A DNA stretch of 64,000 nucleotides from Spiribacter halobius (lineage in GTDB: Bacteria; Pseudomonadota; Gammaproteobacteria; Nitrococcales; Nitrococcaceae). Under the pieces are notes generated by a model. It was not told the DNA's origin, made no database searches, and worked only from the letters and a program-made list of their open reading frames with translations. The translations under genes were made by a program, and so were the position numbers. Location of the stretch: assembly GCF_020883455.1 (NCBI RefSeq), contig NZ_CP086615.1, positions 372,001 through 436,000 on the forward strand, in the 5' to 3' direction. Positions 1 to 64,000 of the stretch are shown here, in pieces (position 1 is the stretch's first letter; each line of letters begins with the position of its first letter).

Positions 1-231
1 CAGGATCATCAGCACCAGCGCGGAGAGGTCGATGCCGCCCCAGCCGGGGATGAGACGCCGCAGCGGGCGCAGGGGCGCCTGGGTGATGCGCACCAGGAAC
101 TGCGAGACCGGATTGTAGAAGTCCGCCCGCGCCCACTGCAGCAGGAAGCGCAGCATCACCGCCATGATGTAGAGGCTGAACAGCGTCTCGATCAGGAACG
201 CGAGCGGGCTGCTGAGGTATCCCGGACCCAT
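1..231 (-). CDS. yggT: YggT family membrane protein (partial, N-terminal 77 residues)
   Basis: The reading frame opens at an ATG at 231 and runs off the left edge without a stop, so only the first 77 residues are present. They show a hydrophobic segment (about residues 8-28) followed by the conserved YggT stretch NPVSQFLVRITQAPLRPLRR and the start of a second hydrophobic segment. YggT proteins are small integral membrane proteins of poorly defined role, usually with two YggT repeats. The ATG lies two bases past the stop of proC, so the two are almost certainly co-transcribed; proC-yggT is also the order in Pseudomonas. Confidence 0.85.
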   Translation of the reverse strand, partial: MGPGYLSSPLAFLIETLFSLYIMAVMLRFLLQWARADFYNPVSQFLVRITQAPLRPLRRLIPGWGGIDLSALVLMIL

Positions 232-233
232 GC

Positions 234-1061
234 CTACTGCTCTCCGAGCATGTCGCCGAGTTCGCCCGCGCGCTCGGCGGCGGTGCGCAGGGCACGGCGG
301 TAGAGCTCGGGCAGCCCGCCCTCCTCGAGCACCCTGGTGGCGGCCTCCGTGGTGCCGCCCGGCGAGGTGACGCGCTGGCGCAGCTTCGCCGGCTCCTCCT
401 CGCTCTCCAGCGCCATGCGTGCCGCCCCCAGGGCCGTTTCCAGCGTCAGCAGGCGGGCGGTCTGCCGGGGCAGGCCAAGCTCCGCGCCGGCATCCTCCAT
501 CGCCTCCATGAGCAGGAAGAAATAGGCCGGGCCGCTGCCCGAGACCGCGGTCACCGCGTCCATCAGCGCCTCGTCCTCGAGCCACTGGGTGATGCCCACC
601 GCACGCAGCAGCGACTCGGCGAGATCCCGCTGGTCCGCGCTGACGCGCTCGTTGGCGTAGAGCGCGGTGGCGCCCGTCTGCACCAGCGACGGCGTGTTCG
701 GCATGGTGCGCACCACCGCCACGCCGCCGCCGAGCCAGCGGCTCAGGTCCGCCTCGCGCACGCCGGCGGCGATGGAGATCACCAGTGCCCCGGCCTCGCG
801 CAGGATGCCGCCGAGGGGCTCGGCCACCTGCTTGACCACCTGCGGCTTGACGGCGAGGACGACGGCATCGGCGCCGCGGGCGGCCTCGGCGTTGTCTTCC
901 AGGGCGGTGATGCCGAAGCGGTCGGCGAGCTGGCCGCGGCGCTCGGCGTGCGGGTCGGCGACGCGGATGCGGTCGGCGGGGTAGCCGTCCGCCACCAGGC
1001 CGCCGATGAGGCTGCGGGCCATGTTGCCGCCGCCGATGAAGGCGATGATCTTCTCGCTCAC
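234..1061 (-). CDS. proC: pyrroline-5-carboxylate reductase
   Basis: This 275-residue protein catalyses the last step of proline synthesis, NAD(P)H-dependent reduction of pyrroline-5-carboxylate, in the cytoplasm. The N-terminus carries the Rossmann motif FIGGGNMA. The C-terminal part has the family signature: SGSGPAYFF near residue 173 and SPGGTTEAATRVLEEGG near residue 233. Length is normal for the family. It sits 27 bases downstream of yggS on the same strand and 2 bases before yggT, giving a yggS-proC-yggT operon as in pseudomonads. Nothing looks damaged. Confidence 0.96.
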   Translation of the reverse strand: MSEKIIAFIGGGNMARSLIGGLVADGYPADRIRVADPHAERRGQLADRFGITALEDNAEAARGADAVVLAVKPQVVKQVAEPLGGILREAGALVISIAAGVREADLSRWLGGGVAVVRTMPNTPSLVQTGATALYANERVSADQRDLAESLLRAVGITQWLEDEALMDAVTAVSGSGPAYFFLLMEAMEDAGAELGLPRQTARLLTLETALGAARMALESEEEPAKLRQRVTSPGGTTEAATRVLEEGGLPELYRRALRTAAERAGELGDMLGEQ

Positions 1062-1088
1062 GGTGGAGTCTCCTCTCTGGCTGCTGGC

Positions 1089-1778
1089 TCAGCCCGGCGG
1101 GCGCGGGCCGAAGACCGCGGTGCCGATGCGAACGATGGTGGCGCCCTCGGCCACGGCGGCTTCCAGGTCGTCGCTCATGCCCATGGACAGCGTGTCGAGC
1201 CCGTAGCCGCGGGCGTTGAGCGCCTCGAGACACTCGCGCAGAGCCCGCAGCGGCTGGCGCTGCGCCTCGAGCCCGGCCGCCGGCGCGGGCAGCGTCATCA
1301 GTCCGCGGAGGCGCAGGCCCGGCAGCGCCGCCACGGTTTCGGCCAGCGCCTCGACGTCCGCCGGCGTGACTCCGGACTTGCTCGCCTCGCCACTGACGTT
1401 GACCTGGATGCAGCAGTTCAGCGGCGGGCGGTCCTCCGGGCGCTGCTCGGACAGCCGGCGCGCGATTTTCGGTCGATCCAGAGTGTGAATCCAGTCAAAG
1501 CACTCTGCCGCCGGCTTTGTTTTATTGGATTGCAGGGGACCGACGAAATGCCACTCGACGGGGTAGCCGGCGAGCGCCTCGCGCTTGTCGAGAGCCTCCT
1601 GCAGGTAGTTCTCGCCGAAGGCGTGCTGTCCGGCCGCCAGCGCCTCGCGCAGCGCTTCCGGCGGGTGGCGCTTGCTGATGGCGAGCAGCGCGACGCTGCC
1701 GGGCTCGCGGCCAAAGCGCGTCTCCGCCTGGCGGATGCGCTCGCGGACGGCGTCGAGCCGCGCGGCGATGGCGTTCAT
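1089..1778 (-). CDS. yggS: YggS family pyridoxal-phosphate homeostasis protein
   Basis: A 229-residue single-domain PLP-binding protein of the YggS/PROSC family, which balances free PLP and amino-acid pools and has no firmly assigned catalytic reaction. Lys36 in LLAISKRHP is the expected PLP lysine. Other family blocks are GENYLQEALDK, WHFVGPLQSNK and the C-terminal SMGMSDDLEAAVAEG phosphate-binding stretch. It is first in the minus-strand yggS-proC-yggT unit and is divergent from pilT; 89 bp separates the two start codons. Confidence 0.94.
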   Translation of the reverse strand: MNAIAARLDAVRERIRQAETRFGREPGSVALLAISKRHPPEALREALAAGQHAFGENYLQEALDKREALAGYPVEWHFVGPLQSNKTKPAAECFDWIHTLDRPKIARRLSEQRPEDRPPLNCCIQVNVSGEASKSGVTPADVEALAETVAALPGLRLRGLMTLPAPAAGLEAQRQPLRALRECLEALNARGYGLDTLSMGMSDDLEAAVAEGATIVRIGTAVFGPRPPG

Positions 1779-1867
1779 GTTGCCGCCCCCCGGGGCGGGG
1801 CGTAGCTTGAGCGGTCCGCCACACTTACAGGCCAGTCACCGGGCATCGTTTTTCTCTGGGGGGCTCG

Positions 1868-2905
1868 ATGGATATCGCGGACCTGCTCGCCTTCGGCGTC
1901 AAGAACAACGCCTCCGATCTGCACATCTCCGCGGGGCTGCCGCCGATGATACGGGTGGACGGCGATGTGCGTCGAATCAACCTGCCGGCCATGGAGCACA
2001 AGGAGGTGCACGGGCTCATCTACGACATCATGAACGACAAGCAGCGCAAGGATTACGAAGAGTACCTGGAGACGGACTTCTCGTTCGAGATCAAGGGACT
2101 TGCGCGCTTCCGCGTCAATGCGTTCAACCACAACCGCGGCGCCGGCGCAGTATTCCGGACCATCCCGTCCACCGTGCTCACCCTCGAGGAGCTGGGGGCA
2201 CCCGATGTCTTCAAGACCATCTCCGACAACCCCCGCGGCATCGTGCTGGTCACCGGGCCCACCGGCTCCGGCAAGTCCACCACGCTGGCGGCGATGATCG
2301 ACTACAAGAACGAGAACTACCACGAGCACATCCTCACCATCGAGGATCCGATCGAGTTCGTGCATGAGTCGAAGAAGAGCCTGATCAATCAGCGCGAGGT
2401 CCACCGCGACACTCTCGGCTTCTCCGAGGCGCTGCGCTCGGCCCTGCGCGAGGACCCGGACGTGGTGCTGGTCGGCGAGCTGCGCGATCTCGAGACCATC
2501 CGCCTGGCGCTCACCGCAGCGGAGACCGGGCACCTGGTGTTCGGCACGCTGCACACCAGCTCGGCGGCCAAGACCATCGACCGCATCATCGACGTCTTCC
2601 CCGCCGCGGAGAAGTCCATGGTGCGCTCCATGCTCTCCGAGTCCCTGCGTGCGGTGATCTCGCAGACCCTGCTGAAGAAGGTCGGCGGCGGGCGCATCGC
2701 CGCCCACGAGATCATGATCGGCACCCCCGCCATCCGGAACCTCATCCGCGAGGACAAGGTGGCGCAGATGTACTCCGCCATCCAGACCGGTCAGTCCACC
2801 GGCATGCAGACCCTCGATCAGTGCCTGCAGAACCTCATCCGCAAGGGCCAGATCACCAAGCAGGACGCCCGCCTGAAGGCGGTCAACCGCGAGCAGTTCA
2901 GCTGA
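1868..2905 (+). CDS. pilT: type IV pilus retraction ATPase PilT
   Basis: A 345-residue hexameric ATPase that powers pilus retraction and twitching at the cytoplasmic base of the type IV pilus. Visible motifs are Walker A GPTGSGKST (Lys136), the Asp box and Walker B region DPDVVLVGELRD, the His box HLVFGTLHTSSA, and the PilT-specific C-terminal AIRNLIRED. The start at 1868 follows a strong purine run (GGGGGG) about 5 bases upstream. pilU begins 32 bases after its stop, so the pair forms an operon. The 89-bp gap to divergent yggS must hold both promoters, but I could not pick out a convincing -35/-10 pair. Confidence 0.97.
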   Translation: MDIADLLAFGVKNNASDLHISAGLPPMIRVDGDVRRINLPAMEHKEVHGLIYDIMNDKQRKDYEEYLETDFSFEIKGLARFRVNAFNHNRGAGAVFRTIPSTVLTLEELGAPDVFKTISDNPRGIVLVTGPTGSGKSTTLAAMIDYKNENYHEHILTIEDPIEFVHESKKSLINQREVHRDTLGFSEALRSALREDPDVVLVGELRDLETIRLALTAAETGHLVFGTLHTSSAAKTIDRIIDVFPAAEKSMVRSMLSESLRAVISQTLLKKVGGGRIAAHEIMIGTPAIRNLIREDKVAQMYSAIQTGQSTGMQTLDQCLQNLIRKGQITKQDARLKAVNREQFS

Positions 2906-2937
2906 CCGCCGCGGCCAACACGGCAACTGGAGGCGCC

Positions 2938-4056
2938 ATGGATTTCAATGCCCTGCTCGAGCTACTGGTCAACAAGAAGGGCTCGGACCTGTTCATCACC
3001 GCGGGCCTGCCGCCGAGCATGAAGGTGGCCGGGCGGATCATGCCCATCACCAAGAACCCCCTCGGCGCCGAGCAGGCCCGGCAGGTGGTCTACTCGATCA
3101 TGAGCGAGCGCCAGCGCGAGGAGTTCGACGCCACCCACGAGTGCAACTTTGCCATCAGCGCGAAGGGCCTCGGGCGCTTCCGCGTCAGCGCCTTCTACCA
3201 GCGCAACAACGTGGGCATGGTGCTGCGCCGGATCGAGACCGAGATCCCGAGCATCGAGGCGCTGCGGCTGCCGCCGATCCTGAAGGATCTGTCCATGACC
3301 AAGCGCGGGCTGATCATCTTCGTCGGCGCCACGGGCACCGGCAAGTCCACCTCGCTTGCCTCGATGATCGGCTACCGCAACCACAACTCCACCGGACACA
3401 TCATCACCATCGAGGACCCCATCGAGTACATGCACGCCCACCAGGGCTGCATCGTCACCCAGCGCGAGGTGGGCATCGATACCGAGTCCTTCGAGGTGGC
3501 GCTGAAGAACACCCTGCGCCAGGCCCCGGACGTGATCCTGATCGGCGAGATCCGCGCCCGCGAGACCATGGACTACGCCATCGCCTTCGCCGAGACCGGT
3601 CACCTGTGCCTGGCGACGCTGCACGCCAACAACGCCAACCAGGCGATGGACCGCATCATCAACTTCTTCCCCTCGGACCGCCGCGATCAGCTCTTCACCG
3701 ACCTCTCGCTGAACCTGAAGGCGGTGATTGCCCAGCAGCTCATCCCGACCCCGGACGGCAAGGGCCGCGTGCCGGCGGTGGAGATTCTCATCGGCACCCC
3801 GCTGGTCGCGGACAAGATCCACAACGGCGAGGTGCACGAGCTGAAGGAGATCATGAAGCGTTCCGGCGAGCAGGGCATGCAGACCTTCGACCGCCATCTC
3901 TATCAGCTCTACGCCGAGGGCTCCATCACCTACGAGGACGCCCTGCGCTTCGCCGACTCCGCCAACGAGGTCCGCCTGATGGCCAAGCTCGGCGACTCCC
4001 ACGCCGAGGCGCGCATGCAGCAGGCGACGGAGGGGATCAAGCTCGTGGACGAGTGA
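2938..4056 (+). CDS. pilU: PilT-dependent retraction ATPase PilU
   Basis: A 372-residue paralogue of PilT that assists retraction under load. Walker A is GATGTGKST (Lys136) and Walker B lies in APDVILIGEIRA; the His box reads HLCLATLHANNA. The C-terminal extension past 340 residues is typical of PilU rather than PilT. I chose the ATG at 2938 because TGGAGG lies 5 bases before it and PilU proteins begin MDFNALLELLVNK; the frame is open further upstream but only inside pilT. The last codons (LVDE) form one arm of the downstream hairpin at 4041-4083. Confidence 0.96.
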   Translation: MDFNALLELLVNKKGSDLFITAGLPPSMKVAGRIMPITKNPLGAEQARQVVYSIMSERQREEFDATHECNFAISAKGLGRFRVSAFYQRNNVGMVLRRIETEIPSIEALRLPPILKDLSMTKRGLIIFVGATGTGKSTSLASMIGYRNHNSTGHIITIEDPIEYMHAHQGCIVTQREVGIDTESFEVALKNTLRQAPDVILIGEIRARETMDYAIAFAETGHLCLATLHANNANQAMDRIINFFPSDRRDQLFTDLSLNLKAVIAQQLIPTPDGKGRVPAVEILIGTPLVADKIHNGEVHELKEIMKRSGEQGMQTFDRHLYQLYAEGSITYEDALRFADSANEVRLMAKLGDSHAEARMQQATEGIKLVDE

Positions 4057-4083
4057 GGGCCTTGCCCTCACTCGCCCACGAGC
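4041..4083 (+). terminator. stop-spanning inverted duplication of the pilU 3' end
   Basis: The last 19 bases of the pilU end (4041-4059, including the TGA) reappear as an inverted copy at 4065-4083 with one mismatch, separated by a 5-base loop. The RNA would form a stable GC-rich hairpin directly at the end of the operon. No U-run follows; a 7-nt repeat array does. Confidence 0.75.
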
Positions 4084-4112
4084 GTTCAAAGTTCAAGGTT
4101 CCAAGTTCAAAG
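4084..4112 (+). repeat. TTCAAAG-type heptad array after pilU
   Basis: Four 7-nt units of the form TTCAAAG/TTCAAGG (one with an inserted C) follow the inverted copy of the pilU end directly. The same array type follows chpC, trpC, crp and rpiA, and is present between pyk and purC. Here only one arm is present; the expected TTTGAAC arm is not seen before the convergent gene at 4350. Confidence 0.8.
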
Positions 4113-4180
4113 CCGGGAGGGTGCCGACTCCGCGGCTTACGGGCTGGAATCGGCCCCGCGGAATCGCCATGGGCGTTGGC

Positions 4181-4292
4181 GGTGCGTGGAGCGGGAGGGA
4201 CGCGTGGGACCGTAGGCGAGAGGGACCTCGCCTACGAGCTTACAGGGACGTATTCACAGCGTGTCCCGCGCGTCCCTCCCGCTCCACGCACC
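4181..4292. repeat. dispersed fold-back element, copy A
   Basis: Outer arms 4181-4210 and 4263-4292 are 30 bases each and complementary except one G-T position. Inside lies a perfect 10-bp stem with a 6-base loop (4211-4236) and a conserved segment around GGGACGTATTCACAGCG. A second copy in the opposite orientation is at 58380-58487. The core is nearly identical between copies, while the outer arms differ in sequence yet each pairs with itself. It lies between the convergent ends of pilU and the gene at 4350. A weaker CCGCGG inverted pair (about 4129-4172) precedes it. Confidence 0.8.
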
Positions 4293-4349
4293 GGGCACTA
4301 CCGTTGCCATGCCCACAAGCTCGCGGAAATCTGCTGCCACATCCGCCAC

Positions 4350-5042
4350 TCATCCCCGAACCGGTAGCTCGCTGACCCGCAACGCTCTGACGAGCCCCTC
4401 CAGCTCGCTACGCCACGGCGTGAGCAGGCCCCACGGGCAGCAGGCGAGGACGGTGAGGCGCCGGCGGCGGTCGGCGGGCAGGGCGGCGAGGTGGTGGCGC
4501 AGGAGATCGACGGCGTCGCCCTCGTAGCAGCCGGGGTGTTCCTCGGTGAGGGCGATGCGGGCCGGAATACCCTGGGACTCGAGGCTCGCCAGGCCGGCGA
4601 TGGCCGCGTCGGGCACCGTGCGCACCAGAAAGCGCGAGGGACAGATGCGGCCGGGCAGCGAGCCCTGCCCACCCAGCAGCACCAGCCCCACCGCCTCGCC
4701 CAGCGCTTCCGCCATTGCCAGCGCGGGGCCGGCACCGGCGCCGGCGCCCACCACCAGCACCGGTGCCGCCGGTGCTGGGGTCAGCAGATCCTCGCCATGC
4801 GGCCCTTCGAGCGTCGCCGGGCGCCCGGCTGCGAATGCCGCAGGCACCTGCCCCGGCGGCAGCACCCCGGCCACCCAGCCCTCTTCGCTGCTCGCCTGGC
4901 GCACCGGCAGGCACAGCCGCTGCCCTTCGACCTCGGCCCAGAGCCACTGTCCGGGCGACGGCAGTGCGCCGTGCCAGCGCAACCGGAGCAGCGTCCAGTC
5001 GCCACTGACGGGAGTTCGGTCAACGATGCGGGTAGCGGTCAT
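4350..5042 (-). CDS. diverged FAD/NAD-binding oxidoreductase, PyrK-like
   Basis: A 230-residue protein with the outline of a ferredoxin-reductase or dihydroorotate dehydrogenase electron-transfer (PyrK) subunit: an N-terminal beta-barrel half, then a nucleotide-binding half with VLVVGAGAGAGPALAMAE (about residues 98-115) and a late TEEHPGCYEGDAVDLL that resembles the degenerate TxDGSxGxxG strip of PyrK. The FAD motif RxYS is not recognisable and the four-cysteine 2Fe-2S site of true PyrK is absent, so electron transfer is doubtful. The ATG at 5042 (GGCGAG 5 bases upstream) is preferred over an in-frame ATG at 5111. It lies downstream of pyrC' on the same strand. Function is unproven. Confidence 0.55.
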   Translation of the reverse strand: MTATRIVDRTPVSGDWTLLRLRWHGALPSPGQWLWAEVEGQRLCLPVRQASSEEGWVAGVLPPGQVPAAFAAGRPATLEGPHGEDLLTPAPAAPVLVVGAGAGAGPALAMAEALGEAVGLVLLGGQGSLPGRICPSRFLVRTVPDAAIAGLASLESQGIPARIALTEEHPGCYEGDAVDLLRHHLAALPADRRRRLTVLACCPWGLLTPWRSELEGLVRALRVSELPVRG

Positions 5043-5142
5043 GCGCTCGCCTGGTCGTGTGTTGAGTCGCGCCGAGCACCGCCAATAATTCACCTTGGCA
5101 TCGCGGAGCAAGGCACCGCGAGAGGCCCGGCATCGAAGAGGC

Positions 5143-6432
5143 TCATCCCGACTCAGCGTCGCCGTGCACCAGCTCGCCGTTCACCAGGGTGTGGGTGTTG
5201 CGGGCGCTGAACTCCCAGCCGAGGAAGCCGTTGTGCCGGCCGCGGCTGCCGAGGGATTCCGCCCGGCACCACCAGGGCGACTGCGGGTCGACGATGCAGA
5301 CATCCGCCGGCGCCCCGGTGGCGAGGCGACCGGTGTCCAGGCCGAGCAGCGCCGCCGGATGCGCCGTCACTGCGGCCAGCGCCGGCAGCAGCCCGATGGC
5401 CTCCTCCTCCACCAGCCGCAGCACCAGGGCCAGCAGCGTGTCGATACCCGAGAGCCCCGGCTCGGTGCCGGTGAAGGGCCCGTCCTTGGCGTCGCGCTCG
5501 TGGGGCTGGTGGTCGGAGCAGATGATGCCGAGGGTGCCGTCGGCCACTGCGCGGCGCAGGGCGTCGCGGTCGCCGACACTGCGCAGCGGCGGCTGCACGT
5601 GGAAGCGGCTGTCGTAGCCGACGGCGTCGTTCTCCGTCAGGAACAGCTGATGGATCGCGACATCGCCGGTGACCGGCGCACCGTCGCGGTGGGCGTTGCG
5701 CAGCATCGCCGCACCGGCGGCGGTGGACAGCCGCCCGAAGTGCACGCGCAGGCCGAGGGCCGTGGCCACGGCGAGCTGTCGGCCGAGGCCGGCGGTCTCC
5801 GCGGCGACGGAGACACCCGGGAGACCGAGGCGCATCGCCACCGGACCCTCGTGCAGCCCGCCACCGGCGGCGAGCCAGGGATCCCAGGGCGTCAGCAGCG
5901 CCGGCAGCTCATAGGTGGCCGCGTACTCCAGCGCCCGCCGCAGCACCAGCGTATCCGCCACCGGGCGGCCACCGTCCGCCACTGCGGGACAGCCGGCGTC
6001 GGCCAGGGCCGCCATCGGCGCCAGCTGCTCGCCGGCGAGGCCCAGAGTCAGGGCGGCCAGCGGCACCACCCGGGCCCCGCCGGCGGCCGCCGCGCGGCGG
6101 TGCACCAGCTCCGCCACCGAGGGCGTGTCCAGCACCGGCTCGGTATCCGGCGGCAGCACCAGGGTGGTGATGCCGGCGGCGGCCGCTGCCCGGGCCTCGC
6201 TGGCGATATCCGCCTTGTGGGTGGCGCCGGGCTCGCGCAGCCGCGCGGCAAGGTCGATCAGACCCGGCAGCACCCAGCAGCCCTCGGCGCCGATCACCCG
6301 GTCCGCGGCAAAGCCATCGGGCGGCGCGCCCAGGCCGACGATGCGCCCGCCGGCGATGGCGAGGTCGCCCACGGCATCGTGGCCGCTCGCCGGATCCAGC
6401 AGCCGCCCGCCGCGAATCAGGATCCGGCTCAT
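5143..6432 (-). CDS. pyrC': catalytically inactive dihydroorotase-like subunit (PyrC'/PyrX)
   Basis: A 429-residue dihydroorotase homologue without the metal site. Active enzymes have an HxH pair after PGLID; here the segment reads [14 protein letters not shown], so both histidines are gone. The next expected ligand region (normally H-E/D) reads [10 protein letters not shown] later SDHQPH block is retained. In Pseudomonas such PyrC' proteins are structural partners of aspartate carbamoyltransferase in a dodecameric complex, and that is the likely role here. Its ATG overlaps the pyrB stop by 4 bases, implying translational coupling and roughly equal subunit amounts. An active dihydroorotase must be encoded elsewhere. 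Confidence 0.88.
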
Positions 6433-7397
6433 GTTGCCTCCGGCGTGCTCTCGGGCGCGACGCCGAGGACCAGGCTCATCACCGCCATGCGTACCGCGAT
6501 GCCGTTGGTCACCTGCTCCAGGATCACCGAGCGCGGGCCGTCGGCCAGGTCGGAGTCGATCTCCACGCCGCGGTTGATGGGCCCGGGGTGCATGACGATG
6601 GCCTCCGGGTGGGCGACGGCGAGGCGCGCCTCGGAGAGGCCGTAGCGGCGGTAGTACTCCGACTCGCTCGGCAGCAGCGCCCCCTGCATGCGCTCGCGCT
6701 GCAGGCGCAGCCCGATCACCACGTCCGCGTCGCGCAGGCCGCTGTCGAGGTCGTGGTGCACCCGCACCCCGAGCCCCTCCACGTCCCGCGGCAGCAGGGT
6801 GCGCGGCGCCACTACGCGGACCTCGCCGGTGCCGAGGGCGTTCAGGGCATGGATCTGGGAGCGGGCCACCCGGGAGTGACGGATGTCGCCGACGATGCTC
6901 ACCGTCAGGGGCTCGAAGGCGCCCTTGTGGCGGCGGATGGTGAAGACGTCCAGCATCGCCTGGGTGGGGTGGGCGTGCCAGCCGTCGCCGGCATTGAGCA
7001 CCGCCACGCCGGGCTGGACGTGGCGGGCGATGTATTCGGCTGCGCCGCTCTCGGCGTGGCGGACCACGAACATGTCCGCCTGCATCGCCTCGAGGTTGTG
7101 CAGCATGTCCACCAGGCTCTCGCCCTTGATGGTGGTGGTGGCGACGTTGACGTTGAGCACGTCCGCGGAAAGCCGCTTGGCGGCGAGCTCGAAGGTGGTG
7201 CGGGTGCGCGTGCTCGACTCGAAGAAGAGGTTGATCACCGTGCGCCCGCGCAGCAGCGGCACCTTCTTCACCGACTTGCCGATGACTCCGCTGAAGGACT
7301 CCGCGGTGTCCAGGATGTGCGTGAGCAGGGCGCGTGGCAGCCCCTCGGTGGTGAGGAAGTGGCGCAGCCGGCCGTCGGCGTCGAGCTGCAGGCTCAC
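6429..7397 (-). CDS. pyrB: aspartate carbamoyltransferase catalytic subunit
   Basis: A 322-residue ATCase that makes carbamoyl-aspartate in pyrimidine synthesis. Carbamoyl-phosphate motifs [13 protein letters not shown] (about residue 58) and HPTQAMLD, the aspartate loop region GLRLQRER, and [10 protein letters not shown] are all intact. Pseudomonad-type (class A) enzymes have an N-terminal extension and bind PyrC'; the extra ~10 residues before the first conserved helix and the 4-bp overlap with pyrC' fit that class. It also overlaps pyrR by 4 bases. Confidence 0.96.
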
Positions 7398-7906
7398 GGC
7401 GCGCCGCCTTCCAGCACCAGGCGGAGCGGTGCCGGCCCCTGGAGCTTCACCCGCTGCCCGGCCGGGAGCTCCAGCCGGGTGGCGGCAACATCGGCGGCGA
7501 TGGGGAGCTCGCGCCCGGGCCGGTCCACGAGCACCGCGAGCCGCACGGCTGCCGGGCGCCCGTAGTCGAACACCTCGTTGAGCGCGGCGCGCACTGTCCG
7601 CCCGGTGTAGAGGACGTCGTCCACCAGGATCACCACGCGATCATCCACCGTAAGCGGCAGCCGCGAGGGCCGCACCCGCGCCTGCATGCCGCTGCGGGCG
7701 AGGTCGTCCCGGTAGAAGGCGATGTCCAGCGCGCCGGGTGCGCCGGCGAGGCCGAGCCGCTGGTGCAGGGCCTCGGCGAGCCAGACCCCGCCGCTGTGGA
7801 TGCCCACGAGCGTGCACCGCCCGCGGCCTTCGTCGGCGAGCAGCGCCTCCAGCCCGGCCGCGAGGCGGTCGAGCAGGGGCGGGACGTCGGGCAGCTTGGC
7901 GCTCAT
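7394..7906 (-). CDS. pyrR: bifunctional pyr regulator / uracil phosphoribosyltransferase homologue
   Basis: A 170-residue type I phosphoribosyltransferase. The PRPP-binding loop [18 protein letters not shown] is perfect, and the early [14 protein letters not shown] block matches PyrR. In Bacillus PyrR is an mRNA-binding attenuator; in pseudomonads it regulates pyr genes but has weak or no UPRT activity. I see no obvious attenuator before pyrB because pyrR and pyrB overlap by 4 bases. The ATG at 7906 overlaps the yqgF stop in an ATGA, which decides the start over longer in-frame options. Confidence 0.92.
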
Positions 7907-8319
7907 GGGCAGTGTTCGCTCAGCCAGGTCTCGAGGATCACGCGCGCAGCCTCGGCGTCGAGGGCGGCGCTGCGGCGACCGCGGGCCTGCAGGGCTGCCG
8001 CCGCCTCGCGGCTCGAGAGGCGCTCGTCGATGCGGTGAACCGGCAGCCCGCTGCGGCTGCCGAGGCGGCCGGCAAATCGCTCCGCGAGCCGGGTGCTGTG
8101 GGAGGCGCTGCCATCGGCATGGCGCGGGATTCCCACCACCGCGCCCGCAGGCTGCCACTCCGCGAGCAGGGCGTCCAGCTCGTCCCAGTCCGGCTCGCCC
8201 GCCCGGCAGCGCAGGGTGCGCAGCGCCCGGGCGTGGCCGGTAAGCGTCTCGCCGACGGCGGCGCCGAGCCGACGCTCGCCCGGGTCGAAGCCAAGGTAGG
8301 TCCCGGGGCGCGGTGGCAC
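7903..8319 (-). CDS. ruvX: YqgF/RuvX family pre-16S rRNA nuclease (Holliday-junction-resolvase fold)
   Basis: A 138-residue RNase H-fold protein. The first catalytic acid sits in LGFDPGERRLGAAVG and the later acids in RIDERLSSREA and the C-terminal DAEAARVILE, which is the normal YqgF spacing. Members act in 16S rRNA 5'-end maturation. The gene is placed between yqgE (6-bp gap) and pyrR (4-bp overlap) within a tightly packed minus-strand operon, the same neighbourhood as in Pseudomonas. Confidence 0.94.
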   Translation of the reverse strand: MPPRPGTYLGFDPGERRLGAAVGETLTGHARALRTLRCRAGEPDWDELDALLAEWQPAGAVVGIPRHADGSASHSTRLAERFAGRLGSRSGLPVHRIDERLSSREAAAALQARGRRSAALDAEAARVILETWLSEHCP

Positions 8320-8325
8320 GGCCCC

Positions 8326-8886
8326 TCAGGCGTGGCCGGTCTGGGAGGAAAGCAGCGTCAGGTCGACGCCGAGCAGCGCCGCCGCCGCCTGCCAGCGCTC
8401 ATCGTGACGTCGCTCGAAGATGATGTCCGGCGCCGCCGGGCCGCTCAGCCAGGCGTTCTCCGCCATTTCCTGCTCCAGCTGTCCCGGGCCCCAGCCGGCG
8501 TAGCCCAGGGCCACCAGGAACTGCGACGGCCCGTCACCCCGGGCCACCGCCTCAAGGATGTCGCGCGAGGTGGTCACGCAGATGCCCTCGGCCACCTGCA
8601 GCGAGGCGTCCCACTCGCCCGCCGGCGGGTGCAGCACGAAACCGCGCTCGCGCTGCACCGGGCCGCCCATGAACACCGGCGTCGCCCGGGTGCCGAGGCC
8701 GCTGGCGTCGATGCCCATGTGGTCCAGCAGCTCGTCCAGGGTGACCTCGGAGGGGCGGTTGACGACGATACCGAGGGCGCCGTCCTCGTTGTGCTCGCAG
8801 AGGTAGGTGACCGTGCGCGCGAAGTTGGGGTCCGCGAGCGACGGCATCGCGATCAGGAAGTGATTGGAGAGACTGCCCTCGGCCAT
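8326..8886 (-). CDS. yqgE: YqgE/AlgH family protein
   Basis: A 186-residue DUF179 protein; family function is uncertain (AlgH was linked to alginate regulation in P. aeruginosa). Conserved parts are LSNHFLIAMPSL at the N-terminus, GALGIVVNRPSEV, the VFMGGPVQRERGFVLH block, and LVALGYAGWGPGQLEQE. I prefer the ATG at 8886 because family members start a few residues before NHFLIAMP; an in-frame ATG at 8922 would add 12 residues. Neither start has a strong ribosome site. Confidence 0.92.
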   Translation of the reverse strand: MAEGSLSNHFLIAMPSLADPNFARTVTYLCEHNEDGALGIVVNRPSEVTLDELLDHMGIDASGLGTRATPVFMGGPVQRERGFVLHPPAGEWDASLQVAEGICVTTSRDILEAVARGDGPSQFLVALGYAGWGPGQLEQEMAENAWLSGPAAPDIIFERRHDERWQAAAALLGVDLTLLSSQTGHA

Positions 8887-8941
8887 GGCCGCAGTATCCG
8901 ACAGGGGTTCCGCCGCATACAAGCGCGCGGGCAGCGCCAGG

Positions 8942-9802
8942 CTACCGGGAGGTGAAGCGCTGGCCGTTCTCGAACGCCCAGGTCCGGGTGATCACCAGCA
9001 GGTCGTTGTCCTGCAGCACTGCCTCCGGCACCCGCTGGAACGGCGCGGCGAGGTCGACGATGCGCTGGGCAGCCTGGTCCAGGGCGGGCTCGCCGGAGCT
9101 GCGCAGCACCCGGGCGGCATGCACGACGCCGTCCGGGCGCAGGGTGACCTCCAGGATCACGCGCCCCGACAGGCCGCGGGCGCGCAGCTCCCGCGGGTAG
9201 TTGAGGTTGCCGATGCGCTCGACGTGGTTCACCCACTGACGCATGTACTCCGCGGCCTCGTGGGCGCGGGTGCGGGCATTGATTCGGCGTTTGCTCGGGT
9301 AGCGGGCGCTGATGCGCTCTGCCACCGCTGCCAGCTCGGCGGCGGCCGCAACCTGCCGGTCCGCGCTCACCGGTTCGGGGGTTCCGTGCTCTTCCGGATT
9401 GCGCGGCTGCGGCTCGGGCTGGGCCGGTACGGCTTCGTCCGCCCCGGCGATCGCCTCGCGCTGGTCCGGCGTGACCTCGGCCCCCGGTGGTGGCGCGGCC
9501 TGCAGCGGAGAGGCGCCCTCGGGCACGCCGGGCATGAAGGCCTCGGTGGGGCGTTCCGGAATCTCGGCGGTCTCGGACTCGCCACCGCCGTCCTGATTCG
9601 CCTCGGCGAGGAAGTCGTAGTCCTCCGGTGTCTCCTCCTGCGGCCGATCGGCGAGGGTCACCTCGATCATGGGCGCCGGCCGCTGCGGGGCCTCCGCCAG
9701 CCCGGTGAAGCCGACACCGAGGATCACCAGCGCGTGGGCGGCGAGGGAGAGAAACAGCGCCAGCGAGACGCGGTCCACTGCGGTGACTGCTGCTGTGCTC
9801 AT
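8942..9802 (-). CDS. tonB: TonB family energy-transducing protein
   Basis: A 286-residue protein with one N-terminal membrane anchor (about residues 12-33), a proline- and acid-rich periplasmic linker (about 60-145), a helical AAAELAAVAERISARY stretch, and a C-terminal TonB domain containing YPRELRARGLSGRVILEVTLRPDG. TonB couples inner-membrane proton-motive force to outer-membrane receptors. The position between yqgE and gshB, next to the pil-chp operon, equals P. aeruginosa tonB3, which is needed for twitching motility, so a pilus-related role is plausible. No ExbB/ExbD is nearby. Confidence 0.88.
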   Translation of the reverse strand: MSTAAVTAVDRVSLALFLSLAAHALVILGVGFTGLAEAPQRPAPMIEVTLADRPQEETPEDYDFLAEANQDGGGESETAEIPERPTEAFMPGVPEGASPLQAAPPPGAEVTPDQREAIAGADEAVPAQPEPQPRNPEEHGTPEPVSADRQVAAAAELAAVAERISARYPSKRRINARTRAHEAAEYMRQWVNHVERIGNLNYPRELRARGLSGRVILEVTLRPDGVVHAARVLRSSGEPALDQAAQRIVDLAAPFQRVPEAVLQDNDLLVITRTWAFENGQRFTSR

Positions 9803-10073
9803 GGCCGAACGTTCCGCATCGGAGGACGCCGATGATGCCTGCTGTGCCCGCTCCGGGCTGCGACCAGGATTCCAGTTTGGGGTTTCGGGGGAGCCCGAGG
9901 GCTTCGGGTTAGCGTTTAACGTTGAAGGTTAGGCCTGTCGCGCGCCGCGGCGGCAGAGGGCGAACCGCCGAACCACCTCCTCGGCGCGCTGATGGCATGT
10001 CTCGCTCGAGGCAGAGCCCATGCCGGTCGGAAAACGCTCATCGGAGCCGAACCTTAAACCCAAAACGGGGCCA
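9803..10073. other. tonB-gshB spacer with fold-back AT-rich segments
   Basis: This 271-bp gap holds no credible gene. It contains short GTTTGGGG/GTTTAACGTTGAAGGTT segments around 9865-9930 that are partly complementary to CCTTAAACCCAAAAC near 10052-10067. The gshB stop lies in the loop of a short GGGCC-TGAT-GGCCC inverted repeat followed by GTTTTGGG on the minus strand, which may end gshB transcription. Confidence 0.4.
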
Positions 10074-11021
10074 TCAGGCCCGCTCCCCCTCGATCCAGTC
10101 GAACAGCGTCCCGGCGATGTTCAGGCCGCACTGGGCGTCCAGCTCGCGCACGCAGGTGGGGCTGGTGACGTTGATCTCGGTGAGGGAGTCGCCGATGACG
10201 TCGAGCCCGACGAAGGTGAGGCCGCGCTCGCGCAGGAAAGGGGCGACCTCGCTGGCGATCCAGCGCTCGCGTTCGGTCAGCGGGCGGGCGACACCGCGGC
10301 CGCCAGCGGCGAGATTGCCGCGGCTCTCGCCGGCCAGCGGGATGCGCGCCAGGGCATAGGGCACGGGCTCGCCGTCCACCAGCAGCACGCGGCGGTCGCC
10401 GTCACGGATCTCGGGTAGGTACCGTTGGGCCATGACGTAGCGCGTGCCGCGCCTGGAGAGCGTCTCGATGATTACCGAGGTGTTCGGGTCGCCGTCCTCG
10501 ACCACGAAGATGGACTCCCCGCCCATGCCGTGCAGGGGCTTGAACACCGCGCGGCCCTGCTCGCGCAGGAAGGCGCGCAGCGGCTCCGCGCGCATCTCCA
10601 CCACCGTGTCCGTGCAGCACTGCGGGAAGTAGGCGATGGCCAGCTTCTCCTGGACGTCGCGCAGTCCCCGCGGGCGGTTCACCACGGTCACCCCCTCGGC
10701 CTCCGCGGCCTCGAGGATGTAGGTGGCGTACAGGTACTCGCTGTCCACCGGCGGGTCCTTGCGCATGAGCACGACGTCCAGCTCGGCCAGCGGGTGCTCG
10801 CGCTGCGCGCCGAGGGTGTACCAGTCGGCGTTGTCGTCGCGCACCTCCAGCGCGGCGCTTCGGCCCCAGGGCCGGCCGTTGCGCAGAGAGAGGTCGGACA
10901 GCTCCAGATGGTTCAGCTGCCAGCCCCGGCGTTGCGCCTCCAGCAGCATGGCGAGGGTGGTGTCCTTGTACGGCGTGATGCCGGAAATGGGATCCATGAC
11001 CACGCCAAGGCGCCGCGTCAT
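10074..11021 (-). CDS. gshB: glutathione synthetase
   Basis: A 315-residue ATP-grasp enzyme that joins gamma-glutamylcysteine and glycine. The N-terminal MDPISGITPYKDTTLAML is the GshB signature; KPLHGMGGESIFVV is the ATP-binding loop and the late FVGLDVIGDSLTEINVTSPT gives the metal-binding D...N pattern. The ATG at 11021 has GGAG 9 bases upstream; an in-frame GTG at 11039 would add six residues. It is divergent from pilG, as in Pseudomonas. Confidence 0.96.
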   Translation of the reverse strand: MTRRLGVVMDPISGITPYKDTTLAMLLEAQRRGWQLNHLELSDLSLRNGRPWGRSAALEVRDDNADWYTLGAQREHPLAELDVVLMRKDPPVDSEYLYATYILEAAEAEGVTVVNRPRGLRDVQEKLAIAYFPQCCTDTVVEMRAEPLRAFLREQGRAVFKPLHGMGGESIFVVEDGDPNTSVIIETLSRRGTRYVMAQRYLPEIRDGDRRVLLVDGEPVPYALARIPLAGESRGNLAAGGRGVARPLTERERWIASEVAPFLRERGLTFVGLDVIGDSLTEINVTSPTCVRELDAQCGLNIAGTLFDWIEGERA

Positions 11022-11197
11022 CGTGCACGCTCCGCGCACTGGCAGCTCAGGATCGCGCCCGGCCTGCCGATACGCTCGGCAGGGGCGCGGTAGAGGCGGC
11101 GGATCCGGGGCTGGCGCATGGGGGTCTCCTGAGGCCTGGGTCGCAGATCCCGCCGCGCGCGAAGTGGCGCCGGAAAGGCTGCGGCGGGGTCGCTAGA

Positions 11198-11226
11198 TTG
11201 TACCCCAGTGGTGTGGTAATTAAACT
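11198..11226 (+). promoter_or_regulatory. candidate sigma-70 promoter for the pil-chp operon
   Basis: TTGTAC (11198-11203) and TAAACT (11221-11226) are separated by exactly 17 bases. Transcription from here would start near 11233, leaving about 60 bases of leader before the GTG chosen for pilG. This placement argues against any pilG start codon upstream of 11233. Confidence 0.5.
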
Positions 11227-11296
11227 CCGGAACATGGCGCAAGGCCTTGAGCAGCACGGCTTTGGCGTCTCCGGCAGGGACACAGCGGGGGAGCCG

Positions 11297-11701
11297 GTGG
11301 ATCAGACGAGCGAGCACAACGGGCTGGCCGGCCTCAAGGTCATGGTCATCGACGACAGCAAAACCATCCGCCGTACGGCGGAGACGCTGCTGCGCAAGGA
11401 AGGCTGCGAGGTGATCACAGCCACGGACGGCTTCGAGGCCCTGGCCAAGATTGCCGATCATCACCCGGCGATCATCTTCATCGACATCATGATGCCGCGT
11501 CTGGATGGCTACCAGACCTGCGCGCTGATCAAGAACAACGAAATGTTCCGGGGTACCCCGGTGATCATGCTCTCCAGCAAGGACGGCCTGTTCGATCGGG
11601 CCCGTGGACGCATCGTCGGTTCCGAGCAGTACCTCACCAAGCCCTTTACCCGGGAGGAGCTGCTGGGAGCCATTCGCCGCCATCGGGAACAGGCGGCCTA
11701 G
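11297..11701 (+). CDS. pilG: twitching motility response regulator PilG
   Basis: A 134-residue single-domain receiver. The acid pocket is in VMVIDDSKTIR, the phospho-acceptor Asp in IIFIDIMMPRLDGY, the switch Ser/Thr in VIMLSSKDG, and the Lys in YLTKPFTREELL. PilG receives phosphate from ChpA and controls pilus extension and cAMP signalling. The GTG at 11297 is preferred: GGGGGAG precedes it and the product matches the length of known PilG; an ATG at 11234 would add 21 unconserved residues and sits at the predicted transcription start. Confidence 0.9.
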   Translation: MDQTSEHNGLAGLKVMVIDDSKTIRRTAETLLRKEGCEVITATDGFEALAKIADHHPAIIFIDIMMPRLDGYQTCALIKNNEMFRGTPVIMLSSKDGLFDRARGRIVGSEQYLTKPFTREELLGAIRRHREQAA

Positions 11702-11789
11702 GCGTCCCGCGGCGTCTGCCGGCGACAGGGACGACACGGCGCACGACCCGAGTGAACACTACGGCTGACATTGCTATGGGGGATCCGGA

Positions 11790-12155
11790 ATGACCCGCAT
11801 CTTGGTTGTCGACGACTCGCCGACGGAAACCCATGTGCTGAAGAACATGCTGGAGCAGCACGGCTTCGCCGTGAGCGTGGCCCAGGACGGCGAGCAGGGG
11901 CTTGCCAAGGCCCGCTCGGAGAAGCCGGACCTGATCCTCATGGATATCGTCATGCCCGGGGTCAACGGCTTCCAGGCCACGCGCAAGCTCTCCAAGGACC
12001 CGGAGACCTCGGCCATACCCATCGTCATGATCAGCACCAAGGATCAGGACACCGATCGCATCTGGGCCAAGCGCCAGGGTGCGCTCGACTACATCAGCAA
12101 GCCGGTAACGGAGCAGGAGCTCCTGGACAAGGTGCATGCCGCGCTCGGCCGCTGA
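11790..12155 (+). CDS. pilH: twitching motility response regulator PilH
   Basis: A 121-residue receiver with phospho-acceptor Asp in LILMDIVMPGVNGF, acidic pocket ILVVDDSPTE, and Lys in YISKPVTEQELL. In P. aeruginosa PilH acts as a phosphate sink and favours retraction. A purine-rich GGGGGATC lies just before the ATG. It begins 88 bases after pilG and its 3' end overlaps pilI by 20 bases. Confidence 0.95.
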   Translation: MTRILVVDDSPTETHVLKNMLEQHGFAVSVAQDGEQGLAKARSEKPDLILMDIVMPGVNGFQATRKLSKDPETSAIPIVMISTKDQDTDRIWAKRQGALDYISKPVTEQELLDKVHAALGR

Positions 12156-12711
12156 ACCGGAGCGCTCCGAGGTGCGCGCCGGCGACGAGGGACCCTGGGC
12201 GCTGCTGCGCCATCTGGAGCGGCTCGGCCTTGGCCACCGCGAACCGCTGCCCGCCCAGGAGGCGGCGCGCGACGTCTGGTCCGGGGTCGGCTTCCGTATC
12301 GGCGGCCAGCATTACGTGGCGGCGCTGGGCGACGTCGCCGAGATCATGACCTGGCCCGCGGTCTCCCGCGTGCCGCACACCCGGAGCTGGGTGCGGGGGC
12401 TCGCCAACGTCCGCGGCAACCTGCTGCCGATCCTCGACCTGAGCGCCTTTCTCGGGCGCGGCGAAGTGGCACCCTCGCGGCTGGTCCGGGTGCTGGTGAT
12501 CGAGCAGCAGGGCGTGAACGCCGGACTGCTGGTGGACGAGGTGCTCGGCATGCGCCAGTTCGACCAGGCGGACTGGCAGGAATCGGTATCGGCGGAGGCC
12601 GGGATCACCCCGTTCCTGGACGGTCGTTTCAGCACCGCCGAGGGCGAGTGGCCGGTCTTCAGCATGGCGGCGCTGGCGCGGCATCCGCGCTTTCTCAGCG
12701 TCGCCGACTGA
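12136..12711 (+). CDS. pilI: CheW-like adaptor PilI
   Basis: A 191-residue CheW-domain protein linking the PilJ receptor to the ChpA kinase. The CheW fold is seen from about residue 50: GFRIGGQHYVAALGDVAEI, then RGLANVRGNLLPILDLSAFLG and NAGLLVDEVLGMRQF. A 45-residue N-terminal extension precedes it. The ATG lies within pilH (20-bp overlap), so translation is probably coupled. Confidence 0.92.
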   Translation: MPRSAAEPERSEVRAGDEGPWALLRHLERLGLGHREPLPAQEAARDVWSGVGFRIGGQHYVAALGDVAEIMTWPAVSRVPHTRSWVRGLANVRGNLLPILDLSAFLGRGEVAPSRLVRVLVIEQQGVNAGLLVDEVLGMRQFDQADWQESVSAEAGITPFLDGRFSTAEGEWPVFSMAALARHPRFLSVAD

Positions 12712-12807
12712 GCTCGAGAGCCGAAGGCGGCGTCCGCCGCGGCGATTGAATGATTCCGCCACTGGCTCGGCCGGGGCGGACAATCCTTGCGCGAAGAGGT
12801 TGGCAAC

Positions 12808-14859
12808 ATGAACGCGTCGCAGGATACGGGTCGGATCGAGAGCATGCGGCGGACCGCCAATGTGCTCTCGCTGCTGGTGGTGGTGGCGATCCTGCTGATG
12901 GGCGGCAGCTTCGGCTACGTCGCCTACTACGGCAATTTCGAGCAGGCCTATGCCGAGCGGGCGGACAGCATCGCCGCGCGTACGCAGGGTCTGGCGCGCA
13001 ACGCCGGCCGGGCGCTGGACGGCGAGGCCGCAGGCTTCCGGGGGGTCGCTGCGGACCGTGATGCCCTGAGCCGTCAGATCACCGCCCTCACCGAGGGCGA
13101 GCCGGAGACCGGCCTGCCGCCGGCGGACGAGCTCGGCGGCGAGGCCGGCCAGGCCACGGCGGCGGTCGCCGCAAGCTGGGCCGAGCTCCGGCCGGCCGCC
13201 GACACGGTGGTGGCGCGGCAGGACGCGGCTCTGGCCGCCGCCGCGCTGGCGGACCGCTTCGGCGAGGCGCTGCCGGACATGCAGGAGCTGGCAGCGGAGC
13301 TGGCGGCACGCCTCTCCGCCATCGGTGCCGACCGTGACCAGATCGTCCTAGCCGGCGAGCTTTCCACGCAGGCCGAGCGCATCGCCCGCGCCCTCGAGCG
13401 CATGCCCGGGCCGGCCAGCGCCGCGGCCGCCGAGACCCTCGCCGAGGCGCGGGCGGCGTTCCAGCGCCGTCTGCAGGCGCTCGCCCAGGGCGGCGATCTG
13501 GGCGTCGGCGCCGTCACCGACAACACCGCGGCCGGGCTGCTGGTGGAGCTTGCCGAGCGCTACGAGGGGCTTGCCGGCGAGCTCTCGGAGGTTGAGGCCG
13601 CGGGCGGCGAGATCGCTGCCATGGCGGACGCCGCCGAGTCCCTGCGCACGGGCTCGGACACACTGCTGCAGCGGGCCCAGACGCTCACCGCTGCCTTCGC
13701 CGCGCTGCCGGCGCAGCGGCCGATCAAGGAGTGGTACGGCTTCGTTGCCGGTGGTATCGCCCTGGTGCTGCTGGTGCTGCGCGGCTTCCTGGCCCGGAGC
13801 ATCAGCCAGGCCGAGCTCGCCCGCACCGAGGCGGAGCGCGAGCGGGTGAACGAGGCCCAGCGGCGCAACCAGGAGGCGATCCTCAACCTGCTCGACGAGA
13901 TCGAGGGCCTGAAGGAGGGTGACCTCACCGTCGAGGCCTCGGTGGGCGAGGAGATCACCGGCGCCATCGGTGACGCCTTCAACGACGCCATCGAGGCGCT
14001 GCGCAATCTGGTGCTGACCATCAACGAGACCTCCGTGCAGGTCTCCTCCGCGGCCCAGCAGACCCAGGCCACGGCCATGCACCTGGCCGAGGCCTCGGAC
14101 CATCAGGCACATCAGATCACCGCTGCCTCGGCGGCGGTCAACGAGATGGCCGTGTCCATCGATCAGGTGTCGCGCAACGCCGAGGAGTCGGCCCGCGTCG
14201 CCCAGCAGTCCGTGGAGCTCTCGGTGCGCGGCGCGGACACGGTGAAGCGCACCATCGAGCAGATGGACAGCATCCGCGAGCAGATCCAGGAGACCTCCAA
14301 GCGCATCAAGCGCCTCGGCGAGTCCTCCCAGGAGATCGGCAACATCGTCGAGCTCATCAACGACATCGCCGATCAGACCAACATTCTGGCGCTGAACGCC
14401 TCCATCCAGGCGGCCATGGCCGGCGAGTCCGGGCGCGGCTTCGCTGTGGTGGCCGACGAGGTGCAGCGCCTCGCCGAGCGCTCCGGCAACGCCACCAAGC
14501 AGATCGAGGCCCTGGTCAAGACCATCCAGACCGATACCAACGAGGCCGTGATCTCCATGGAGCAGAGCACCTCCGGCGTGGTCGCGGGTGCTCGCCAGGC
14601 GGAGGAGGCCGGCGAGGCCCTGCGCGAGATCGAGAACGTCTCCAAGCAGCTCGCGGGGCTGATCCAGAACATCTCCGAGGCCTCCCGGCAGCAGGCGAAC
14701 GCCGCCGCCAACGTCTCCGACACCATGAACGTCATCCAGGAGATCACCTCCCAGACGTCCGCGGGCACCAACGAGACGGCCACCTCCATCGGCAACCTGG
14801 CCGACCTCGCCAACGACCTGCGCAGCTCCGTGGCCGGCTTCAAGCTGCCCGAGGCCTGA
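12808..14859 (+). CDS. pilJ: type IV pilus methyl-accepting chemotaxis receptor PilJ
   Basis: A 683-residue transmembrane receptor. One membrane helix is near residues 19-40 and a second near 312-330; between them lies a ~270-residue alanine-rich helical periplasmic region, as in PilJ. A HAMP-like segment follows, then a methyl-accepting signalling domain with the hairpin tip [20 protein letters not shown]. The tip motif has [23 protein letters not shown], where most MCPs have NAAIEAARAGE; this [11 protein letters not shown] form is usual for PilJ. AGAGG lies 8 bases before the ATG at 12808. Confidence 0.95.
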
Positions 14860-14871
14860 GAGGGGTAGCGC

Positions 14872-15783
14872 ATGGCGACGCCGGCAATGGCCGAGCCACT
14901 CCTCACGCTACCGGCCGAGCCGGCGGCGATGAGTGATGCCGAGTTCGACGTCTGGGCCGAGCTGCTGCGGGAACGCACCGGCATGCGCCTTGCGCGCGAG
15001 CGCCGCTCGTTTCTGATTACCGCCCTCGCGGCTCGCATGGCGGAGCGCGGCTTCGAGGATCGCGCGGCCTACTATGCGCATCTGCGTGCCGGCGCCGTCG
15101 GCCAGCTCGAATGGGCCGCCCTGGTGGACCGGCTGACCGTGCAGGAGACGCGCTTCTACCGGGACGCGGCGAGCCTCGACTGGCTGCGCGGCGCCGGTCT
15201 GCCGGCGCTCCTCTCCGGGCTGCCGCCGGCCACCGCGCTGCAGGCCTGGAGTGCGGGCTGCGCCACGGGGGAAGAGGCGTATACGCTGGCGATGCTGCTG
15301 GATGAGGCGCTCGCCGGCACGGGACGCTACTTCGGCGTGACCGGCAGCGACCTCAGCCTGCGGGCCCTGGCTCGGGCCCGCCGCGGCGAGTTCCCCGCGC
15401 GGCGGCTGGCGCCGCTGCCCACCGAGTGGCGGGAACGCTATTGCGAGCCCCTGCCGGGGGAGCGCTACCAGGTGTGCGAGCGGCTACGGGCCCGGACCTG
15501 CTTCCTGCAGAACAACCTGCTGGAGCCGGCCTCGAGCCCGCTGCCGGCGATGCATCTCATCGTCTGCCAGAACGTCCTGATCTACTTTGACCGGCCCCGC
15601 CGCGAGCAGCTGCTCGCGGAGCTGGCCCGACGGCTGCAACCCGGTGGCCTGCTGGTGCTCGGCGCCGGCGAGTTGAGCCGCTGGCGGCCGGCCGGCCTCG
15701 AGCGGGTTGCACAGGATCACCTCCTCATTTTCCGGCGCCGCGCCGACGCAACCGTGGCGCCTGCGGCCGGAACCCGGGCATGA
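14872..15783 (+). CDS. pilK: CheR-type methyltransferase PilK
   Basis: A 303-residue S-adenosylmethionine-dependent glutamate methyltransferase for PilJ. The N-terminal helical CheR domain precedes a catalytic domain with WSAGCATGEEAYTLAMLL (about residue 125), FGVTGSDLSLRALARARRG, and HLIVCQNVLIYFDRPRREQL. The spacing from pilJ is 12 bases and the stop overlaps chpA by 4 bases. Confidence 0.95.
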   Translation: MATPAMAEPLLTLPAEPAAMSDAEFDVWAELLRERTGMRLARERRSFLITALAARMAERGFEDRAAYYAHLRAGAVGQLEWAALVDRLTVQETRFYRDAASLDWLRGAGLPALLSGLPPATALQAWSAGCATGEEAYTLAMLLDEALAGTGRYFGVTGSDLSLRALARARRGEFPARRLAPLPTEWRERYCEPLPGERYQVCERLRARTCFLQNNLLEPASSPLPAMHLIVCQNVLIYFDRPRREQLLAELARRLQPGGLLVLGAGELSRWRPAGLERVAQDHLLIFRRRADATVAPAAGTRA

Positions 15784-18700
15784 GCATGAGCAGCGAGATC
15801 GATCACAGCACCCTGCGCTGGGTGAAGAAGGAGCTGGACGAGACGCTGCGGGAAGCGGCGGCGGCGCTGGAGCGCTTCAGCGAGGATCCCGCCGACGCCA
15901 CCCAGGCCCAGTTCTGCATCGCCCAACTGCACCAGGTCCGGGGCATCCTGCAGATGCTGGAGCTGCACGGTGCCGCCATGCTCACCGAGGAGATGGAGCA
16001 GCTCGGCGCGGCGCTGCTGGAGGGCGATGCCGCCCGCGGCGAGAGCGGCGCCGAGGTGCTGATGGGCGCGATCCTGCGCCTGCGCGACTACCTCGAGCGC
16101 CTGGAGGGCGGGCAGCAGGACGCCGCCCTGCTGATCCTGCCCCTGGTCAACGAGCTGCGGGCCGCGCGGGGCGAGGCCATCATCGCCGAGAGTGCCCTGT
16201 TCTCTCCGGATCTCGGCCGTGCGCCGGAAATGCCCCGCCACGACCGCGACGGCGCCGACCACCTGCCGGAGGTCGCCGGCGCCGCGCGCACGCTGTTCCA
16301 GCGCGGGCTGCTCGGCTTCCTGCGGGGGCAGGGTGTGCGGCAGGGCCTGGAGCGCATGCGCGAGGCGGCCGATCAGCTCGACGCCGCGGCCCCGGACGAT
16401 CGCACCGGTGCGGTCTGGTGGGTCGTCGGCACCGTCGCGGAGGCCCTGGCGGCCGGCGCGCTCAATGCCGATGCCGCAGTGCGCAACCTGATCGGCCAGG
16501 TGGACCGCCAGATCAAGGCGGTGGCGCGGCACGGCGCGGAGGCCGAGCGCCCGGAGGCGCTGATGCGCGGCCTGCTCTACTACCTCGCAGGCGCCGCGCC
16601 CGCGACGCCCCGCATCGAGGCGGTGCAGACCCACTACGACCTGCCGGCGCTGATCGCCGACCAGCAGCGCCTGGAGCAGGCCCGCGAGGGCCTGTTCGGC
16701 CCCGGCGTGGATGCCTTCCGCAGCGTGGCCGAGGCAATCCGCGAGGACCTCGCCGGCGTCAAGGACACCCTCGACCTCTACGTCCGCGGCAGCGCCCGGG
16801 AGCCCGAGCGCCTCGGGGCGGCCGCCGACGCCATGCGCCGCATCGCCGACACCCTCGGTGTGCTTGGCCTCGCCGCCCCGCGACGGGTGGTGCTGGAGCA
16901 GGCAGAGCTGGTGCGGGGGCTCGAGGGCAGCGACGACGACGCACTCACCGTGATGAAGGCGGCGGAGTCGCTGCTGTACGTGGAGTCGGCGCTGCAGGGG
17001 CTCGGCGGGCGTGCGCGCGAGGGCGCCGACGGCGGGCCCGCCGCCGCGCCGGAGACGCCGGAGGCGGCGCTTTTCCGCAGCGAGTATCGCGAGGTCGTGG
17101 CGCTCACCCTGGATGAGGCCATCACCGAGGTGGGGCGCGTCAAGGAGGCCATCGTGCGCTTCCTCGAGAGCCACGATGGTGTCCAGCTGGAGGGCCTGGA
17201 CGAGCGCTTCGCCAGCATCCGCGGGGCCCTCGGCATCATGGAGCTGCCGCGAGCCGCGGCCCTGGTGGGTGCGGCCGCGCACTACGTCACCGAGCGTCTG
17301 GCGAGCGATGAGACGCCGCCGCCGGCGGAGGCGCTGGACGATCTGGCCGATGCGGTGACCAGCATCGAGTACTACCTCGAGGCGCTGCGCGACGGCCGCA
17401 GCGGCGCCGCGCAGGTACTGGACGTCGCCGAGAACGGGCTCCGCCGCCTGGGCGAAGCCCTGCCGGCGGCGGCCGTGTCCGCCGGGGCCACGGCGGAGCC
17501 CGCGCCCACGGCGGCGGAGTCAGCGGCGGACGATGCTGCGGTGGCCGAGTCCGAGGCATCGGCTGGCCCGGCAGAGACGGTCACGGACGAAGCCGCACCC
17601 CCGGCACCGGACCGGCCCGCCACGCAGCCCGACGCGGCGATCGATTTCTCCAGGAAGCGCGGACGAGTCGATCTCGACGTCCCGGTGCGGGCCGACGAGC
17701 TGGATGCCGAAATCGTGGAGATCTTCGTCGAGGAGGCAGGCGAGGTCCTGGAGACGCTGGCCGAGAGCTTCCCGCGCTGGCGCGCCAATCCCGACGACGA
17801 GCCGGCGCTGCTCACCACCCGGCGCATGTTCCACACCCTCAAGGGCAGCGGCCGGCTCGCCGGCGCCCTGCTTCTGGGCGAGCTGGCCTGGGCGGTGGAA
17901 AACCTGCTGAACCGGATCCTCGACCGCAGCCGGGAAGCCGACGAGTCGGTCTTCGACGTGGTGAAGCGGTCGATCGACGCGGTTCCGGGCCTGCTGCAGG
18001 AGTTCCAGGGCGGCGCCGCCCCTGCGACGGACGTCCGCGGGCTGATGCGCGAGGCGGCCCGGCTGGCCGATCCGGCCAGTGCCGTCGAGGCGGAGGGCGG
18101 CGATGAGGAGGCTGACACCGCCGCGGCGGCAGCGGCCGCCGACGAGCCCGATGCCGACACCAGCGCCGGCGATGAGGGGCCCGCGAGCGAAGCGATGGAG
18201 CCCGGGTCCGATGCCGCCGGGGCAGCCGATGCGGATGCCACGGAGACCGGCAGCGAAGACGCTGCCAGCGAAGCCGCCGGTTTCGACGCCGGTGAGGGCA
18301 CGGCGGCGCCGGCCACGGCCGATGCCGGCGAGGACGAGGTCGGCGCGCCGGTTCCGGGCGCTGACGAGCCGCTGCCGGCTGGCGACCCCGCCGGCCACGG
18401 AGAGGCCACGGAGCAGACCGCCGCGCCGGAGCGCGCCGACGCCGCGGACGCGGAGTCAGCCGCCGGTGCTGACGGCCCCACGGTCGTGGACGAGGACACG
18501 GGCGATGATGCGGCCGGGCACGAGACTGCCGACCACGTCGAGGCCGCCGGCGAGCATGAGACCGCCGACGGGGCCGAGGCCGTGGCCGAGCCCGAGGGCA
18601 ACCGTGAGCCCGAGGCCGCCGGCGATGCCGAATCGGAAACCGCGGCGCTGCCGGCCATGGACCCGATCCTCTACGACATCTTCAGCAAGGAGGCCGAGGA

Positions 18701-21700
18701 CCACCTCGCCGCGGTGGATGCCTTTCTCGCCCGCGCCGCCGCAGGCGACAGCCTGCGCGTGAGCCATGACGTCATCCGTTCCCTGCACACGCTGACGGGC
18801 AGCGCCCGGATGGCCGACGTCGAGCCCATCGCCCGCCTCGGGCGGCGGCTGGAGGACCTCGCCCGCATCCGCTTCGCCGACCGCCGGCCGCTCTCGGGGG
18901 ATGAGCTCGAGGTTATCGAACGCAGTGTCGCCCGGGTGCGCGAGATCGTGGCTGCCCTGGGTCGCGCAGGGTTCCCCGTCCCCGACGTGGACGGGCTGGT
19001 GGCCGAGGTGGACGCCCTCAAGGGCGGCGCGCCCGTGCCCTCGCTGGAGGCGGTGACCGACGACACCGAGGTGCCGCCTGACGCGGGCGAGCCGGCCTTC
19101 GAGGCGGAAGGGCCGGAGGAGCGCGCCGACGGCGCGGCGTCGGCGGACGAGGGGCGCGAGACCGACGCGGAGTTCTCGCGCGACGACTCTTCCGAATACC
19201 GCGCCGAGCTGGACGCACCCGGAGCGGACAGCGCCCATGCCGACGGCGACGAAGCGGCGGAGACCCTCGGCTTCGAGGCGCCGCCTGCGGAAGATCCCGC
19301 AGACGATGCCGCCGGCATGGCCCTGGCCGCTGCCGAGGATGATGCCGAGCTGCGTGCCATCTTCCTGGAGGAGGCCGAGGAGCTGCGCGGCCATATCGAG
19401 TCGCTGCTTGCCGACTGGGAGGCCGGCGACGGCGGTGACGCGCCGGCGGAGAGCCTGCAGCGCGCCCTGCATACCCTGAAGGGCGGCGCCCGTCTGGCGG
19501 AGCAGGCCGGCATCGCCCGGCTGTGCCATGCCATGGAGACGCTGGCCGCCGCAGTGGCCGAGGAGGGGCTCGCCGCGGACGGGACCTTCTTCCGCCTGGG
19601 GCAGCGCGCCACCGACCATCTCGGCGATCTGCTCCGCCAGGCCGCCGACGACGTCGTGCCGGAGGCCGACGAGGCGCTGGTGGCGGCGCTGGAAGACGCC
19701 GCCGACGCGCCGGCGGACACCGGCGACACGGGAGAGGCCCTGGCGGCGTCCGATACGGAGCCCGAGTCCGCCTCCCCCGTCACCGGCACGACGGACGCGG
19801 AGGCGGAGCCGCCGCCGGACGAGGAGCTGGTAGAGGTCTTTCTGGAGGAGGCGGGCGAGATCCTGGCCGCCCTCGAGGCCCATCTCAACGAGTGGCGCGA
19901 GGGCGCCGACGAGGAGTCGACGCTGGTGGCGCTGCAGCGGGCGCTGCACACCCTCAAGGGCGGCGCGCGCATGGCGGGGTTCCAGCCAGTGGCGAACCTG
20001 GCCCATGCCCTGGAGACGCTGCTGCGGGAGGTGCAGGAGGGCGGGGTCGCCGCCGATCCGGCCCTGTTCGAGCTGCTCGAGGCCGCCAACGACGCCCTGG
20101 TGGCGCAGCGCGAGGCGGCGGAGGCCGGCCGGCCGGTGGCCGCCGAATCCGCGCTGGTGGCGCGCATCGAGGCCATGACCGCCGGCGCTGCGCCGGCAGC
20201 CGGCCCAGCCCCCGCACCGGACCCCGAGGCGCCGGAGGCCGACACCGCCGGGCAGGCCGAGGTGGCCGCGGCGCCGGCGGCCGAGCCGCCCGCCGCCGAC
20301 GAATCCCAGCGCCGGCAGGGGGACGTCGTGCGGGTGCGCTCCGAGCTGCTGGACGATCTGGTCAACTTTGCCGGCGAGGTGAGCATCTACCGGGCGCGGC
20401 TGGAGCAGCAGGCCGGGGCTATCGGCTTCAACCTGGGTGAGCTCGGGCAGACCGTGCGCCGGCTGCGCGACCAGCTACGCACGCTGGAGATCGAGACCGA
20501 GGCCCAGATCCTGCATCGTGCCGAGCGGGAGTACGAGCTCCAGGACCGCTACGGCGAGGATTTCGACCCGCTGGAGATGGACCGCTTCTCCCAGATCCAG
20601 GAGCTCTCGCGGGCGTTATCGGAGTCGGTGAACGACCTCTCGAGCATCGAGGGCACCCTCGACAACCTCAACCGCGAGAGCGAGACCCTGCTGCTGCAGC
20701 AGTCGCGGGTGAATGCCGAGCTGCAGGACGGGCTCATGCGCACGCGCATGGTGCCCTTCGCCAACCTCGCCCCGCGCCTGCGCCGCATCGTGCGCCAGGC
20801 GAGCCAGGAGCTGGGGCGCGAGGCCCGGCTGCGGGTGCTGGGCGCCGAGGGCGAGATGGACCGCACCGTGCTGGAGCGCATCGTGCCGCCGCTGGAGCAC
20901 ATGCTGCGCAACGCCGTCGCCCACGGTATCGAGGCGCCGGAGGTGCGGCGTGCGGCGGGCAAGCCCGAGGGCGGCACCATCAGCGTGTCGCTGGCGCGGG
21001 AGGGCGCGGACGTGGTGATCCGCGTCGCCGATGACGGCGGCGGCATGGACCTCGCCGCGATCCGCCGCAAGGCCGTGCGCCAGGGGCTGATGAACGAGGA
21101 CAGCACCCTCACCGACCGCGAGGTCATGCAGTTCGTGCTGGAGTCGGGCTTCAGCACCGCCGAGGAGGTGACCCAGATCGCCGGCCGCGGCGTCGGCATG
21201 GACGTGGTCAACGCCGAGATCAAGCAGCTCGGCGGCAACCTGGAGATCGACTCGACCCCCGGCGAGGGCACCCGCTTCACGGTGCGCCTGCCCTTCACCC
21301 TGGCGCTGAATCAGGCCCTCCTCTGCGAGGCCGGCGACGAGGTCTACGCGGTACCGCTCTCCAGCGTCGAAGGCGTGGTGCGCATGACCGGCGACGAGGT
21401 GAACCGGCGCCTGGACGATCCCGACGGCGGCCGCTACGAGTACGCCGGGACGAGCTACGCGCTGCGCAGCCTGAGCGGCGTGCTCGGGGCGGAAGAGGCC
21501 CCGCGCCCGGCGCCGGGTAGTCGCGTGCCGCTGCTGCTGGTGCAGGCGGGCGAGTCGCGGATGGCGCTGCAGGTGGACGGCCTCCTCGGCAGCCGCGACA
21601 TCGTCGTCAAGTCCCCCGGGCCGCAGATCGCCAGCGTGCCTGGCGTGCTGGGGGCGACCATCCTCGCCGACGGCCGCGTGGTGCTCATCCTGGACGTCAG

Positions 21701-22166
21701 CGCCCTGGTGCGCTTCGGCATGCTCGGCGACGCGCCGGCCAGGCCGCGGATCCCCGCCGCCCGCGCCGGCGGTCGCGGCGACCGGCGATCGCTGGTGATG
21801 GTGGTGGATGACTCCATCACCATGCGCAAGGTGGCGAGCCGGCTGCTCGAGCGCAACGACATCGATGTCATTACCGCGAAGGACGGTGTCGATGCCGTGG
21901 CGGCGCTGCAGGACCGCGTCCCCGACGCCATGCTGCTGGACATCGAGATGCCGCGTATGGACGGCTACGAGGTGGCCGTGCACATGCGCAACGACCCGCG
22001 CCTGCGCGACGTGCCCATCGTCATGATCACCTCCCGCACCGGCGAGAAGCACCGGCAGCGGGCGCTGGATATCGGCGTCGACCGCTACATCGGCAAGCCC
22101 TACCAGGAGGGCGACCTGCTCGCCACCGTCCGGGAGCTGCTCGAGCATGGGCGCGCGAGCGCCTGA
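15780..22166 (+). CDS. chpA: hybrid chemosensory histidine kinase ChpA with multiple Hpt domains
   Basis: A 2128-residue cytoplasmic kinase that drives the Pil-Chp pathway. Four canonical Hpt sites are visible: His685 (FHTLKGSGR), His1003 (LHTLTGSAR), His1231 and His1390 (both LHTLKGGAR). The N-terminus has a degenerate Hpt-like helix pair with His51 in LHQVRGILQM. Long Ala/Glu/Asp linkers separate the modules (about 560-620, 770-960, 1100-1180). The kinase core follows: N box LEHMLRNAVAHG near 1710, G boxes ADDGGGMD and AGRGVGMDVV, a CheW domain, and a C-terminal receiver with VVDDSITMRK and LLDIEMPRMDGY. P. aeruginosa ChpA is longer (about 2470 residues, more Hpt-type sites). Confidence 0.96.
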   Translation: MSMSSEIDHSTLRWVKKELDETLREAAAALERFSEDPADATQAQFCIAQLHQVRGILQMLELHGAAMLTEEMEQLGAALLEGDAARGESGAEVLMGAILRLRDYLERLEGGQQDAALLILPLVNELRAARGEAIIAESALFSPDLGRAPEMPRHDRDGADHLPEVAGAARTLFQRGLLGFLRGQGVRQGLERMREAADQLDAAAPDDRTGAVWWVVGTVAEALAAGALNADAAVRNLIGQVDRQIKAVARHGAEAERPEALMRGLLYYLAGAAPATPRIEAVQTHYDLPALIADQQRLEQAREGLFGPGVDAFRSVAEAIREDLAGVKDTLDLYVRGSAREPERLGAAADAMRRIADTLGVLGLAAPRRVVLEQAELVRGLEGSDDDALTVMKAAESLLYVESALQGLGGRAREGADGGPAAAPETPEAALFRSEYREVVALTLDEAITEVGRVKEAIVRFLESHDGVQLEGLDERFASIRGALGIMELPRAAALVGAAAHYVTERLASDETPPPAEALDDLADAVTSIEYYLEALRDGRSGAAQVLDVAENGLRRLGEALPAAAVSAGATAEPAPTAAESAADDAAVAESEASAGPAETVTDEAAPPAPDRPATQPDAAIDFSRKRGRVDLDVPVRADELDAEIVEIFVEEAGEVLETLAESFPRWRANPDDEPALLTTRRMFHTLKGSGRLAGALLLGELAWAVENLLNRILDRSREADESVFDVVKRSIDAVPGLLQEFQGGAAPATDVRGLMREAARLADPASAVEAEGGDEEADTAAAAAAADEPDADTSAGDEGPASEAMEPGSDAAGAADADATETGSEDAASEAAGFDAGEGTAAPATADAGEDEVGAPVPGADEPLPAGDPAGHGEATEQTAAPERADAADAESAAGADGPTVVDEDTGDDAAGHETADHVEAAGEHETADGAEAVAEPEGNREPEAAGDAESETAALPAMDPILYDIFSKEAEDHLAAVDAFLARAAAGDSLRVSHDVIRSLHTLTGSARMADVEPIARLGRRLEDLARIRFADRRPLSGDELEVIERSVARVREIVAALGRAGFPVPDVDGLVAEVDALKGGAPVPSLEAVTDDTEVPPDAGEPAFEAEGPEERADGAASADEGRETDAEFSRDDSSEYRAELDAPGADSAHADGDEAAETLGFEAPPAEDPADDAAGMALAAAEDDAELRAIFLEEAEELRGHIESLLADWEAGDGGDAPAESLQRALHTLKGGARLAEQAGIARLCHAMETLAAAVAEEGLAADGTFFRLGQRATDHLGDLLRQAADDVVPEADEALVAALEDAADAPADTGDTGEALAASDTEPESASPVTGTTDAEAEPPPDEELVEVFLEEAGEILAALEAHLNEWREGADEESTLVALQRALHTLKGGARMAGFQPVANLAHALETLLREVQEGGVAADPALFELLEAANDALVAQREAAEAGRPVAAESALVARIEAMTAGAAPAAGPAPAPDPEAPEADTAGQAEVAAAPAAEPPAADESQRRQGDVVRVRSELLDDLVNFAGEVSIYRARLEQQAGAIGFNLGELGQTVRRLRDQLRTLEIETEAQILHRAEREYELQDRYGEDFDPLEMDRFSQIQELSRALSESVNDLSSIEGTLDNLNRESETLLLQQSRVNAELQDGLMRTRMVPFANLAPRLRRIVRQASQELGREARLRVLGAEGEMDRTVLERIVPPLEHMLRNAVAHGIEAPEVRRAAGKPEGGTISVSLAREGADVVIRVADDGGGMDLAAIRRKAVRQGLMNEDSTLTDREVMQFVLESGFSTAEEVTQIAGRGVGMDVVNAEIKQLGGNLEIDSTPGEGTRFTVRLPFTLALNQALLCEAGDEVYAVPLSSVEGVVRMTGDEVNRRLDDPDGGRYEYAGTSYALRSLSGVLGAEEAPRPAPGSRVPLLLVQAGESRMALQVDGLLGSRDIVVKSPGPQIASVPGVLGATILADGRVVLILDVSALVRFGMLGDAPARPRIPAARAGGRGDRRSLVMVVDDSITMRKVASRLLERNDIDVITAKDGVDAVAALQDRVPDAMLLDIEMPRMDGYEVAVHMRNDPRLRDVPIVMITSRTGEKHRQRALDIGVDRYIGKPYQEGDLLATVRELLEHGRASA

Positions 22167-23097
22167 GCCCCCCCTCCGTCTGGCCCTGCTCGGCAGCCGG
22201 CCGGCGGACCGCGCACGATTGCGTGCCCAGGTAGCCGCGGCGGGGCCGGTGGAATTCGTCTGCGACTGCCGCATCTCGGCGCTGCCGCCGAGCCTGCCCC
22301 GGGGCTGCGATGCCCTGCTGGTGGATCTGACCGGTGCTGACGATGCCGAGCTCGATGCCCTGGATCGCGTGGTCGGCCAGCGGCCCGAGCCCATGCTGTT
22401 CGTGGACAGCCAGGCGGGTGATGCCGGCTGGCGGGTCCATGCCAAGCTGCAGGATCTGCTGGCGGTGTCGTGGCGCCAGGAGGGAGCGGCCCCTGAGCCC
22501 GATGCGCAGGTCAGCGTCTGGGTGATCGGGGCCTCCTTCGGCGGCCCCCAGATGCTGAAGCGCCTGCTGGGCGCGCTGCCGCAGGCGCCGGCGGCCGCGG
22601 TGGTGATCGCGCAGCACATCGGCGCGGGTTTCGCCGACGCGCTGGCGGCGGAGCTGCAGCGCGTCTGCCCGCTGCCGGTCTGCTGCGCCGCCCCCGGCCT
22701 GCACCTCGAGCCGGGGCAGGCTTATGTCATGCCGGTGGAGCACCGGCTGATCCTCGACCTGCAGGGCCGGTTCGCCGTCGGCGAGCCGTATCCCGCAGAG
22801 CGAGTGGAGCGGCCCTGTATCGACGAGGTCATGACCCTGTTCGCCGGGCATTACGCCGCGCGCTGCGGCGGCATCGTGCTCTCCGGCATGGGCGACGACG
22901 GCGCCCGGGGTGCCGATGCGATCCACCGGGCCGGCGGGCCGGTGTGGGTCCAGGCGCCGGAGAGCTGTGCCGTTGACAGCATGCCCCTTGCCGTCCGCCA
23001 GCGCGTGCCGGCGGCCGGCGAGGCGGCGCCCGAGGCCCTGGCAGCGCTGCTCGGCAGCGCCGGCGGGGCGCACGAGAATCATTGCTGCCGCGCCTGA
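22147..23097 (+). CDS. chpB: CheB-type methylesterase ChpB
   Basis: A 316-residue protein predicted to demethylate PilJ. The C-terminal methylesterase domain has the catalytic triad: Ser in VIGASFGGPQ, His in VVIAQHIGAGF and Asp in SGMGDDGARGA. The N-terminal ~120 residues look like a receiver-type fold (LALLGSRPADRARLRAQV) but lack the acidic pocket and a clear phospho-acceptor, so regulation by phosphorylation is unlikely. It overlaps chpA by 20 bases. Confidence 0.92.
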   Translation: MGARAPEPPLRLALLGSRPADRARLRAQVAAAGPVEFVCDCRISALPPSLPRGCDALLVDLTGADDAELDALDRVVGQRPEPMLFVDSQAGDAGWRVHAKLQDLLAVSWRQEGAAPEPDAQVSVWVIGASFGGPQMLKRLLGALPQAPAAAVVIAQHIGAGFADALAAELQRVCPLPVCCAAPGLHLEPGQAYVMPVEHRLILDLQGRFAVGEPYPAERVERPCIDEVMTLFAGHYAARCGGIVLSGMGDDGARGADAIHRAGGPVWVQAPESCAVDSMPLAVRQRVPAAGEAAPEALAALLGSAGGAHENHCCRA

Positions 23098-23127
23098 GCG
23101 ATGGGCGCGGCGAGGAGTAGCAAGCCC

Positions 23128-23607
23128 ATGAGCGACGACGCCAGTCCCGTCCGCAGCCTGCTGATCCCCGTGTCCGGGGAGGACATCCTCCTGCCGGGCG
23201 CGGTGGTGGCCGAGGTCACGGGCTACGTCGAGCCCGAGGGTGACGGCAGCCCGGACGAGGGCGTGATCGGCACCGCTACCTGGCGCGGTCAGCGCCTGCC
23301 GGTAGCCGCGCTGACCGGCCTCGGCGAGGAGGGGCAGCGCGAGCCAGGCGCCCGCGCGCGGCTGGTGGTGCTGAAGGGGGTGAGCAACCATCCGGAGCTG
23401 CCCTACTTCGGCATCGTCGCCGACGATATCCCCCGCCCCCTGAGCGTCCAGGCCCAGACCATCGAGAGCCTGAGCCACGACGACCTCCCCGAGGGCATGC
23501 TCGCCTGCGTCCTCGCCAACGGCGAGCCGGCGTACATCCCGGACGTGGAGGCCCTGGAGGCGAAGGTTCATCGCGCGCTAGCGCGCGAGTCCAAAGTTCA
23601 AGGTTGA
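23128..23607 (+). CDS. chpC: CheW-like protein ChpC, reading into a repeat array
   Basis: A 159-residue CheW-domain protein, last in the operon: VRSLLIPVSGEDILLPGAVVAEV, then IGTATWRGQRLPVAALTGL and FGIVADDIPRP. It is thought to link further receptors to ChpA. GAGGAG lies 11 bases before the ATG at 23128; an in-frame ATG at 23101 would add nine residues. The final codons are unusual: the frame passes through an 18-bp perfect palindrome (23571-23588) into the TTCAAAG array, which supplies the last residues (SKVQG) and the TGA stop. Confidence 0.88.
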   Translation: MSDDASPVRSLLIPVSGEDILLPGAVVAEVTGYVEPEGDGSPDEGVIGTATWRGQRLPVAALTGLGEEGQREPGARARLVVLKGVSNHPELPYFGIVADDIPRPLSVQAQTIESLSHDDLPEGMLACVLANGEPAYIPDVEALEAKVHRALARESKVQG

Positions 23608-23673
23608 AAGTTCAAAGACATACGGGCGTTTGCGGCGTGCGCCTTGGAACTTTGAACCTTGAACTTTGAACTT
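23571..23673. repeat. palindrome plus fold-back heptad array between chpC and rsmE
   Basis: Bases 23571-23588 form a perfect 18-bp palindrome. A TTCAAAG/TTCAAGG array starts at 23589 and its complementary arm (TTTGAACCTTGAACTTTGAA) ends at 23673, with about 30 unrelated bases between them. The two arms could pair over some 25 bases. It lies between two convergent genes and probably ends transcription from both sides. Confidence 0.8.
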
Positions 23674-23682
23674 CCCCCCGCG

Positions 23683-24411
23683 TCACCCTAGATCCCCGAA
23701 CCGCAGCTGCAGGGTGGCCAGGGCCGCTACGGCGGCGGTTTCGGTGCGGAGGACCCTTGGGCCGAGGCGCAGGCGGGTGAAGCCGGCGCGGGCCGCCTCG
23801 GCGATCTCCTCCGGCGCGAGGCCGCCCTCCGGGCCCACCAGAAGGGTGTAGGCAGGGCGGGCCGGGAGAGCCGCGACGCCGGTTTCCGACCCGGGGTCGA
23901 GCACCAGGCCGCAGGCGCCTGCGCCCTCGGCCAGCGCCGCGGCCAGGGGGGCGGGGGTTGCGATGGCAGGGACGCGGTTCCGCCCGCACTGCTCGCACGC
24001 GCTCGCCGCCACCGCCTGCCAGTGCCGCTGCCGGCGCCCCGCGCGCCGGTCGTCCAGGCGCACCACGCTGCGCGCCGTCAGCACCGGCACGATGCGGCTC
24101 ACCCCCAGCTCGACGGCCTTCTGCACCGCGAAGTCCATGCGCTCGCCCTTGCTCACCCCCTGCAGCAGGGTGAGCTGCAGCGGCGACTCGGCCTCCCGCG
24201 GATCATGGGCCTCGACGCGCACCTGCGCCTCGCGCCGGCCAAGGGCGAGCAGCACGGCACGGTACTCGCCGCCCCGGCCGTCGAAGAGCGCGAGCTCCGC
24301 CCCGGGCTTCAGCCGCCGCGCCTGCACATGGGCCAGCGCCGCCGCCGGCAGCGCCAGCTCGCCGCCCGGCGCGGGGATGTCTTCAACGTGAAGGCGGGTA
24401 ACGTTGGGCAT
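23683..24411 (-). CDS. rsmE: 16S rRNA (uracil1498-N3)-methyltransferase
   Basis: A 242-residue SPOUT-class enzyme that methylates U1498 of 16S rRNA. The N-terminal PUA-like part (LPAAALAHVQARRLKPGAEL) precedes the knotted methyltransferase domain with LLQGVSKGERMDFAVQKAVELGV, LLVGPEGGLAPEEIAEA and LGPRVLRTETAAVAAL, the last two forming the SAM site. The ATG at 24411 is preferred since RsmE proteins start close to the PUA segment; an ATG at 24435 would add eight residues. It is convergent with chpC. Confidence 0.95.
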   Translation of the reverse strand: MPNVTRLHVEDIPAPGGELALPAAALAHVQARRLKPGAELALFDGRGGEYRAVLLALGRREAQVRVEAHDPREAESPLQLTLLQGVSKGERMDFAVQKAVELGVSRIVPVLTARSVVRLDDRRAGRRQRHWQAVAASACEQCGRNRVPAIATPAPLAAALAEGAGACGLVLDPGSETGVAALPARPAYTLLVGPEGGLAPEEIAEAARAGFTRLRLGPRVLRTETAAVAALATLQLRFGDLG

Positions 24412-24536
24412 GGTGCGCCCTGTGGTAGCGGTCACCAGTTGCGGCAGCGCACAGTAGCATGGGCGTGGCGCTCGGCGGATGCCACCGACGCGGCTCGGCG
24501 ATGGCTAGGGGCTTCAACACAAAGACACCACAGAAA

Positions 24537-24593
24537 AAGGCCGGCCCCTTGCGGGGACCGGCCTTCAGGGTCAGCCCTGACTGAGCGCGGGGC

Positions 24594-24598
<5 letters not shown>
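24537..24598 (-). terminator. triple hairpin at the ahcY 3' end
   Basis: Reading from ahcY: ACTGAGC/GCTCAGT (24592-24598 with 24580-24586) is a 7-bp inverted repeat whose gene-side arm includes the TGA stop; next is TCAGGG/CCCTGA (about 24565-24580); then a strong GC stem with one bulge (24537-24565) followed on the minus strand by TTTTCTG. The last is a good intrinsic terminator. Confidence 0.8.
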
Positions 24599-26006
<1,408 letters not shown>

Positions 26007-26021
26007 GGCTTCACTCCATGG

Positions 26022-26103
26022 TGCAACCGAGCGCCGTTTTCACGATTGCCGCCGGTCGCCGAGCCTCGCCCCGGGTGCTCCGGAGCTGCAGCGCTCCTCG
26101 ACG
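26022..26103 (-). promoter_or_regulatory. S-adenosylhomocysteine (SAH) riboswitch
   Basis: On the minus strand the leader contains GAGGAGCGCTGCAG, then GAGGCTCGG, then AACGGCGCTCGG about 15 bases before the ribosome site. These are the conserved blocks of the SAH riboswitch: GCGC of the first block pairs with GCGC of the last (pseudoknot or closing helix) and the CGAG/CTCG pair forms the other stem. Placement directly before ahcY is the classical context. The element turns expression on with SAH. Boundaries are approximate. Confidence 0.88.
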
Positions 26104-26189
26104 CCAGCGGTCGCCCATGATGGGCGGTGATCGGTTCGTTTCGGTCGTCCACCCCGTGTGCGGATATCAACCTTGCGATTCGGAAGGTC

Positions 26190-26289
26190 AACACAACGAC
26201 ACAACGGGCACAACGATCCACAACGGTTGAGAATTGTTAATGCAATCCCTTGCGTGGTGATTCCGTTGTGCCCGTCGTGTCGTTGTGTT
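26190..26289. repeat. long fold-back of CACAACG-type units between ahcY and metK
   Basis: The arm 26190-26215 and the arm 26264-26289 are complementary over 26 bases with one wobble position; the loop is 48 bases. Each arm is built of 8-9-nt units of the form CACAACGA/CACAACGGG. It lies upstream of the ahcY leader and downstream of the metK stop. A short GC stem with TTTTTAAA (about 26289-26312, minus strand) just after metK may end that transcript first. Confidence 0.75.
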
Positions 26290-26318
26290 TAAAAACCCCG
26301 CTCGAATAACGGGAAGGC

Positions 26319-27479
26319 CTACAGCCCCGCCGCCTGGCGCAGGGTGTCGGCCTTGTCGGTGCGCTCCCAGGTGAAGCTCTCCTCCTCGCGGCCGAAGTGG
26401 CCGTACACCGAGGTCGGGCGGTAGATCGGGCGCACCAGGTCGAGCATGCGCAGGATGCCGAAGGGGCGCAGGTCAAAGAGCTCGCGCACCAGCTCCACCA
26501 GGCGCTGCTCGCTGATCTGCCCGGTGCCGAAGGTCTCGACACTGATCGAGGTCGGCTCGGCGACGCCGATGGCGTAGGAGAGCTGGATCTCGCACTTGTC
26601 CGCCAGCCCCGCGGCGACGATGTTCTTCGCCACGTAGCGCGCGGCATACGCCGCCGAGCGGTCCACCTTCGAGGGGTCCTTGCCCGAGAACGCCCCGCCG
26701 CCGTGGCGCGCCATGCCGCCGTAGGTGTCGACGATGATCTTGCGCCCGGTCAGCCCGCAGTCGCCCACCGGGCCACCGATGACGAACTTCCCCGTGGGGT
26801 TGATGAAATACCGCGTCGACTCCCCCAGCCACTGCGCCGGCAGCACCGGGCGGATGATCTCCTCCATCACCGCCTCCTTGAGGTCGGCCTGGGAGATCGA
26901 GGCGTCGTGCTGGGTGGAGAGCACCACCGTGTCCACCGCCACCGGGCGGCCGTCCTCGTAGACGAAGGTCACCTGGCTCTTGGCGTCGGGGCGCAGCCAC
27001 GGCAGCACCCCGCGCCGGCGCACCTCGCTCTGGCGCTGCACCAGGCGGTGGGCGTAGGTGATCGGCGCGGGCATGAGCACGTCGGTCTCGTTGCAGGCGT
27101 AGCCGAACATCATCCCCTGATCGCCCGCGCCCTGGCTCTCGTCACGCTCGCGGTCCACGCCCTGGGCGATGTCCGGGCTCTGCTTGCCGATGGCGTTGAG
27201 CACCGCGCAGGTGGCCCCGTCGAAGCCCACGTCCGCGCTGTCGTAGCCGATCTCCGAGACCGTGCGCCGGGTGAGCTCCTCGAGATCGATCCAGGCGCTG
27301 GTGGTGATCTCCCCGGCGATGATCACCATGCCGGTCTTCACCAGCGTCTCGCAGGCCACCCGCGCGTTCGGGTCCTCGGCAATGATCGCATCCAGCACGG
27401 CGTCCGAGATCTGATCGGCCACCTTGTCCGGATGACCCTCGGATACCGACTCCGAGGTGAACAGATGCTGTTTCGACAT
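26319..27479 (-). CDS. metK: S-adenosylmethionine synthase
   Basis: A 386-residue enzyme that makes SAM from methionine and ATP. Visible are [16 protein letters not shown] (residue 15 on), the signature [12 protein letters not shown] near 118, and the P-loop-like [23 protein letters not shown] near 260. Length and both signatures are normal. It is divergent from tkt and lies upstream of ahcY on the same strand, but the array and riboswitch leader suggest ahcY has its own promoter. I looked for a SAM riboswitch before metK and saw none. Confidence 0.97.
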
Positions 27480-27734
27480 CGGCGTATCCAGGCTCCCTGT
27501 TGCCCGAGGCGACTCGGGGGCGGCGCGCGCGCCCCCCTTGAATGGCCGCCGATTGTAACGTCAAGGGGCGCGCATGTCCCGTTGCGGGCTGGGTGTCCGC
27601 CTGGCGGCCCACCTTGCCTGGGCTCCCGAAGTTCTGGAGAATTGCGCGCTTACGAATTCCCGAGGCATCGCGTCAAGCCCGCGTGCGGGTCGCGCTGGCG
27701 CGCCCTCGAATACCACGCCGGAGACCCCCAGCCC
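27480..27734. other. divergent metK / tkt control region
   Basis: No gene is seen in these 255 bases. On the minus strand CCTTGACGTTACAATCGG (around 27555-27570) contains a TACAAT that could be a -10 for metK, and CCTTGA/TCAAGG form a 6-bp inverted repeat around it. For tkt, TTGCCT and AGAATT near 27613-27645 are a weak pair. None is firm. Confidence 0.3.
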
Positions 27735-29729
27735 ATGCCTGCTCGCCGCGAACTCGCCAATGCCATCCGCGCCCTCGCCATGGACGCCGTCCAGCGGGCC
27801 AAGTCGGGCCACCCCGGCGCGCCCATGGGCATGGCGGACATTGCCGAGGTGCTCTGGAACGACTTCCTGCGGCACAACCCCGCCAACCCGCACTGGCCGA
27901 ACCGGGACCGCTTCGTCCTCTCCAACGGCCACGGCTCCATGCTGCAGTACGCGCTGCTGCACCTCTCCGGCTACGAGGTCAGCATCGACGACATCAAGGC
28001 CTTCCGCCAGCTCGGCTCCAGGACGCCGGGGCATCCGGAGGTGGGCTACACGCCGGGGGTGGAGACCACCACCGGGCCGCTCGGCCAGGGGCTGGCCAAT
28101 GCGGTGGGCATGGCGCTCGGCGAGAAGGTGCTGGGCGCGCAGTTCAACCGGCCGGGCCACACGCTGGTGGACCACCACACCTATGTCTTCCTCGGCGACG
28201 GCTGCCTGATGGAAGGCGTCTCCCACGAGGCCTGCTCGCTCGCCGGCACGCTCGGCCTCGGCAAGCTCATCGGCGTCTACGACGACAACGGCATCTCCAT
28301 CGACGGCAAGGTGGAGGGCTGGTTCACCGACGACACCCCGCGCCGCTTCGAGGCCTACGGCTGGCACGTCATCCGTGACGTGGACGGCCACGACGCCGAG
28401 GCAGTGAAGGCGGCGCTGGAGTCCGCCCGCGCCGAGACCGAGCGGCCGACGCTGATCTGCGCCAACACGGTGATCGGCTTCGGCGCCCCCAACGTCTGCG
28501 GCAGCCACGGCGTCCACGGCGCGCCCCTCGGCGACGACGAGATCCAGGCGAGCCGCGAGTTCCTCGGCTGGGAGCACGCGCCCTTCCACATCCCCGGCGA
28601 GGTCTACGCCGGCTGGAACGCGCGCGAGCGCGGGGCCGCCGCCGAGGCCGAGTGGCAGGAGCGCCTGGACGCCTATCGCCGCGCCCATCCCGAGCTCGCC
28701 CGGGAGTTCGAGCGCCGCCTCGCCGGCGATCTGCCGGCCCGCTTCGCCGAGCACGCCGATGCGCTCATCCAGCGCCTGCAAGCGGAAGGCAAGAGCGACG
28801 CCAGCCGCAAGCACTCGCAGGCGGTGCTGAACGGGCTCGGGCCGTACCTGCCGGAGCTGATCGGCGGGTCTGCCGACCTGACCGGCTCCAACAACACCTG
28901 GTGGGAGGACTGCACGCCGGTCACCGCCGGCGACGGCGACGGCAACTACGTCTTCTACGGCGTGCGTGAGTTCGGGATGACGGCGGTCATGAACGGCCTC
29001 GCCCTGCACGGCGGCTTCGTCCCCTATGGGGGCACGTTCCTGGTGTTCTCCGACTATGCGCGCAACGCCGTGCGCATGGCGGCGCTCATGGGCGTGCGCA
29101 GTATCCTGGTCTACACCCACGATTCCATCGGCCTCGGCGAGGATGGGCCTACCCATCAGCCGGTGGAGCAGCTGCCGAGCCTGCGGCTGATCCCCAACCT
29201 GCACGTCTGGCGACCCTGCGACGTTACCGAAACCGCCGTCGCCTGGCGCGCGGGGCTGGAGCGCCGGGACGGGCCGGTGGCGCTTGCGCTGTCGCGCCAG
29301 AAGCTGCCGCACCAGCCCCGGGACGCGGAGCAGGTGCGGGCCATCGCCCGCGGCGGCTACGTGCTGAGCGAGCCGGACGGCGGGCCCGAGGCCATCGTCA
29401 TGGCAAGCGGCTCCGAGGTGGGGCTTGCCGTGGACGCGGCGCAGGCGCTGGCACAGGAGGGCCGCCGCGTGCGCGTGGTCTCGGTGCCCTGCATCGAGGT
29501 CTTTCTCGCTCAGGATGCCGACTACCGGGAAGCCGTGCTGCCGGCGGCGGTCACCGCCCGGGTGGCCGTGGAGGCGGCGATTCCGAGCAGCTGGCTGCCG
29601 CTCACCGGCGCCGGCGGTACACTCGTGGGCCTCGAGGGCTTTGGCGAGTCCGCACCCGGCCAGGCGGTGTACGAGCATTTCGGGCTGACCGCGGAGCGGG
29701 TCGCAGAGGCGCTGCGCGGGCAGCTGTAA
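27735..29729 (+). CDS. tkt: transketolase
   Basis: A 664-residue thiamine-diphosphate enzyme of the pentose phosphate pathway. The ThDP/Mg motif is [18 protein letters not shown] near residue 155, with the second-half [17 protein letters not shown] and the substrate site [20 protein letters not shown] near 470. The frame is open for a further 1.3 kb upstream, but that part is antisense to metK; the ATG at 27735 gives the standard N-terminus [17 protein letters not shown]. gap follows 26 bases later, so they share an operon. Confidence 0.97.
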
Positions 29730-29755
29730 CCAGAACGAAACCGCAGGAGAAGAGC

Positions 29756-30769
29756 ATGGCGATCAAGGTTGGCATCAACGGCTATGGGCGCATCGGCCGC
29801 AACGTGCTGCGCGCGCTGTACGAGTCGGGGCGCAGCGACGAGATCCGCGTGGTGGCGATCAACGACCTCGGCGACGCCGAGACCAACGCCCACCTCACCC
29901 GCTTCGACACCGCCCACGGCCGCTTCCCGGGGACCGTGGAGGTGAGCGACGGCAATCTCGTGGTCAACGGCGACGCCATCCGCGTGCTGGCCGAGCGCGA
30001 TCCCGCGAAGCTTCCCTGGGGCGATCTCGGGGTGGACGTGGTGCTGGAGTGCACCGGCCTGTTCGCGAGCAAGGAGAAGGCCTCCGCGCACCTGCAGGGC
30101 GGCGCGAAGAAGGTGATCATCTCCGCACCGGCGGGCAAGGAGGTGGACGCCTCCGTGGTCTACGGCGTCAACCACCACGTGCTGCGCCCCGAGCACCAGG
30201 TGATCTCCAACGCCTCCTGCACCACCAACTGCCTCGCGCCCATCGTCAAGCCGCTGCACGAGCGCATCGGCCTCGAGCAGGGCCTGATGACCACGGTGCA
30301 TGCCTACACCAACGACCAGGTCCTCACCGACGTCTACCACAAGGATCTGCGCCGGGCCCGCAGCGCGACCATGTCGCAGATCCCGACCAAGACGGGCGCC
30401 GCCGCCATGGTGGGCCTGGTGATGCCGGAGCTGGACGGCCGCCTGGACGGCTACGCCATCCGCATCCCCACCATCAACGTCTCCATCGTGGATCTCACCT
30501 TCACCGCCGCCCGCGAGACGAGCGTGAAGGAGGTGAACAGCATCCTGCGCGAGGCCGCGGAGGGCGAGCTCAAGGGTGTGCTCGCGTACAACGAGGCACC
30601 GCTGGTGTCCGTGGACTTCAACCACGACCCGCACTCGTCGATCTTCGACGCCACCCTCACCAAGGTGGGCGGCGGCCGCCTGGTCAAGGCCTGCGCCTGG
30701 TATGACAACGAGTGGGGCTTCTCCAACCGCATGCTCGACACCACGGTCGCGCTCATGAACGCGCGCTGA
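29756..30769 (+). CDS. gap: type I glyceraldehyde-3-phosphate dehydrogenase
   Basis: A 337-residue glycolytic/gluconeogenic dehydrogenase. NAD-binding [15 protein letters not shown] is at the N-terminus; the catalytic Cys is in [12 protein letters not shown] and the C-terminal [14 protein letters not shown] is intact. The order tkt-gap-pgk-pyk makes this a central-carbon cluster. GGAGAAG precedes the ATG. The last bases of the gene are repeated in inverted form directly after the stop (30748-30785). Confidence 0.97.
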
Positions 30770-30785
30770 CGCGTTCATGAGCGCG
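30748..30785 (+). terminator. stop-spanning inverted duplication of the gap 3' end
   Basis: Bases 30748-30763 are repeated as a perfect 16-bp inverted copy at 30770-30785. The 6-base loop CGCTGA contains the stop codon TGA (30767-30769). No U-run follows; a CAAGTNN heptad array starts at once. Confidence 0.78.
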
Positions 30786-30943
30786 AGTTGCAAGTAACAA
30801 GAAGCAAGTCGCAAGTCGCAAGTAACAAGTAACAAGCGGGAAGCGGGTAGCCACGCCGACCTGGCAGCGCGTTGCGATGCCGGGGAGCTGAGAGCTCTCA
30901 TCTCGCTTGCAACTTGCAACTTGCAACTTGCCACTTGCCACTC
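30786..30943 (+). repeat. CAAGTNN heptad array with fold-back between gap and pgk
   Basis: The left half is six or seven tandem 7-nt units (CAAGTAA, CAAGAAG, CAAGTCG). The right half (about 30905-30943) is the reverse complement pattern CTTGCAA/CTTGCCA, also with a 7-base period. Some 65 unrelated bases lie between. This is a different sequence family from the TTCAAAG arrays but has the same period, the same fold-back plan and the same place after a gene end. Confidence 0.8.
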
Positions 30944-30965
30944 TTCTCCGAAGGAGAAGCCCCGG

Positions 30966-32150
30966 ATGCCCGTAAAGACCCTGGATGACATCGACGTACG
31001 CGGCCGGCGGGTGCTGGTGCGTGAGGACCTCAACGTCCCGGTGAAGCACGGCCGGGTCACCGATGAAAGCCGCCTGCGGGCAGCGCTGCCCACCCTGAGG
31101 CGCCTGCTCGACGCCGACGCCGCGGTGATGGTGATGAGTCATCTGGGGCGCCCGGAGGAGGGGCACTTCGATCCGGACGCCTCCCTGGCGCCGGTGGCGG
31201 AACGCCTGGGCGAGCTGCTCGGGCGCGAGGTGCCGCTGGCGCGGGACTGGCTGGATGGGGTCGAGGTGGCCCCCGGGGAGCTGGTGCTCTGCGAGAACGT
31301 GCGCTTCAACGTCGGCGAGAAGGCCGACGATGAGACGCTGGCCCGGCGCATGGCCGCGCTCTGCGATGTCTTCGTCATGGACGCTTTCGGCACGGCCCAT
31401 CGCGCCCAGGCGTCCACTCACGGCGTGGCGCGGTTCGCGCCTGAGGCCTGCGCGGGGCCGCTGCTCGCCGCCGAGCTGGACGCCCTCGGCCGTGCGCTGG
31501 AGCGCCCGGCGCGGCCGCTGGTGGCGGTGATCGGCGGCTCCAAGGTCTCCACCAAGCTGACGCTGCTGGAGCGCCTGAGCGACAAGGTCGACCAGCTCAT
31601 CGTCGGCGGCGGCATCGCCAACACCTTCATCGCCGCCGCCGGCCATCCCATCGGCCGCTCCCTGCACGAGCCGGACCTCATCGGCACGGCCCGCGGCCTC
31701 ATGGAGCGGGCCCGGGCCGCCGGCGGAGAGATTCCGCTGCCGGAGGACGTGGTGGTGGCGGACGAGGTCAGCGAGGGCGCGCGCAGCCGTGTCTGCGGCG
31801 TGCACGAGGTTGGGGCCGGCGAGCTCATCCTCGACGTTGGCCCGCGTACTGCCGCCGCCTACGCCGAGCGCCTCCGCGGCGCGGGCACCATCGTCTGGAA
31901 CGGTCCGGTGGGCGTATTCGAGATCGAGGCCTTCGGCGGCGGCACCCGGGCGCTGGCAGAGGCCATCGCGGCGAGTGACGCCTTCTCCATCGCGGGGGGT
32001 GGCGACACCCTTGCCGCCATTGCCCGCTATGGCGTGGCGGATTCCCTGTCCTACATTTCCACGGGAGGCGGTGCCTTTCTCGAGTTTCTCGAGGGCCGCA
32101 CCCTGCCCGCGGTGGCCGTGCTCGAAGCCCGGGGCCGCGCGGCGTCCTGA
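30966..32150 (+). CDS. pgk: phosphoglycerate kinase
   Basis: A 394-residue glycolytic kinase. [14 protein letters not shown] at residue 18 is the substrate-binding signature (usually VRxDxNVP; Glu replaces Met here), [11 protein letters not shown] and [11 protein letters not shown] follow, and the nucleotide site is [16 protein letters not shown] near the C-terminus. Start at 30966 has AAGGAGA 8 bases upstream; an upstream in-frame ATG lies inside the repeat array and is rejected. Confidence 0.96.
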
Positions 32151-32179
32151 ACAGCCGCCCGGAACCACGAGGCAATCCC

Positions 32180-33616
32180 ATGATCCGTCAGACCAAGATC
32201 GTCGCCACCCTGGGCCCGGCCACCAGCGACCGCCAGTCGCTCGCGGCCATCATCGCCGCCGGGGTGAACGTGGTCCGCATGAATCTCTCCCACGGCGACC
32301 ACGATGAGCACCGCACTCGGGTCAGCGTGCTGCGCGAGGCCGCGGGCGCCGCCGACCGCGTCGTCGGCGTGCTCTGCGACCTGCAGGGCCCGAAGATCCG
32401 CATCGAGCGCTTCCAGGGGGGCACGGTCAATCTCGACAATGGCCAGGCGTTCTTCCTTGACCCCTCACACCCGGCCGACGCGGGCACTGCCGAGGGCGTC
32501 GGCGTCGCCTATCAGGGCCTGCCCGACGACGTCGCCCCCGACGACATCCTGCTGCTCGCCGACGGGCTCATCCGTCTGCGCGTGGAGCGCATCGAGGGCA
32601 AGCGTATCCATACCCGGGTCGAGACCGGCGGCGAGCTCTCCGACCGCAAGGGCATCAACCGTCTCGGCGGCGGCCTCTCCGTACGCGCCCTGACCGACAA
32701 GGACCGCGCCGACATCCGCCTGGCGGCGGAGCTGGAGGCCGACTACCTGGCCGTCTCCTTCCCGCGGGACGCGGCCGACATCGAGGAGGCCCGGGAGCTG
32801 CTGCGCGCCGCCGGCGGCCATGCCGGAATCGTCGCCAAGATCGAGCGCCACGAGGCGGTGGCGGCGCTGCCGGAGATCATGGAGGCCGCGGATGCGGTGA
32901 TGATCGCCCGCGGCGATCTGGCCGTGGAGATCGGCGATGCCGAGCTGCCCGGTGTCCAGAAGCGCATCATGCGCCTCGCCCGCGAGCGGGACTGCGTGGT
33001 GATCACCGCCACCCAGATGATGCAGTCCATGGTGGACAACCCCATGCCCACTCGAGCCGAGGTGCTGGACGTGGCCAATGCGGTCCTGGACGGTACCGAC
33101 GCGGTCATGCTCTCGGAGGAGACCGCCGTCGGCCACTATCCGGCGGAGACCGTGGCCGCCATGGCCCGGGTCTGCGTCGGCGCCGAGGCCTATGCGGACG
33201 AGACGCGCCCGACCATCCCCTCGCTGCAGGAGCCGCGCTTCCAGCGCATCGACGAGACCATCGCCAAGACCGCCATCGCCGCCGCCAACAGCCTGGGCGT
33301 CGCCGCCATCGCCGCGATGACCGAGTCCGGCGCCACGGTGATGTGGATGTCCCGCATCGGCACGGATATCCCCGTCTACGCCCTCTCCGAGCAGCCCCGC
33401 ACCCGCACCAAGGTCACCCTCTACCGCGGCGTGCACCCCATCAGCTTCGACCCCACCATGCGCGACCACGACACCGTCACCCAGGAGGCCATCGCCGAGC
33501 TCACCCGCCGCGGCGCCGTCCACGACGGTGATCTGGTGCTGATCACCAAGGGCGATCTCGCCGGGGTGCGTGGGGGGACGAACGAGATGAAGATCGTTCG
33601 CGCGGGGGACGTCTAG
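32180..33616 (+). CDS. pyk: pyruvate kinase
   Basis: A 478-residue enzyme making pyruvate and ATP from phosphoenolpyruvate. TKIVATLGPATSDRQSL opens the barrel, NLSHGDHDEHRTRV and the active-site VMIARGDLAVEIGDAELP near residue 240 are complete, and the C-terminal allosteric-type domain is present. It follows pgk by 29 bases. No clear hairpin sits right at its stop, unlike its convergent neighbour purC. Confidence 0.97.
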   Translation: MIRQTKIVATLGPATSDRQSLAAIIAAGVNVVRMNLSHGDHDEHRTRVSVLREAAGAADRVVGVLCDLQGPKIRIERFQGGTVNLDNGQAFFLDPSHPADAGTAEGVGVAYQGLPDDVAPDDILLLADGLIRLRVERIEGKRIHTRVETGGELSDRKGINRLGGGLSVRALTDKDRADIRLAAELEADYLAVSFPRDAADIEEARELLRAAGGHAGIVAKIERHEAVAALPEIMEAADAVMIARGDLAVEIGDAELPGVQKRIMRLARERDCVVITATQMMQSMVDNPMPTRAEVLDVANAVLDGTDAVMLSEETAVGHYPAETVAAMARVCVGAEAYADETRPTIPSLQEPRFQRIDETIAKTAIAAANSLGVAAIAAMTESGATVMWMSRIGTDIPVYALSEQPRTRTKVTLYRGVHPISFDPTMRDHDTVTQEAIAELTRRGAVHDGDLVLITKGDLAGVRGGTNEMKIVRAGDV

Positions 33617-33678
33617 GGTTTCTGTGACGGTTGGGGGCCGGCGCGGCGTCGCGACTTCGGGCGCGCGTTCGACGCGCG

Positions 33679-33711
33679 AGTTTCAAGTTCAAAGTTCAAG
33701 GTTCAAAGTTC
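33679..33711. repeat. TTCAAAG heptad array in the pyk-purC gap
   Basis: Four to five 7-nt TTCAAAG/TTCAAGG units preceded by a CGCGCG-TTCGA-CGCGCG hairpin (33663-33679). A single complementary CTTTGAACTCGAAACTC stretch lies at about 33859-33876, next to the inverted copy of the purC end, so this array too has a fold-back partner across the gap. Confidence 0.7.
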
Positions 33712-33748
33712 GGCCGTCCGGTGGCTGGTGGCTGCCGATACAGGGGCA

Positions 33749-33853
33749 GTAGGTCGGCAAGCGCGCAGCGCTCGCCGACAGCCGCGCGCAACGCGGCAAT
33801 GGAAATGCGCCTGCCGGCGCGTCGGGTACCGCCTGCGGCGGTTCCCGACCTAC
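33749..33853. repeat. REPIN-like pair of inverted GTAGGTCGG repeats
   Basis: A forward unit (33749-33779) starts GTAGGTCGGCAAGCG and ends CTCGCCGAC; an inverted unit (33821-33853) reads GTAGGTCGGGAACCGCC on the other strand. Each is a hairpin and the two share the GTAGGTCGG head, but the inner stems differ and remain self-complementary. Two inverted REP units separated by about 40 bases is the REPIN arrangement known from pseudomonads and relatives. Confidence 0.6.
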
Positions 33854-33881
33854 GTCATCTTTGAACTCGAAACTCCGCGAA

Positions 33882-33926
33882 GCGGAGCGCCGGCTATGGG
33901 GCCTCGCCGCATAGCCGACGCTCCGC
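33882..33926 (-). terminator. stop-spanning inverted duplication of the purC 3' end
   Basis: The gene-side arm 33910-33926 is repeated in inverted form at 33882-33898 over 17 bases with one wobble. The loop is 11 bases and the TAG stop (33894-33896) lies in the copied arm. A further small hairpin CTCCGC-TTC-GCGGAG follows, then GAGTTTCGAGTTCAAAG, the start of the array on this strand. Confidence 0.75.
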
Positions 33927-34796
33927 CTCGCGGTACTTGTCGGCCGTACGCGCCACGATCTCCTCGGGTAGATGCGGGGCCGGCGGGGTCTTGTCCCAGT
34001 CCAGGGTCTCCAGGTAGTCGCGGACGTACTGCTTGTCGAAGCTCGGCGGGGAGCTGCCCGGCTGCCACGCGTCGGCGGGCCAGAAGCGGCTGGAGTCCGG
34101 GGTCAGGGCCTCGTCGATCCACACCAGGCGGCCCTCCGGGTCGTGGCCGAACTCGAACTTGGTGTCGGCGATGAGGATGCCCCGGTCCCGGGCATGGGCT
34201 GCAGCCTCGGTGTAGATCGCCAGGGTCAGCCGGCGGATGGCCTCTGCCGTCTCCCGGCCCACGGCCGCCACCACCGCCTCGAAGCTCACGTTCTCGTCGT
34301 GATCGCCCGCTGCCGCCTTGGTGGAGGGGGTGAAGATCGGCTCCGGCAGGCGGTCGGCCTGGCGCAGGCCCGGGGGCAGCGCGATGCCGCAGACCGCGCC
34401 GGTAGCCTGGTAGTCCTTCCAGCCCGAGCCAATCAGGTAGCCCCGGGCAATCGCCTCCACCGGCAGCGGGGTCAGCCGTCGCACCAGCATGGCGCGGTCC
34501 TCGACCTGGGCGCGCTCCGCCGGGTCCTCGAGTACCGCCTCAATCGGGGTGTCCAGGAGGTGGGTGGCAACATGGTGCCCGAGCCGGCCGAACCAGAAGC
34601 GCGAGAGCCGGGTCAGGACGGCGCCCTTGCCTGGAATGGGGTCGGGCAGGATCACGTCGAAGGCGGAGAGCCGGTCGGTTGCCACCACCAGCAGGCGATC
34701 GTCGTCGACGGCGTAGACGTCACGCACCTTGCCCCGCTGCAGCAGGGGCAGGCTGGTCAGCTCGCTGCGAAACAGGCGCTCGGGGGTCGCTGGCAT
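33894..34796 (-). CDS. purC: phosphoribosylaminoimidazole-succinocarboxamide synthase
   Basis: A 300-residue SAICAR synthase of purine synthesis, of the longer type found in yeast and many proteobacteria. [22 protein letters not shown] and [16 protein letters not shown] are at the N-terminus, and the C-terminal [29 protein letters not shown] is the second signature. It is convergent with pyk and divergent from the DUF156 regulator. Confidence 0.96.
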
Positions 34797-34891
34797 GGGC
34801 TCCTCGAGGGGTTAGCATACGGCGCGGCTCGGGGGCGATATCATAGCAGTGCCGCCCGCAGGCAGGCGCGGGCGAGGACGGAGGCGCAGGC

Positions 34892-35194
34892 ATGGCAAGC
34901 GTACCTGATATGGAAGACTCCCTGCCGGCACGGCGCCGCAAGCGCCAGCGGGCGCTGCTCGCCCGGCTCTCACGCATCGAGGGTCAGCTACGCGGCGTGC
35001 GGCGCATGATCGACGAGGACAGCGAGTGCGAGGCGGTCGCCCAGCAGCTGGCGGCCTCGCGCAAGGCCCTGGATCGCGCCTTCTACGAGATGATCGCCTG
35101 CGCCATGGAGGTAGAGGCCCTGCCGGAGGACAGCAGCGAGGAGACCCGGGAGCGCCTCGAGGCGCTTACCCGGCTGCTCGCCCGCTACGGCTGA
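34892..35194 (+). CDS. DUF156 (CsoR/FrmR/CstR) family repressor with two cysteines
   Basis: A 100-residue all-helical tetrameric repressor. The family core RLSRIEGQLRGVRRMIDEDSECEAVAQQLAASRKAL is clear. Cys46 matches the conserved ligand cysteine of CsoR and FrmR. The His normally 25 residues later is Ala71; instead Cys70 is one position earlier. This lacks the Cys-His-Cys copper set. Two cysteines without the histidine suggest sulfane-sulfur sensing as in CstR, though the spacing (24, not 29) differs from CstR. It converges on two YeeE/YedE genes, whose promoter has a plausible operator. GGAGG lies upstream of the ATG. Confidence 0.8.
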   Translation: MASVPDMEDSLPARRRKRQRALLARLSRIEGQLRGVRRMIDEDSECEAVAQQLAASRKALDRAFYEMIACAMEVEALPEDSSEETRERLEALTRLLARYG

Positions 35195-35273
35195 TCCGCT
35201 GCCGTCTGGCGTTTCGGTTTTCACGTTGCCTGTGTGCAGGCGGCTCGGCGCCGGGCCACGGCGCCGCAACGTG

Positions 35274-35696
35274 TCACGTCAGCCGGCCGGCGGCCGCATT
35301 GCCCACCGCCATCGCCACCACGAAGCCAACGACCTCCGGGAGGCCGGAGGCGAGCGCCGCAAGGGCCGGGCCCGGACAGAGACCCGCGATGCCCCAGCCG
35401 ACGCCGAACAGCATCGCGCCGGCCACGAGCCGGGCGTCCACGTCCTGCCGGGTGGGCAGCTGAAACCGGCCGCCAAGCCAGGGCTGTTGGCGGCGCGGGA
35501 GCCAGCGGAAGGCGGGAAGCGTCACCGCCAGCGCCCCGGCCATCACGAACGCCAGCGTCGGATCCCACTCCCCCGCGACGTCGAGGAAGCCAAGCACCCG
35601 GGCCGGGTCAACCATGCGCGAGACGGCGAGACCCAGGCCGAAGACGAGCCCGGCAAGGCCGGCGAGCAGCACGGGAGCGAGCCGGCGCGGGGTCAT
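35274..35696 (-). CDS. YeeE/YedE family half-transporter, second subunit
   Basis: A 140-residue membrane protein with about four hydrophobic helices. The conserved cysteine is in GVGWGIAGLCPGPALAAL, the second-half signature of YeeE. YeeE/YedE proteins carry thiosulfate or sulfane sulfur across the inner membrane using cysteines along the path. Its ATG overlaps the stop of the first subunit by 4 bases. Together the two halves equal one full-length YeeE, as in the PmpA/PmpB-type split. Confidence 0.88.
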   Translation of the reverse strand: MTPRRLAPVLLAGLAGLVFGLGLAVSRMVDPARVLGFLDVAGEWDPTLAFVMAGALAVTLPAFRWLPRRQQPWLGGRFQLPTRQDVDARLVAGAMLFGVGWGIAGLCPGPALAALASGLPEVVGFVVAMAVGNAAAGRLT

Positions 35697-36124
35697 GCTC
35701 CCTCCCCGATGACGTGCCGGATCAGGAACACCGTGGCGGCGGCGGTAAGCATGAAGATCACGGTCGCCACCAGGGACCGGGGCGAGAGCCGTGCGAGGCC
35801 GCAGACGCCGTGGCCGCTGGTGCAACCGCTCCCGAGGCGGGTGCCGAAGCCAACGATGGCGCCGGCGACCAGCATTCCGGGCCAGCCCGTCTGCAGGTGC
35901 ACCTCGGGGAGCTCGCCGCGCAGCCAGGCCCAGAGAACAAAGCCGGCGGGCAGACCCAGCAGGAAGGCGAGCCGCCAGGGTGTATCGGCATCGGGCCGGC
36001 CAAGCGCACCGCCAAGGATGCCGCTGATGCCCGCGATGCGGCCGAGACCGCCGAGCAGCAGCAGGCTGGCCAGGCCGATCAGCACGCCGCCGGCCAGGGC
36101 GGAAACCGGGTCGAAGGGCGCCAT
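35693..36124 (-). CDS. YeeE/YedE family half-transporter, first subunit
   Basis: A 143-residue membrane protein with about four helices. GFGTRLGSGCTSGHGVCGLARLSPRS carries the two conserved cysteines of the YeeE first half. It presumably pairs with the following gene as a sulfur-compound channel in the inner membrane. Twelve bases separate the ATG from an inverted repeat with CsoR/CstR-operator features. Confidence 0.88.
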   Translation of the reverse strand: MAPFDPVSALAGGVLIGLASLLLLGGLGRIAGISGILGGALGRPDADTPWRLAFLLGLPAGFVLWAWLRGELPEVHLQTGWPGMLVAGAIVGFGTRLGSGCTSGHGVCGLARLSPRSLVATVIFMLTAAATVFLIRHVIGEGA

Positions 36125-36135
36125 GGGCAGTCCTC

Positions 36136-36157
36136 AATATACGGGTAGGGGTATATT
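36136..36157 (-). promoter_or_regulatory. candidate DUF156-family operator before the YeeE genes
   Basis: AATATAC (36136-36142) and GTATATT (36151-36157) form a perfect 7-bp inverted repeat around the 8-base centre GGGTAGGG. On the minus strand it reads ATACCCCTACCCGTAT, close to the AT-flanked, G/C-tract operators of the CsoR/CstR family. The two-cysteine regulator at 34892 is the obvious candidate to bind it. Confidence 0.6.
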
Positions 36158-36197
36158 AGGCTGTGCCCATCCGCTTGCCAAGCGGTGTCGGGTTTCC

Positions 36198-37652
36198 TTA
36201 CGCCGACGCCTGCTTGATCAGCTGGAACGCCTCCAGCGCCTCCTCGCGGCTGCGCTTGAGATCCACCACCGGGCGTGGGTAGTGCTCGTCGAGGCGCAGG
36301 CCCGCCGCGCGCAGGGCGCTGGCCGGTGCCTGCCAGGGGGCGTGCCGATGCTGGGCCGGCAGGCCCGCCAGCTCCGGGATCCAGCGCGCCACGTACTCGC
36401 CATCCGGATCGAAGCGCTCGCCCTGGCGCACCGGGTTGAACACCCGGAAATAGGGCGCTGCATCGGCGCCGCTGCCCGCCACCCACTGCCAGCCCAGGCT
36501 GTTGCTGGCGAGGTCGGCGTCCACGAGGGTATCCCAGAACCAGCGCTCGCCCTGCTGCCAGGGCAGGCGCAGATTCTTCACCAGCAGCGAGCCCGTCACC
36601 ATGCGCACGCGGTTGTGCATCCAGCCGGTGGCCCAGAGCTCGCGCATGCCGGCATCCACCATGGGCAGGCCGGTCTCGCCGCGTTCCCAGGCGTGACGCA
36701 GGCGACCGTCGTCCTCGCGCCAGGGAAAGCGCGAAAAGCGCGGATTGAGGGGTTCGTCCGGGAAGCCCGGATGATGGAACAGCACGTGATAGGCGAACTC
36801 GCGCCAGCCGACTTCGGCCAGGAAGGCCTCGGCGCCGGCGGTGAGGCTGCCTGCGCCGTCCCGCGCCAGGCGCCGCTGGACCGCATGCCAGACCTGGCGC
36901 GGGCCGATCTCGCCGAAGTGCAGATGCGGCGAGAGGCGCGAGGTCGCAGGCTGCGCCGGCAGATCACGCCCCTCGTCGTAGCTGGCCAGGCCGTCGTCGA
37001 GGAAGGCCGCGAGCCGTGCCTCGGCCCCCGCGCTGCCCGGCTGCCAGTGCCCTTCGAGCTTGCGGTCCCAGCGGATGGCGGGCAGCAGCCCCATGGCGTC
37101 CAGTGGCTCGCCCTCCGGCAGACCGCCGGCGGGCGCCGCCAGCTGCGTGGGGGCAGGCGCCGGGGCGGGCGGCTCCTCGCGGCGCCGGCAGGCCTTCCAG
37201 AACGGCGTGAAGGCGCGGTAGTCCCCGCCGGTACCGGTCTGCACCGTCCACGGCTCGTGCAGCAGGGCGGCGTTGTGGCTGTGGACCTCCAGCCCCGCGC
37301 GTCGCAGCTCAGCCTTGATCTCGCGGTCGCGGGCGATGATGGCCGGCTCGTAGAGCCGGTTCCAGTGCACGGCGTCGGCGCCGGTCTCCCGGATCAGGCG
37401 GGTCAGCGCCTGCAGGCTCGGGCCCCGCCGAAGCACCAGATCAAGCCCAAGCTCGCGGAGCTCCCCGGCCAGCGCCGCCAGGCTCTGGTGCAGCCACCAG
37501 TCGCTGGCCGCACCCGGCGCCCAGGCGCCGAGCTCCTCCGGCGCGTGGACGTAGACAGGAACGATTGGGCGGTTGCCTGCGCAGGCGGCCTGCAGCGCCG
37601 GGTTGTCCGCCAGGCGCAGATCACGCCGGAACCAGACAATGGCGGCAGTCAC
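36198..37652 (-). CDS. phr: class I cyclobutane pyrimidine dimer photolyase
   Basis: A 484-residue light-driven DNA repair flavoprotein. The N-terminal antenna domain begins VWFRRDLRLADNPAL. The FAD domain has RLSPHLHFGEIGPRQVW, VGWREFAYHVLFHHP and GMRELWATGWMHNRVRMV, including the Trp/Asn positions of CPD photolyases. The GTG start at 37652 overlaps the upstream regulator's stop by 4 bases; longer in-frame starts give an Arg-rich tail with no homology. Co-transcription with a LitR-like regulator suggests light control. Confidence 0.95.
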   Translation of the reverse strand: MTAAIVWFRRDLRLADNPALQAACAGNRPIVPVYVHAPEELGAWAPGAASDWWLHQSLAALAGELRELGLDLVLRRGPSLQALTRLIRETGADAVHWNRLYEPAIIARDREIKAELRRAGLEVHSHNAALLHEPWTVQTGTGGDYRAFTPFWKACRRREEPPAPAPAPTQLAAPAGGLPEGEPLDAMGLLPAIRWDRKLEGHWQPGSAGAEARLAAFLDDGLASYDEGRDLPAQPATSRLSPHLHFGEIGPRQVWHAVQRRLARDGAGSLTAGAEAFLAEVGWREFAYHVLFHHPGFPDEPLNPRFSRFPWREDDGRLRHAWERGETGLPMVDAGMRELWATGWMHNRVRMVTGSLLVKNLRLPWQQGERWFWDTLVDADLASNSLGWQWVAGSGADAAPYFRVFNPVRQGERFDPDGEYVARWIPELAGLPAQHRHAPWQAPASALRAAGLRLDEHYPRPVVDLKRSREEALEAFQLIKQASA

Positions 37653-38611
37653 GGCCGGCCGAGGGCCTGATAGATCTGGGCGAGACTCTGGCTGACACCC
37701 CCGGCGAGGGCCACGGCGCCGGCGGCGCGGACCGCCTCGCCGTGGCGCTCGGCGACGCGGCCGCCGACGCACACCGGGCAGTCCACCCCGGCCACCAGCG
37801 CGGGCAGGGCGCGCTGGAGCGTGTCCGCGTCCGGGTCGCTGCTGCCGAAGAGGACGATGGCCCGCGCTGCCGCCTTCTCCGCCGCCGGCTGCAGGGGCGC
37901 AAGCGGCATGTTGGCGCCCAGCAGCACCATGCGGTAGCCCTGGGTCAGCGCGGCCAGGGCGAACAGCAGCAGCTCCACCTCGCAGGCCTCTCCCGGCAGC
38001 CCGGCCGCCATCAGCCGTGGCCCGCGGCCCGGAATGCCGTAGTGATGATGCAGGCGCGCACCGAGCTTGTTGCGCATGTAGGCGCTGAAAAAGTGCGCCT
38101 CCGCCGGGCCCACGGCCTCGCGTGCCCAGCGCGGGCGCAGCTGCTCCAGCAGCGGCAGGACCAGCAGCCGGCTGACCAGGTCCACCGGATACAACGAGAG
38201 CGCCTCGTTGTAGGTGGCGTTGAGCGCGTCCTCGTCAAAGCGCTCGATGGCGCGGGTCATGCGCGCCCGGAAGTCGCTCCAGGGGTCCTCGCTGTGGCTG
38301 CGGGAGGCGGCCGGCTCCGGGGCGCCGGCACTGTCGATGAGGCGGCGGGCCTGGCCGATGGGGATGCCCTGCTGCAGGAGCTCGAGGATACGGTGGATGC
38401 GCTCGATGTCAGCGTCGGTGTAGAGCCGGTGGCCCTTGGGCGTGCGCTGCGGCCGGACGAGACCGTAGCGACGCTCCCAGGCCCGCAGGGTGACCGGGTT
38501 GACGCCGGTGAGGGTGGACACCGTGCGGATGGGGTAGAGGCCGTCTCCTTCAGGCATCGCGTCAGGGCTGCTGAGCGATACTCGATCGTCCTGCGCTTGG
38601 GAGTCTTGCAT
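37649..38611 (-). CDS. litR: MerR family regulator, LitR/CarH-like without the cobalamin motif
   Basis: A 320-residue repressor. The MerR helix-turn-helix is YPIRTVSTLTGVNPVTLRAWERRYGL near residue 26, with RLYTDADIERI after it. The C-terminal half has the B12-binding fold outline of CarH/LitR (a helical bundle, then a Rossmann-like domain), but the DxHxxG cobalamin motif is replaced by LLGANMPLAPLQ and the helical Trp/EH sensor residues are missing. This matches class II LitR of Pseudomonas putida, which does not bind B12. Start at 38611 is chosen over an ATG at 38692, which would lie upstream of the predicted promoter. Confidence 0.85.
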   Translation of the reverse strand: MQDSQAQDDRVSLSSPDAMPEGDGLYPIRTVSTLTGVNPVTLRAWERRYGLVRPQRTPKGHRLYTDADIERIHRILELLQQGIPIGQARRLIDSAGAPEPAASRSHSEDPWSDFRARMTRAIERFDEDALNATYNEALSLYPVDLVSRLLVLPLLEQLRPRWAREAVGPAEAHFFSAYMRNKLGARLHHHYGIPGRGPRLMAAGLPGEACEVELLLFALAALTQGYRMVLLGANMPLAPLQPAAEKAAARAIVLFGSSDPDADTLQRALPALVAGVDCPVCVGGRVAERHGEAVRAAGAVALAGGVSQSLAQIYQALGRP

Positions 38612-38650
38612 GGCGGCTCCAGCGGGGCCTCTATCTGGACGGGTGAGTAT

Positions 38651-38679
38651 AAGATAGGATCGTACAAGATTTGTATCAA
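38651..38679 (-). promoter_or_regulatory. litR promoter with palindromic operator in the spacer
   Basis: On the minus strand TTGATA (38674-38679) and TATCTT (38651-38656) are 17 bases apart. The perfect palindrome TACAA-GAT-TTGTA (38663-38675) fills the spacer. MerR-family repressors commonly bind between -35 and -10, so autorepression by LitR and control of the divergent SDR gene are likely. Confidence 0.6.
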
Positions 38680-38697
38680 TTCTGACAGGCACGCCCC

Positions 38698-39474
38698 ATG
38701 CACGACAGCGCCCGCACCGACGGCCGGATCGCCTTCATCAGCGGTGCGAGTGCCGGAATCGGCCGCGCACTGGCCGAGCGCCTGGCCCGTGATGGCTGGC
38801 AGGTGGTCATCTCCTCGCGCCGCGCCGAGGCACTGGAGGCGATCCGGGAGGCCAATCCGCAGCTCGCCCCACGGCTGCATCCGCGGGTCATGGACGTCAC
38901 CGATGCCGCCGCCTGCGCCGCCGTCTTCGCCGAGGTGGAATCGAGCCTCGGCGAGGTGGATACCCTGATCCTGAATGCCGGCGACTACGACCCGATGCGC
39001 CTGGACGACTTCGATCCGGCGCTCTTTCGCCGGCTGGCCGAGGTCAACTACCTGGGCGCGGTCAATGGCGTGGCTGCTGCCCTCGGGCCCATGCGCCGCC
39101 GGGGCCGCGGCCAGATCCTCGTGACCGCGAGCCTCTCGGCCTACCGCGGGCTGCCACGGGCGGCGCCCTACGGCGCGAGCAAGGCCGCGGTGCTGAACAT
39201 GGCCGAGGCCCTGCGCCCGGAGCTGGAGGGCACCGGGGTCGCGCTGCGGGTCATCAACCCGGGATTTGTCCGCACCCGCCTCACGGACAAGAACGACTTC
39301 CGCATGCCGCAGCTCATCACCCCGGAGCAGGCGGCGGACTACATCGCCCGCGAGCTCGACGGACGCGGCTTCGAGATCATGTTCCCCAAGCGCTTCGGCT
39401 GGACGCTGAAGCTGCTGCGGCTGCTGCCCTACCGGCTCTACTTCGCGCTCACCCGGCGCATGGTGGGCAGATGA
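38698..39474 (+). CDS. short-chain dehydrogenase/reductase
   Basis: A 258-residue classical SDR. NAD(P) motif SGASAGIG (residue 15 on), LILNAGDYDP, and the active site with Ser in TASLSAYRG and YGASK are complete. SSRR after the second strand suggests NADPH preference. The C-terminal ~25 residues (LKLLRLLPYRLYFALTRRM) are basic and hydrophobic, suggesting membrane association. Substrate unknown. It overlaps the NTF2-like gene by 4 bases and belongs to the light-gene cluster by context. Confidence 0.9.
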   Translation: MHDSARTDGRIAFISGASAGIGRALAERLARDGWQVVISSRRAEALEAIREANPQLAPRLHPRVMDVTDAAACAAVFAEVESSLGEVDTLILNAGDYDPMRLDDFDPALFRRLAEVNYLGAVNGVAAALGPMRRRGRGQILVTASLSAYRGLPRAAPYGASKAAVLNMAEALRPELEGTGVALRVINPGFVRTRLTDKNDFRMPQLITPEQAADYIARELDGRGFEIMFPKRFGWTLKLLRLLPYRLYFALTRRMVGR

Positions 39475-39920
39475 CGCCGCTCGAGGCGTATTGCGAGTTC
39501 TTCGCCGGGCTGCAGCGGGCGGACCTCGAACGCCTCGATGCCGTGTTTACCGAGGACGCCCGCTTCCGCGACCCGTTCAACGATGTCCGCGGCCGGAACG
39601 CGGTGCGCGCCGTGTTCGAGCACATGTTCGCGGTCTGTGCGGAGGCGCGCTTCGAGGTCCTGGAGGCGGTGCCCGATGGGCGCAGCGGCTACATCCGCTG
39701 GCGCTTCCACTTCCGCCTGGCCCGGGACCGGGCACCGCGCCGGCCGGTGGAAGGGGTCTCGCGCGTGGCTTTCGCCGACGACGGGCGGGTGCAGGAGCAT
39801 ATCGACTACTGGGATGCGGCCGGCGAGCTCTACACCCAATTCCCCGTGCTGGGCGGGCTCATGCGCTGGCTGCGCCGGCGGCTGGCAGCGCCGCAGACCT
39901 CTCTGCCGGTTCGGTACTGA
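39471..39920 (+). CDS. NTF2-like/SnoaL-like protein
   Basis: A 149-residue cone-shaped-fold protein: YCEFFAGLQRADLERLDAVFTEDARFRDPFNDVRG opens the NTF2-like domain and RVQEHIDYWDAAGELY closes it. Such proteins bind small hydrophobic ligands or act as isomerases; function here is unknown. Nearly always found beside the SDR in light-induced clusters of pseudomonads, which is the main clue. Confidence 0.82.
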   Translation: MTPLEAYCEFFAGLQRADLERLDAVFTEDARFRDPFNDVRGRNAVRAVFEHMFAVCAEARFEVLEAVPDGRSGYIRWRFHFRLARDRAPRRPVEGVSRVAFADDGRVQEHIDYWDAAGELYTQFPVLGGLMRWLRRRLAAPQTSLPVRY

Positions 39921-39940
39921 TTTCCGGACTTCGGACTAAC

Positions 39941-39970
39941 CGCAAAGACGCGAAGGGCGCGAAGTCGCGG
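39941..39970. repeat. short CGCAAAGA/CGCGAAGG array
   Basis: Three units of about 8-9 bases (CGCAAAGA, CGCGAAGGG, CGCGAAGTCG) lie in the 155-bp gap between the convergent NTF2-like gene and the transporter. It has the same style as the heptad arrays but no evident partner arm. The transporter's stop sits in a short CATCC-TGAGC-GGATG inverted repeat (about 40073-40087). Confidence 0.4.
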
Positions 39971-40075
39971 AGAGTGGATCCTGATTGCTTCGCTGCCACC
40001 CCGCCTCGAACCGGGCACCGCCGTCGAATCGCCAACGGCGCCGCGGAGTCATCGCAGGTCGCCTGCGTCATCCGC

Positions 40076-41413
40076 TCAGGATGGCGTTTCTGCCGCCTCC
40101 AGACCGTGCACCCGCTCGCGGGTACTGGCGTGGGCGGCGCGGTCGTGGGGGAAGTTCCACACCAGCGCCGTCGCCGCCAGCTTGAACAGGATCGGCAGGC
40201 CGCCGTAGAAGAGCGCGAGCGCCAGCGTCCCCTCGCCGTTGGCCGGCTGGGTGGCGTCGAAGCCGAACCACTCCAGGGCCGGGAAGGCCACGCCGACGGC
40301 GAGTGCCAGGGCGAGCTTGGTGGCGACGTTCCAGATGCCGAAGTACAGGCCGGTGCGCCGGCCGCCGCCGCGGGCGGTGTCGACGTCCACCAGATCCGCC
40401 TGAATCGCCGCCGGCAGTGCCATGTCCACGGCAACGCTGACCCCGGACAGCACGCAGATGGCCAGGAACAGCCAGGTGTCTCCCGCACCGAGGAACGGCA
40501 CCCAGGCGAAGACCAGGCAGTTCCAGAGCATGGACACGGCCCAGGCCCGGTGCTTGCCCACGCGGCGCGAGAACCACAGCCACGCCGGCAGCGCCGCGAC
40601 GCCGGCGATGAAGTAGGCGAGCAGTAGCACCCCGGTCCAGTCCCGGGCGGCCAGCACATGGGCGACGAACAGGGTGAACAGCGCCGCCGGCAGGCCGTTG
40701 GCCATGCCGTTCATGACGTAGGCCGACACCAGGCGCAGGAACGGCCGGTTGTCCCGAAGCAGCGCCCAGCCGGCGTGCCAGCCCACCGGATGGCTCGTGA
40801 ACCGGTGCTCCGGCACCCGGGACAGCGTCAGCACCACGGCAAGCGGAAGGCAGATCGCCAGCACCCAGGCAAGCCCCGCCAGGGTCGCGGCGTCGGCCCG
40901 CCCGGCGCCGATCAGCGCCGGCCAGGCCACCGCCAGCAGGGTGCCGGCGATCATGAAGCCCTCCCGGCTCGCGGTGAGGCTGGCGCGCTCGTCGTAGTCC
41001 TCGGAGAGCTCGGCGCCCCAGGCGGTGTACGGCAGGGACATCAGCGTCCAGCCCAGGTAGGCGGCGAGGCCCCAGCCGAGCAGGTAGACCAGGGTCACGT
41101 CCTCGGGTGGGCGGAACAGCGCCCAGGCGCTGACCAGCAGCAGCGGCGTGCCCGCGGCGATCAGTGGGCGACGGCGGCCCCAGCGGGTCTGCAGGCGGTC
41201 GCCAAGGCTGCCGATCAGCGGGTCGGTGACCACATCCCACAGCCGGGCCACCAGCAGCGCCACGCCCACGGCGCCGAGACCCAGGGTCTCGCTGTAGAAG
41301 CCTGGCAGGAAGACGTACATGGGAATGCCCATCACCGCCAGCGGCAGGGCGGGCAGGCCGTACAGCAGTACGGTGCTGCGGGCCAGCGTCCCGTTTCGCA
41401 ATTTCCTGCTCAC
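40076..41413 (-). CDS. MFS transporter of the glycoside-pentoside-hexuronide (GPH) type
   Basis: A 445-residue inner-membrane protein with about 12 helices. The RLWDVVTDPLIGSLGDRLQTRWGRRRPLI motif between helices 2 and 3 is characteristic of the GPH:cation symporter family. Its substrate is unknown. A GPH-type symporter also accompanies the singlet-oxygen gene set of Rhodobacter sphaeroides, so it probably belongs functionally with its neighbours. It lies 58 bases downstream of the methyltransferase gene. Confidence 0.88.
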   Translation of the reverse strand: MSRKLRNGTLARSTVLLYGLPALPLAVMGIPMYVFLPGFYSETLGLGAVGVALLVARLWDVVTDPLIGSLGDRLQTRWGRRRPLIAAGTPLLLVSAWALFRPPEDVTLVYLLGWGLAAYLGWTLMSLPYTAWGAELSEDYDERASLTASREGFMIAGTLLAVAWPALIGAGRADAATLAGLAWVLAICLPLAVVLTLSRVPEHRFTSHPVGWHAGWALLRDNRPFLRLVSAYVMNGMANGLPAALFTLFVAHVLAARDWTGVLLLAYFIAGVAALPAWLWFSRRVGKHRAWAVSMLWNCLVFAWVPFLGAGDTWLFLAICVLSGVSVAVDMALPAAIQADLVDVDTARGGGRRTGLYFGIWNVATKLALALAVGVAFPALEWFGFDATQPANGEGTLALALFYGGLPILFKLAATALVWNFPHDRAAHASTRERVHGLEAAETPS

Positions 41414-41471
41414 GCCGAGGCCCGCAGCGACACGCGGAGCAGGCAGGCACTTGCGAACCGGGGCACCAGGC

Positions 41472-42686
41472 TCACGGGCGTCGCAGCAGGATGCGGCTGA
41501 CGTCTATGGTGCCGGTGCGGAAGCCGGCGTAGCAGTAGGCGAGGTAGTAGCGCCAGAGGTTGACGAAGCGCTCGTCGAAGCCGAGGCGGTAGACCTCCGG
41601 CAGCACCCGCGTGAAGTTGGCGTCCCACAGCAGCAGGGTCTTCGCGTAATGCTGGCCGAGGCCCGTGAACTCGGTGACCTCGAAGCCGGCCTGGTGGCAC
41701 TCGGCGCGCAGCCGATCCGGGCTCGGCAGCATGCCGCCGGGGAAGATGTAGCGCTGGATGAAATCGGGGCTGCGCCGGTACTCCTCGAAGCGGTCGGCGG
41801 CGATGGTGATGCCATGCAGTCCGATGCGACCGCCCGGGCGCACCCGCTCATGGAGCATCCGGAAATAGGCCGGCCAGTACTCCTCGCCCACGGCCTCCAG
41901 CATCTCGATGGAGGCGGCGTGGTCGAAGCGCCCGCTGACGTCGCGGTAGTCCTGCAGGCGCAGCTCGATGCGGTCCGCGAGACCCTGCTCGGCAACGGCC
42001 CGGCGGGCCCAGGAGAGCTGCTCGCTGGAGAGCGTCAGGCCGGTTACCCGGGCGCCGCGGCGTGCGGCCTCGATGGCAAAGCCGCCCCAGCCGCAGCCGA
42101 TCTCGAGGATATGCTCGCCCGGCTGAACCGCCATGGCGTCCAGCAGGGCGCGGTACTTGTGGCGCTGCGCCTCCGCCAGGGGCTGGTCCGGCGTCTCGAA
42201 CACCGCGGCGGAGTAGGTCATGGTCTCGTCGAGCCAGAGGCGGTAGAAGTCGTTGCCGAGGTCGTAGTGGGCGCTGATGTTGCGGCGGCTGCCCCGCGGG
42301 GTGTTGCGCCGCACCCAGTGGCGCGCGGCGAGCCACGCCCGATGGGTGCGGGAGGGCTCCATGCGGCGCTGGAAGGCATCCTCGTTGCGCAGCATCAGCT
42401 CCAGCAGATGCGCCGTGTCGGGGCTGCTCCAGTCGCCGGCCATGTAGCTCTCGGCAAACCCCACCGAGCCGCGGGCGAGCACCCGGGCGACCAGCCGCAG
42501 CGGCCTGTGCAGCCGCAGCTCGCCGTGCGGGCCGGGCTCCGGGCCCTGGATCAGGAACGGCTCGCCGTCGGCGAGCTGGCCGGTCATGCGCCCGCGGCGC
42601 AGGCGCGCGAGCCAGGCAAGCAGGATGCGCGCGCCCAACGGCAGCGGCGAAGGGAGGTCGACGACAGCGTCCCGAGTGGGATTCAT
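41472..42686 (-). CDS. cyclopropane-fatty-acyl-phospholipid synthase family methyltransferase (UfaM-like)
   Basis: A 404-residue SAM-dependent lipid methyltransferase. ISAHYDLGNDFYRLWLDETMTYS, the SAM loop ILEIGCGWGGFAIEAA and MLEAVGEEYWPAYF are intact, and GQHYAKTLLLWDANF is the C-terminal signature. In related light-induced clusters the homologue (UfaM) methylates an unsaturated acyl chain on the route to furan fatty acids, which quench singlet oxygen; a cyclopropane product is the alternative. The ATG overlaps DUF1365 by 4 bases. Confidence 0.88.
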   Translation of the reverse strand: MNPTRDAVVDLPSPLPLGARILLAWLARLRRGRMTGQLADGEPFLIQGPEPGPHGELRLHRPLRLVARVLARGSVGFAESYMAGDWSSPDTAHLLELMLRNEDAFQRRMEPSRTHRAWLAARHWVRRNTPRGSRRNISAHYDLGNDFYRLWLDETMTYSAAVFETPDQPLAEAQRHKYRALLDAMAVQPGEHILEIGCGWGGFAIEAARRGARVTGLTLSSEQLSWARRAVAEQGLADRIELRLQDYRDVSGRFDHAASIEMLEAVGEEYWPAYFRMLHERVRPGGRIGLHGITIAADRFEEYRRSPDFIQRYIFPGGMLPSPDRLRAECHQAGFEVTEFTGLGQHYAKTLLLWDANFTRVLPEVYRLGFDERFVNLWRYYLAYCYAGFRTGTIDVSRILLRRP

Positions 42687-43468
42687 CGGCTGATCTCCGT
42701 GGCCGGCGGTGCGGGCTTGCGGTGAAAACGCCCGCCCCGCAACCAGATTTTCAGCGCCTGCCAGTGAATGGCGGCGATTACCTTGAGGGTCATGAGCGGC
42801 ACGGCCAGTGCCGCCCACAGCAGGCCGGCGTCCCCCGCCGGCCGCTCGCTCCCGAACTGGACCGCGATCAGGGCGGGGTGTTCCGGGTCGGCATCGTCGT
42901 GCCAGTTGACGGTGGCCGAGTAGCGCTCGCCGGGGGCGCTGAAGCGGAAGCGGTAATGGCCCTCGCGGGGCAGGAAGGGCGAGACATGGAACCGCTTCGG
43001 CGCCTGGTCGCGCAGGTGCTCGGGCAGCGGCGCGCCGCCGTCGTGCAGCAGGTAGCCATGCCACTCGCCGAAGGTGTTGCGCACCTCGCAGAGCACCGCG
43101 CGCAGGCGCCCGTCGGCATGCCGGCAGAACCACACCGAGAGCGGGTTGAACACGTAGCCCAGCACCCGCGGGTAACAGAGCAGCTCGACCCGGCCGCCGG
43201 CGAGGTCGACGCCGGCCTCGGCCAGCTGCGCGTCGATCCACGGGCGCAGCGGGGAGCCGTCCTTCGGCCCGTGGTCGCGGTCGTGGAGCGCGAGCAGGTT
43301 GAAGCGGTTGTGGCTGAACAGCCGTCTCGTCGCCGCAGCCTCGTCGAGCCGGTCGATGTCGGCGAGCAGGCTGAACACGCGGTAGCGGAAGCGGTAGCAG
43401 GGCGGCCGGCGCCGCTCGTGGATGAGCGTGCCGCGATAGAGCCGCAGGGCGGCGCCGGGCGCGCTCAT
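42683..43468 (-). CDS. DUF1365 family protein
   Basis: A 261-residue protein of unknown biochemistry. LYRGTLIHERRRPPCYRFRYRVFSLLADIDRL is the standard DUF1365 start; LLCYPRVLGYVFNPLSVWFC and EVRNTFGEWHGYLL follow. A hydrophobic helix lies near residues 220-240. DUF1365 is almost always encoded between a flavin oxidoreductase and a cyclopropane-synthase-like methyltransferase, as here, and overlaps both by 4 bases, so it probably acts on the same lipid. Confidence 0.92.
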   Translation of the reverse strand: MSAPGAALRLYRGTLIHERRRPPCYRFRYRVFSLLADIDRLDEAAATRRLFSHNRFNLLALHDRDHGPKDGSPLRPWIDAQLAEAGVDLAGGRVELLCYPRVLGYVFNPLSVWFCRHADGRLRAVLCEVRNTFGEWHGYLLHDGGAPLPEHLRDQAPKRFHVSPFLPREGHYRFRFSAPGERYSATVNWHDDADPEHPALIAVQFGSERPAGDAGLLWAALAVPLMTLKVIAAIHWQALKIWLRGGRFHRKPAPPATEISR

Positions 43469-44802
43469 GATACCGCCGGGGCCCCGACCGTCGGCGTGGC
43501 GGCCGCTGCCGGGGCCGGCGCCGCGACGCCGTGCCAGGGTGCCGGCGCGCCGAGCTGCTCGGCGACCTGCACGGCACTGGCGAAGGCGTCCTCGTGGAAG
43601 CCGTAGCCGTGATAGCTGCCGCAATACCAGATGCGGTCCCGGCCCTGGATCACCGGCAGCAGGCGCTGGGCGCGCATGGCCTCGCGGTCGAACACAGGGT
43701 GCGCGTATCCCTCGCGACGGATCACCGTATCCGCCGCAGGCGGATCGAGCGGGTTCAGGGTCACCAGGACGTCGGTCGCCGTCGGCAGGTTCTGCAGCCG
43801 GTTCATCCAGTAGGTCACGGACACGGGGCGAGTGCCGTCCGCGGCCTGCCGGGTGAGGTGATTCCAGGACGACCACACTGACCGCCGCCGCGGCATCAGC
43901 CGCCGGTCGGTGTGCAGCCAGGCGTCGTTATGCTGATAGCCGAAGGCGCCGAGCACGGTGCGCTCCCAGAATGAGGGCTGCTCCAGCATCGCCAGCGCCT
44001 CGTCCGCATGGGCGCCGATCACCACCTCGTCGAACCGCCCGAGCTCGCCCGCGTCGCCGTACAGCCGCACCCCGTCGCCCCCGTCCGCGCGCACCACCTG
44101 GCGAACCGGCGTGCCCGTCACCACAGTCTGGATGCCGGCCTGCAGCCTTGTCAGGTACTCGCGCCCGCCGCCGCTGACGGTGCGCCACTGGGGCCGGTCG
44201 CGCAACCGGATCAGGCCATGATTGTGGAAGAAGCGCAGGAACGACTGCGCCGGAAAGCGCAGCATGACGTCCTGCGGGCAGGACCAGATGGCGGCGCTCA
44301 TGGGCAGCAGATAGTACCGCCGGAAGGCGGCGCCGAGGCCGAGCTCGTCCAGCAGCTCGCCCAGGGCGAGATCCTCCGGCAGCCCCACGGTGAGCCGGCG
44401 CCCGGCCTCGCCGTTGAAGCGCAGGATGTCCCGCACCATGCGCCAGAAGCGCGGCCGCAGCAGGTTGCGGCGCTGCGCGAACAGCCCCGCAAGCCCGCTG
44501 CCTGAGTATTCCAGGTCAAGATCCGTCGCCGCGAACGCGAACGACATGTCCGACTCCTGGGTGGCCACGCCGAGGTGGCTGAACAGCGCCGTGAGCTGCG
44601 GATAGTTGGGCTCGTTGTAGACGATGAAGCCGGTGTCCACCGGCACCTCGCCCTCCGGAAGGTGGCAGATCACGGTATTCGTGTGCCCACCGAGCCGGCC
44701 CCGGCCTTCGAACAGAGTCACGTCGTGCTGGCGTGCCAGCAGCCAGGCGGCGCCGGTGCCGGCCACGCCTCCCCCAACGACGGCAATGCGTCGACGCTGC
44801 AT
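43465..44802 (-). CDS. FAD-dependent oxidoreductase (amine-oxidase fold) of the lipid-modification cluster
   Basis: A 445-residue flavoprotein. RRRIAVVGGGVAGTGAAWLLARQHDVTLFEG is the FAD Rossmann motif and GGHTNTVICHLPEG the second FAD contact; DTGFIVYNEPNYPQLTALF is typical of this subfamily. The C-terminal WYCGSYHGYGFHEDAFASAVQVAEQL closes the flavin site. In the furan-fatty-acid pathway a homologue may introduce the extra double bond. The ATG at 44802 (AGGGGATT upstream) is chosen over an ATG at 44850 that sits in the promoter. Confidence 0.88.
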   Translation of the reverse strand: MQRRRIAVVGGGVAGTGAAWLLARQHDVTLFEGRGRLGGHTNTVICHLPEGEVPVDTGFIVYNEPNYPQLTALFSHLGVATQESDMSFAFAATDLDLEYSGSGLAGLFAQRRNLLRPRFWRMVRDILRFNGEAGRRLTVGLPEDLALGELLDELGLGAAFRRYYLLPMSAAIWSCPQDVMLRFPAQSFLRFFHNHGLIRLRDRPQWRTVSGGGREYLTRLQAGIQTVVTGTPVRQVVRADGGDGVRLYGDAGELGRFDEVVIGAHADEALAMLEQPSFWERTVLGAFGYQHNDAWLHTDRRLMPRRRSVWSSWNHLTRQAADGTRPVSVTYWMNRLQNLPTATDVLVTLNPLDPPAADTVIRREGYAHPVFDREAMRAQRLLPVIQGRDRIWYCGSYHGYGFHEDAFASAVQVAEQLGAPAPWHGVAAPAPAAAATPTVGAPAVS

Positions 44803-44831
44803 GCGGAATCCCCTGGTGCAATAGCTATACG

Positions 44832-44860
44832 ATAATTGTACAGCCGTCATTGCTCGTCAA
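44832..44860 (-). promoter_or_regulatory. promoter of the flavin oxidoreductase operon with TGTAC site
   Basis: Minus-strand TTGACG (44855-44860) and AATTAT (44832-44837) are 17 bases apart. TGTACAATTATCGTATAG overlaps the -10; its TGTAC...GTAT half-sites resemble the TACAA/TTGTA palindrome in the litR promoter, so LitR may control both. The likeness is by eye only. Confidence 0.5.
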
Positions 44861-44944
44861 GCGGCGGCGTTGCCGCGGACGATTGGTCCGGGCACGGGCC
44901 CGGCGTATCCTGTGCCGCAGGCCCCGCAATGGACAGATACCGCC

Positions 44945-45460
44945 GTGAGCCACTCGGACCGCGAATTCGTTCCGCTCAGTCTTGCCATCCTCACCATCTC
45001 GGACACCCGCACCGCGGCCGATGACCGTTCCGGCGACACTCTGGCCGAAGCGGCCGCCGAGGCCGGTCATCGGGTCGCCGAGCGACGGATCGTACGCGAT
45101 GACCGCTATGCCATAAGGGCTGCGATCTCGGAGTGGGTTCTGGATGCACGGACGCACGCCATCATCACCACCGGCGGGACCGGGTTCACCGATCGCGACG
45201 TCACCCCGGAGGCGGTGCGGCCGCTGTTCGACCGCGAGATTCCCGGCTTCGGCGAGCTCTTCCGTCAGCTCTCCCACGGCGAGATCGGTACCTCCATGCT
45301 CCAGTCCAGGGTGCTCGCCGGGATCGCCAATCACACGCTGATTGCCTGCCTGCCCGGCTCCCCCGGGGCCTGCCGCAGCGGCTGGCGCGGCATTCTCGCC
45401 GACCAGCTGGACGTGCGCCATCGGCCCTGCAATCTCGCCGAGCTGGTGCTGCTGGTCTGA
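44945..45460 (+). CDS. moaB: molybdenum cofactor biosynthesis protein MoaB/Mog family
   Basis: A 171-residue MogA/MoaB-fold protein that adenylylates molybdopterin or is its paralogue. [20 protein letters not shown] opens the domain, [17 protein letters not shown] is the MPT-binding strip and [13 protein letters not shown] the third motif. The GTG at 44945 gives the normal MoaB length; a 25-residue longer ATG form has no family support. moaD and moeA are 11 kb away in this window. Confidence 0.93.
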
Positions 45461-45463
45461 GCC

Positions 45464-46063
45464 ATGGTGGTCTCCCGGCGCCGGCCGCGCGGGGAGACGC
45501 GGCGGGAGATCCTGGCGCTGGCGGCGCGACTGCTGCAGACCCGGGGCTACCACGGCTTCAGTTTCCACCACCTCGCGGAGGGGCTGGGGGTGCGCACGCC
45601 CGCCGTGCACTACCACTTTCCCACCAAGGCGGATCTTGCCGCCGCCGTCCTGCGCCGCTTCCGCGACGATTTCGCCTGGTGGCGCGAGCAGCCGACGCTG
45701 CGCGCACTGCCCGCCCACGCCCAGATGGAGGCCTTCCTGGACCTGGAGGCGCGCTACGTCGCCGAGGGCAAGGTCTGCCCGCTGGGCATGGCCGGGGTGG
45801 AGTTCGCCTCGCTGCCGCCCGCGGCCTGCCGCGAGGCGCAGGCGCTGATGCACGAGCTGCGGGACTGGCTCGCGGCGCGGCTCGCCGCCGCCCGGGAGCA
45901 GGGCCAGTGCACCTTCGCCGGCAGCGCCGAGGACACGGCCCTGGCGGTGATGGCGGCGGCCCAGGGCGGCCTGCAACTGGCGCGCCTGAACGGCGCTGAT
46001 GACTTCGCCGCAGTGCGCCGCGCGCTGCGTACTGCCCTGGGCGGCGATCCGTCGGCCCCCTGA
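45464..46063 (+). CDS. TetR/AcrR family transcriptional regulator
   Basis: A 199-residue repressor. The N-terminal helix-turn-helix is GFSFHHLAEGLGVRTPAVHYHFPTKADLAAAVL (about residues 28-60), and the C-terminal ligand domain is alanine-rich and helical. It begins 3 bases after moaB, probably co-transcribed. Target genes are unknown; no efflux gene is adjacent. Whether it reaches the light cluster 600 bp away is speculative. Confidence 0.9.
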   Translation: MVVSRRRPRGETRREILALAARLLQTRGYHGFSFHHLAEGLGVRTPAVHYHFPTKADLAAAVLRRFRDDFAWWREQPTLRALPAHAQMEAFLDLEARYVAEGKVCPLGMAGVEFASLPPAACREAQALMHELRDWLAARLAAAREQGQCTFAGSAEDTALAVMAAAQGGLQLARLNGADDFAAVRRALRTALGGDPSAP

Positions 46064-46068
46064 GAACT

Positions 46069-46097
46069 GACCGTACAGCCACGAAAATTAGTATAGT
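46069..46097 (+). promoter_or_regulatory. candidate promoter for rpe
   Basis: TATAGT (46092-46097) is a good -10 in an AT-rich stretch that stands out from its surroundings. The best -35 candidate is TGACCG/CTGACC with 18-19 bases of spacing, which is only fair. Confidence 0.4.
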
Positions 46098-46127
46098 TCG
46101 CGACCCAACCCGCGCCCGGATGCAAGC

Positions 46128-46802
46128 ATGCTGGACCCCGTCATCGCCCCCTCGATCCTTGCCGCCGACTTCGCCCGCCTGGGCGAGGAAGTGGACGCCG
46201 TGCTGGCCGCCGGAGCCGACTGGGTCCATTTCGACGTCATGGACAACCACTACGTCCCGAACCTGAGCTTCGGCCCGGTGGTCTGCCAGGCGCTGCGGCG
46301 GCACGGCGTGACCGCGCCCATCGACGTCCACCTCATGGTGAAGCCGGTGGACCGCATCGTGCCTGAGTTCGCCGCTGCCGGCGCCGATCTCGTCAGCTTC
46401 CACCCCGAGGCGAGCGAGCATGTCGACCGCACCCTGCAGCTCATCCGCGACCAGGGCTGCCGCAGCGGGCTCGTGTTCAACCCGGCGACGCCGCTGGACT
46501 GCCTGCGCTACGTGATGGACAAGGTGGATCTGGTGCTGATCATGTCCGTGAACCCAGGCTTCGGCGGCCAGGCCTTCCTGCCCTCGGCGCTGACCAAGCT
46601 GCGCGAGGCGCGACGGATGATCGCCGACAGCGGCCGCGAGATCCGCCTCGAGGTGGACGGCGGCGTCAAGGTGGACAACCTCGCCGAAGTGGCCGCGGCG
46701 GGCGCCGACACCTTCGTCGCCGGCTCGGCGATCTTCGGCGAGGCCGACTATGCCGAGGTGATCGCCCGCATGCGCGCCGAGCTCGCGGGGGTGGCGGCAT
46801 GA
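46128..46802 (+). CDS. rpe: ribulose-phosphate 3-epimerase
   Basis: A 224-residue TIM-barrel epimerase of the pentose phosphate pathway. [43 protein letters not shown] and the late [14 protein letters not shown] and [11 protein letters not shown] carry the metal and catalytic residues. It overlaps gph by 4 bases; rpe-gph-trpE is the pseudomonad order. Confidence 0.97.
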
Positions 46803-47503
46803 TCCGGCCCGCGGCGGTGCTCTTCGACCTCGACGGCACGCTGGTGGACAGCGCCCCCGATCTCGCCACCGCGGTCAATCGCACCCTGGCCGAGCTCGGC
46901 CACGCCCCCGTGGTGGAGGACACGGTCCGGGTGTGGATCGGCAACGGCGCCCGGACGCTGATGGCCCGGGCCCTCGCCGGCCGGCGCGAGTTGGTGGAAG
47001 AACCGCCCGGGCTGGAGGCGGCGCTGGAGCGGTTCTTCCAGCACTACCGGGACTGCCTGGTGGACCGCAGCCGGCCCTATCCCGGGGTGCGGACGGGGCT
47101 CGACACCCTGCGCGGGCTGGGGCTGCCGCTGGGCGTGGTGACCAACAAGCCGGAGCGCTTTACGGCGCCGCTGCTGGAGGCGCTCGACCTGGCGGAATAC
47201 TTCCGGGTGCTGGTGGGTGGCGACACCCTGCCGGTGAAGAAGCCCGACCCGGCGCCGCTGGAGCATGCCGCGCGGGCACTCGCGGTGCCGGTGGCGGACT
47301 GCCTGCTGGTGGGCGACTCGCGGGCCGATCTCGACGCCGCGCTGGCGGCGGGCATGCCGATGGTGCGCGTGCCCTATGGGTATCCCGGCGGGGATGCTAC
47401 ATTTGAGGACCATCCGGAGCTGGAGGTCGCCAGCGTCGATCAGCTGGCGGCCCGGATCGAGGCGGAGCACACCCATGGCGGAGCCGGTCACCGGACAGCC
47501 TGA
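46799..47503 (+). CDS. gph: phosphoglycolate phosphatase
   Basis: A 234-residue HAD hydrolase. The nucleophile motif is [15 protein letters not shown], motif [11 protein letters not shown], Lys in VKKPDPAPL and the acidic motif [14 protein letters not shown]. It removes phosphoglycolate formed by DNA repair or oxygenase activity. Overlap with rpe suggests translational coupling. Confidence 0.94.
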
Positions 47504-47589
47504 GATCCCAGGGCGCGCGGCCAGCGCGCGATGGCGGCGCTGAGCGTCTGCATCCTCGTCCCGTTGACCCCTGGCTGCCGGAAGTGACC

Positions 47590-49083
47590 ATGGATCCGAC
47601 CACATTCGCCGAGCTCGCGCGTGCGGGCTACACCCGCATCCCCCTGGTACGCGAGGTCCTCGCAGACCTCGATACCCCCCTGTCCACCTATCTCAAGCTC
47701 GCCGAGGGGCCGGGCAGCTACCTGTTCGAGTCCGTGCAGGGCGGCGAGAAGTGGGGGCGCTATTCCATCATCGGCCTGCCCTGCCGGCTGCAGTACCGCA
47801 TCCACGGCCACCGGGTGGAGACCCGCGTGGACGGCGAAGTGGTGGCCGCGGAGACCGTGGACGACCCGCTGGCCTGGGTGGAGTCCCGGCACGCCGAGGT
47901 GCATGCCGCGCCGGCCACGGACCTGCCGGCGCTGCCGCGCTTCCTGGGCGGGCTGGTGGGCTACTTCGGCTACGACACCGTGCGCTACATCGAGCCGCGG
48001 CTGGGCGAGTGCCCCAATCCCGACCCCCTCGGCGTGCCCGACATCCTGCTCATGGACTCCGAGGAGGTGCTGGTCTTCGACAACCTCGCGGGGCGCCTGT
48101 ACCTGGTGGTCAACGTCGAGGCGGCCGAGGGCGAGGCGGCCCTGGAGCGCGGCCATGCCCGGCTCGAGGCCCTCGGCCAGCGCCTGCGCGTCGAGGCCCT
48201 GCGCTACGGCCGGCCCAGCCCGCCGCGCACCGTGGCGGAGGAGGACTTCACCTCGAGCTTCAGCCAGCCGGACTACGAGGCCACCGTGGAGCGCATCCGC
48301 CGCTACATCGTCGATGGCGACTGCATGCAGGTGGTGCCCTCGCGGCGCATGACCGCGCCCTACAGCGGCCGGCCGCTGGATCTGTACCGGGCGCTGCGCT
48401 GCACCAACCCCTCGCCGTACATGTTCTTCCTCGACTTCGGCGACTTCCAGGTGGTGGGCTCTTCGCCGGAGATCCTGGCCCGGCTCGAGGCCGGCGAGGT
48501 CACCCTGAGGCCCATCGCCGGTACCCGCCGGCGCGGGCGCAGCGAGGACGAGGACCGCGCCCTGGAGGCGGAGCTGCTGGCGGACCCGAAGGAGCTCGCC
48601 GAGCACCTGATGCTCATCGACCTCGGCCGCAACGACGTCGGCCGGGTGAGCGAGACGGGCACGGTGCGGGTCACCGACCGCATGACCATCGAGCGCTACA
48701 GCCATGTCATGCACATCGTCTCCAACGTCACCGGCCGGCTGCGGGCGGGGCTCGGTCCGATGGACGTGCTGCGGGCGACCTTCCCCGCGGGCACCCTTTC
48801 CGGGGCGCCCAAGATCCGTGCCCTGGAGATCATCGACGAGGTGGAGCCGGTCAAGCGCGGGGTCTATGCCGGGGCGATTGGCTACCTCTCCTGGTCCGGC
48901 AACATGGACACCGCCATCGCCATCCGCACCGCGGTGATCAAGAACGGCGAGGTGCACGTGCAGGCCGGCGGCGGCATCGTCCACGACTCCGACCCGGCGG
49001 CGGAGTGGGAGGAGACGGTGAACAAGGGCCGCGCCCTGTTCCGGGCGGTGGCGATGGCCGAGGCCGGACTGGATAGCGGTTGA
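47590..49083 (+). CDS. trpE: anthranilate synthase component I
   Basis: A 497-residue chorismate-utilising enzyme making anthranilate with TrpG. The catalytic block is [20 protein letters not shown], followed by [44 protein letters not shown] and [29 protein letters not shown] precedes the ATG at 47590. No tryptophan-rich leader peptide is seen in the 86 bases after gph, so classical attenuation is unlikely. Confidence 0.97.
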
Positions 49084-49106
49084 GCGGCGCTCGCGCGGAG
49101 GCAGCC

Positions 49107-49700
49107 ATGCTGTTGATGATCGACAACTACGACTCCTTCACCTACAACCTCGTCCAGTACCTGGGCGAGCTCGGGGCCGAGGTGGCCGTGCGGCGCAACG
49201 ACGCCATCGGCATCGAGGAGATCGAGCGCCTCGCCCCGGCGCGTATCGTCATCTCGCCGGGGCCCTGCACCCCCAACGAGGCCGGCGTCTCGCTGGCGGT
49301 GGTGGAGCGCTTCGCGGGGCGTATCCCGCTGCTCGGCGTCTGCCTCGGCCACCAGGCCATCGGCCAGGCCTTCGGCGCGCGGGTGGTGCACGCAGGGCAG
49401 GTCATGCACGGCAAGACTTCCTGGGTGCATCACCGCGGCGAAGGCGTCTTCCGCGGGCTGCCGCAGCCCATGGAGGCAACCCGCTACCACTCCCTGGTGC
49501 TCGCGCCGGACAGCCTGCCGGACTGCCTCGAGGTCACCGCCTGGACCGAGCATGCCGATGGCACGCTGGAGGAGATCATGGGCGTACGCCACCGCAGCCT
49601 CGACGTCGAGGGCGTGCAGTTCCATCCGGAGTCCATTCTCACGGCGGCGGGCCACGACCTGCTGCGCAACTTTCTCGAGCGGCCGGCGGCGGCCGCCTGA
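49107..49700 (+). CDS. trpG: anthranilate synthase component II (glutamine amidotransferase)
   Basis: A 197-residue class I amidotransferase. [17 protein letters not shown] at the N-terminus, nucleophile Cys in [16 protein letters not shown], and the His-Glu pair in [11 protein letters not shown] complete the triad. It may also serve PabB. The ATG at 49107 follows GCGGAGG; the upstream in-frame ATG overlaps trpE. It lies 23 bases after trpE. Confidence 0.96.
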
Positions 49701-49728
49701 GCACGGCGAGGCGGGAGGAGCATCACTC

Positions 49729-50760
49729 ATGGAGATGCGGGAGGCGATCCGCGCGGTCATGGAGCGCGAGGATCTCGACCACGAGGCGATGACCGGCGTC
49801 ATGCGCCGGATCATGACCGGCGAGGCGACGCCGGCGCAGATCGGCGGCTTCCTCGTCGGCCTGGCCATGAAGGGCGAGACCGTCACCGAGATCGCCGCGG
49901 CGGCCGCCGTGATGCGCGAGCTCGCCACCCGCGTCGACGTGCCCACCGAGCATCTGGTGGACACCTGCGGCACCGGCGGTGACGCCCGCGGCACCTTCAA
50001 CATCTCCACGGCCACGGCCTTCGTGGTCGCTGCCGCCGGTGGCCGCGTGGCGAAGCACGGCAACCGCTCCGTCTCCAGCGCATCCGGCAGCGCCGACGTG
50101 CTCGAGGCCGCCGGCGCGAATATCGATCTGGCCCCGGCGCAGGTGGCGGCCTGCGTCCAGCGCACCGGGGTCGGTTTCCTGTTCGCCCCACGCCATCATT
50201 CGGCCATGCGTCACGCCGTCGGCCCCCGCCGGGAGATGGGGGTGCGGACGCTGTTCAACCTGCTCGGGCCGCTCACCAATCCCGCCGGGGCCCCGAATCA
50301 GCTCATGGGCGTGTTCGCCGGGCACTGGGTGCGCCCGCTTGCCGAGGTGCTGCAGACCCTCGGCAGTGAGCGGGTGATGGTGGTGCACTCGGAGGACGGG
50401 CTCGATGAGATCAGCGTCGGCGCGCCGACCCATGTGGCCGAGCTGCGGGACGGCACGGTCCGCGAGTACCGCATCCGCCCGGAGGATTTCGGCCTCGCCA
50501 CTGCCGATCTCGGCCCGCTGCGGGTGGACTCCGCCGAGCGCAGCCTCGAGATCATCCGCGCGGTCTACGACGGCATCCCCGGTCCGGCCGCGGACATGCT
50601 GGCGCTGAACGCCGGGGCGGCGATCCACGTCGCCGGCCTGGTGGACGACCTCGGCACCGGCGTGGCCCGCGCGCGGGAGGCCCTGGCCGACGGCAGCGCC
50701 CGCGACGCCCTGGAGCGATTCGTACGCACCACCCGGGAACTGGCCGCGGAGGCATCATGA
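49729..50760 (+). CDS. trpD: anthranilate phosphoribosyltransferase
   Basis: A 343-residue enzyme coupling anthranilate to PRPP. Signature [22 protein letters not shown] (near residue 80), the KHGNRSVSS loop and [22 protein letters not shown] are intact. GGGAGGAG lies about 9 bases before the ATG at 49729. It overlaps trpC by 4 bases. Confidence 0.96.
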
Positions 50761-51557
50761 GCGACGGCACCCCCGATATCCTGCGCCGCATCCTGCAGCG
50801 CAAGGCGGAGATCGTCGCCGAGCGCAGCGAGCAGATCGGCCTGCGGGCGTTCAGCACCCGCGTCGAGCAGGCGCCGCCGGTGCGCGGCTTCCGCGCCGCC
50901 CTGGAGGCGCGGATCGGCGCCGGCGACGCCGCCGTGATCGCCGAGGTGAAAAAGGCCTCCCCCAGCAAGGGCGTGCTGCGGGAGGCCTTCGACCCCGCCG
51001 CCATCGCCCGCAGCTACGAGGCCGCCGGCGCCGCCTGTCTTTCGGTGCTCACCGACGAGGACTTCTTCCAGGGCCGCGACGAGGACCTGCAGCTCGCCCG
51101 CGGCGCCTGCGGCCTGCCGGTGCTGCGCAAGGACTTCATCATCGATGCCTATCAGGTCTACGAGGCCCGTGCACTGGGAGCGGACTGCATCCTGCTGATC
51201 GTCGCCGCCCTCGGCGACGCCACCCTGAAGGAGCTGCACCTCCTCGGCCAGGAGCTCGGCATGGACGTGCTGGTTGAGGTCCACGACGCCGAGGAGCTCG
51301 ACCGGGCGCTCGCCATCGGCGCGGAGCTCATCGGCATCAACAACCGCGATCTGCGCACCTTCGAGACCGACATCGATACCACCCTGCGCCTGCGCGAGCG
51401 CCTCCCGGAAGAGGCCCTCGTGGTCACCGAAAGCGGCATCCACACCGCGGAGGAGGTCGCCCACCTCCGCCGGCACGGGGTACACGCGTTTCTGGTGGGG
51501 GAGGCGTTCATGCGGGAACCGGACCCGGGCCGCAAGCTGGCGGAGCTCTTCGGCTAA
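50757..51557 (+). CDS. trpC: indole-3-glycerol-phosphate synthase
   Basis: A 266-residue TIM-barrel enzyme. [17 protein letters not shown] carries the catalytic Lys; [18 protein letters not shown] and [22 protein letters not shown] follow; [10 protein letters not shown] closes the phosphate site. It ends the trpEGDC unit. The final 13 codons are repeated as a perfect inverted copy directly after the stop. Confidence 0.97.
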
Positions 51558-51594
51558 CGCCGTCGAGCTCCGCCAGCTTGCGGCCCGGGTCCGG
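51519..51594 (+). terminator. 30-bp perfect inverted duplication of the trpC 3' end
   Basis: Bases 51519-51548, coding for the trpC C-terminus, are repeated exactly in inverted form at 51565-51594. The 16-base centre contains a further CGGC-TAAC-GCCG mini-hairpin whose apex holds the TAA stop (51555-51557). This is the longest perfect inverted repeat in the set. Confidence 0.85.
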
Positions 51595-51696
51595 AGTTCA
51601 AAGTTCAAGGTTCAAAGTTCAAAGACCGCAAGAGCGAGCGTCGGGGCACTGGCTAGCTCGCTCGGTCTTTGAACTTTGAACTTGCAACTTTGAACT
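51595..51696. repeat. fold-back TTCAAAG array between trpC and crp
   Basis: The left arm (51595-51628) has five 7-nt TTCAAAG/TTCAAGG units; the right arm (about 51663-51696) is its near-perfect reverse complement, differing at a few positions. AGCGAGC/GCTCGCT extends the pairing inwards. Each end abuts the inverted copy of the neighbouring gene's 3' end. Confidence 0.85.
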
Positions 51697-51730
51697 ATGG
51701 TGATTTTCAACGCGTGTTGAAAATCACCAT
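51697..51730 (-). terminator. stop-spanning inverted duplication of the crp 3' end
   Basis: The crp codons at 51716-51730 are repeated as a perfect 15-bp inverted copy at 51697-51711 with a 4-base loop. The TGA stop (51707-51709) lies in the copied arm. The TTCAAAG array follows on the gene's strand. Confidence 0.82.
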
Positions 51731-52345
51731 CGTCTTGCCACTCACCGAGATCAGCCCCTGCTCCTCCAGGTCCTTCAGCACCCGGCCCACCATCTCGCGG
51801 GAGCAGCCGACGATGCGGCCGAGCTCCTGACGGGTGATGCGGATCTGCATGCCATCCGGGTGGGTCATGGCGTCGGGCTCGGCGGCGAGGTCGAGCAGGG
51901 TGCGGGCAATGCGGCCGGTGACATCCAGGAAGGCGAGGTCGCGCACCTTCATGCTGGTCTTGCGGAGGCGGTCGGCCATCTGGCCGGCCAGGTGGAAGAG
52001 GATCTGCGGGTCGTCGTTGGCGATCTGGCGGAAGCGGTTGTAGCTTATCTCGGCCAGCTCACAGTGCGTCCGGGTGCGGATCCAGGCACTGCGGGTGGTG
52101 CTCTGGCCGAACAGCCCCATCTCGCCGAAGAAGTCGCCGGCGTTGAGATAGGCAAGCACCAGCTCGTGGCCGCTCTCGTCGTCCATGAGCACGCTCACCG
52201 ACCCCTCGATGATGAAATAGAGGGCATCGGATTGGTCGCCGGCATAGATGACCACCGTCTTCGGCGGGTAGCGGCGCCGATGGCAGTGCCTGAGCAGGTG
52301 GTCCATGGGGGGCTTGTTCAGCAAATCCTTGGCCGCCTGTACCAT
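51707..52345 (-). CDS. crp: cAMP-binding global regulator Crp/Vfr
   Basis: A 212-residue CRP-family regulator, close to P. aeruginosa Vfr in context and length. The cyclic-nucleotide pocket has [22 protein letters not shown], with the Arg-Ser pair that contacts cAMP; the Thr of the C helix is present ([10 protein letters not shown]) while the Ser after it is Gly, as is usual outside enterics. The recognition helix is [19 protein letters not shown]. Vfr is fed by cAMP whose synthesis depends on Pil-Chp, also in this window. ATG at 52345 follows AAGGA. Confidence 0.95.
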
Positions 52346-52533
52346 TTTTATGTCCTTGTGTGCCGTTGCCGCGGCTGTGTCGCTTATTCGTAGTACACCC
52401 CCGCGGCGACCGCAACCATCTTTTTCGAATCGAGAAACGCGCCGTTTCCCGGGGCGTGCCAGTGACGATATACTACCCGGCTTTTCATTCAAAGCGCGTG
52501 GCCGGCAGGCGCGTGTGCAGGAGGCAGCATAAG

Positions 52534-52950
52534 GTGAAGGCGAGTATCCGCTGGCTCGACGGGATGGCCTTCGAGGGCCGCACCGGCAGTGGCCACAGCG
52601 TGACGGTGGACGGGCCGCCGGACCTCGGCGGGCGCGACCGCGGGCCGCGGCCGATGGAGCTGCTGCTGCTCGGCGTCGGCACCTGCTCGGCGGTGGACGT
52701 GGTGCACATCCTTCAGCGCGGGCGCCATCCGGTGAGCGACTGCGAGGTGGACGTCGCCGCCGAGCGCCGGGACGAGCCGCCCAAGGTGTTCACGCATATC
52801 CATCTGCACTTCCGCGTCAGCGGCAGCGGGCTCAAGCCGGAGGCCGTGGCGCGGGCGGTACGGCTGTCCGCGGAGAAGTACTGCTCGGCCTCGATCATGC
52901 TGGGGCAGGCCGCGGAGATCACTCACGACCACGAGGTCGTGGAGGTCTGA
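52534..52950 (+). CDS. OsmC/Ohr family protein
   Basis: A 138-residue OsmC-fold protein. Conserved parts are [25 protein letters not shown] (with the first redox Cys) and the later [13 protein letters not shown] (second Cys), so peroxidase-type chemistry is possible. It is the YhfA-like subgroup usually beside crp. The GTG start has GGAGG 9 bases upstream. A TATACT at 52469-52474 could be its -10. Confidence 0.9.
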
Positions 52951-52994
52951 AGCCATCCCTTGGGTGGCCGGACCGTCACGGGAGGTAGCGAGCG

Positions 52995-53819
52995 TTGGCG
53001 CAGTCGGAACGGGTGAAGCTCTACGGCTTCAACAATCTCACGAAGTCGCTCAGCTTCAACATCTACGACATCTGCTACGCCAACACGGCGGCGCAGAGGC
53101 GCGACTACATCGAATACATCGACGAGGTCTACAACGCCGAGCGGCTGACCCAGATCCTCACCGGCGTCGCCGAGATCATCGGCGCCACGGTGCTGAACGT
53201 CGCCCGCGAGGACTACGATCCCCAGGGCGCAAGCGTGACCATTCTGATCGCCGAGCAGGATGACGGCACCGGCATCGAGGAGACCTACGTCACCGCGCCG
53301 GCCTCGCCGGGGCCGCTGCCGGAGACCGTGCTGGCGCATCTCGACAAGAGCCACATCACGGTGCACACCTACCCGGAGAGCCACCCGCATCGCGGCGTGA
53401 GCACCTTTCGGGCGGACATCGACGTCTCCACCTGCGGGCTGATCTCGCCGCTGAAGGCGCTCAACTACCTGATCCACTCCTTCGACTCGGACATCGTCAC
53501 GATGGACTACCGGGTGCGCGGCTTCACCCGGGACGTCGAGGGCCGCAAGCACTTCATCGATCACGAGATCACCTCGATCCAGAACTACCTGGCCGAGGAC
53601 ACCCTGGCGCGCTATCACACCATCGACGTCAACATGCTTCAGGAGAACATCTTCCACACGAAGATGATGCTCAAGGACTGGGACGTGGACGACTACCTCT
53701 TCGGCGAGTCCGCGAGCGACCTTCCGGACGAGGAGCGCGACCACATCCGCGAGGTGCTGCGCCACGAGATGCTGGAGATCTTCTCCGGGCGCAACCTCGC
53801 CCTCAGCGCCGGGCAGTGA
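52995..53819 (+). CDS. speD: S-adenosylmethionine decarboxylase proenzyme
   Basis: A 274-residue E. coli-type proenzyme that cleaves itself to create a pyruvoyl group, then decarboxylates SAM for spermidine synthesis. The cleavage site is between Lys and Ser119 in [38 protein letters not shown] is the class N-terminus. The start codon is TTG (52995) with GGAGGT ideally spaced 8 bases upstream; no ATG is available near the conserved start. Confidence 0.95.
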
Positions 53820-53825
53820 TGCTGC

Positions 53826-53865
53826 GCCCCGGCGCCTTGTCTGGCGTCGGGGCTTTGTGTAGTAT
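53826..53865 (+). promoter_or_regulatory. speD terminator overlapping the rplM promoter
   Basis: An 11-bp GC stem (53826-53836 with 53843-53853, one wobble) followed by TTTGTGT is a fair intrinsic terminator for speD. Its loop TTGTCT (53837-53842) doubles as a -35, 17 bases from TAGTAT (53860-53865), giving a good promoter for rplM-rpsI. Confidence 0.65.
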
Positions 53866-53909
53866 CCCGCCTCTTGATCGGGAGCGACGGCTTCGGAGAG
53901 CTTTTCCCA

Positions 53910-54338
53910 ATGAGGACCTTCAGCGCCAAACCGGCGGACGTGCAGCGCGACTGGTACGTGGTGGATGCCACCGACAAGACACTCGGTCGGCTCGCCTCGG
54001 AGATCGCCTTCCGCCTGCGCGGCAAGCACAAGGCCGAGTTCACGCCCCACGTGGACACCGGTGACTACATCGTCGTGGTGAACGCCGAGCGCGTGGCCTT
54101 GACCGGCCGCAAGGCCTCGCAGAAGACCTACCACCGGTTTACCGGCTATGTGGGCCACATGAAGAGCATCACCTTCGACAAGCTCATCACGAGCCACCCG
54201 GAGCGGGCCATCGAGCACGCCGTGCGGGGCATGCTGCCGAAGAACCGCCTCGGGCGGCAGATGATCAAGAAGCTCAAGGTCTACAGCGGCCCCGAGCACA
54301 ACCATCACGCCCAGCAGCCGCAGGCGCTGGAGATCTGA
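53910..54338 (+). CDS. rplM: 50S ribosomal protein L13
   Basis: A 142-residue ribosomal protein. [30 protein letters not shown] is the L13 start; [18 protein letters not shown] and [19 protein letters not shown] follow. GGAGAG lies 9 bases before the ATG. rpsI follows 25 bases later, the universal L13-S9 operon. Confidence 0.98.
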
Positions 54339-54363
54339 TCCCGCCTGAGAGACGGAACAAGAC

Positions 54364-54756
54364 ATGGCAACCGAGCAGTATTACGGAACCGGCCGCCGCA
54401 AGACCTCCTCCGCGCGGGTCTACCTGCGCCCGGGGCAGGGACAGATCACCGTCAACGGGCGGCCGCTGGATCAGTACTTCGGGCGCGAGACCGCCCGCAT
54501 GGTGGTGCGCCAGCCCCTGGAGCTCACCGAGACTACCGACAAGCTGGACGTCAATGTTACGGTCTTTGGCGGTGGTTCGAGCGGTCAGGCCGGCGCCATC
54601 CGCCACGGCATCACCCGGGCGCTGGTCCAGTACGACGAGGACATGAAGAGCGGCCTCCGCCGCGCCGGCCTCGTCACCCGCGACGCCCGCATGGTGGAGC
54701 GCAAGAAGATCGGCCTGCACAAGGCGCGCCGGGCCACCCAGTTCTCCAAGCGCTGA
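54364..54756 (+). CDS. rpsI: 30S ribosomal protein S9
   Basis: A 130-residue ribosomal protein. [27 protein letters not shown] is the S9 N-terminus, [14 protein letters not shown] the central motif and the C-terminus is the basic [11 protein letters not shown] that reaches the P-site tRNA. It lies 11 bases upstream of tRNA-Gln, so the tRNA may be processed from the ribosomal-protein transcript. Confidence 0.98.
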
Positions 54757-54767
54757 TCACGGTTCAT

Positions 54768-54841
54768 TGGGGGATCGTCTAGCGGTAGGACAGCGGACTC
54801 TGACTCCGTTAACCCAGGTTCGAATCCTGGTCCCCCAGCCA
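54768..54841 (+). tRNA. tRNA-Gln (anticodon CTG)
   Basis: All four arms form: acceptor TGGGGGA/TCCCCCA, D arm GTC-TAGCGGTAG-GAC, anticodon stem GCGGA/TCCGT with loop CTCTGAC (anticodon CTG, reads CAG), and T arm CCAGG-TTCGAAT-CCTGG. The discriminator is G and CCA is encoded. The first base is T pairing with A, as in E. coli tRNA-Gln. Confidence 0.97.
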
Positions 54842-54890
54842 ACATGAAAAAGGCCCGCCACCGAGCGGGCCTTTTTCATGTTGGCTGGGG
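54833..54890 (+). terminator. terminator built from an inverted copy of the tRNA-Gln 3' end
   Basis: A perfect 26-bp inverted repeat joins 54833-54858 to 54865-54890 with a 6-base loop. The left arm begins inside the tRNA acceptor strand (CCCCAGCCA), so the 3' end of the tRNA is itself duplicated in inverted form downstream. The inner part is a normal AAAAAGGCCCGC/GCGGGCCTTTTT terminator usable in both directions. Confidence 0.9.
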
Positions 54891-54962
54891 CACCCGCCCG
54901 GCGATCGATCCGCTCACCCGGGTGCGCCGGCGCTCAGCGCGGCAACGTCATCTTCGCTTGTC

Positions 54963-55102
54963 TATACTCCCGGCGTTTGCCGCCAGGGATGTGCTTAAGG
55001 CCTGTGCCTACCCGGGCCTGCACGGGCAGACGCGGGCCCGAACTCCTGGCGGCATCTCACCTGCATTGAGGACCTCCAGAACAAAAAACAGAGGTAATAC
55101 CC
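54963..55102 (+). promoter_or_regulatory. promoter -10 and structured leader before the lipoprotein gene
   Basis: TATACT (54963-54968) is a good -10; the -35 is poor. The leader is closed by a perfect 9-bp pair GCCGCCAGG (54979-54987) with CCTGGCGGC (55045-55053), and CGGGCC/GGCCCG can pair inside. No known riboswitch motif was recognised. Confidence 0.45.
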
Positions 55103-55474
55103 ATGACAGCTCGCACCCTGCCATTGGCCACGATCCTGCTGCTCGCCCTGTTTCTTGCTGCCTGCGCGACCACCTCGGGAACCCAGGTTTCGGACGACGA
55201 CCTTGGGCAGATCACGAAAGGGGAGACGACCTACTCCGAAGTCATCGAGCGCCTCGGCGAGCCGGACTCGACGAAGACCACCGGTGAAGGCCGCATGATC
55301 GCGTACAACTACTCCGAGGCGCGCCCTGGCCTGCTGAGCTACGTGCCGTACGCCTCCGCCCTGAGCAAGACCGACACCGAGTACCGTGTCGTTTACATCT
55401 TCTTCGATGACAGCGACGTTGTTCGCGAGGTGCAGGTGGAAGACGGCGGCAGCGAGAGCGGGACGTCGCTTTAG
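55103..55474 (+). CDS. SmpA/BamE-like outer-membrane lipoprotein
   Basis: A 123-residue lipoprotein. The signal peptide TLPLATILLLALFLAACA ends in the lipobox LAAC (Cys21). The mature part has ITKGETTYSEVIERLGEPDSTKT, the BamE/SmpA-type motif, and later DTEYRVVYIFFDDSDVVREVQVE. It is longer in the middle than BamE itself, so a BamE paralogue is more likely than the assembly factor. It is preceded by an unusually structured leader. Confidence 0.82.
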   Translation: MTARTLPLATILLLALFLAACATTSGTQVSDDDLGQITKGETTYSEVIERLGEPDSTKTTGEGRMIAYNYSEARPGLLSYVPYASALSKTDTEYRVVYIFFDDSDVVREVQVEDGGSESGTSL

Positions 55475-55763
55475 CCCGGTATTCGCGCTGCCTTGCCCGG
55501 CGGGCGGTTCAGCGCGCCAATCGAGGAGTGCGGGTCGGGCGTCGTTCAGGCCCCTGCTGCTCGGCGCGGACGGGCTTATCCGCCTTCACGGGTCGGAGAA
55601 GACCTTGGCTCGAGACGCGGAGCCGCTGGAGCATCCCCTGCACGTAGCAGCCGCGGGCGACCCGCGGGCGGATGGGCTGTTCCTTCCGCCTGATGCCGCC
55701 GGTACCTCGCGCCAGGGTGGTCGGATCAGCTAGTCTGAACCTCGCGCAGAAGAGGAGGTGCCG
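55475..55763. other. lipoprotein-moaD spacer
   Basis: In these 289 bases I see no gene with codon structure or homology. A CCGCGGG-CGA-CCCGCGG hairpin lies near 55652-55670. GAGGAGG just before 55764 is the moaD ribosome site. Confidence 0.4.
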
Positions 55764-56003
55764 ATGCAGGTGGAGCTCTACGGGGTGTTGCGCGAGGCCG
55801 CCGGGCAGAGCCGGGTGGAGATCGGCCTCTCCGGGCCCGTGCGGGTCGCCGAGGTGCTGGAGGCGCTGACCGAGAGCGTGCCCGCGATCGCCCCGCATCT
55901 GCCGCGCGTGGCCTGCGCGGTGGGGGACGAGATGGTCGGTCGGGACGACGAGCTCGCCGGCGACCGGCCGCTGGTCCTGCTGCCGCCGGTGAGCGGCGGC
56001 TGA
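55764..56003 (+). CDS. moaD: molybdopterin synthase small subunit MoaD
   Basis: A 79-residue ubiquitin-fold sulfur carrier. The C-terminus ends in the diagnostic Gly-Gly (PPVSGG) that is activated as a thiocarboxylate. VELYGVLREAAGQSRVEI is the N-terminal strand pair. The ATG at 55764 follows GAGGAGG; a GTG two codons earlier is in frame. moeA follows after 5 bases. Confidence 0.9.
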   Translation: MQVELYGVLREAAGQSRVEIGLSGPVRVAEVLEALTESVPAIAPHLPRVACAVGDEMVGRDDELAGDRPLVLLPPVSGG

Positions 56004-56008
56004 CGTCC

Positions 56009-57205
56009 ATGCACGAGATCGACGCGGCGCTCGCGCTTTGCAGTGAGCGGGTGGGTGCACTCGCGCCGGTCGCCCAGTCCCTGGAATCGGCTCTGGGTCG
56101 GGTCCTTGCGGAGCCGGCCAGCAGCGTGCTGGATCTGCCTCCGTTCGCCCAGAGTGGGCTGGACGGCTACGCCGTGCGGGCGGCCGATACCGAGGCGGCG
56201 CCCTCGAGCCTTGCCCTGGCCGGCGAGGTGCCGGCGGGCGCCGTGGCGACGGAGCGCCTGCCGGCGAACGGCGCAGTACGCGTATTCACCGGGGCCATGG
56301 TGCCCCCCGGGGCGGATGCGGTGGTGGCCCAGGAACGGGTGCGGGCCGAGCCGGGCCGTATCCATCTGGCAGCGCCGGTGGCTGCCGGCGACGGGTTGCG
56401 GAACCGCGGCGAGGAGCTTGCCGCCGGCGCGATCGTCTGCCCGCCCGGCCAGCGCCTGCATGCCGCGCGCCTGGCCGCCCTCGCCGCCGCTGGCGTTGAG
56501 CGTGTCATGGTGCGCCCGGCGCCGCGGGTGGCGGTGCTGGTGACCGGTGACGAGGTCCAGCCCGGCGCCGGCGAAACGGCCCCCGGCCGTATCCGCGACG
56601 CCAACGGCCCCCTGCTGCGCGGCTGGCTCTCGGAACGCGGCTACCCGGTCGAGATACACCATGTGGCCGACCGCCTGGAGGCCGTTCGCGCGCACCTGGA
56701 GCAGGCGCTCGCCGAGGCCGACGTCGTGGTCACCACCGGCGGCGTCTCCGTCGGCGATTACGACCTCGTCATGCAGGCCGCGGCCGACCAGGGCGTGGAG
56801 ACGGTGTTCTGGCGGGTGCGGCAGAAGCCCGGCAAGCCGCTCTACCTCGGGCTGGCGCCGAACGGCGTGCCGCTGCTCGGCCTGCCCGGCAATCCGGCGG
56901 CGGTGCTGGCCGGGGCGTCGGTATTCCTGCGCCGGCTGCTGGACCTGCGCGAGGGGCTGGCGGTGCCGGGCCCCGAGCTCCTCGGCGGCGTCGCAGCCCA
57001 TCCGGTGCGCCGGGACGGTGTCCGCGACGGCTGGCTGCGGGCCCGCCGCGAGGCGGCGGAGGGGACGGTGCGGCTGCACGTCCTCGATCGTCAGGCCTCC
57101 CACATGCTGAGCAACCTCGGCGAGGCGGACGCCCTGGTCCGCGTGCCCGCAGGCGAGACGCCGCTGCCCGCCGGCGCCACGGTCCAGTGGCTGCCCCTGG
57201 ACTGA
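56009..57205 (+). CDS. moeA: molybdopterin molybdenumtransferase MoeA
   Basis: A 398-residue enzyme that inserts molybdate into adenylylated molybdopterin. LPPFAQSGLDGYAVRA, FTGAMVPPGADAVV, VLVTGDEVQPG, TTGGVSVGDYDLV and LGLPGNPAAVLAG are all present in order. It forms a unit with moaD. Its partner MoaB lies at 44.9 kb. Confidence 0.96.
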   Translation: MHEIDAALALCSERVGALAPVAQSLESALGRVLAEPASSVLDLPPFAQSGLDGYAVRAADTEAAPSSLALAGEVPAGAVATERLPANGAVRVFTGAMVPPGADAVVAQERVRAEPGRIHLAAPVAAGDGLRNRGEELAAGAIVCPPGQRLHAARLAALAAAGVERVMVRPAPRVAVLVTGDEVQPGAGETAPGRIRDANGPLLRGWLSERGYPVEIHHVADRLEAVRAHLEQALAEADVVVTTGGVSVGDYDLVMQAAADQGVETVFWRVRQKPGKPLYLGLAPNGVPLLGLPGNPAAVLAGASVFLRRLLDLREGLAVPGPELLGGVAAHPVRRDGVRDGWLRARREAAEGTVRLHVLDRQASHMLSNLGEADALVRVPAGETPLPAGATVQWLPLD

Positions 57206-57268
57206 GCCGCGCTCCCGCCCTGCACGACCGTACGCCCGCCGCCCGGGGCCGGGGAGCACGCGGGCCGG

Positions 57269-57469
57269 CTACTTCCGGAAGAACCAGAGGATCAGCGTCA
57301 GCACCACGCTCACGATGATCGAGGTCATGATCGGGAAGTAGAAGGTGAACCCCTCCCGGCGCACCAGGATATCCCCCGGCAGCCGCCCCAGCCCGAGCTT
57401 CTGCAGCACCGGCCACAGCAGCCCCACGAGAAGGATCACCAGGCCCAGGATGATGAGGAATCTCTGCAT
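57269..57469 (-). CDS. DUF2905 small membrane protein
   Basis: A 66-residue protein with two hydrophobic helices (about 4-22 and 44-63) flanking the conserved GLGRLPGDILVRREGFTFYFPI, the DUF2905 motif. Function unknown; predicted inner-membrane. The ATG at 57469 is chosen because the frame upstream runs into the TTCAAAG array (57480 on). It lies downstream of rpiA. Confidence 0.9.
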   Translation of the reverse strand: MQRFLIILGLVILLVGLLWPVLQKLGLGRLPGDILVRREGFTFYFPIMTSIIVSVVLTLILWFFRK

Positions 57470-57479
57470 GGAATGACGT

Positions 57480-57598
57480 AGTTCAAAGTTCAGGTTCAAA
57501 GTTCAAAGACAGCGAGCCGGACCGCCGTGCTCCAGCCGATGAAGCTGGCATCAAGTCTCCCCCTCATACTTTGAACGTTGAACTGAGCGCTTTGAACT
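57480..57598 (-). repeat. fold-back TTCAAAG array between rpiA and DUF2905
   Basis: One arm (57480-57508) has four TTCAAAG-type units. The other (about 57567-57598) reads CTTTGAACGTTGAAC...CTTTGAACTC. About 60 bases lie between. On the rpiA strand the array starts GAGTTCAAAG directly after the inverted copy of the rpiA end. Confidence 0.78.
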
Positions 57599-57626
57599 CG
57601 GGTCGAGCGCATCAGCGCTCGACCCG
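57599..57626 (-). terminator. stop-spanning inverted duplication of the rpiA 3' end
   Basis: The last coding bases (57615-57626) are repeated as a perfect 12-bp inverted copy at 57599-57610. The 4-base loop TGAT holds the TGA stop (57612-57614). Confidence 0.78.
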
Positions 57627-58265
57627 CTCCACACCCCCCTCGCTCCCCACCAGCAGCAGGTCCGCCGGCCGCAGCGCGAAGAGGCCGTTGGTGACCACGC
57701 CCGGGAGGTCGTTGAGCGCGCGTTCGAGGCGGATGGGCTCGGCGATCTCGAGGCCGTGAACGTCCAGGATCAGGTTGCCGTTGTCGGTGGTGAAGCCCTC
57801 GCGCAGCACGGGCCGGCCGCCGAGGCGCGCCAGCTCGCGGCCGATGAAGGAGCGCGCCATGGGGATGACCTCCACCGGCAGCGGAAAGGCGCCGAGCACC
57901 CCCACGCGCTTGGCGGCATCGACGATGCACACGAACCGATCGCTCATGGCGGCGACGATCTTCTCCCGGGTGAGCGCACCGCCGCCGCCCTTGATCATCT
58001 GCAGGTGGCGGTTCACCTCGTCGGCACCGTCGACGTACAGGGCCAGGCCGTCCACTTCGTTGGCGTCGAGCACGGGGATGCCGAGCTCGCGCAGTCGCGC
58101 GCTGCTCGCCTCGGAGCTCGACACCGCGCCGCGGCAGTCGCGCCCGGGCAGGGCGTCGATGAAGTGATTGACCGTGGAGCCGGTGCCCACGCCGATGACG
58201 CTGCCCGCCTCCACCAGCGCCGCGGCCGCCTCGGCCGCCGCGCGCTTGCCCGCTTCCCCGCCCAT
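57612..58265 (-). CDS. rpiA: ribose-5-phosphate isomerase A
   Basis: A 217-residue isomerase of the pentose phosphate pathway. [17 protein letters not shown] is the phosphate loop, [29 protein letters not shown] the catalytic block and [14 protein letters not shown] a late motif. It is divergent from ilvA, as in Pseudomonas. Confidence 0.97.
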
Positions 58266-58379
58266 GCCTGTGCCTCCCGGGTAGTCCGCCTGCTGCGTAC
58301 AGGCCGTTGACGTCAGTCGCTTCGCCCTGTAGCCGGCCGGTCAGCCGCGACGTCGCGGCGGATTCACAGCCGTGCCCAG

Positions 58380-58487
58380 TGCGAGGCGGGGCGGGAGCGC
58401 CCGGGACACGCCGTGAATCCGTCCCTGGAGGCTCGTAGGCGAGGTCCCTCTCGCCTACGGTCCCGGGCGCTCCCGTCCCGCCTCGCA
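58380..58487. repeat. dispersed fold-back element, copy B
   Basis: Arms 58380-58407 and 58460-58487 (28 bases, one wobble) enclose the same core as copy A at 4181-4292, in reverse orientation: the 10-bp GTAGGCGAG stem and the GGGACGGATTCACGGCG segment. The arms differ from those of copy A at 10 of 28 positions. A partial GATTCACAGCCGTG piece lies just outside (58361-58374), and a 14-bp palindrome CCGCGACGTCGCGG at 58345-58358. The remaining gap to ilvA (58488-58661) shows nothing. Confidence 0.8.
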
Positions 58488-58661
58488 CCGCCGGCGCCGA
58501 GGGCCTCCTCCGCGGTACTGTTGGCCGCCGGCCCCGCAGCGCCTGTCGCGTGCCTCGGCCGAATCATACTGACCGCGGCAAGCCGGTGGCCAGCGGCGCG
58601 CACGGACGCCGAGGCGGCGCGTTGCCGCCGGACCGGTGCAGGCTCCCCGCCGGTCCGCGCC

Positions 58662-58690
58662 TTATCAGCCCACCGGTCATCCATTACACT
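58662..58690 (+). promoter_or_regulatory. candidate ilvA promoter
   Basis: TTATCA (58662-58667) and TACACT (58685-58690) are exactly 17 bases apart, each matching four of six consensus positions. The start codon is 34 bases further on. Confidence 0.5.
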
Positions 58691-58723
58691 CGGGCACCGC
58701 AAAACCGCGAGCCGGTCGCCCGA

Positions 58724-60235
58724 ATGAAGAACTACCTGCAGAGCATCCTCACCGCATCCGTCTACGACGTTGCCCGGCAGACCCCCCTGGAGGAGGCGGT
58801 GAACCTCTCCCGGCGCCTGAACAATCGCGTGCTGATGAAGCGCGAGGACCTGCAGCCGGTGTTCTCGTTCAAGATCCGCGGGGCCTACAACAAGATCTCC
58901 AAGCTCCCCGCGGAGCAGCGCGAGCGGGGGGTGATCTGCTCCTCCGCCGGCAACCACGCCCAGGGCGTGGCGCTGTCCGCCCAGCGCCTCGGCATCAAGG
59001 CGACTATCGTCATGCCGCGCACCACGCCGGCGATCAAGGTCAACGCCGTGCGCAACTTCGGCGGTCGGGTGGTGCTGCACGGGGACAGCTACGACGAGGC
59101 CAAGGCCCACGCCGAGAAGCTCGTCGCCGAGCGCGGGCTGACCTACATCCCGCCCTACGACGACCCGGACGTCATCGCCGGCCAGGGCACCGTGGGCATG
59201 GAGATCCTCAGCCAGCACCCGCGGCCGATCCACGCCATCTTCGTGCCCGTAGGCGGCGGCGGGCTCATCGCTGGCATCGCGGCCTACGTGAAGCAGCTGC
59301 GCCCGGACATCCGCATCATCAGCGTCGAGCCCGAGGATGCCCCGACCCTGGAGCGGGCCATGGCCGCCGGGCGGCGGGTAACCCTGGACGAGGTCGGGAT
59401 CTTCGCCGACGGCGTGGCCGTGCGCCAGATCGGCAAGGAGACCTTCCGCATCGCCCGCGAGCTGGTGGACGAGTGCATGCTCGTCTCCACCGACGAGATC
59501 TGCGCCGGCATCAAGGACATCTTCGAGGACACCCGCTCGGTGATGGAGCCGGCCGGGGCGCTGGCCGTCGCCGGCATCAAGAAGTATGTCGAGGAGCGCG
59601 GCGTGCGCGCCGAGACGCTGGTCGGCATCAACTGCGGCGCCAACATGAACTTCAACCGCCTCGGCCACGTCGCCGAGCGCGCCGAGCTCGGCGAGCACCG
59701 CGAGGCGGTGCTGGCGGTGACCATCCCCGAGCGCCCCGGCAGCTTCCGCGAGTTCTGCGAGACCATCGGCAACCGCTCCATCACCGAGTTCAACTACCGG
59801 TTCGCCGACCCGACCGAGGCCCACGTCTTCGCCGGCATCGCCCTAAACGAGGGCCTGAACGAGCGCGACGAGGTCATCGCCGCCCTGCGCGAGCGGGGCT
59901 ACCCCGTGCTCGACCTCACCGAGGACGAGATGGCCAAGGTCCATCTCCGGCACATGGTGGGCGGGCGCGGCCACAACGTCGCCGACGAGGTGCTCTACCA
60001 CGTGCGCTTCCCGGAGCGGCCGGGGGCGCTGCTCAAGTTCCTGCGCCGGCTGGGCAAGCGCTGGAACATCTCCATGTTCCACTACCGCAATCACGGCGCC
60101 GATTACGGCCGCGTGCTGGTGGGCATTCAGGTGCCGCCGGACCAGCGGGGCCGGTTCCGCGAGAGCCTCGACAAGCTCGGCTACCCTTACAAGGACGAGA
60201 CCGCCAACCCGGCCTACGCCCTGTTCCTGAGCTGA
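58724..60235 (+). CDS. ilvA: biosynthetic threonine deaminase
   Basis: A 503-residue PLP enzyme making 2-oxobutanoate for isoleucine. The PLP Lys is in VFSFKIRGAYNKI, the Gly loop in VPVGGGGLIAGIAAYV. The C-terminal third has two ACT-like repeats (IPERPGSFREFCETIG and FPERPGALLKFLRRLG) that bind isoleucine and valine, so it is the feedback-regulated form. An imperfect GCGTTCC.../...GGAACGC hairpin lies right after the stop (60236-60266). Confidence 0.97.
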   Translation: MKNYLQSILTASVYDVARQTPLEEAVNLSRRLNNRVLMKREDLQPVFSFKIRGAYNKISKLPAEQRERGVICSSAGNHAQGVALSAQRLGIKATIVMPRTTPAIKVNAVRNFGGRVVLHGDSYDEAKAHAEKLVAERGLTYIPPYDDPDVIAGQGTVGMEILSQHPRPIHAIFVPVGGGGLIAGIAAYVKQLRPDIRIISVEPEDAPTLERAMAAGRRVTLDEVGIFADGVAVRQIGKETFRIARELVDECMLVSTDEICAGIKDIFEDTRSVMEPAGALAVAGIKKYVEERGVRAETLVGINCGANMNFNRLGHVAERAELGEHREAVLAVTIPERPGSFREFCETIGNRSITEFNYRFADPTEAHVFAGIALNEGLNERDEVIAALRERGYPVLDLTEDEMAKVHLRHMVGGRGHNVADEVLYHVRFPERPGALLKFLRRLGKRWNISMFHYRNHGADYGRVLVGIQVPPDQRGRFRESLDKLGYPYKDETANPAYALFLS

Positions 60236-60291
60236 GCGTTCCGCCGCCGGGGGCGGGCGGGAACGCGGCGGCCTGACCCACGGAGGAGCTC

Positions 60292-61296
60292 ATGACCACG
60301 AATACCTTCCGCGCCCTGCGCATCGAGCCCGAGGGCGATGGCTACGCCCGGCACATCCGCGAGCGCCGGCTGGAGGACCTACCCGCCGGTGACGTCCTGG
60401 TCCGCGTGCACTGGTCGGCGCTGAACTACAAGGATGGCCTCTCCGCCAGCGGCAACAAGGCGGTCACCCGGGAGTACCCCCACACCCCCGGCATCGACGC
60501 CGCCGGCGTGGTGGCCGCGAGCGACAGCCCCGACTGGCGTCCGGGCGACCCGGTGATCGTCACCAGCTACGACCTCGGCATGAATACCGATGGCGGCTTC
60601 GGCGAGTACATCCGCGTGCCGGCCGAGTGGGTCGTGCCCATGCCCGAGGGCATGGACGCCCGGGAGGCCATGATCCTTGGCACCGCCGGCTTTACCGCCG
60701 CGCTCTGCATCCGCGAGCTGCGCCTGCGGGAAGTCACGCCCGAATCCGGCGACGTCCTCGTCACCGGCGCGACGGGTGGTGTCGGCAGCCTTGCCGTCGC
60801 CCTGCTTCACCGGCTCGGTTACAGCGTCCATGCCGCCACCGGCAAGCGGGATGCCGAGGGCTGGCTGCGCGAGCTCGGTGCCGAAGAGATCGTCGACCGC
60901 GGCGAGCTGGCGGACGACTCCGGTCGACCCCTGCTGAAACCCCGCTGGGCCGGCGTGGTGGATACCGTGGGCGGCGAGATCCTCGCCCATGCGCTCAAGT
61001 GCACGGCCTACCGGGGTGCCGTGAGCTGCTGCGGCCTGGTGGCCTCGCCGGAGCTGCACACCACGGTCTTCCCCTTCATCCTCCGGCACGTAGCGCTCAT
61101 GGGCGTGGACTCCCAGAACACCCCGGCGCCGATCCGGCGCGACGTCTGGTCGGACCTCGCCGGTGGCTGGAAGCCGGGCATGCTCGACACCATCGCGGTG
61201 GAGACGGATCTGGACGGCCTCGGCGCCGAGATCGACCGCATCCTGGCCGGCGGCGTCCGCGGCCGGGTGATCGTGCGCATGGCGCCGGAGCGCTAG
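60292..61296 (+). CDS. YhdH/AcuI family acrylyl-CoA reductase-type oxidoreductase
   Basis: A 334-residue zinc-free medium-chain dehydrogenase/reductase. SALNYKDGLSASGNKAV and HTPGIDAAGVV open the protein; the NADPH motif is VTGATGGVGSLAVALLHRLGY near residue 155, and the C-terminal MGVDSQNTPAPIRRDVW is diagnostic of YhdH/AcuI. Members reduce acrylyl-CoA, an intermediate in DMSP and 3-hydroxypropionate metabolism, but most chromosomal copies have unknown physiology. GGAGGAG precedes the ATG. Confidence 0.92.
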   Translation: MTTNTFRALRIEPEGDGYARHIRERRLEDLPAGDVLVRVHWSALNYKDGLSASGNKAVTREYPHTPGIDAAGVVAASDSPDWRPGDPVIVTSYDLGMNTDGGFGEYIRVPAEWVVPMPEGMDAREAMILGTAGFTAALCIRELRLREVTPESGDVLVTGATGGVGSLAVALLHRLGYSVHAATGKRDAEGWLRELGAEEIVDRGELADDSGRPLLKPRWAGVVDTVGGEILAHALKCTAYRGAVSCCGLVASPELHTTVFPFILRHVALMGVDSQNTPAPIRRDVWSDLAGGWKPGMLDTIAVETDLDGLGAEIDRILAGGVRGRVIVRMAPER

Positions 61297-61333
61297 CCCG
61301 CCGCCGACGGAGGCCGCTGTTCGACGTGGGGGT

Positions 61334-61419
61334 TCGCGGCGAGGGCGCCGCTGCCACAGGCTCCGATGCGGGCGCCGCGGCCAGGCAGAGCCTGTGGGAG
61401 GCGCGCCCCCGCGCCGAAT
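61334..61419. repeat. REPIN-like pair of CTGTGGGAGG-type repeats
   Basis: On the plus strand 61389-61419 reads GAGCCTGTGGGAGGCGCG...CGCCGAA; 61334-61364 is the same kind of unit on the other strand (GAGCCTGTGGCAGCGGCG...GCCGCGAA). GAGCCTGTGG heads and CGAA tails with a self-complementary GC stem are typical of pseudomonad REP units. They sit between convergent yhdH and the EEP gene. Confidence 0.65.
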
Positions 61420-61435
61420 TCCCCGCCCGGGGCCG

Positions 61436-62521
61436 CTACGGCACCGCCACGTCCACCCAGACGAGCCGGTGGTCCGAGCTCACCACGCCCCGGCCGTCGC
61501 CCACCAGCGCGCGCCCGGGTTCGTCGGGCGCCGGCCAGTGCACGCCGGCGTCCAGCATCGTCCAGCGCCGGTCCGGCAGGACGTAGTCGAGACGCAGGCC
61601 GAAGGCGCCGAACCAGCCCGTGTGCAGCGCCGGGTCCCCTGCCGGGCGGCGGCGCGCGCTGCGGCTGGCCACCGCGCCGCCGCGGCTGCGGGGCTGCGGG
61701 TCCTGCAGGCGTGGATGCCCCAGCAGGGAGCGGATCACCGCGCGCTCGCCGTCGCCGTCCGCCGGATCCGCGTTGAGGTCGCCGAGCAGCACGACGTGCG
61801 CTCCCCTCGCCAGGCCGCCGGATCGTCCCCTGTCATCCTCGACCCAGGCGGCGTCGTCGAGGTAGCCCAGCCAGAAGCGCAGCTCGTCGGCATTGCGCAG
61901 GCGGTTACGCCGCTCCGGCCCGTCGAAGGCAGGCGGCGTGGGGTGGCTTGCGAGGCAGTGCAGAATTCGGTCGCCCAGGGCCACCGGCACGTCCCAGTGG
62001 CTTTTGGAGGAGAGCGGCAACCAGGCCCGCGCGTGCGGCGGATACCAGTGCCCGCCCTGGTCGTCCCGCGGCAGCCGCGCACCCGGCAGGCGACACCAGG
62101 GGAAGCGGCGGAAGCTGCGCACCTGGCCGGTGAGAATCGGGTAGCGGGCGAGCAGTGCCATGCCGTACTGGCCCGGGAACTCGCCGAAGCCGAGGGCATC
62201 CCCGGGGCCGTCACAGCGGCCGTCGCGGTCCAGGTCGTAGCCCGACGGCACACCGGTGTTAACCGGCGCGCGGAAGCGGTAGGGGTAGTCGGCGCCCGCG
62301 GGAGCGAGGTAACCGTCGATGAACTGCGCCAGCGCCGCTCCGTCGGGGTCGTCATCGACCTCGTTCAGCAGCAGGATGTCCGGGGCGACCGCGGCGACAA
62401 TGGCCGCCACGGCTGCGGCCTGGGGGTCGCCCGTGGCAAGGTCGCGGCAGAGGGCGCCGGCAGCCGGGCGGTTGAGCGCCGTATTGTAGCTGGCGATGCG
62501 GACCCGGGGCGGCGTGCTCAT
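61436..62521 (-). CDS. endonuclease/exonuclease/phosphatase (EEP) family protein
   Basis: A 361-residue EEP-fold protein. The metal-binding Glu is in DILLLNEVDDDP, GDLNADPADG holds the Asp-Asn pair and the C-terminal SSDHRLVWVDV the final Asp-His. No signal peptide is evident (RVRIASYNTALNR starts the fold). Substrate could be nucleic acid, phosphoinositide-like or other phosphodiester; alkaline-phosphatase-operon neighbours are absent. It is divergent from the DUF1289 gene. Confidence 0.85.
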   Translation of the reverse strand: MSTPPRVRIASYNTALNRPAAGALCRDLATGDPQAAAVAAIVAAVAPDILLLNEVDDDPDGAALAQFIDGYLAPAGADYPYRFRAPVNTGVPSGYDLDRDGRCDGPGDALGFGEFPGQYGMALLARYPILTGQVRSFRRFPWCRLPGARLPRDDQGGHWYPPHARAWLPLSSKSHWDVPVALGDRILHCLASHPTPPAFDGPERRNRLRNADELRFWLGYLDDAAWVEDDRGRSGGLARGAHVVLLGDLNADPADGDGERAVIRSLLGHPRLQDPQPRSRGGAVASRSARRRPAGDPALHTGWFGAFGLRLDYVLPDRRWTMLDAGVHWPAPDEPGRALVGDGRGVVSSDHRLVWVDVAVP

Positions 62522-62542
62522 GGTGAGGTGCGCTGCGGCATT

Positions 62543-62565
62543 TACCAGAAGTGGTGGTTCTGGTA
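62543..62565. promoter_or_regulatory. 8-bp inverted repeat in a divergent promoter
   Basis: TACCAGAA (62543-62550) and TTCTGGTA (62558-62565) are perfectly complementary with a 7-base spacer. The site lies in the 78-bp gap between the divergent EEP and DUF1289 genes and looks like a dimeric repressor operator. The regulator is unknown. Confidence 0.5.
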
Positions 62566-62599
62566 GAAATCAGGCCCTACATGTTGTGGAGGTAGCCGG

Positions 62600-62758
62600 A
62601 TGGACATCGCCTCGCCCTGCATCGGCGTCTGCCGGGTAGACAACGGCCGCTGCCGCGGCTGCGGGCGCACGCTCAGCGAAATCGCCCAGTGGACGCGCTA
62701 CAGCGACGCCGAGCGCGCGGCGATCATGCGCCGCCTGGCCCGCCAGGCGGCCCGATGA
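62600..62758 (+). CDS. DUF1289 small cysteine protein
   Basis: A 52-residue protein with SPCIGVCRVDNGRCRGCGRTLSEIAQW, the DUF1289 motif with four closely spaced cysteines that may bind a metal or Fe-S centre. Function unknown. GGAGG lies 8 bases upstream of the ATG. It overlaps the next gene by 4 bases (ATGA). Confidence 0.88.
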   Translation: MDIASPCIGVCRVDNGRCRGCGRTLSEIAQWTRYSDAERAAIMRRLARQAAR

Positions 62759-62961
62759 CGGCCCACGAGCCCAAGCTCTGCCCCCGATGCGGGCGGGACT
62801 TCGAGTGCCGGCTCGGTTCCATCCATCGCTGCCAGTGCGTGGATGTCCCGCTGGACGACGAGCTCCGCGAGGCCATCGCCCGCCGCTATGACGACTGCCT
62901 CTGCCGCGACTGCCTCCAGCAGCTGGCGCGCCGGCCGGAGGCCATCACCGGCTGCCGCTGA
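62755..62961 (+). CDS. cysteine-rich CWC family protein
   Basis: A 68-residue protein of the CWC family: LCPRCGRDFECRLGSIHRCQC and, after a helical spacer, RYDDCLCRDCLQQL. Eight cysteines in these blocks suggest a zinc-binding module. It often pairs with DUF1289, as here. Function unknown. Confidence 0.85.
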   Translation: MTAHEPKLCPRCGRDFECRLGSIHRCQCVDVPLDDELREAIARRYDDCLCRDCLQQLARRPEAITGCR

Positions 62962-62964
62962 ACG

Positions 62965-63264
62965 TCAGGCGCGGCCGGCGTCGAAGTCCGTCGGGGCGTG
63001 GAAGTACTCGCTGCTGCGGGCGAAGTCCTCCACCAGCTGGTGGAGCGCCTCCATGCGCAGCTCCGCGGTGCAGAGTGAGGCGCAATCCTCGCAGTCCGGG
63101 TCACCGCAAGGCTGGCGGGCATAGAGCCAGTACTGCACCGCACCGGCCAGCAGCCCGTCGGCGATCTCCCAGACGTCCCCCTCAGGCTCGGCGTCGGCCA
63201 GGCGGTTGCCGAGCTCGACGGCCTCCCGCGAGGCGATATCGTAGCTTGCTTCCTCGTCGCTCAT
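62965..63264 (-). CDS. hypothetical acidic protein with CxxxxCxxC motif
   Basis: A 99-residue acidic protein I do not recognise. It has a central cysteine cluster CGDPDCEDCASLC (four cysteines) between two predicted helices; DVWEIADGLLAGAVQYWLYARQPC precedes it. The cluster could bind zinc. It is convergent with the CWC gene (3-bp gap between stops) and divergent from the GntR regulator. Confidence 0.7.
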   Translation of the reverse strand: MSDEEASYDIASREAVELGNRLADAEPEGDVWEIADGLLAGAVQYWLYARQPCGDPDCEDCASLCTAELRMEALHQLVEDFARSSEYFHAPTDFDAGRA

Positions 63265-63375
63265 CGGCGGTCCTGTGCTGTGCACGCTGTTGCGGCGGCT
63301 GACGTGAATGGTACCAGTCCGCGGGCCTGGGCTGGCCGCGGGATGCGTCCCGGCGAGGTTTGTCGCTATCATCCC

Positions 63376-63404
63376 GGAATGCTGGGGCCGTGCCCCGGCG
63401 TTCC
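63376..63404 (+). promoter_or_regulatory. hairpin in the leader of the GntR regulator
   Basis: GGAATGC...GCGTTCC with inner GGGGC-CGT-GCCCC forms a 29-base stem-loop ending 16 bases before the GTG start. It could be an operator or affect translation. Confidence 0.35.
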
Positions 63405-63420
63405 GGATTGAAGGTTTGCT

Positions 63421-64000
63421 GTGGAAAGCCTGTTCAGCACTGTCGAGCCGCCCGCCAGCGCCCGGCTCTCCGACGCCATAGCCGAGCAGATCGAGCGACA
63501 CGTGGTGGAAGGGCGGCTGCGCCCGGGAGACGCCTTGCCGGCGGAGCGCGAGCTCTCCCGGCAGATGGAGGTCTCGCGGCCCTCCCTGCGGGAGGCCCTG
63601 CTGAAGCTCGAGGCCAGGGGCATCCTCGCCGTGCGCCGGAATGCCGGCTATACCGTGGCCGAGGTCACGGCGCCCAGCCTGACCGACCCGCTGCTGCGCC
63701 TCATGGAGACGCAGCCCAAGGCGGTGGCGGACGTGCTCGAGCTGCGTCAGGGCCTGGAGACGCTCACCGCCGCCCTCGCCGCCATGCGCGCGAGCGACGA
63801 GGACCTGCAGGCCATCGAGCTCGCCGCCGAGCGCATGGAGGAGGCCCAGGAAGCCGGGGACGCCGGCACCGCCGCGGAGTGGGATGCGCGGCTGCACCTC
63901 GCGGTGGCGGAGGCGAGCCACAACGTGGCGCTGGTGCACGTCATGCGCGGGCTGTTCTCGGTGATGCGCGATCACGTGCGTCGCGCGCGGGAGGCCCTGC
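63421..64000 (+). CDS. FadR subfamily GntR transcriptional regulator (partial)
   Basis: The frame opens at a GTG (GAAGG six bases upstream) and is still open at the right edge after 193 codons. The winged helix-turn-helix is RPGDALPAERELSRQMEVSRPSLREALLKLEARGIL (about residues 37-72). The FCD ligand domain follows, with VLELRQGLETLTAALAA and DARLHLAVAEASHNVALVHVM carrying the Asp and His metal ligands. Such proteins (PdhR, LldR, GlcC) sense organic acids. Regulated genes lie outside the window. Confidence 0.9.
   Translation, partial: MESLFSTVEPPASARLSDAIAEQIERHVVEGRLRPGDALPAERELSRQMEVSRPSLREALLKLEARGILAVRRNAGYTVAEVTAPSLTDPLLRLMETQPKAVADVLELRQGLETLTAALAAMRASDEDLQAIELAAERMEEAQEAGDAGTAAEWDARLHLAVAEASHNVALVHVMRGLFSVMRDHVRRAREAL

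What the first reader, a model, noticed from the sequence alone, without database searches (positions are those of the whole stretch)
4041..57626. Inverted duplication of gene 3' ends, centred on the stop codon, at many transcription-unit ends
Seen directly: the terminal bases of the gene recur in inverted form right after (or overlapping) the stop for pilU (19 bp, 1 mismatch, 4041-4083), ahcY (7 bp, 24580-24598), gap (16 bp perfect, 30748-30785), purC (17 bp, 1 wobble, 33882-33926), trpC (30 bp perfect, 51519-51594), crp (15 bp perfect, 51697-51730) and rpiA (12 bp perfect, 57599-57626). The stop lies in the loop or an arm each time. The arms are unrelated between genes, so this is not one inserted repeat: each copy is of its own gene. 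All are ends of likely transcription units. Inference: an active process (fold-back synthesis or template switching at 3' ends) or strong selection builds gene-specific terminators from coding sequence.
Basis: partly seen in the sequence, partly recalled or inferred. Interest (0 to 1): 0.88.

Follow-up and report, generated by a model that had tools for sequence, protein, structure and literature searches.

The report
Gene-end hairpins beside heptamer repeat arms
In this bacterium short, patterned repeat elements sit between genes, and right beside many of them the last bases of the neighbouring gene are copied backwards so that the gene end can fold into a near-perfect hairpin, often with the stop codon in its loop; the copying looks like a DNA-synthesis process rather than chance, and the copies were probably kept because they are useful or harmless at gene ends.

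Summary
In 20 evenly spaced stretches (400 kb, window excluded) 8 of 16 arm-bearing gene ends have a hairpin scoring 12 or more, all over the stop; of 316 arm-less ends 17 do, only 3 over the stop and none a clear copy of coding sequence. Counting all sets, 45 of 63 arms facing a gene 3' end abut a stem of at least 7 bp (shuffled flanks 1.9%), against 4 of 27 facing a gene start. Relatives keep the coding arm but lack the copy (trpC 0/22, crp 0/17, gap 1/28), so coding sequence came first. In two places the copy lies beyond a T-tract terminator, so terminator selection alone does not explain it. Best reading: fold-back (template-switch) synthesis beside the arm, kept at 3' ends by mRNA-level selection. 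The direct tests of that mechanism (arm pairing, arm quality, replication strand) gave no support. Similar arms occur in many phyla, where abutting hairpins are rare.

The parts
4041..4083 (+). pilU 3'-end hairpin (coding arm, loop CTT, inverted copy), stop TGA in the coding arm
   Evidence: gene is PilT/PilU family
4084..4112 (+). heptamer arm abutting the pilU copy; no partner arm found within 300 bp
23571..23588 (+). 7-bp stem abutting the left arm of the 23588-23673 element; the ORF there has no NCBIfam match
23588..23673 (.). paired arms 23588-23617 (+) and 23643-23673 (-) with 25-nt spacer
30747..30786 (+). gap 3'-end hairpin, 17 bp perfect, stop in loop CGCTGA
30786..30942 (.). paired arms of AGTNNCA-type heptamers, 30786-30836 (+) and 30906-30942 (-), between gap and a pgk-like gene
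30943..30959 (+). short 7-bp hairpin CTTCTCC GAA GGAGAAG on the pgk (5') side, containing a Shine-Dalgarno-like sequence
33662..33678 (+). 7-bp stem abutting the left arm downstream of pyk
33679..33874 (.). arms 33679-33711 (+) and 33855-33874 (-, weak, score 21.2) with a REP-like insert (33749-33853, by eye) in the spacer
33875..33933 (-). purC 3'-end hairpin, 28-bp stem
51519..51594 (+). trpC 3'-end hairpin, 30 bp perfect, stop TAA in the middle of the loop
51595..51696 (.). paired arms 51595-51624 (+) and 51667-51696 (-), spacer 42 nt
51697..51730 (-). crp 3'-end hairpin, 15 bp perfect; the stop TGA lies at the start of the copied arm
57480..57598 (.). paired arms 57480-57508 (+) and 57568-57598 (-), spacer 59 nt
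57599..57626 (-). rpiA 3'-end hairpin, 12 bp perfect, loop TGAT = stop + 1 nt

Best explanation
The unit is a composite: an intergenic element of (usually) two inward-facing arms of heptamers, mostly AG(TTCAARG)n ... (CYTTGAA)nCT, with an unrelated spacer, and at its outer edges, mainly where a gene 3' end lies there, a hairpin formed by the host flank and its inverted copy. The arm sets the boundary: the copy ends where the arm begins. Most likely DNA synthesis is interrupted at or by the arm, the 3' end snaps back on a short GC-rich complementarity near the stop codon, the gene end is copied backwards (about 7-33 nt), and the product is left between gene and arm; repeated template switching may keep the two sides matched. 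Copies survive where they do no harm or help (gene 3' ends, tRNA ends) as mRNA 3'-end hairpins or terminator-like structures, and are short or absent on the gene-start side. Shown: anatomy, statistics, association with the arm, polarity from coding sequence to copy. Inferred: fold-back synthesis, its timing (at insertion or recurrent), and the RNA role.
For: Association with the arm. Copy absent in relatives while the coding arm is conserved: (trpC 0 of 22, crp 0 of 17, gap 1 of 28). The copy reproduces whatever lies beside the arm, even beyond a terminator: the tRNA-Leu end after its own A-tract/T-tract terminator (L045 18334-18386), and a terminator's T-tract (L069 beside arm 4157-4186; the upstream terminator was recognised by eye and folds at -23.8 kcal/mol before its T-tract). 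Stems are far better matched (1.8% mismatch) than the element's own two arms (22%, 28 of 45 pairs comparable). Crp retains a native 5-bp seed TCAAC ACGC GTTGA that includes its stop, with the rest of the copy following the stop. Small excess also on gene-start flanks: 7 of 27 with 5 bp or more against 4.9% of shuffles, one of the seven being a probable missed gene end. Residual mismatches 7 G.U, 2 A.C, 8 other in the mRNA sense, a weak hint of RNA-level selection. Template switching has been proposed to create and maintain RNA hairpins (PMC8794818, outline, abstract and start of the introduction seen).
Against: Stem length does not correlate with how well the two arms pair (Spearman -0.17, p 0.21, n 55), nor with arm quality (0.09, p 0.49, n 63), nor with replication orientation (p 0.89), so nothing directly shows that the arms stall a fork. 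Similar arms in other phyla almost never have abutting hairpins (2 of 107 arms). One relative has a 24-bp, 1-mismatch stop-centred hairpin without any arm (L127), so the copying does not strictly need the arm. 18 of 63 gene-end arms have no abutting stem of 7 bp or more. The arms may never have been identical, so their 22% difference need not measure age. No sister species with the same insertions was available.
Confidence: 0.5

Rival explanations
1. Selection alone: the hairpins are this species' transcription terminators or mRNA 3' stabilisers, built by ordinary mutation and selection; the arms simply follow them.
For: Strong 3'-end bias (45 of 63 against 4 of 27 flanks); element position itself biased: 7 of 53 convergent, 13 of 283 co-directional, 1 of 55 divergent junctions carry an arm; G.U exceeds A.C among mismatches; short stop-in-loop hairpins exist at 10 of 314 arm-less gene ends.
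Against: 20-33 bp near-perfect stems using coding sequence are hard to reach by point mutation; copies exist beyond T-tract terminators; the stems near arms are followed by the arm, not by a U-tract.
Confidence: 0.15
2. Target-site choice: a small mobile element inserts at the 3' base of pre-existing stop-overlapping terminator hairpins, as group IIC introns do at terminators (recalled).
For: Defined arm ends (AG...CT) at the hairpin base in 28 of 37 stems; preference for gene 3' ends; a long stop-centred hairpin without arm in L127.
Against: Such hairpins are almost absent where there is no arm: none of 316 arm-less gene ends in the evenly spaced stretches has a clear coding-copied stem scoring 12 or more, one does in the targeted stretches (L068 5426, beside a REP-like sequence), and 1 of 67 orthologous ends in relatives. 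Relatives are of other genera, so the ancestor itself was not seen.
Confidence: 0.17
3. One-time event at insertion: the element entered at double-strand breaks whose 3' ends folded back and were extended, giving an inverted copy on both sides, with no later maintenance.
For: Copies on both sides of many elements between convergent genes; weak excess on 5' flanks; foldback priming at breaks is described in yeast (PMC10622511, start of the abstract seen in a search listing).
Against: Nearly all stems are perfect or have one mismatch (35 of 37) with few decayed intermediates, although the paired arms differ by 22%; no length relation to arm divergence.
Confidence: 0.18

Closest known systems
Quasipalindrome template-switch mutagenesis / template-switch origin of RNA hairpins (PMC8794818: outline, abstract and start of introduction seen; PMC7202029: search listing only)
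   Same: Reverse-complement copy of adjacent sequence giving a perfect stem, and correction of imperfect stems
   Different: Here tied to a repeat element, at many bacterial gene 3' ends, using coding sequence and ending at the arm
Intergenic heptamer repeats: TAACTGA repeats of Beggiatoaceae (PMC4679880, passages seen); cyanobacterial STRR (recalled)
   Same: 7-nt units, intergenic, patchy distribution over phyla
   Different: TAACTGA arrays are direct repeats mainly before start codons; here arms are inverted pairs, biased to gene 3' ends and bordered by gene-specific hairpins
REP/BIME elements with RAYT transposases (PMC2817692, search listing only)
   Same: Small intergenic palindromic elements, known at gene 3' ends (recalled); this genome also has REP-like inserts and RAYT-like genes
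   Different: REP stems belong to the element and are shared by all copies (recalled); here the outer stems are copies of the host gene
DNA-uptake-sequence terminators of Neisseria and Pasteurellaceae (PMC1852404, passages seen)
   Same: Closely spaced complementary copies of a repeated word at gene ends forming hairpins
   Different: The hairpin abutting the gene is made of gene sequence, not of the repeated word
Foldback priming / inverted duplications at breaks (PMC10622511, start of abstract in a listing)
   Same: Snap-back synthesis makes an inverted copy of the sequence next to a 3' end
   Different: Yeast chromosome rearrangements, not short gene-end hairpins

Membership tests
Template-switch-made hairpin | One stem arm is the ancestral sequence, the other a new reverse-complement copy | tested here: met
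   Coding arm conserved, copy missing in relatives: trpC 0/22, crp 0/17, gap 1/28 with a 10-bp or longer perfect stem over the stop; three genes tested
Template-switch-made hairpin | Covariation: copy changes together with the gene end between strains or sister species | not testable with these tools
   No other genome of the genus among the 29 relatives searched
Intrinsic (Rho-independent) terminator | Stem followed by a U-rich tract | tested here: not met
   28 of 37 stems are followed within 1 nt by an AGUUCAAAG-type arm; T-tracts are seen in tRNA terminators and at L069, inside or upstream of the copied stretch
Intrinsic (Rho-independent) terminator | RNA 3' ends map to it | not testable with these tools
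   No transcript data
Transposable element (MITE-like) | Conserved inverted ends with a shared interior | tested here: not met
   Arms shared, interiors unrelated: 20 of 990 spacer pairs share a 10-mer, extensive sharing only among three spacers with REP-like inserts
Transposable element (MITE-like) | Empty sites in relatives | tested here: met
   gap stop reads TAATG in 7 of 7 g2 genomes; no arm at any of 67 readable orthologous gene ends
REP/RAYT | Stem shared between copies | tested here: not met
   The outer stems listed all differ; REP-like sequence only inside some spacers
Group IIC-intron-like targeting | Pre-existing terminator hairpin at empty sites | tested here: inconclusive
   0 of 22 trpC and 0 of 17 crp orthologous ends have a 10-bp stem over the stop, but only three genes and only other genera were tested
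Heptamer (STRR/TAACTGA-type) repeats | Tandem intergenic 7-nt units | tested here: met
   Period-7 arms; 30 bp = 4 x 7 + 2 is the commonest arm length, 35 of 90

The most novel reading that the evidence does not exclude
The heptamer arms mark an undescribed DNA transaction whose signature is snap-back copying of the flanking host sequence up to the arm: either how such elements are added to DNA ends, or a recurrent reaction at them. In this genome it has built roughly 80 gene-specific hairpins of score 12 or more out of coding sequence (extrapolated from 8 in 400 kb of evenly spaced stretches).
Probability: 0.25. Interest if true: 0.85.

Novelty: new variant of a known kind. Interest (0 to 1): 0.66.

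Why it matters
If right, a genome can make perfect hairpins out of its own coding ends in single copying events, which bears on the old question of where long RNA stems come from. It also gives widespread but unexplained intergenic heptamer repeats a measurable footprint in one species, and offers natural substrates for testing template switching in bacteria.

Tried and rejected
Rejected: chance GC-rich hairpins. A general property of gene ends in this lineage: 124 relative gene ends gave 0 stems of 8 bp or more centred from -30 to +8 nt of the stop, 2 at +8 to +12 and 8 at +20 to +30; this control rests on G003, G004, G020, G021, G022 and G024, because my gene caller found 0 and 3 genes in the G001 and G002 stretches. 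Fork stalling scaled by arm pairing, arm quality or replication direction: no correlation. Loss of palindrome nucleases: SbcD matches are weak in own genome and relatives alike (14 of 16 match, 0 over the cut-off), ExoI C-domain absent from 16 of 16, so neither distinguishes this genome. A copy-and-paste element with a fixed interior. A second genome with the same phenomenon: of 369 genomes drawn from the class only own and G222 have the 23-mer; arms fetched from G222 show no long abutting stem (best stem 11, score 8, loop 20); the handle search gave few, long arrays that I did not analyse further.

Sampling and rows dropped before counts. The 63/27/12 arms come from the window (8, 2, 0), the evenly spaced stretches (15, 5, 7) and stretches chosen because they contain the 14-mer AGTTCAAAGTTCAA (40, 20, 5); arms scoring below 28 or too near a stretch end were left out, so 102 of 115 arms were used. 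The purC arm (21.2) is among those left out and was added by hand. The scan extended the crp arm into the copied arm, so crp appears as 'NONE'. The counts include the window, which was picked for this very feature; one search separates it. One trpC and six crp loci had no readable C-terminus. The Markov control gave 15 arm-like hits against 115, so some weak arms may be false. Gene ends come from a home-made caller, not a standard annotation; some 'gene-start' flanks may be missed gene ends (for example L064 4588).

Literature: searches listed no paper whose title or shown abstract describes gene-specific inverted copies beside heptamer arms; 62 looked for the arm letters themselves and listed one unrelated paper (oleate hydratase). 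The library holds open-licence PMC papers only, and only part of each listing was shown.
Full report
What was checked. The window is G000:C1:372001-436000 of an unnamed 4,172,350-bp single-contig genome; window GC is 71%. Six of the seven reported loci are real: stems of 30 (trpC), 28 (purC, 3 mismatches), 20 (pilU, 1 mismatch), 17 (gap), 15 (crp) and 12 bp (rpiA), with fold z-scores of -4.9 to -12.7; ahcY (z -1.8) is ordinary. Five of the six exceed the Markov control; rpiA alone would not. NCBIfam supports the names above cut-off for the PilT/PilU family, gap (GAPDH-I), pyk, purC, trpC, crp, rpiA and ahcY; the gene after gap matches a pgk model below its cut-off.

The unifying feature. In all six, the inverted copy is followed at once by an arm of heptamers. 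Over all stretches the commonest arm is 30 bp, AGTTCAAAGTTCAARGTTCAAAGTTCAAAG or close to it (35 of 90 paired arms are 30 bp). Arms usually come in inward-facing pairs: 45 pairs and 13 unpaired arms among arms scoring 25 or more, spacers 19-182 nt. Spacers are unrelated apart from REP-like inserts (20 of 990 pairs share a 10-mer). The 14-mer AGTTCAAAGTTCAA occurs 38 + 38 times in the genome. The full layout, seen between convergent genes, is gene end / inverted copy / arm / spacer / arm / inverted copy / gene end.

Numbers. In 20 evenly spaced 20-kb stretches (window excluded; 332 gene ends) 16 ends have an arm and 8 of these a hairpin of score 12 or more, all over the stop. Of 316 arm-less ends 17 have such a hairpin, 3 of them over the stop: two are another palindromic repeat and one only touches the last base. 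The window alone gives 6 of 9 and 0 of 54. In all 688 kb, of 63 arms facing a gene 3' end 45 abut a stem of 7 bp or more and 29 of 10 or more, against 1.9% and 0% of 630 shuffled flanks. Of 27 facing a gene start 4 and 1 do; of 12 others 6 and 5 do. In the evenly spaced stretches alone 13 of 15 and 1 of 5 reach 7 bp. A tighter test gives 43 of 63 against 0.5% (shuffled) and 6.3% (same flank, shifted), and on gene-start flanks a small excess of short stems (7 of 27 with 5 bp or more against 4.9%). Of 37 stems of 10 bp or more found near these arms, 28 are perfect and 7 have one mismatch (12 mismatches in 665 bp); 28 end within 1 nt of the arm; 27 loops are 3-4 nt. The stop codon is often in the loop: a centre 1 nt before the end of the stop is the commonest position (10 of 65 arm-bearing gene ends). 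Arms sit at 7 of 53 convergent, 13 of 283 co-directional and 1 of 55 divergent junctions (window included).

Direction of copying. In relatives the coding arm is conserved but the copy is not: 10-bp or longer perfect stems over the stop in trpC 0 of 22, crp 0 of 17, gap 1 of 28, and no arm in any of the 67. In 7 of 7 g2 genomes the gap stop reads TAATG, so the own gap-pgk spacer is most simply an insertion. In crp the conserved end NTR-stop lies inside a native 5-bp fold-back TCAAC ACGC GTTGA, and the copy continues after the stop. The gap exception (L127, a paralogue in G022) is a 24-bp, 1-mismatch stop-centred hairpin without an arm: the process is not confined to arms or to this genome, but was rare elsewhere in what I examined.

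Why not just terminators. The stems near arms are followed by the arm, not by a U-tract. In L045 the copy runs beyond the T-tract of a tRNA-Leu terminator to repeat the tRNA end, and in L069 it repeats the T-tract of an upstream terminator that I recognised by eye. These copies can hardly have been selected to terminate the same transcript. Selection still seems to shape what remains: 3' ends keep long stems and gene starts do not, and residual mismatches are 7 G.U, 2 A.C and 8 other in the mRNA sense (small numbers).

Mechanism. The best account is fold-back or template-switch synthesis beside the arm, followed by retention at 3' ends. Stems match far better (1.8% mismatch) than the element's own arms (22%, 28 pairs), which suits recent origin or continuing correction, though the arms may never have been identical. 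Evidence that the arm pair itself causes it is lacking: no correlation with arm pairing, arm quality or replication orientation.

Spread. A near-identical word is in only 2 of 369 genomes drawn from the class, and the 14-mer in none of 29 nearer relatives. In the 80 loci, 10 of 79 arm-bearing loci have inward-facing pairs and none outward-facing, and 2 of 107 arms abut a stem of 7 bp or more (shuffled 2 of 535). Among the genomes examined the abutting hairpins are therefore special to this one.

Verdict. A real, strong association that the literature searches made here did not turn up. Its parts resemble known things (template-switch hairpins, heptamer repeats, 3'-end elements), hence 'new variant of a known kind'; the mechanism is inferred and testable.

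Noticed in passing
26190-26290: A second kind of inverted array pair, CACAACGA-type arms, upstream of ahcY; similar pairs at L035 15211 and L041 17887.
   Followed up: no
26022-26105: SAH riboswitch (RF01057) on the minus strand upstream of ahcY.
   Followed up: no
33749-33853: REP-like sequence starting GTAGGTCGGCAAGCG inside a spacer (by eye); two RAYT-like Y1_Tnp matches lie at G000:C1:445187-446140, outside the window.
   Followed up: partly
54829-54894: tRNA-Gln terminator hairpin extended backwards into the tRNA 3' end (stem 30, score 27 = 1 mismatch), with no arm.
   Followed up: partly
L039 16442-16503; L045 7162-7225; L031 10039; L034 2788; L041 2055: Another palindromic repeat family, CTAGCCCG..ATCTCACCGATCCGCG-like, which at L034 and L045 supplies the TAG stop of the neighbouring gene.
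   Followed up: no
L127: A gap paralogue in relative G022 with a 24-bp, 1-mismatch stop-centred hairpin and no arm.
   Followed up: partly
G000:C1, e.g. 652663-653280: Nine reverse-transcriptase matches, six with identical scores and 506-aa frames and a seventh also of 506 aa, probably group II introns (the class is my guess).
   Followed up: no
L066 4784-5148, L067 7791, L068 4060-4366: A further insert with recurring ends (GATTACG.AC.TGC) splits some heptamer arms.
   Followed up: no
L289-L326: Heptamer arms also occur in 38 viral-contig stretches of IMG/VR; not analysed.
   Followed up: no

Follow-up and report, generated by a model that had tools for sequence, protein, structure and literature searches.

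The tRNA-Gln(CTG) gene of Spiribacter halobius is followed by a hairpin, one arm of which begins inside the acceptor strand of the mature tRNA. The question raised by this locus is whether such a structure acts on the tRNA, for example by competing with its folding or guiding its 3' processing, or whether it reflects how the DNA itself was copied. We analyzed a window of 64,000 nucleotides (contig NZ_CP086615.1, positions 372,001 to 436,000), in which the gene order is rplM-rpsI-tRNA-Gln(CTG), hairpin, BamE-domain gene (Table 1). The S. halobius genome (G000; 4.17 Mb, one contig) was compared with genomes that all lie outside its genus; G003 and G012 belong to the same family, and relatives found by way of ribosomal protein S9 include Arhodomonas aquaeolei and Spiribacter.

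Table 1. Features of the tRNA-Gln(CTG) locus in window coordinates.
Feature	Position	Strand	Basis or remark
rplM	53874-54338	+	Precedes rpsI; Pfam PF00572
rpsI (ribosomal protein S9)	54364-54756	+	Upstream of tRNA-Gln; Pfam PF00380
tRNA-Gln(CTG), CCA encoded at 54839-54841	54768-54841	+	ARAGORN; RF00005, 63.3 bits
Extended inverted repeat, 30-nt arms, 1 mismatch	54829-54894	+	Sequence
Inverted repeat, left arm; tRNA 3' end is its first 9 bases	54833-54858	+	Sequence
Predicted inner terminator, AAAAAGGCCCGC-loop-GCGGGCCTTTTT, T run 54872-54876	54847-54876	+	Sequence; fold of transcript to 54878
Loop CACCGA, 6 nt	54859-54864	+	Sequence
Inverted repeat, right arm	54865-54890	+	Sequence
Mirror segment CATGTTGGCTGGGG past the T run, inverted copy of 54833-54846 (tRNA 3' end and spacer)	54877-54890	+	Sequence
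BamE-domain lipoprotein, next gene	55103-55474	+	Pfam PF04355, 29.5 bits

An initial reading of the letters alone (the sequence-only reading) had described a perfect 26-bp inverted repeat entering the acceptor strand, and this description holds: the arms are complementary at 26 of 26 positions across a 6-nt loop, and within the mature tRNA nine bases, CCCCAGCCA (54833-54841), are complementary to 54882-54890. When one mismatch is allowed, the arms lengthen to 54829 and 54894 (30 nt, 97%) and 13 mature-tRNA bases are paired. It was also correct that protein-coding constraint is absent here, as the repeat involves no protein. The stem can be divided into an inner 12 bp (54847-54858 with 54865-54876) and an outer 14 bp (54833-54846 with 54877-54890). 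Features of an intrinsic terminator are present 3' of the gene (a GGCCCGC/GCGGGCC stem, a loop of 6, and T5), and a scan with a terminator consensus listed this hairpin in its minus-strand reading alone. Judged by these features, the inner 12 bp together with TTTTT is an ordinary intrinsic terminator, and the outer 14 bp lie beyond the predicted termination point. Like a Rho-independent terminator, the hairpin has a GC-rich stem, a short loop, and a T run, and it immediately follows a tRNA gene; unlike one, it has a stem that extends beyond the T run by 14 perfect pairs and takes in 9 to 13 bases of the mature tRNA.

The inverted repeat is real and exceeds what chance produces. The RNA fold of the hairpin has a z of −6.4, with none of 200 shuffles equally stable; inverted repeats with a score of 14 or more number 38 in 624 kb of the S. 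halobius genome versus one in a Markov-1 control; and by our own arithmetic the 14 additional contiguous pairs outside the terminator core have a p of ∼0.29^14 = 3×10−8 per hairpin. With all three counting against it, accidental complementarity beside a terminator has a virtually nil probability as the source of this structure.

Fold predictions, whose energies are equilibrium values only, bear on whether the mirror could affect the tRNA. A transcript ending at 54878 folds into a cloverleaf plus the terminator hairpin (−53.1 kcal/mol), and in successively longer prefixes the acceptor stem is kept to 54886 and lost from 54889 on, so that pairing with the acceptor strand needs a prefix that reaches at least 54889. 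In the full read-through RNA the long hairpin (−73.0 kcal/mol) is favored over the fold that keeps the acceptor stem (−69.6 kcal/mol) by 3.4 kcal/mol, and the latter, tRNA-intact fold still has a 21-bp stem adjoining the cloverleaf. At intrinsic terminators, RNA polymerase releases the RNA near the T run. Release would thus be expected before the right half of the outer stem, which should normally be untranscribed, and by this model the mirror is probably without effect on the tRNA. Competition with acceptor-stem folding, which the sequence-only reading had proposed, was discarded as a main function, as it fails for terminated RNAs: the mirror is reached by read-through only, and its advantage there is 3.4 kcal/mol. 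The companion proposal of guided 3' processing is left unsupported by the same observations.

The 3' end of tRNA-Gln is nearly invariant in about 50 relatives and the flank past the terminator is variable, which points to the flank as the side that received the copy. With an anchored, gap-tolerant extension, complementarity of the flank to the tRNA part was found at a p of 0.05 or less in the window genome and in nine relatives (L002, L003, L004, L009, L010, L011, L016, L017, and L129). In these relatives, which are of several genera, it is partial and decayed, and some of the decayed mirrors reach the T-arm. Flank complementarity thus recurs among relatives while being neither universal nor conserved in depth. 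Most of the relatives' tRNA-Gln hairpins end at or before CCA. In one relative (L002) the hairpin has changed on both sides (TTCAT/ATGAA versus TCCAT/ATGGA).

Other tRNA genes place this depth in perspective. Of 45 S. halobius tRNA genes scored, just two are followed by a strong hairpin that enters the mature tRNA, to a depth of 13 nt (one mismatch) at Gln(CTG) and of 6 nt at Leu(CAG). The sequence-only reading had tied its standing partly to such a scan of the genome's tRNA genes, and as tRNA-Leu(CAG) shows the same feature, it does not fail on that ground. Elsewhere, the count was 0 of 39 in G003, 0 of 39 in G026, and 2 of 40 in G008 (2 nt each), and of 47 tRNA genes sampled in E. coli, five had a strong hairpin and none had one entering the tRNA. 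In a non-random set of 88 strong tRNA 3' hairpins of the order, drawn from loci picked for tRNA-Gln and RtT, the pairing takes in one or more bases of the tRNA end in 28; pairs with CCA are common and the sequences involved differ. The generalization that ordinary terminators stay out of the mature tRNA therefore fails in this order, although a reach of 9 to 13 nt is found at the window locus only.

Several candidate explanations were discarded. A general rule by which terminators extend past the T run was not seen, in that the few terminators detected in four genomes, a small number, showed no conserved pairing there. No integrative element or direct repeat adjoins the window tRNA-Gln as would befit an attachment site; direct repeats in relatives belong mostly to RtT-like units. 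A dispersed repeat is not the source of the inverted T-arm at the relatives' tRNA-Gln, as the motif is confined to that locus. A literature search yielded no paper on tRNA terminators that mirror the tRNA end.

A related and more widespread arrangement emerged when each tRNA's own 3' half was sought downstream in inverted orientation. A 30-nt mirror with few mismatches (score 25) follows tRNA-Arg(ACG) of G008 (L365), and further strong mirrors follow Ser(CGA), Ser(TGA), and Arg(CCG) in S. halobius, three Ser genes in G008, and Arg(CCG) in G026. Inverted copies of the gene's own T-arm are found downstream of tRNA-Arg, Ser, Gln, and Tyr, including E. coli Tyr, and also of E. coli Lys. In 28 units, including E. 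coli tyrT/tyrV, an inverted T-arm copy occurs together with a direct copy of the tRNA 3' end that is usually 19 nt long; for 26 of these units, no tRNA for another amino acid matches the inverted copy as well as its own tRNA does. Of 54 genomes of the order, 17 have matches resembling RtT RNA (RF00391; E. coli tyrT operon), and in G014, G015, and G032 such a match lies at the tRNA-Gln locus; with a covariance model score of at least 45 bits as the criterion, the tRNA-Gln locus L016 passes (45.7), and L002, L003, L365, and L366 fall below. In S. halobius itself, tRNA-Arg(CCG) and tRNA-Ser(TGA) are each followed by an RtT-like unit, and Ser(CGA) by a partial one. A conserved GGTTCGA close by is able to pair with the inverted T-arm (21-25 with 48-52, nearly invariant pairs), so the T-arm mirror may be partly kept by RtT structure, beyond mutation alone; the consensus fold of RtT-like units recovered 13 pairs only, with little covariation.

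Individual loci in this survey are recorded here. RtT-like units with a T-arm mirror are L033, L057, and L050 in S. halobius (L050 without a direct copy), L365, L366, L368, and L370 in G008, L412-L434, and L435 in E. coli. After the tRNA-Lys terminators of E. coli lysQ (L438) and lysV (L446) lies an inverted T-arm-like copy, GATTCGAACCTGCAG. In G032, 3' of tRNA-Gln (L003), a large palindromic insert (CTGGGCCGAGGTGATACGTATTGCACC and onward, plus its inverse) is found within a second copy of the tRNA 3' end and terminator, and in S. halobius group II intron domains lie downstream of tRNA-Arg(ACG)/Ser(GCT) (L046, 1751-2037).

Mirrored ends are not restricted to tRNA genes. In a 1.02-Mb sample of S. 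halobius, which together with the tRNA loci is the basis of our genome-wide counts and in which genes were called by a simple in-house codon model, 24 inverted repeats have their center no more than 12 bases from a predicted stop codon, against none in the 400 kb taken from each of G026, G003, and G008. By inspection, almost all of them end at the start of an array of degenerate AGTTCAA heptamers or a variant (GTTGCAA, GTGGCAA). A site-specific stem with a score of 9 or more, an inverted copy of as much as 30 bp of neighboring sequence, abuts 33 of 79 arrays, with the caveat that at 10 arrays a score of 9 was also attained by the best of 30 shuffles; the mean score of stems at array edges was 9.8 versus 4.5 for shuffled flanks. 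The arrays often occur in inward-facing pairs (e.g., L191, L193, L203, and L077). The exact 14-mer AGTTCAAAGTTCAA has 76 copies in S. halobius and one elsewhere in the order, and a distant gammaproteobacterium (G246) has 14 (L304-L315). At tRNA-Leu(CAG) (L061, around 840-925), a 24-bp perfect stem ends exactly at AGTTCAAAG, and by this layout the locus is a member of the heptamer-element class. A literature search found no paper on AGTTCAA arrays; the nearest published case is that of the TAACTGA heptamer repeats of Beggiatoaceae, the available part of whose description mentions no mirrored gene ends (PMC4679880).

Within the window, a palindromic AGTTCAA-heptamer element (51595-51696) lies between two convergent genes, one 3' end of which is mirrored at 51519-51594 with the stop codon in a 4-nt loop and the other at 51697-51730; further mirrored gene ends are found at 4041-4083, 30747-30786, and 33875-33933. 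In G045 (L301, about 1480-1525), an AGTTCAA array begins directly after a terminator hairpin. A separate family of dispersed intergenic palindromes in S. halobius has a core like TCTCACCGATCCGCG (e.g., L078 16442-16503, L064 10039-10094, and L075 6506-6563).

These surveys supply the main alternatives for the window locus. One is that it is the remnant of an ancestral RtT repeat behind tRNA-Gln, the first part of which mirrored the tRNA 3' half and of which the core and T-arm mirror were lost, leaving the mirror next to the terminator. RtT RNA is indeed similar in that tRNA 3'-end sequence is duplicated past the gene, in some relatives (L002, L003, and L016) the tRNA-Gln locus itself has an RtT-like unit with an inverted host T-arm, and S. 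halobius has such units at Arg and Ser genes. The window locus, in contrast, has no RtT core: RF00391 found no match in 54700-55150 at E up to 10, so RtT identity was rejected, and with neither a direct 19-nt copy nor a T-arm mirror the locus is absent from the 28 units. Moreover, decay in RtT units usually affects the acceptor portion of the mirror, which is perfect here. We regard a remnant as unlikely, if still worth entertaining. A common origin with the heptamer-element mirrors, the array having since been lost, draws on the tRNA-Leu(CAG) mirror in the same genome, but the tRNA-Gln arm does not end at an array, for which reason it was not classed as such a mirror, and 54891-55102 holds neither an array nor a trace of one. 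Since almost all stop-centered mirrors retain their array, and array-free relatives have partial tRNA-Gln mirrors, such an origin seems very unlikely. The sequence-only reading had linked tRNA-Gln to mirrored 3' ends of protein genes. The idea that mirrored gene 3' ends are a wider feature of this genome is borne out for protein genes and tRNA-Leu(CAG), and a cause shared with tRNA-Gln is unproven.

Selection could also act on RNA that reads through the T run, in which the full stem would form and be cut (e.g., by RNase III), freeing the tRNA precursor or destroying the read-through RNA. The frequency of CCA-deep hairpins with different sequences at tRNA genes of the order is in keeping with this idea, as is the ability of read-through RNA to keep the cloverleaf with the 21-bp stem beside it. 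Pairing depth, however, is unconserved at the relatives' tRNA-Gln, conserved pairing past the T run was not seen at the few other terminators found in the four genomes, and the 9- to 13-nt reach is unique to the window locus, so we judge a read-through function to be quite unlikely. The tRNA 3' external transcribed spacer RNAs (E. coli 3'ETS-leuZ) offer a parallel in being 3' trailers downstream of a tRNA, but a stable trailer RNA would be hypothetical here, and the tRNA-Gln mirror lies past the predicted transcript end.

The reading we prefer, and consider probable though far from certain, is that the tRNA-Gln hairpin is an intrinsic terminator enlarged at the DNA level by a template switch (a quasipalindrome), and that the mirror is normally untranscribed and neutral. 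The functional terminator would be the inner 12-bp stem with its T run. DNA synthesis at this hairpin would switch template, taking either its own or the sister strand, and add a reverse copy of the tRNA 3' end on the non-coding side by quasipalindrome correction or extension, giving the outer 14 bp. RNA polymerase would stop at the T run, leaving the tRNA undisturbed, and the change would have persisted because only non-coding DNA was altered. Perfect stems have been described as arising by template switching (PMC8794818), and quasipalindrome mutations are described in E. coli (PMC7202029); the tRNA-Gln hairpin resembles such products in its perfect inverted repeat with a short spacer, the conserved gene on one side and what appears to be new sequence on the other. 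It differs from them in that the mechanism is read from anatomy alone.

Arguing for a template switch, perfect 26-bp arms around a 6-nt loop are a geometry hardly reachable by single substitutions, and the recurrent, partial, and decayed complementarity in several genera is as would be expected of a recurring event followed by decay. The 30-nt mirror after tRNA-Arg(ACG) of G008 adds to this case, as do the conserved tRNA side and the intact cloverleaf of the transcript to 54878. Arguing against it, the hairpins paired to CCA with differing sequences and the two-sided change in L002 could also be produced by selection on read-through RNA. T5 is short, and termination at this T run is a prediction, as is the neutrality of the mirror.

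A single mechanism of fold-back DNA synthesis may repeatedly mirror the 3' ends of this lineage's tRNA and protein genes, accounting for tRNA-Gln, tRNA-Leu(CAG), the T-arm mirrors of RtT-like units, and the heptamer-element mirrors; a dedicated mobile element might take part in it, or an end-healing process that adds AGTTCAA repeats after fold-back. We offer this as speculation and give it little credence at present. The tRNA-Gln locus is in itself a clear example of a terminator palindrome that, most likely through copying of the DNA, has come to extend into an RNA gene, and it cautions against taking such palindromes for RNA regulators. It also belongs beside two wider patterns: in several Gammaproteobacteria, including E. 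coli, inverted copies of the gene's own tRNA follow tRNA genes, often in RtT-like units, and in S. halobius the borders of heptamer-repeat elements are often perfect mirrors of the adjoining genes, which would make insertion by fold-back open to a direct test.
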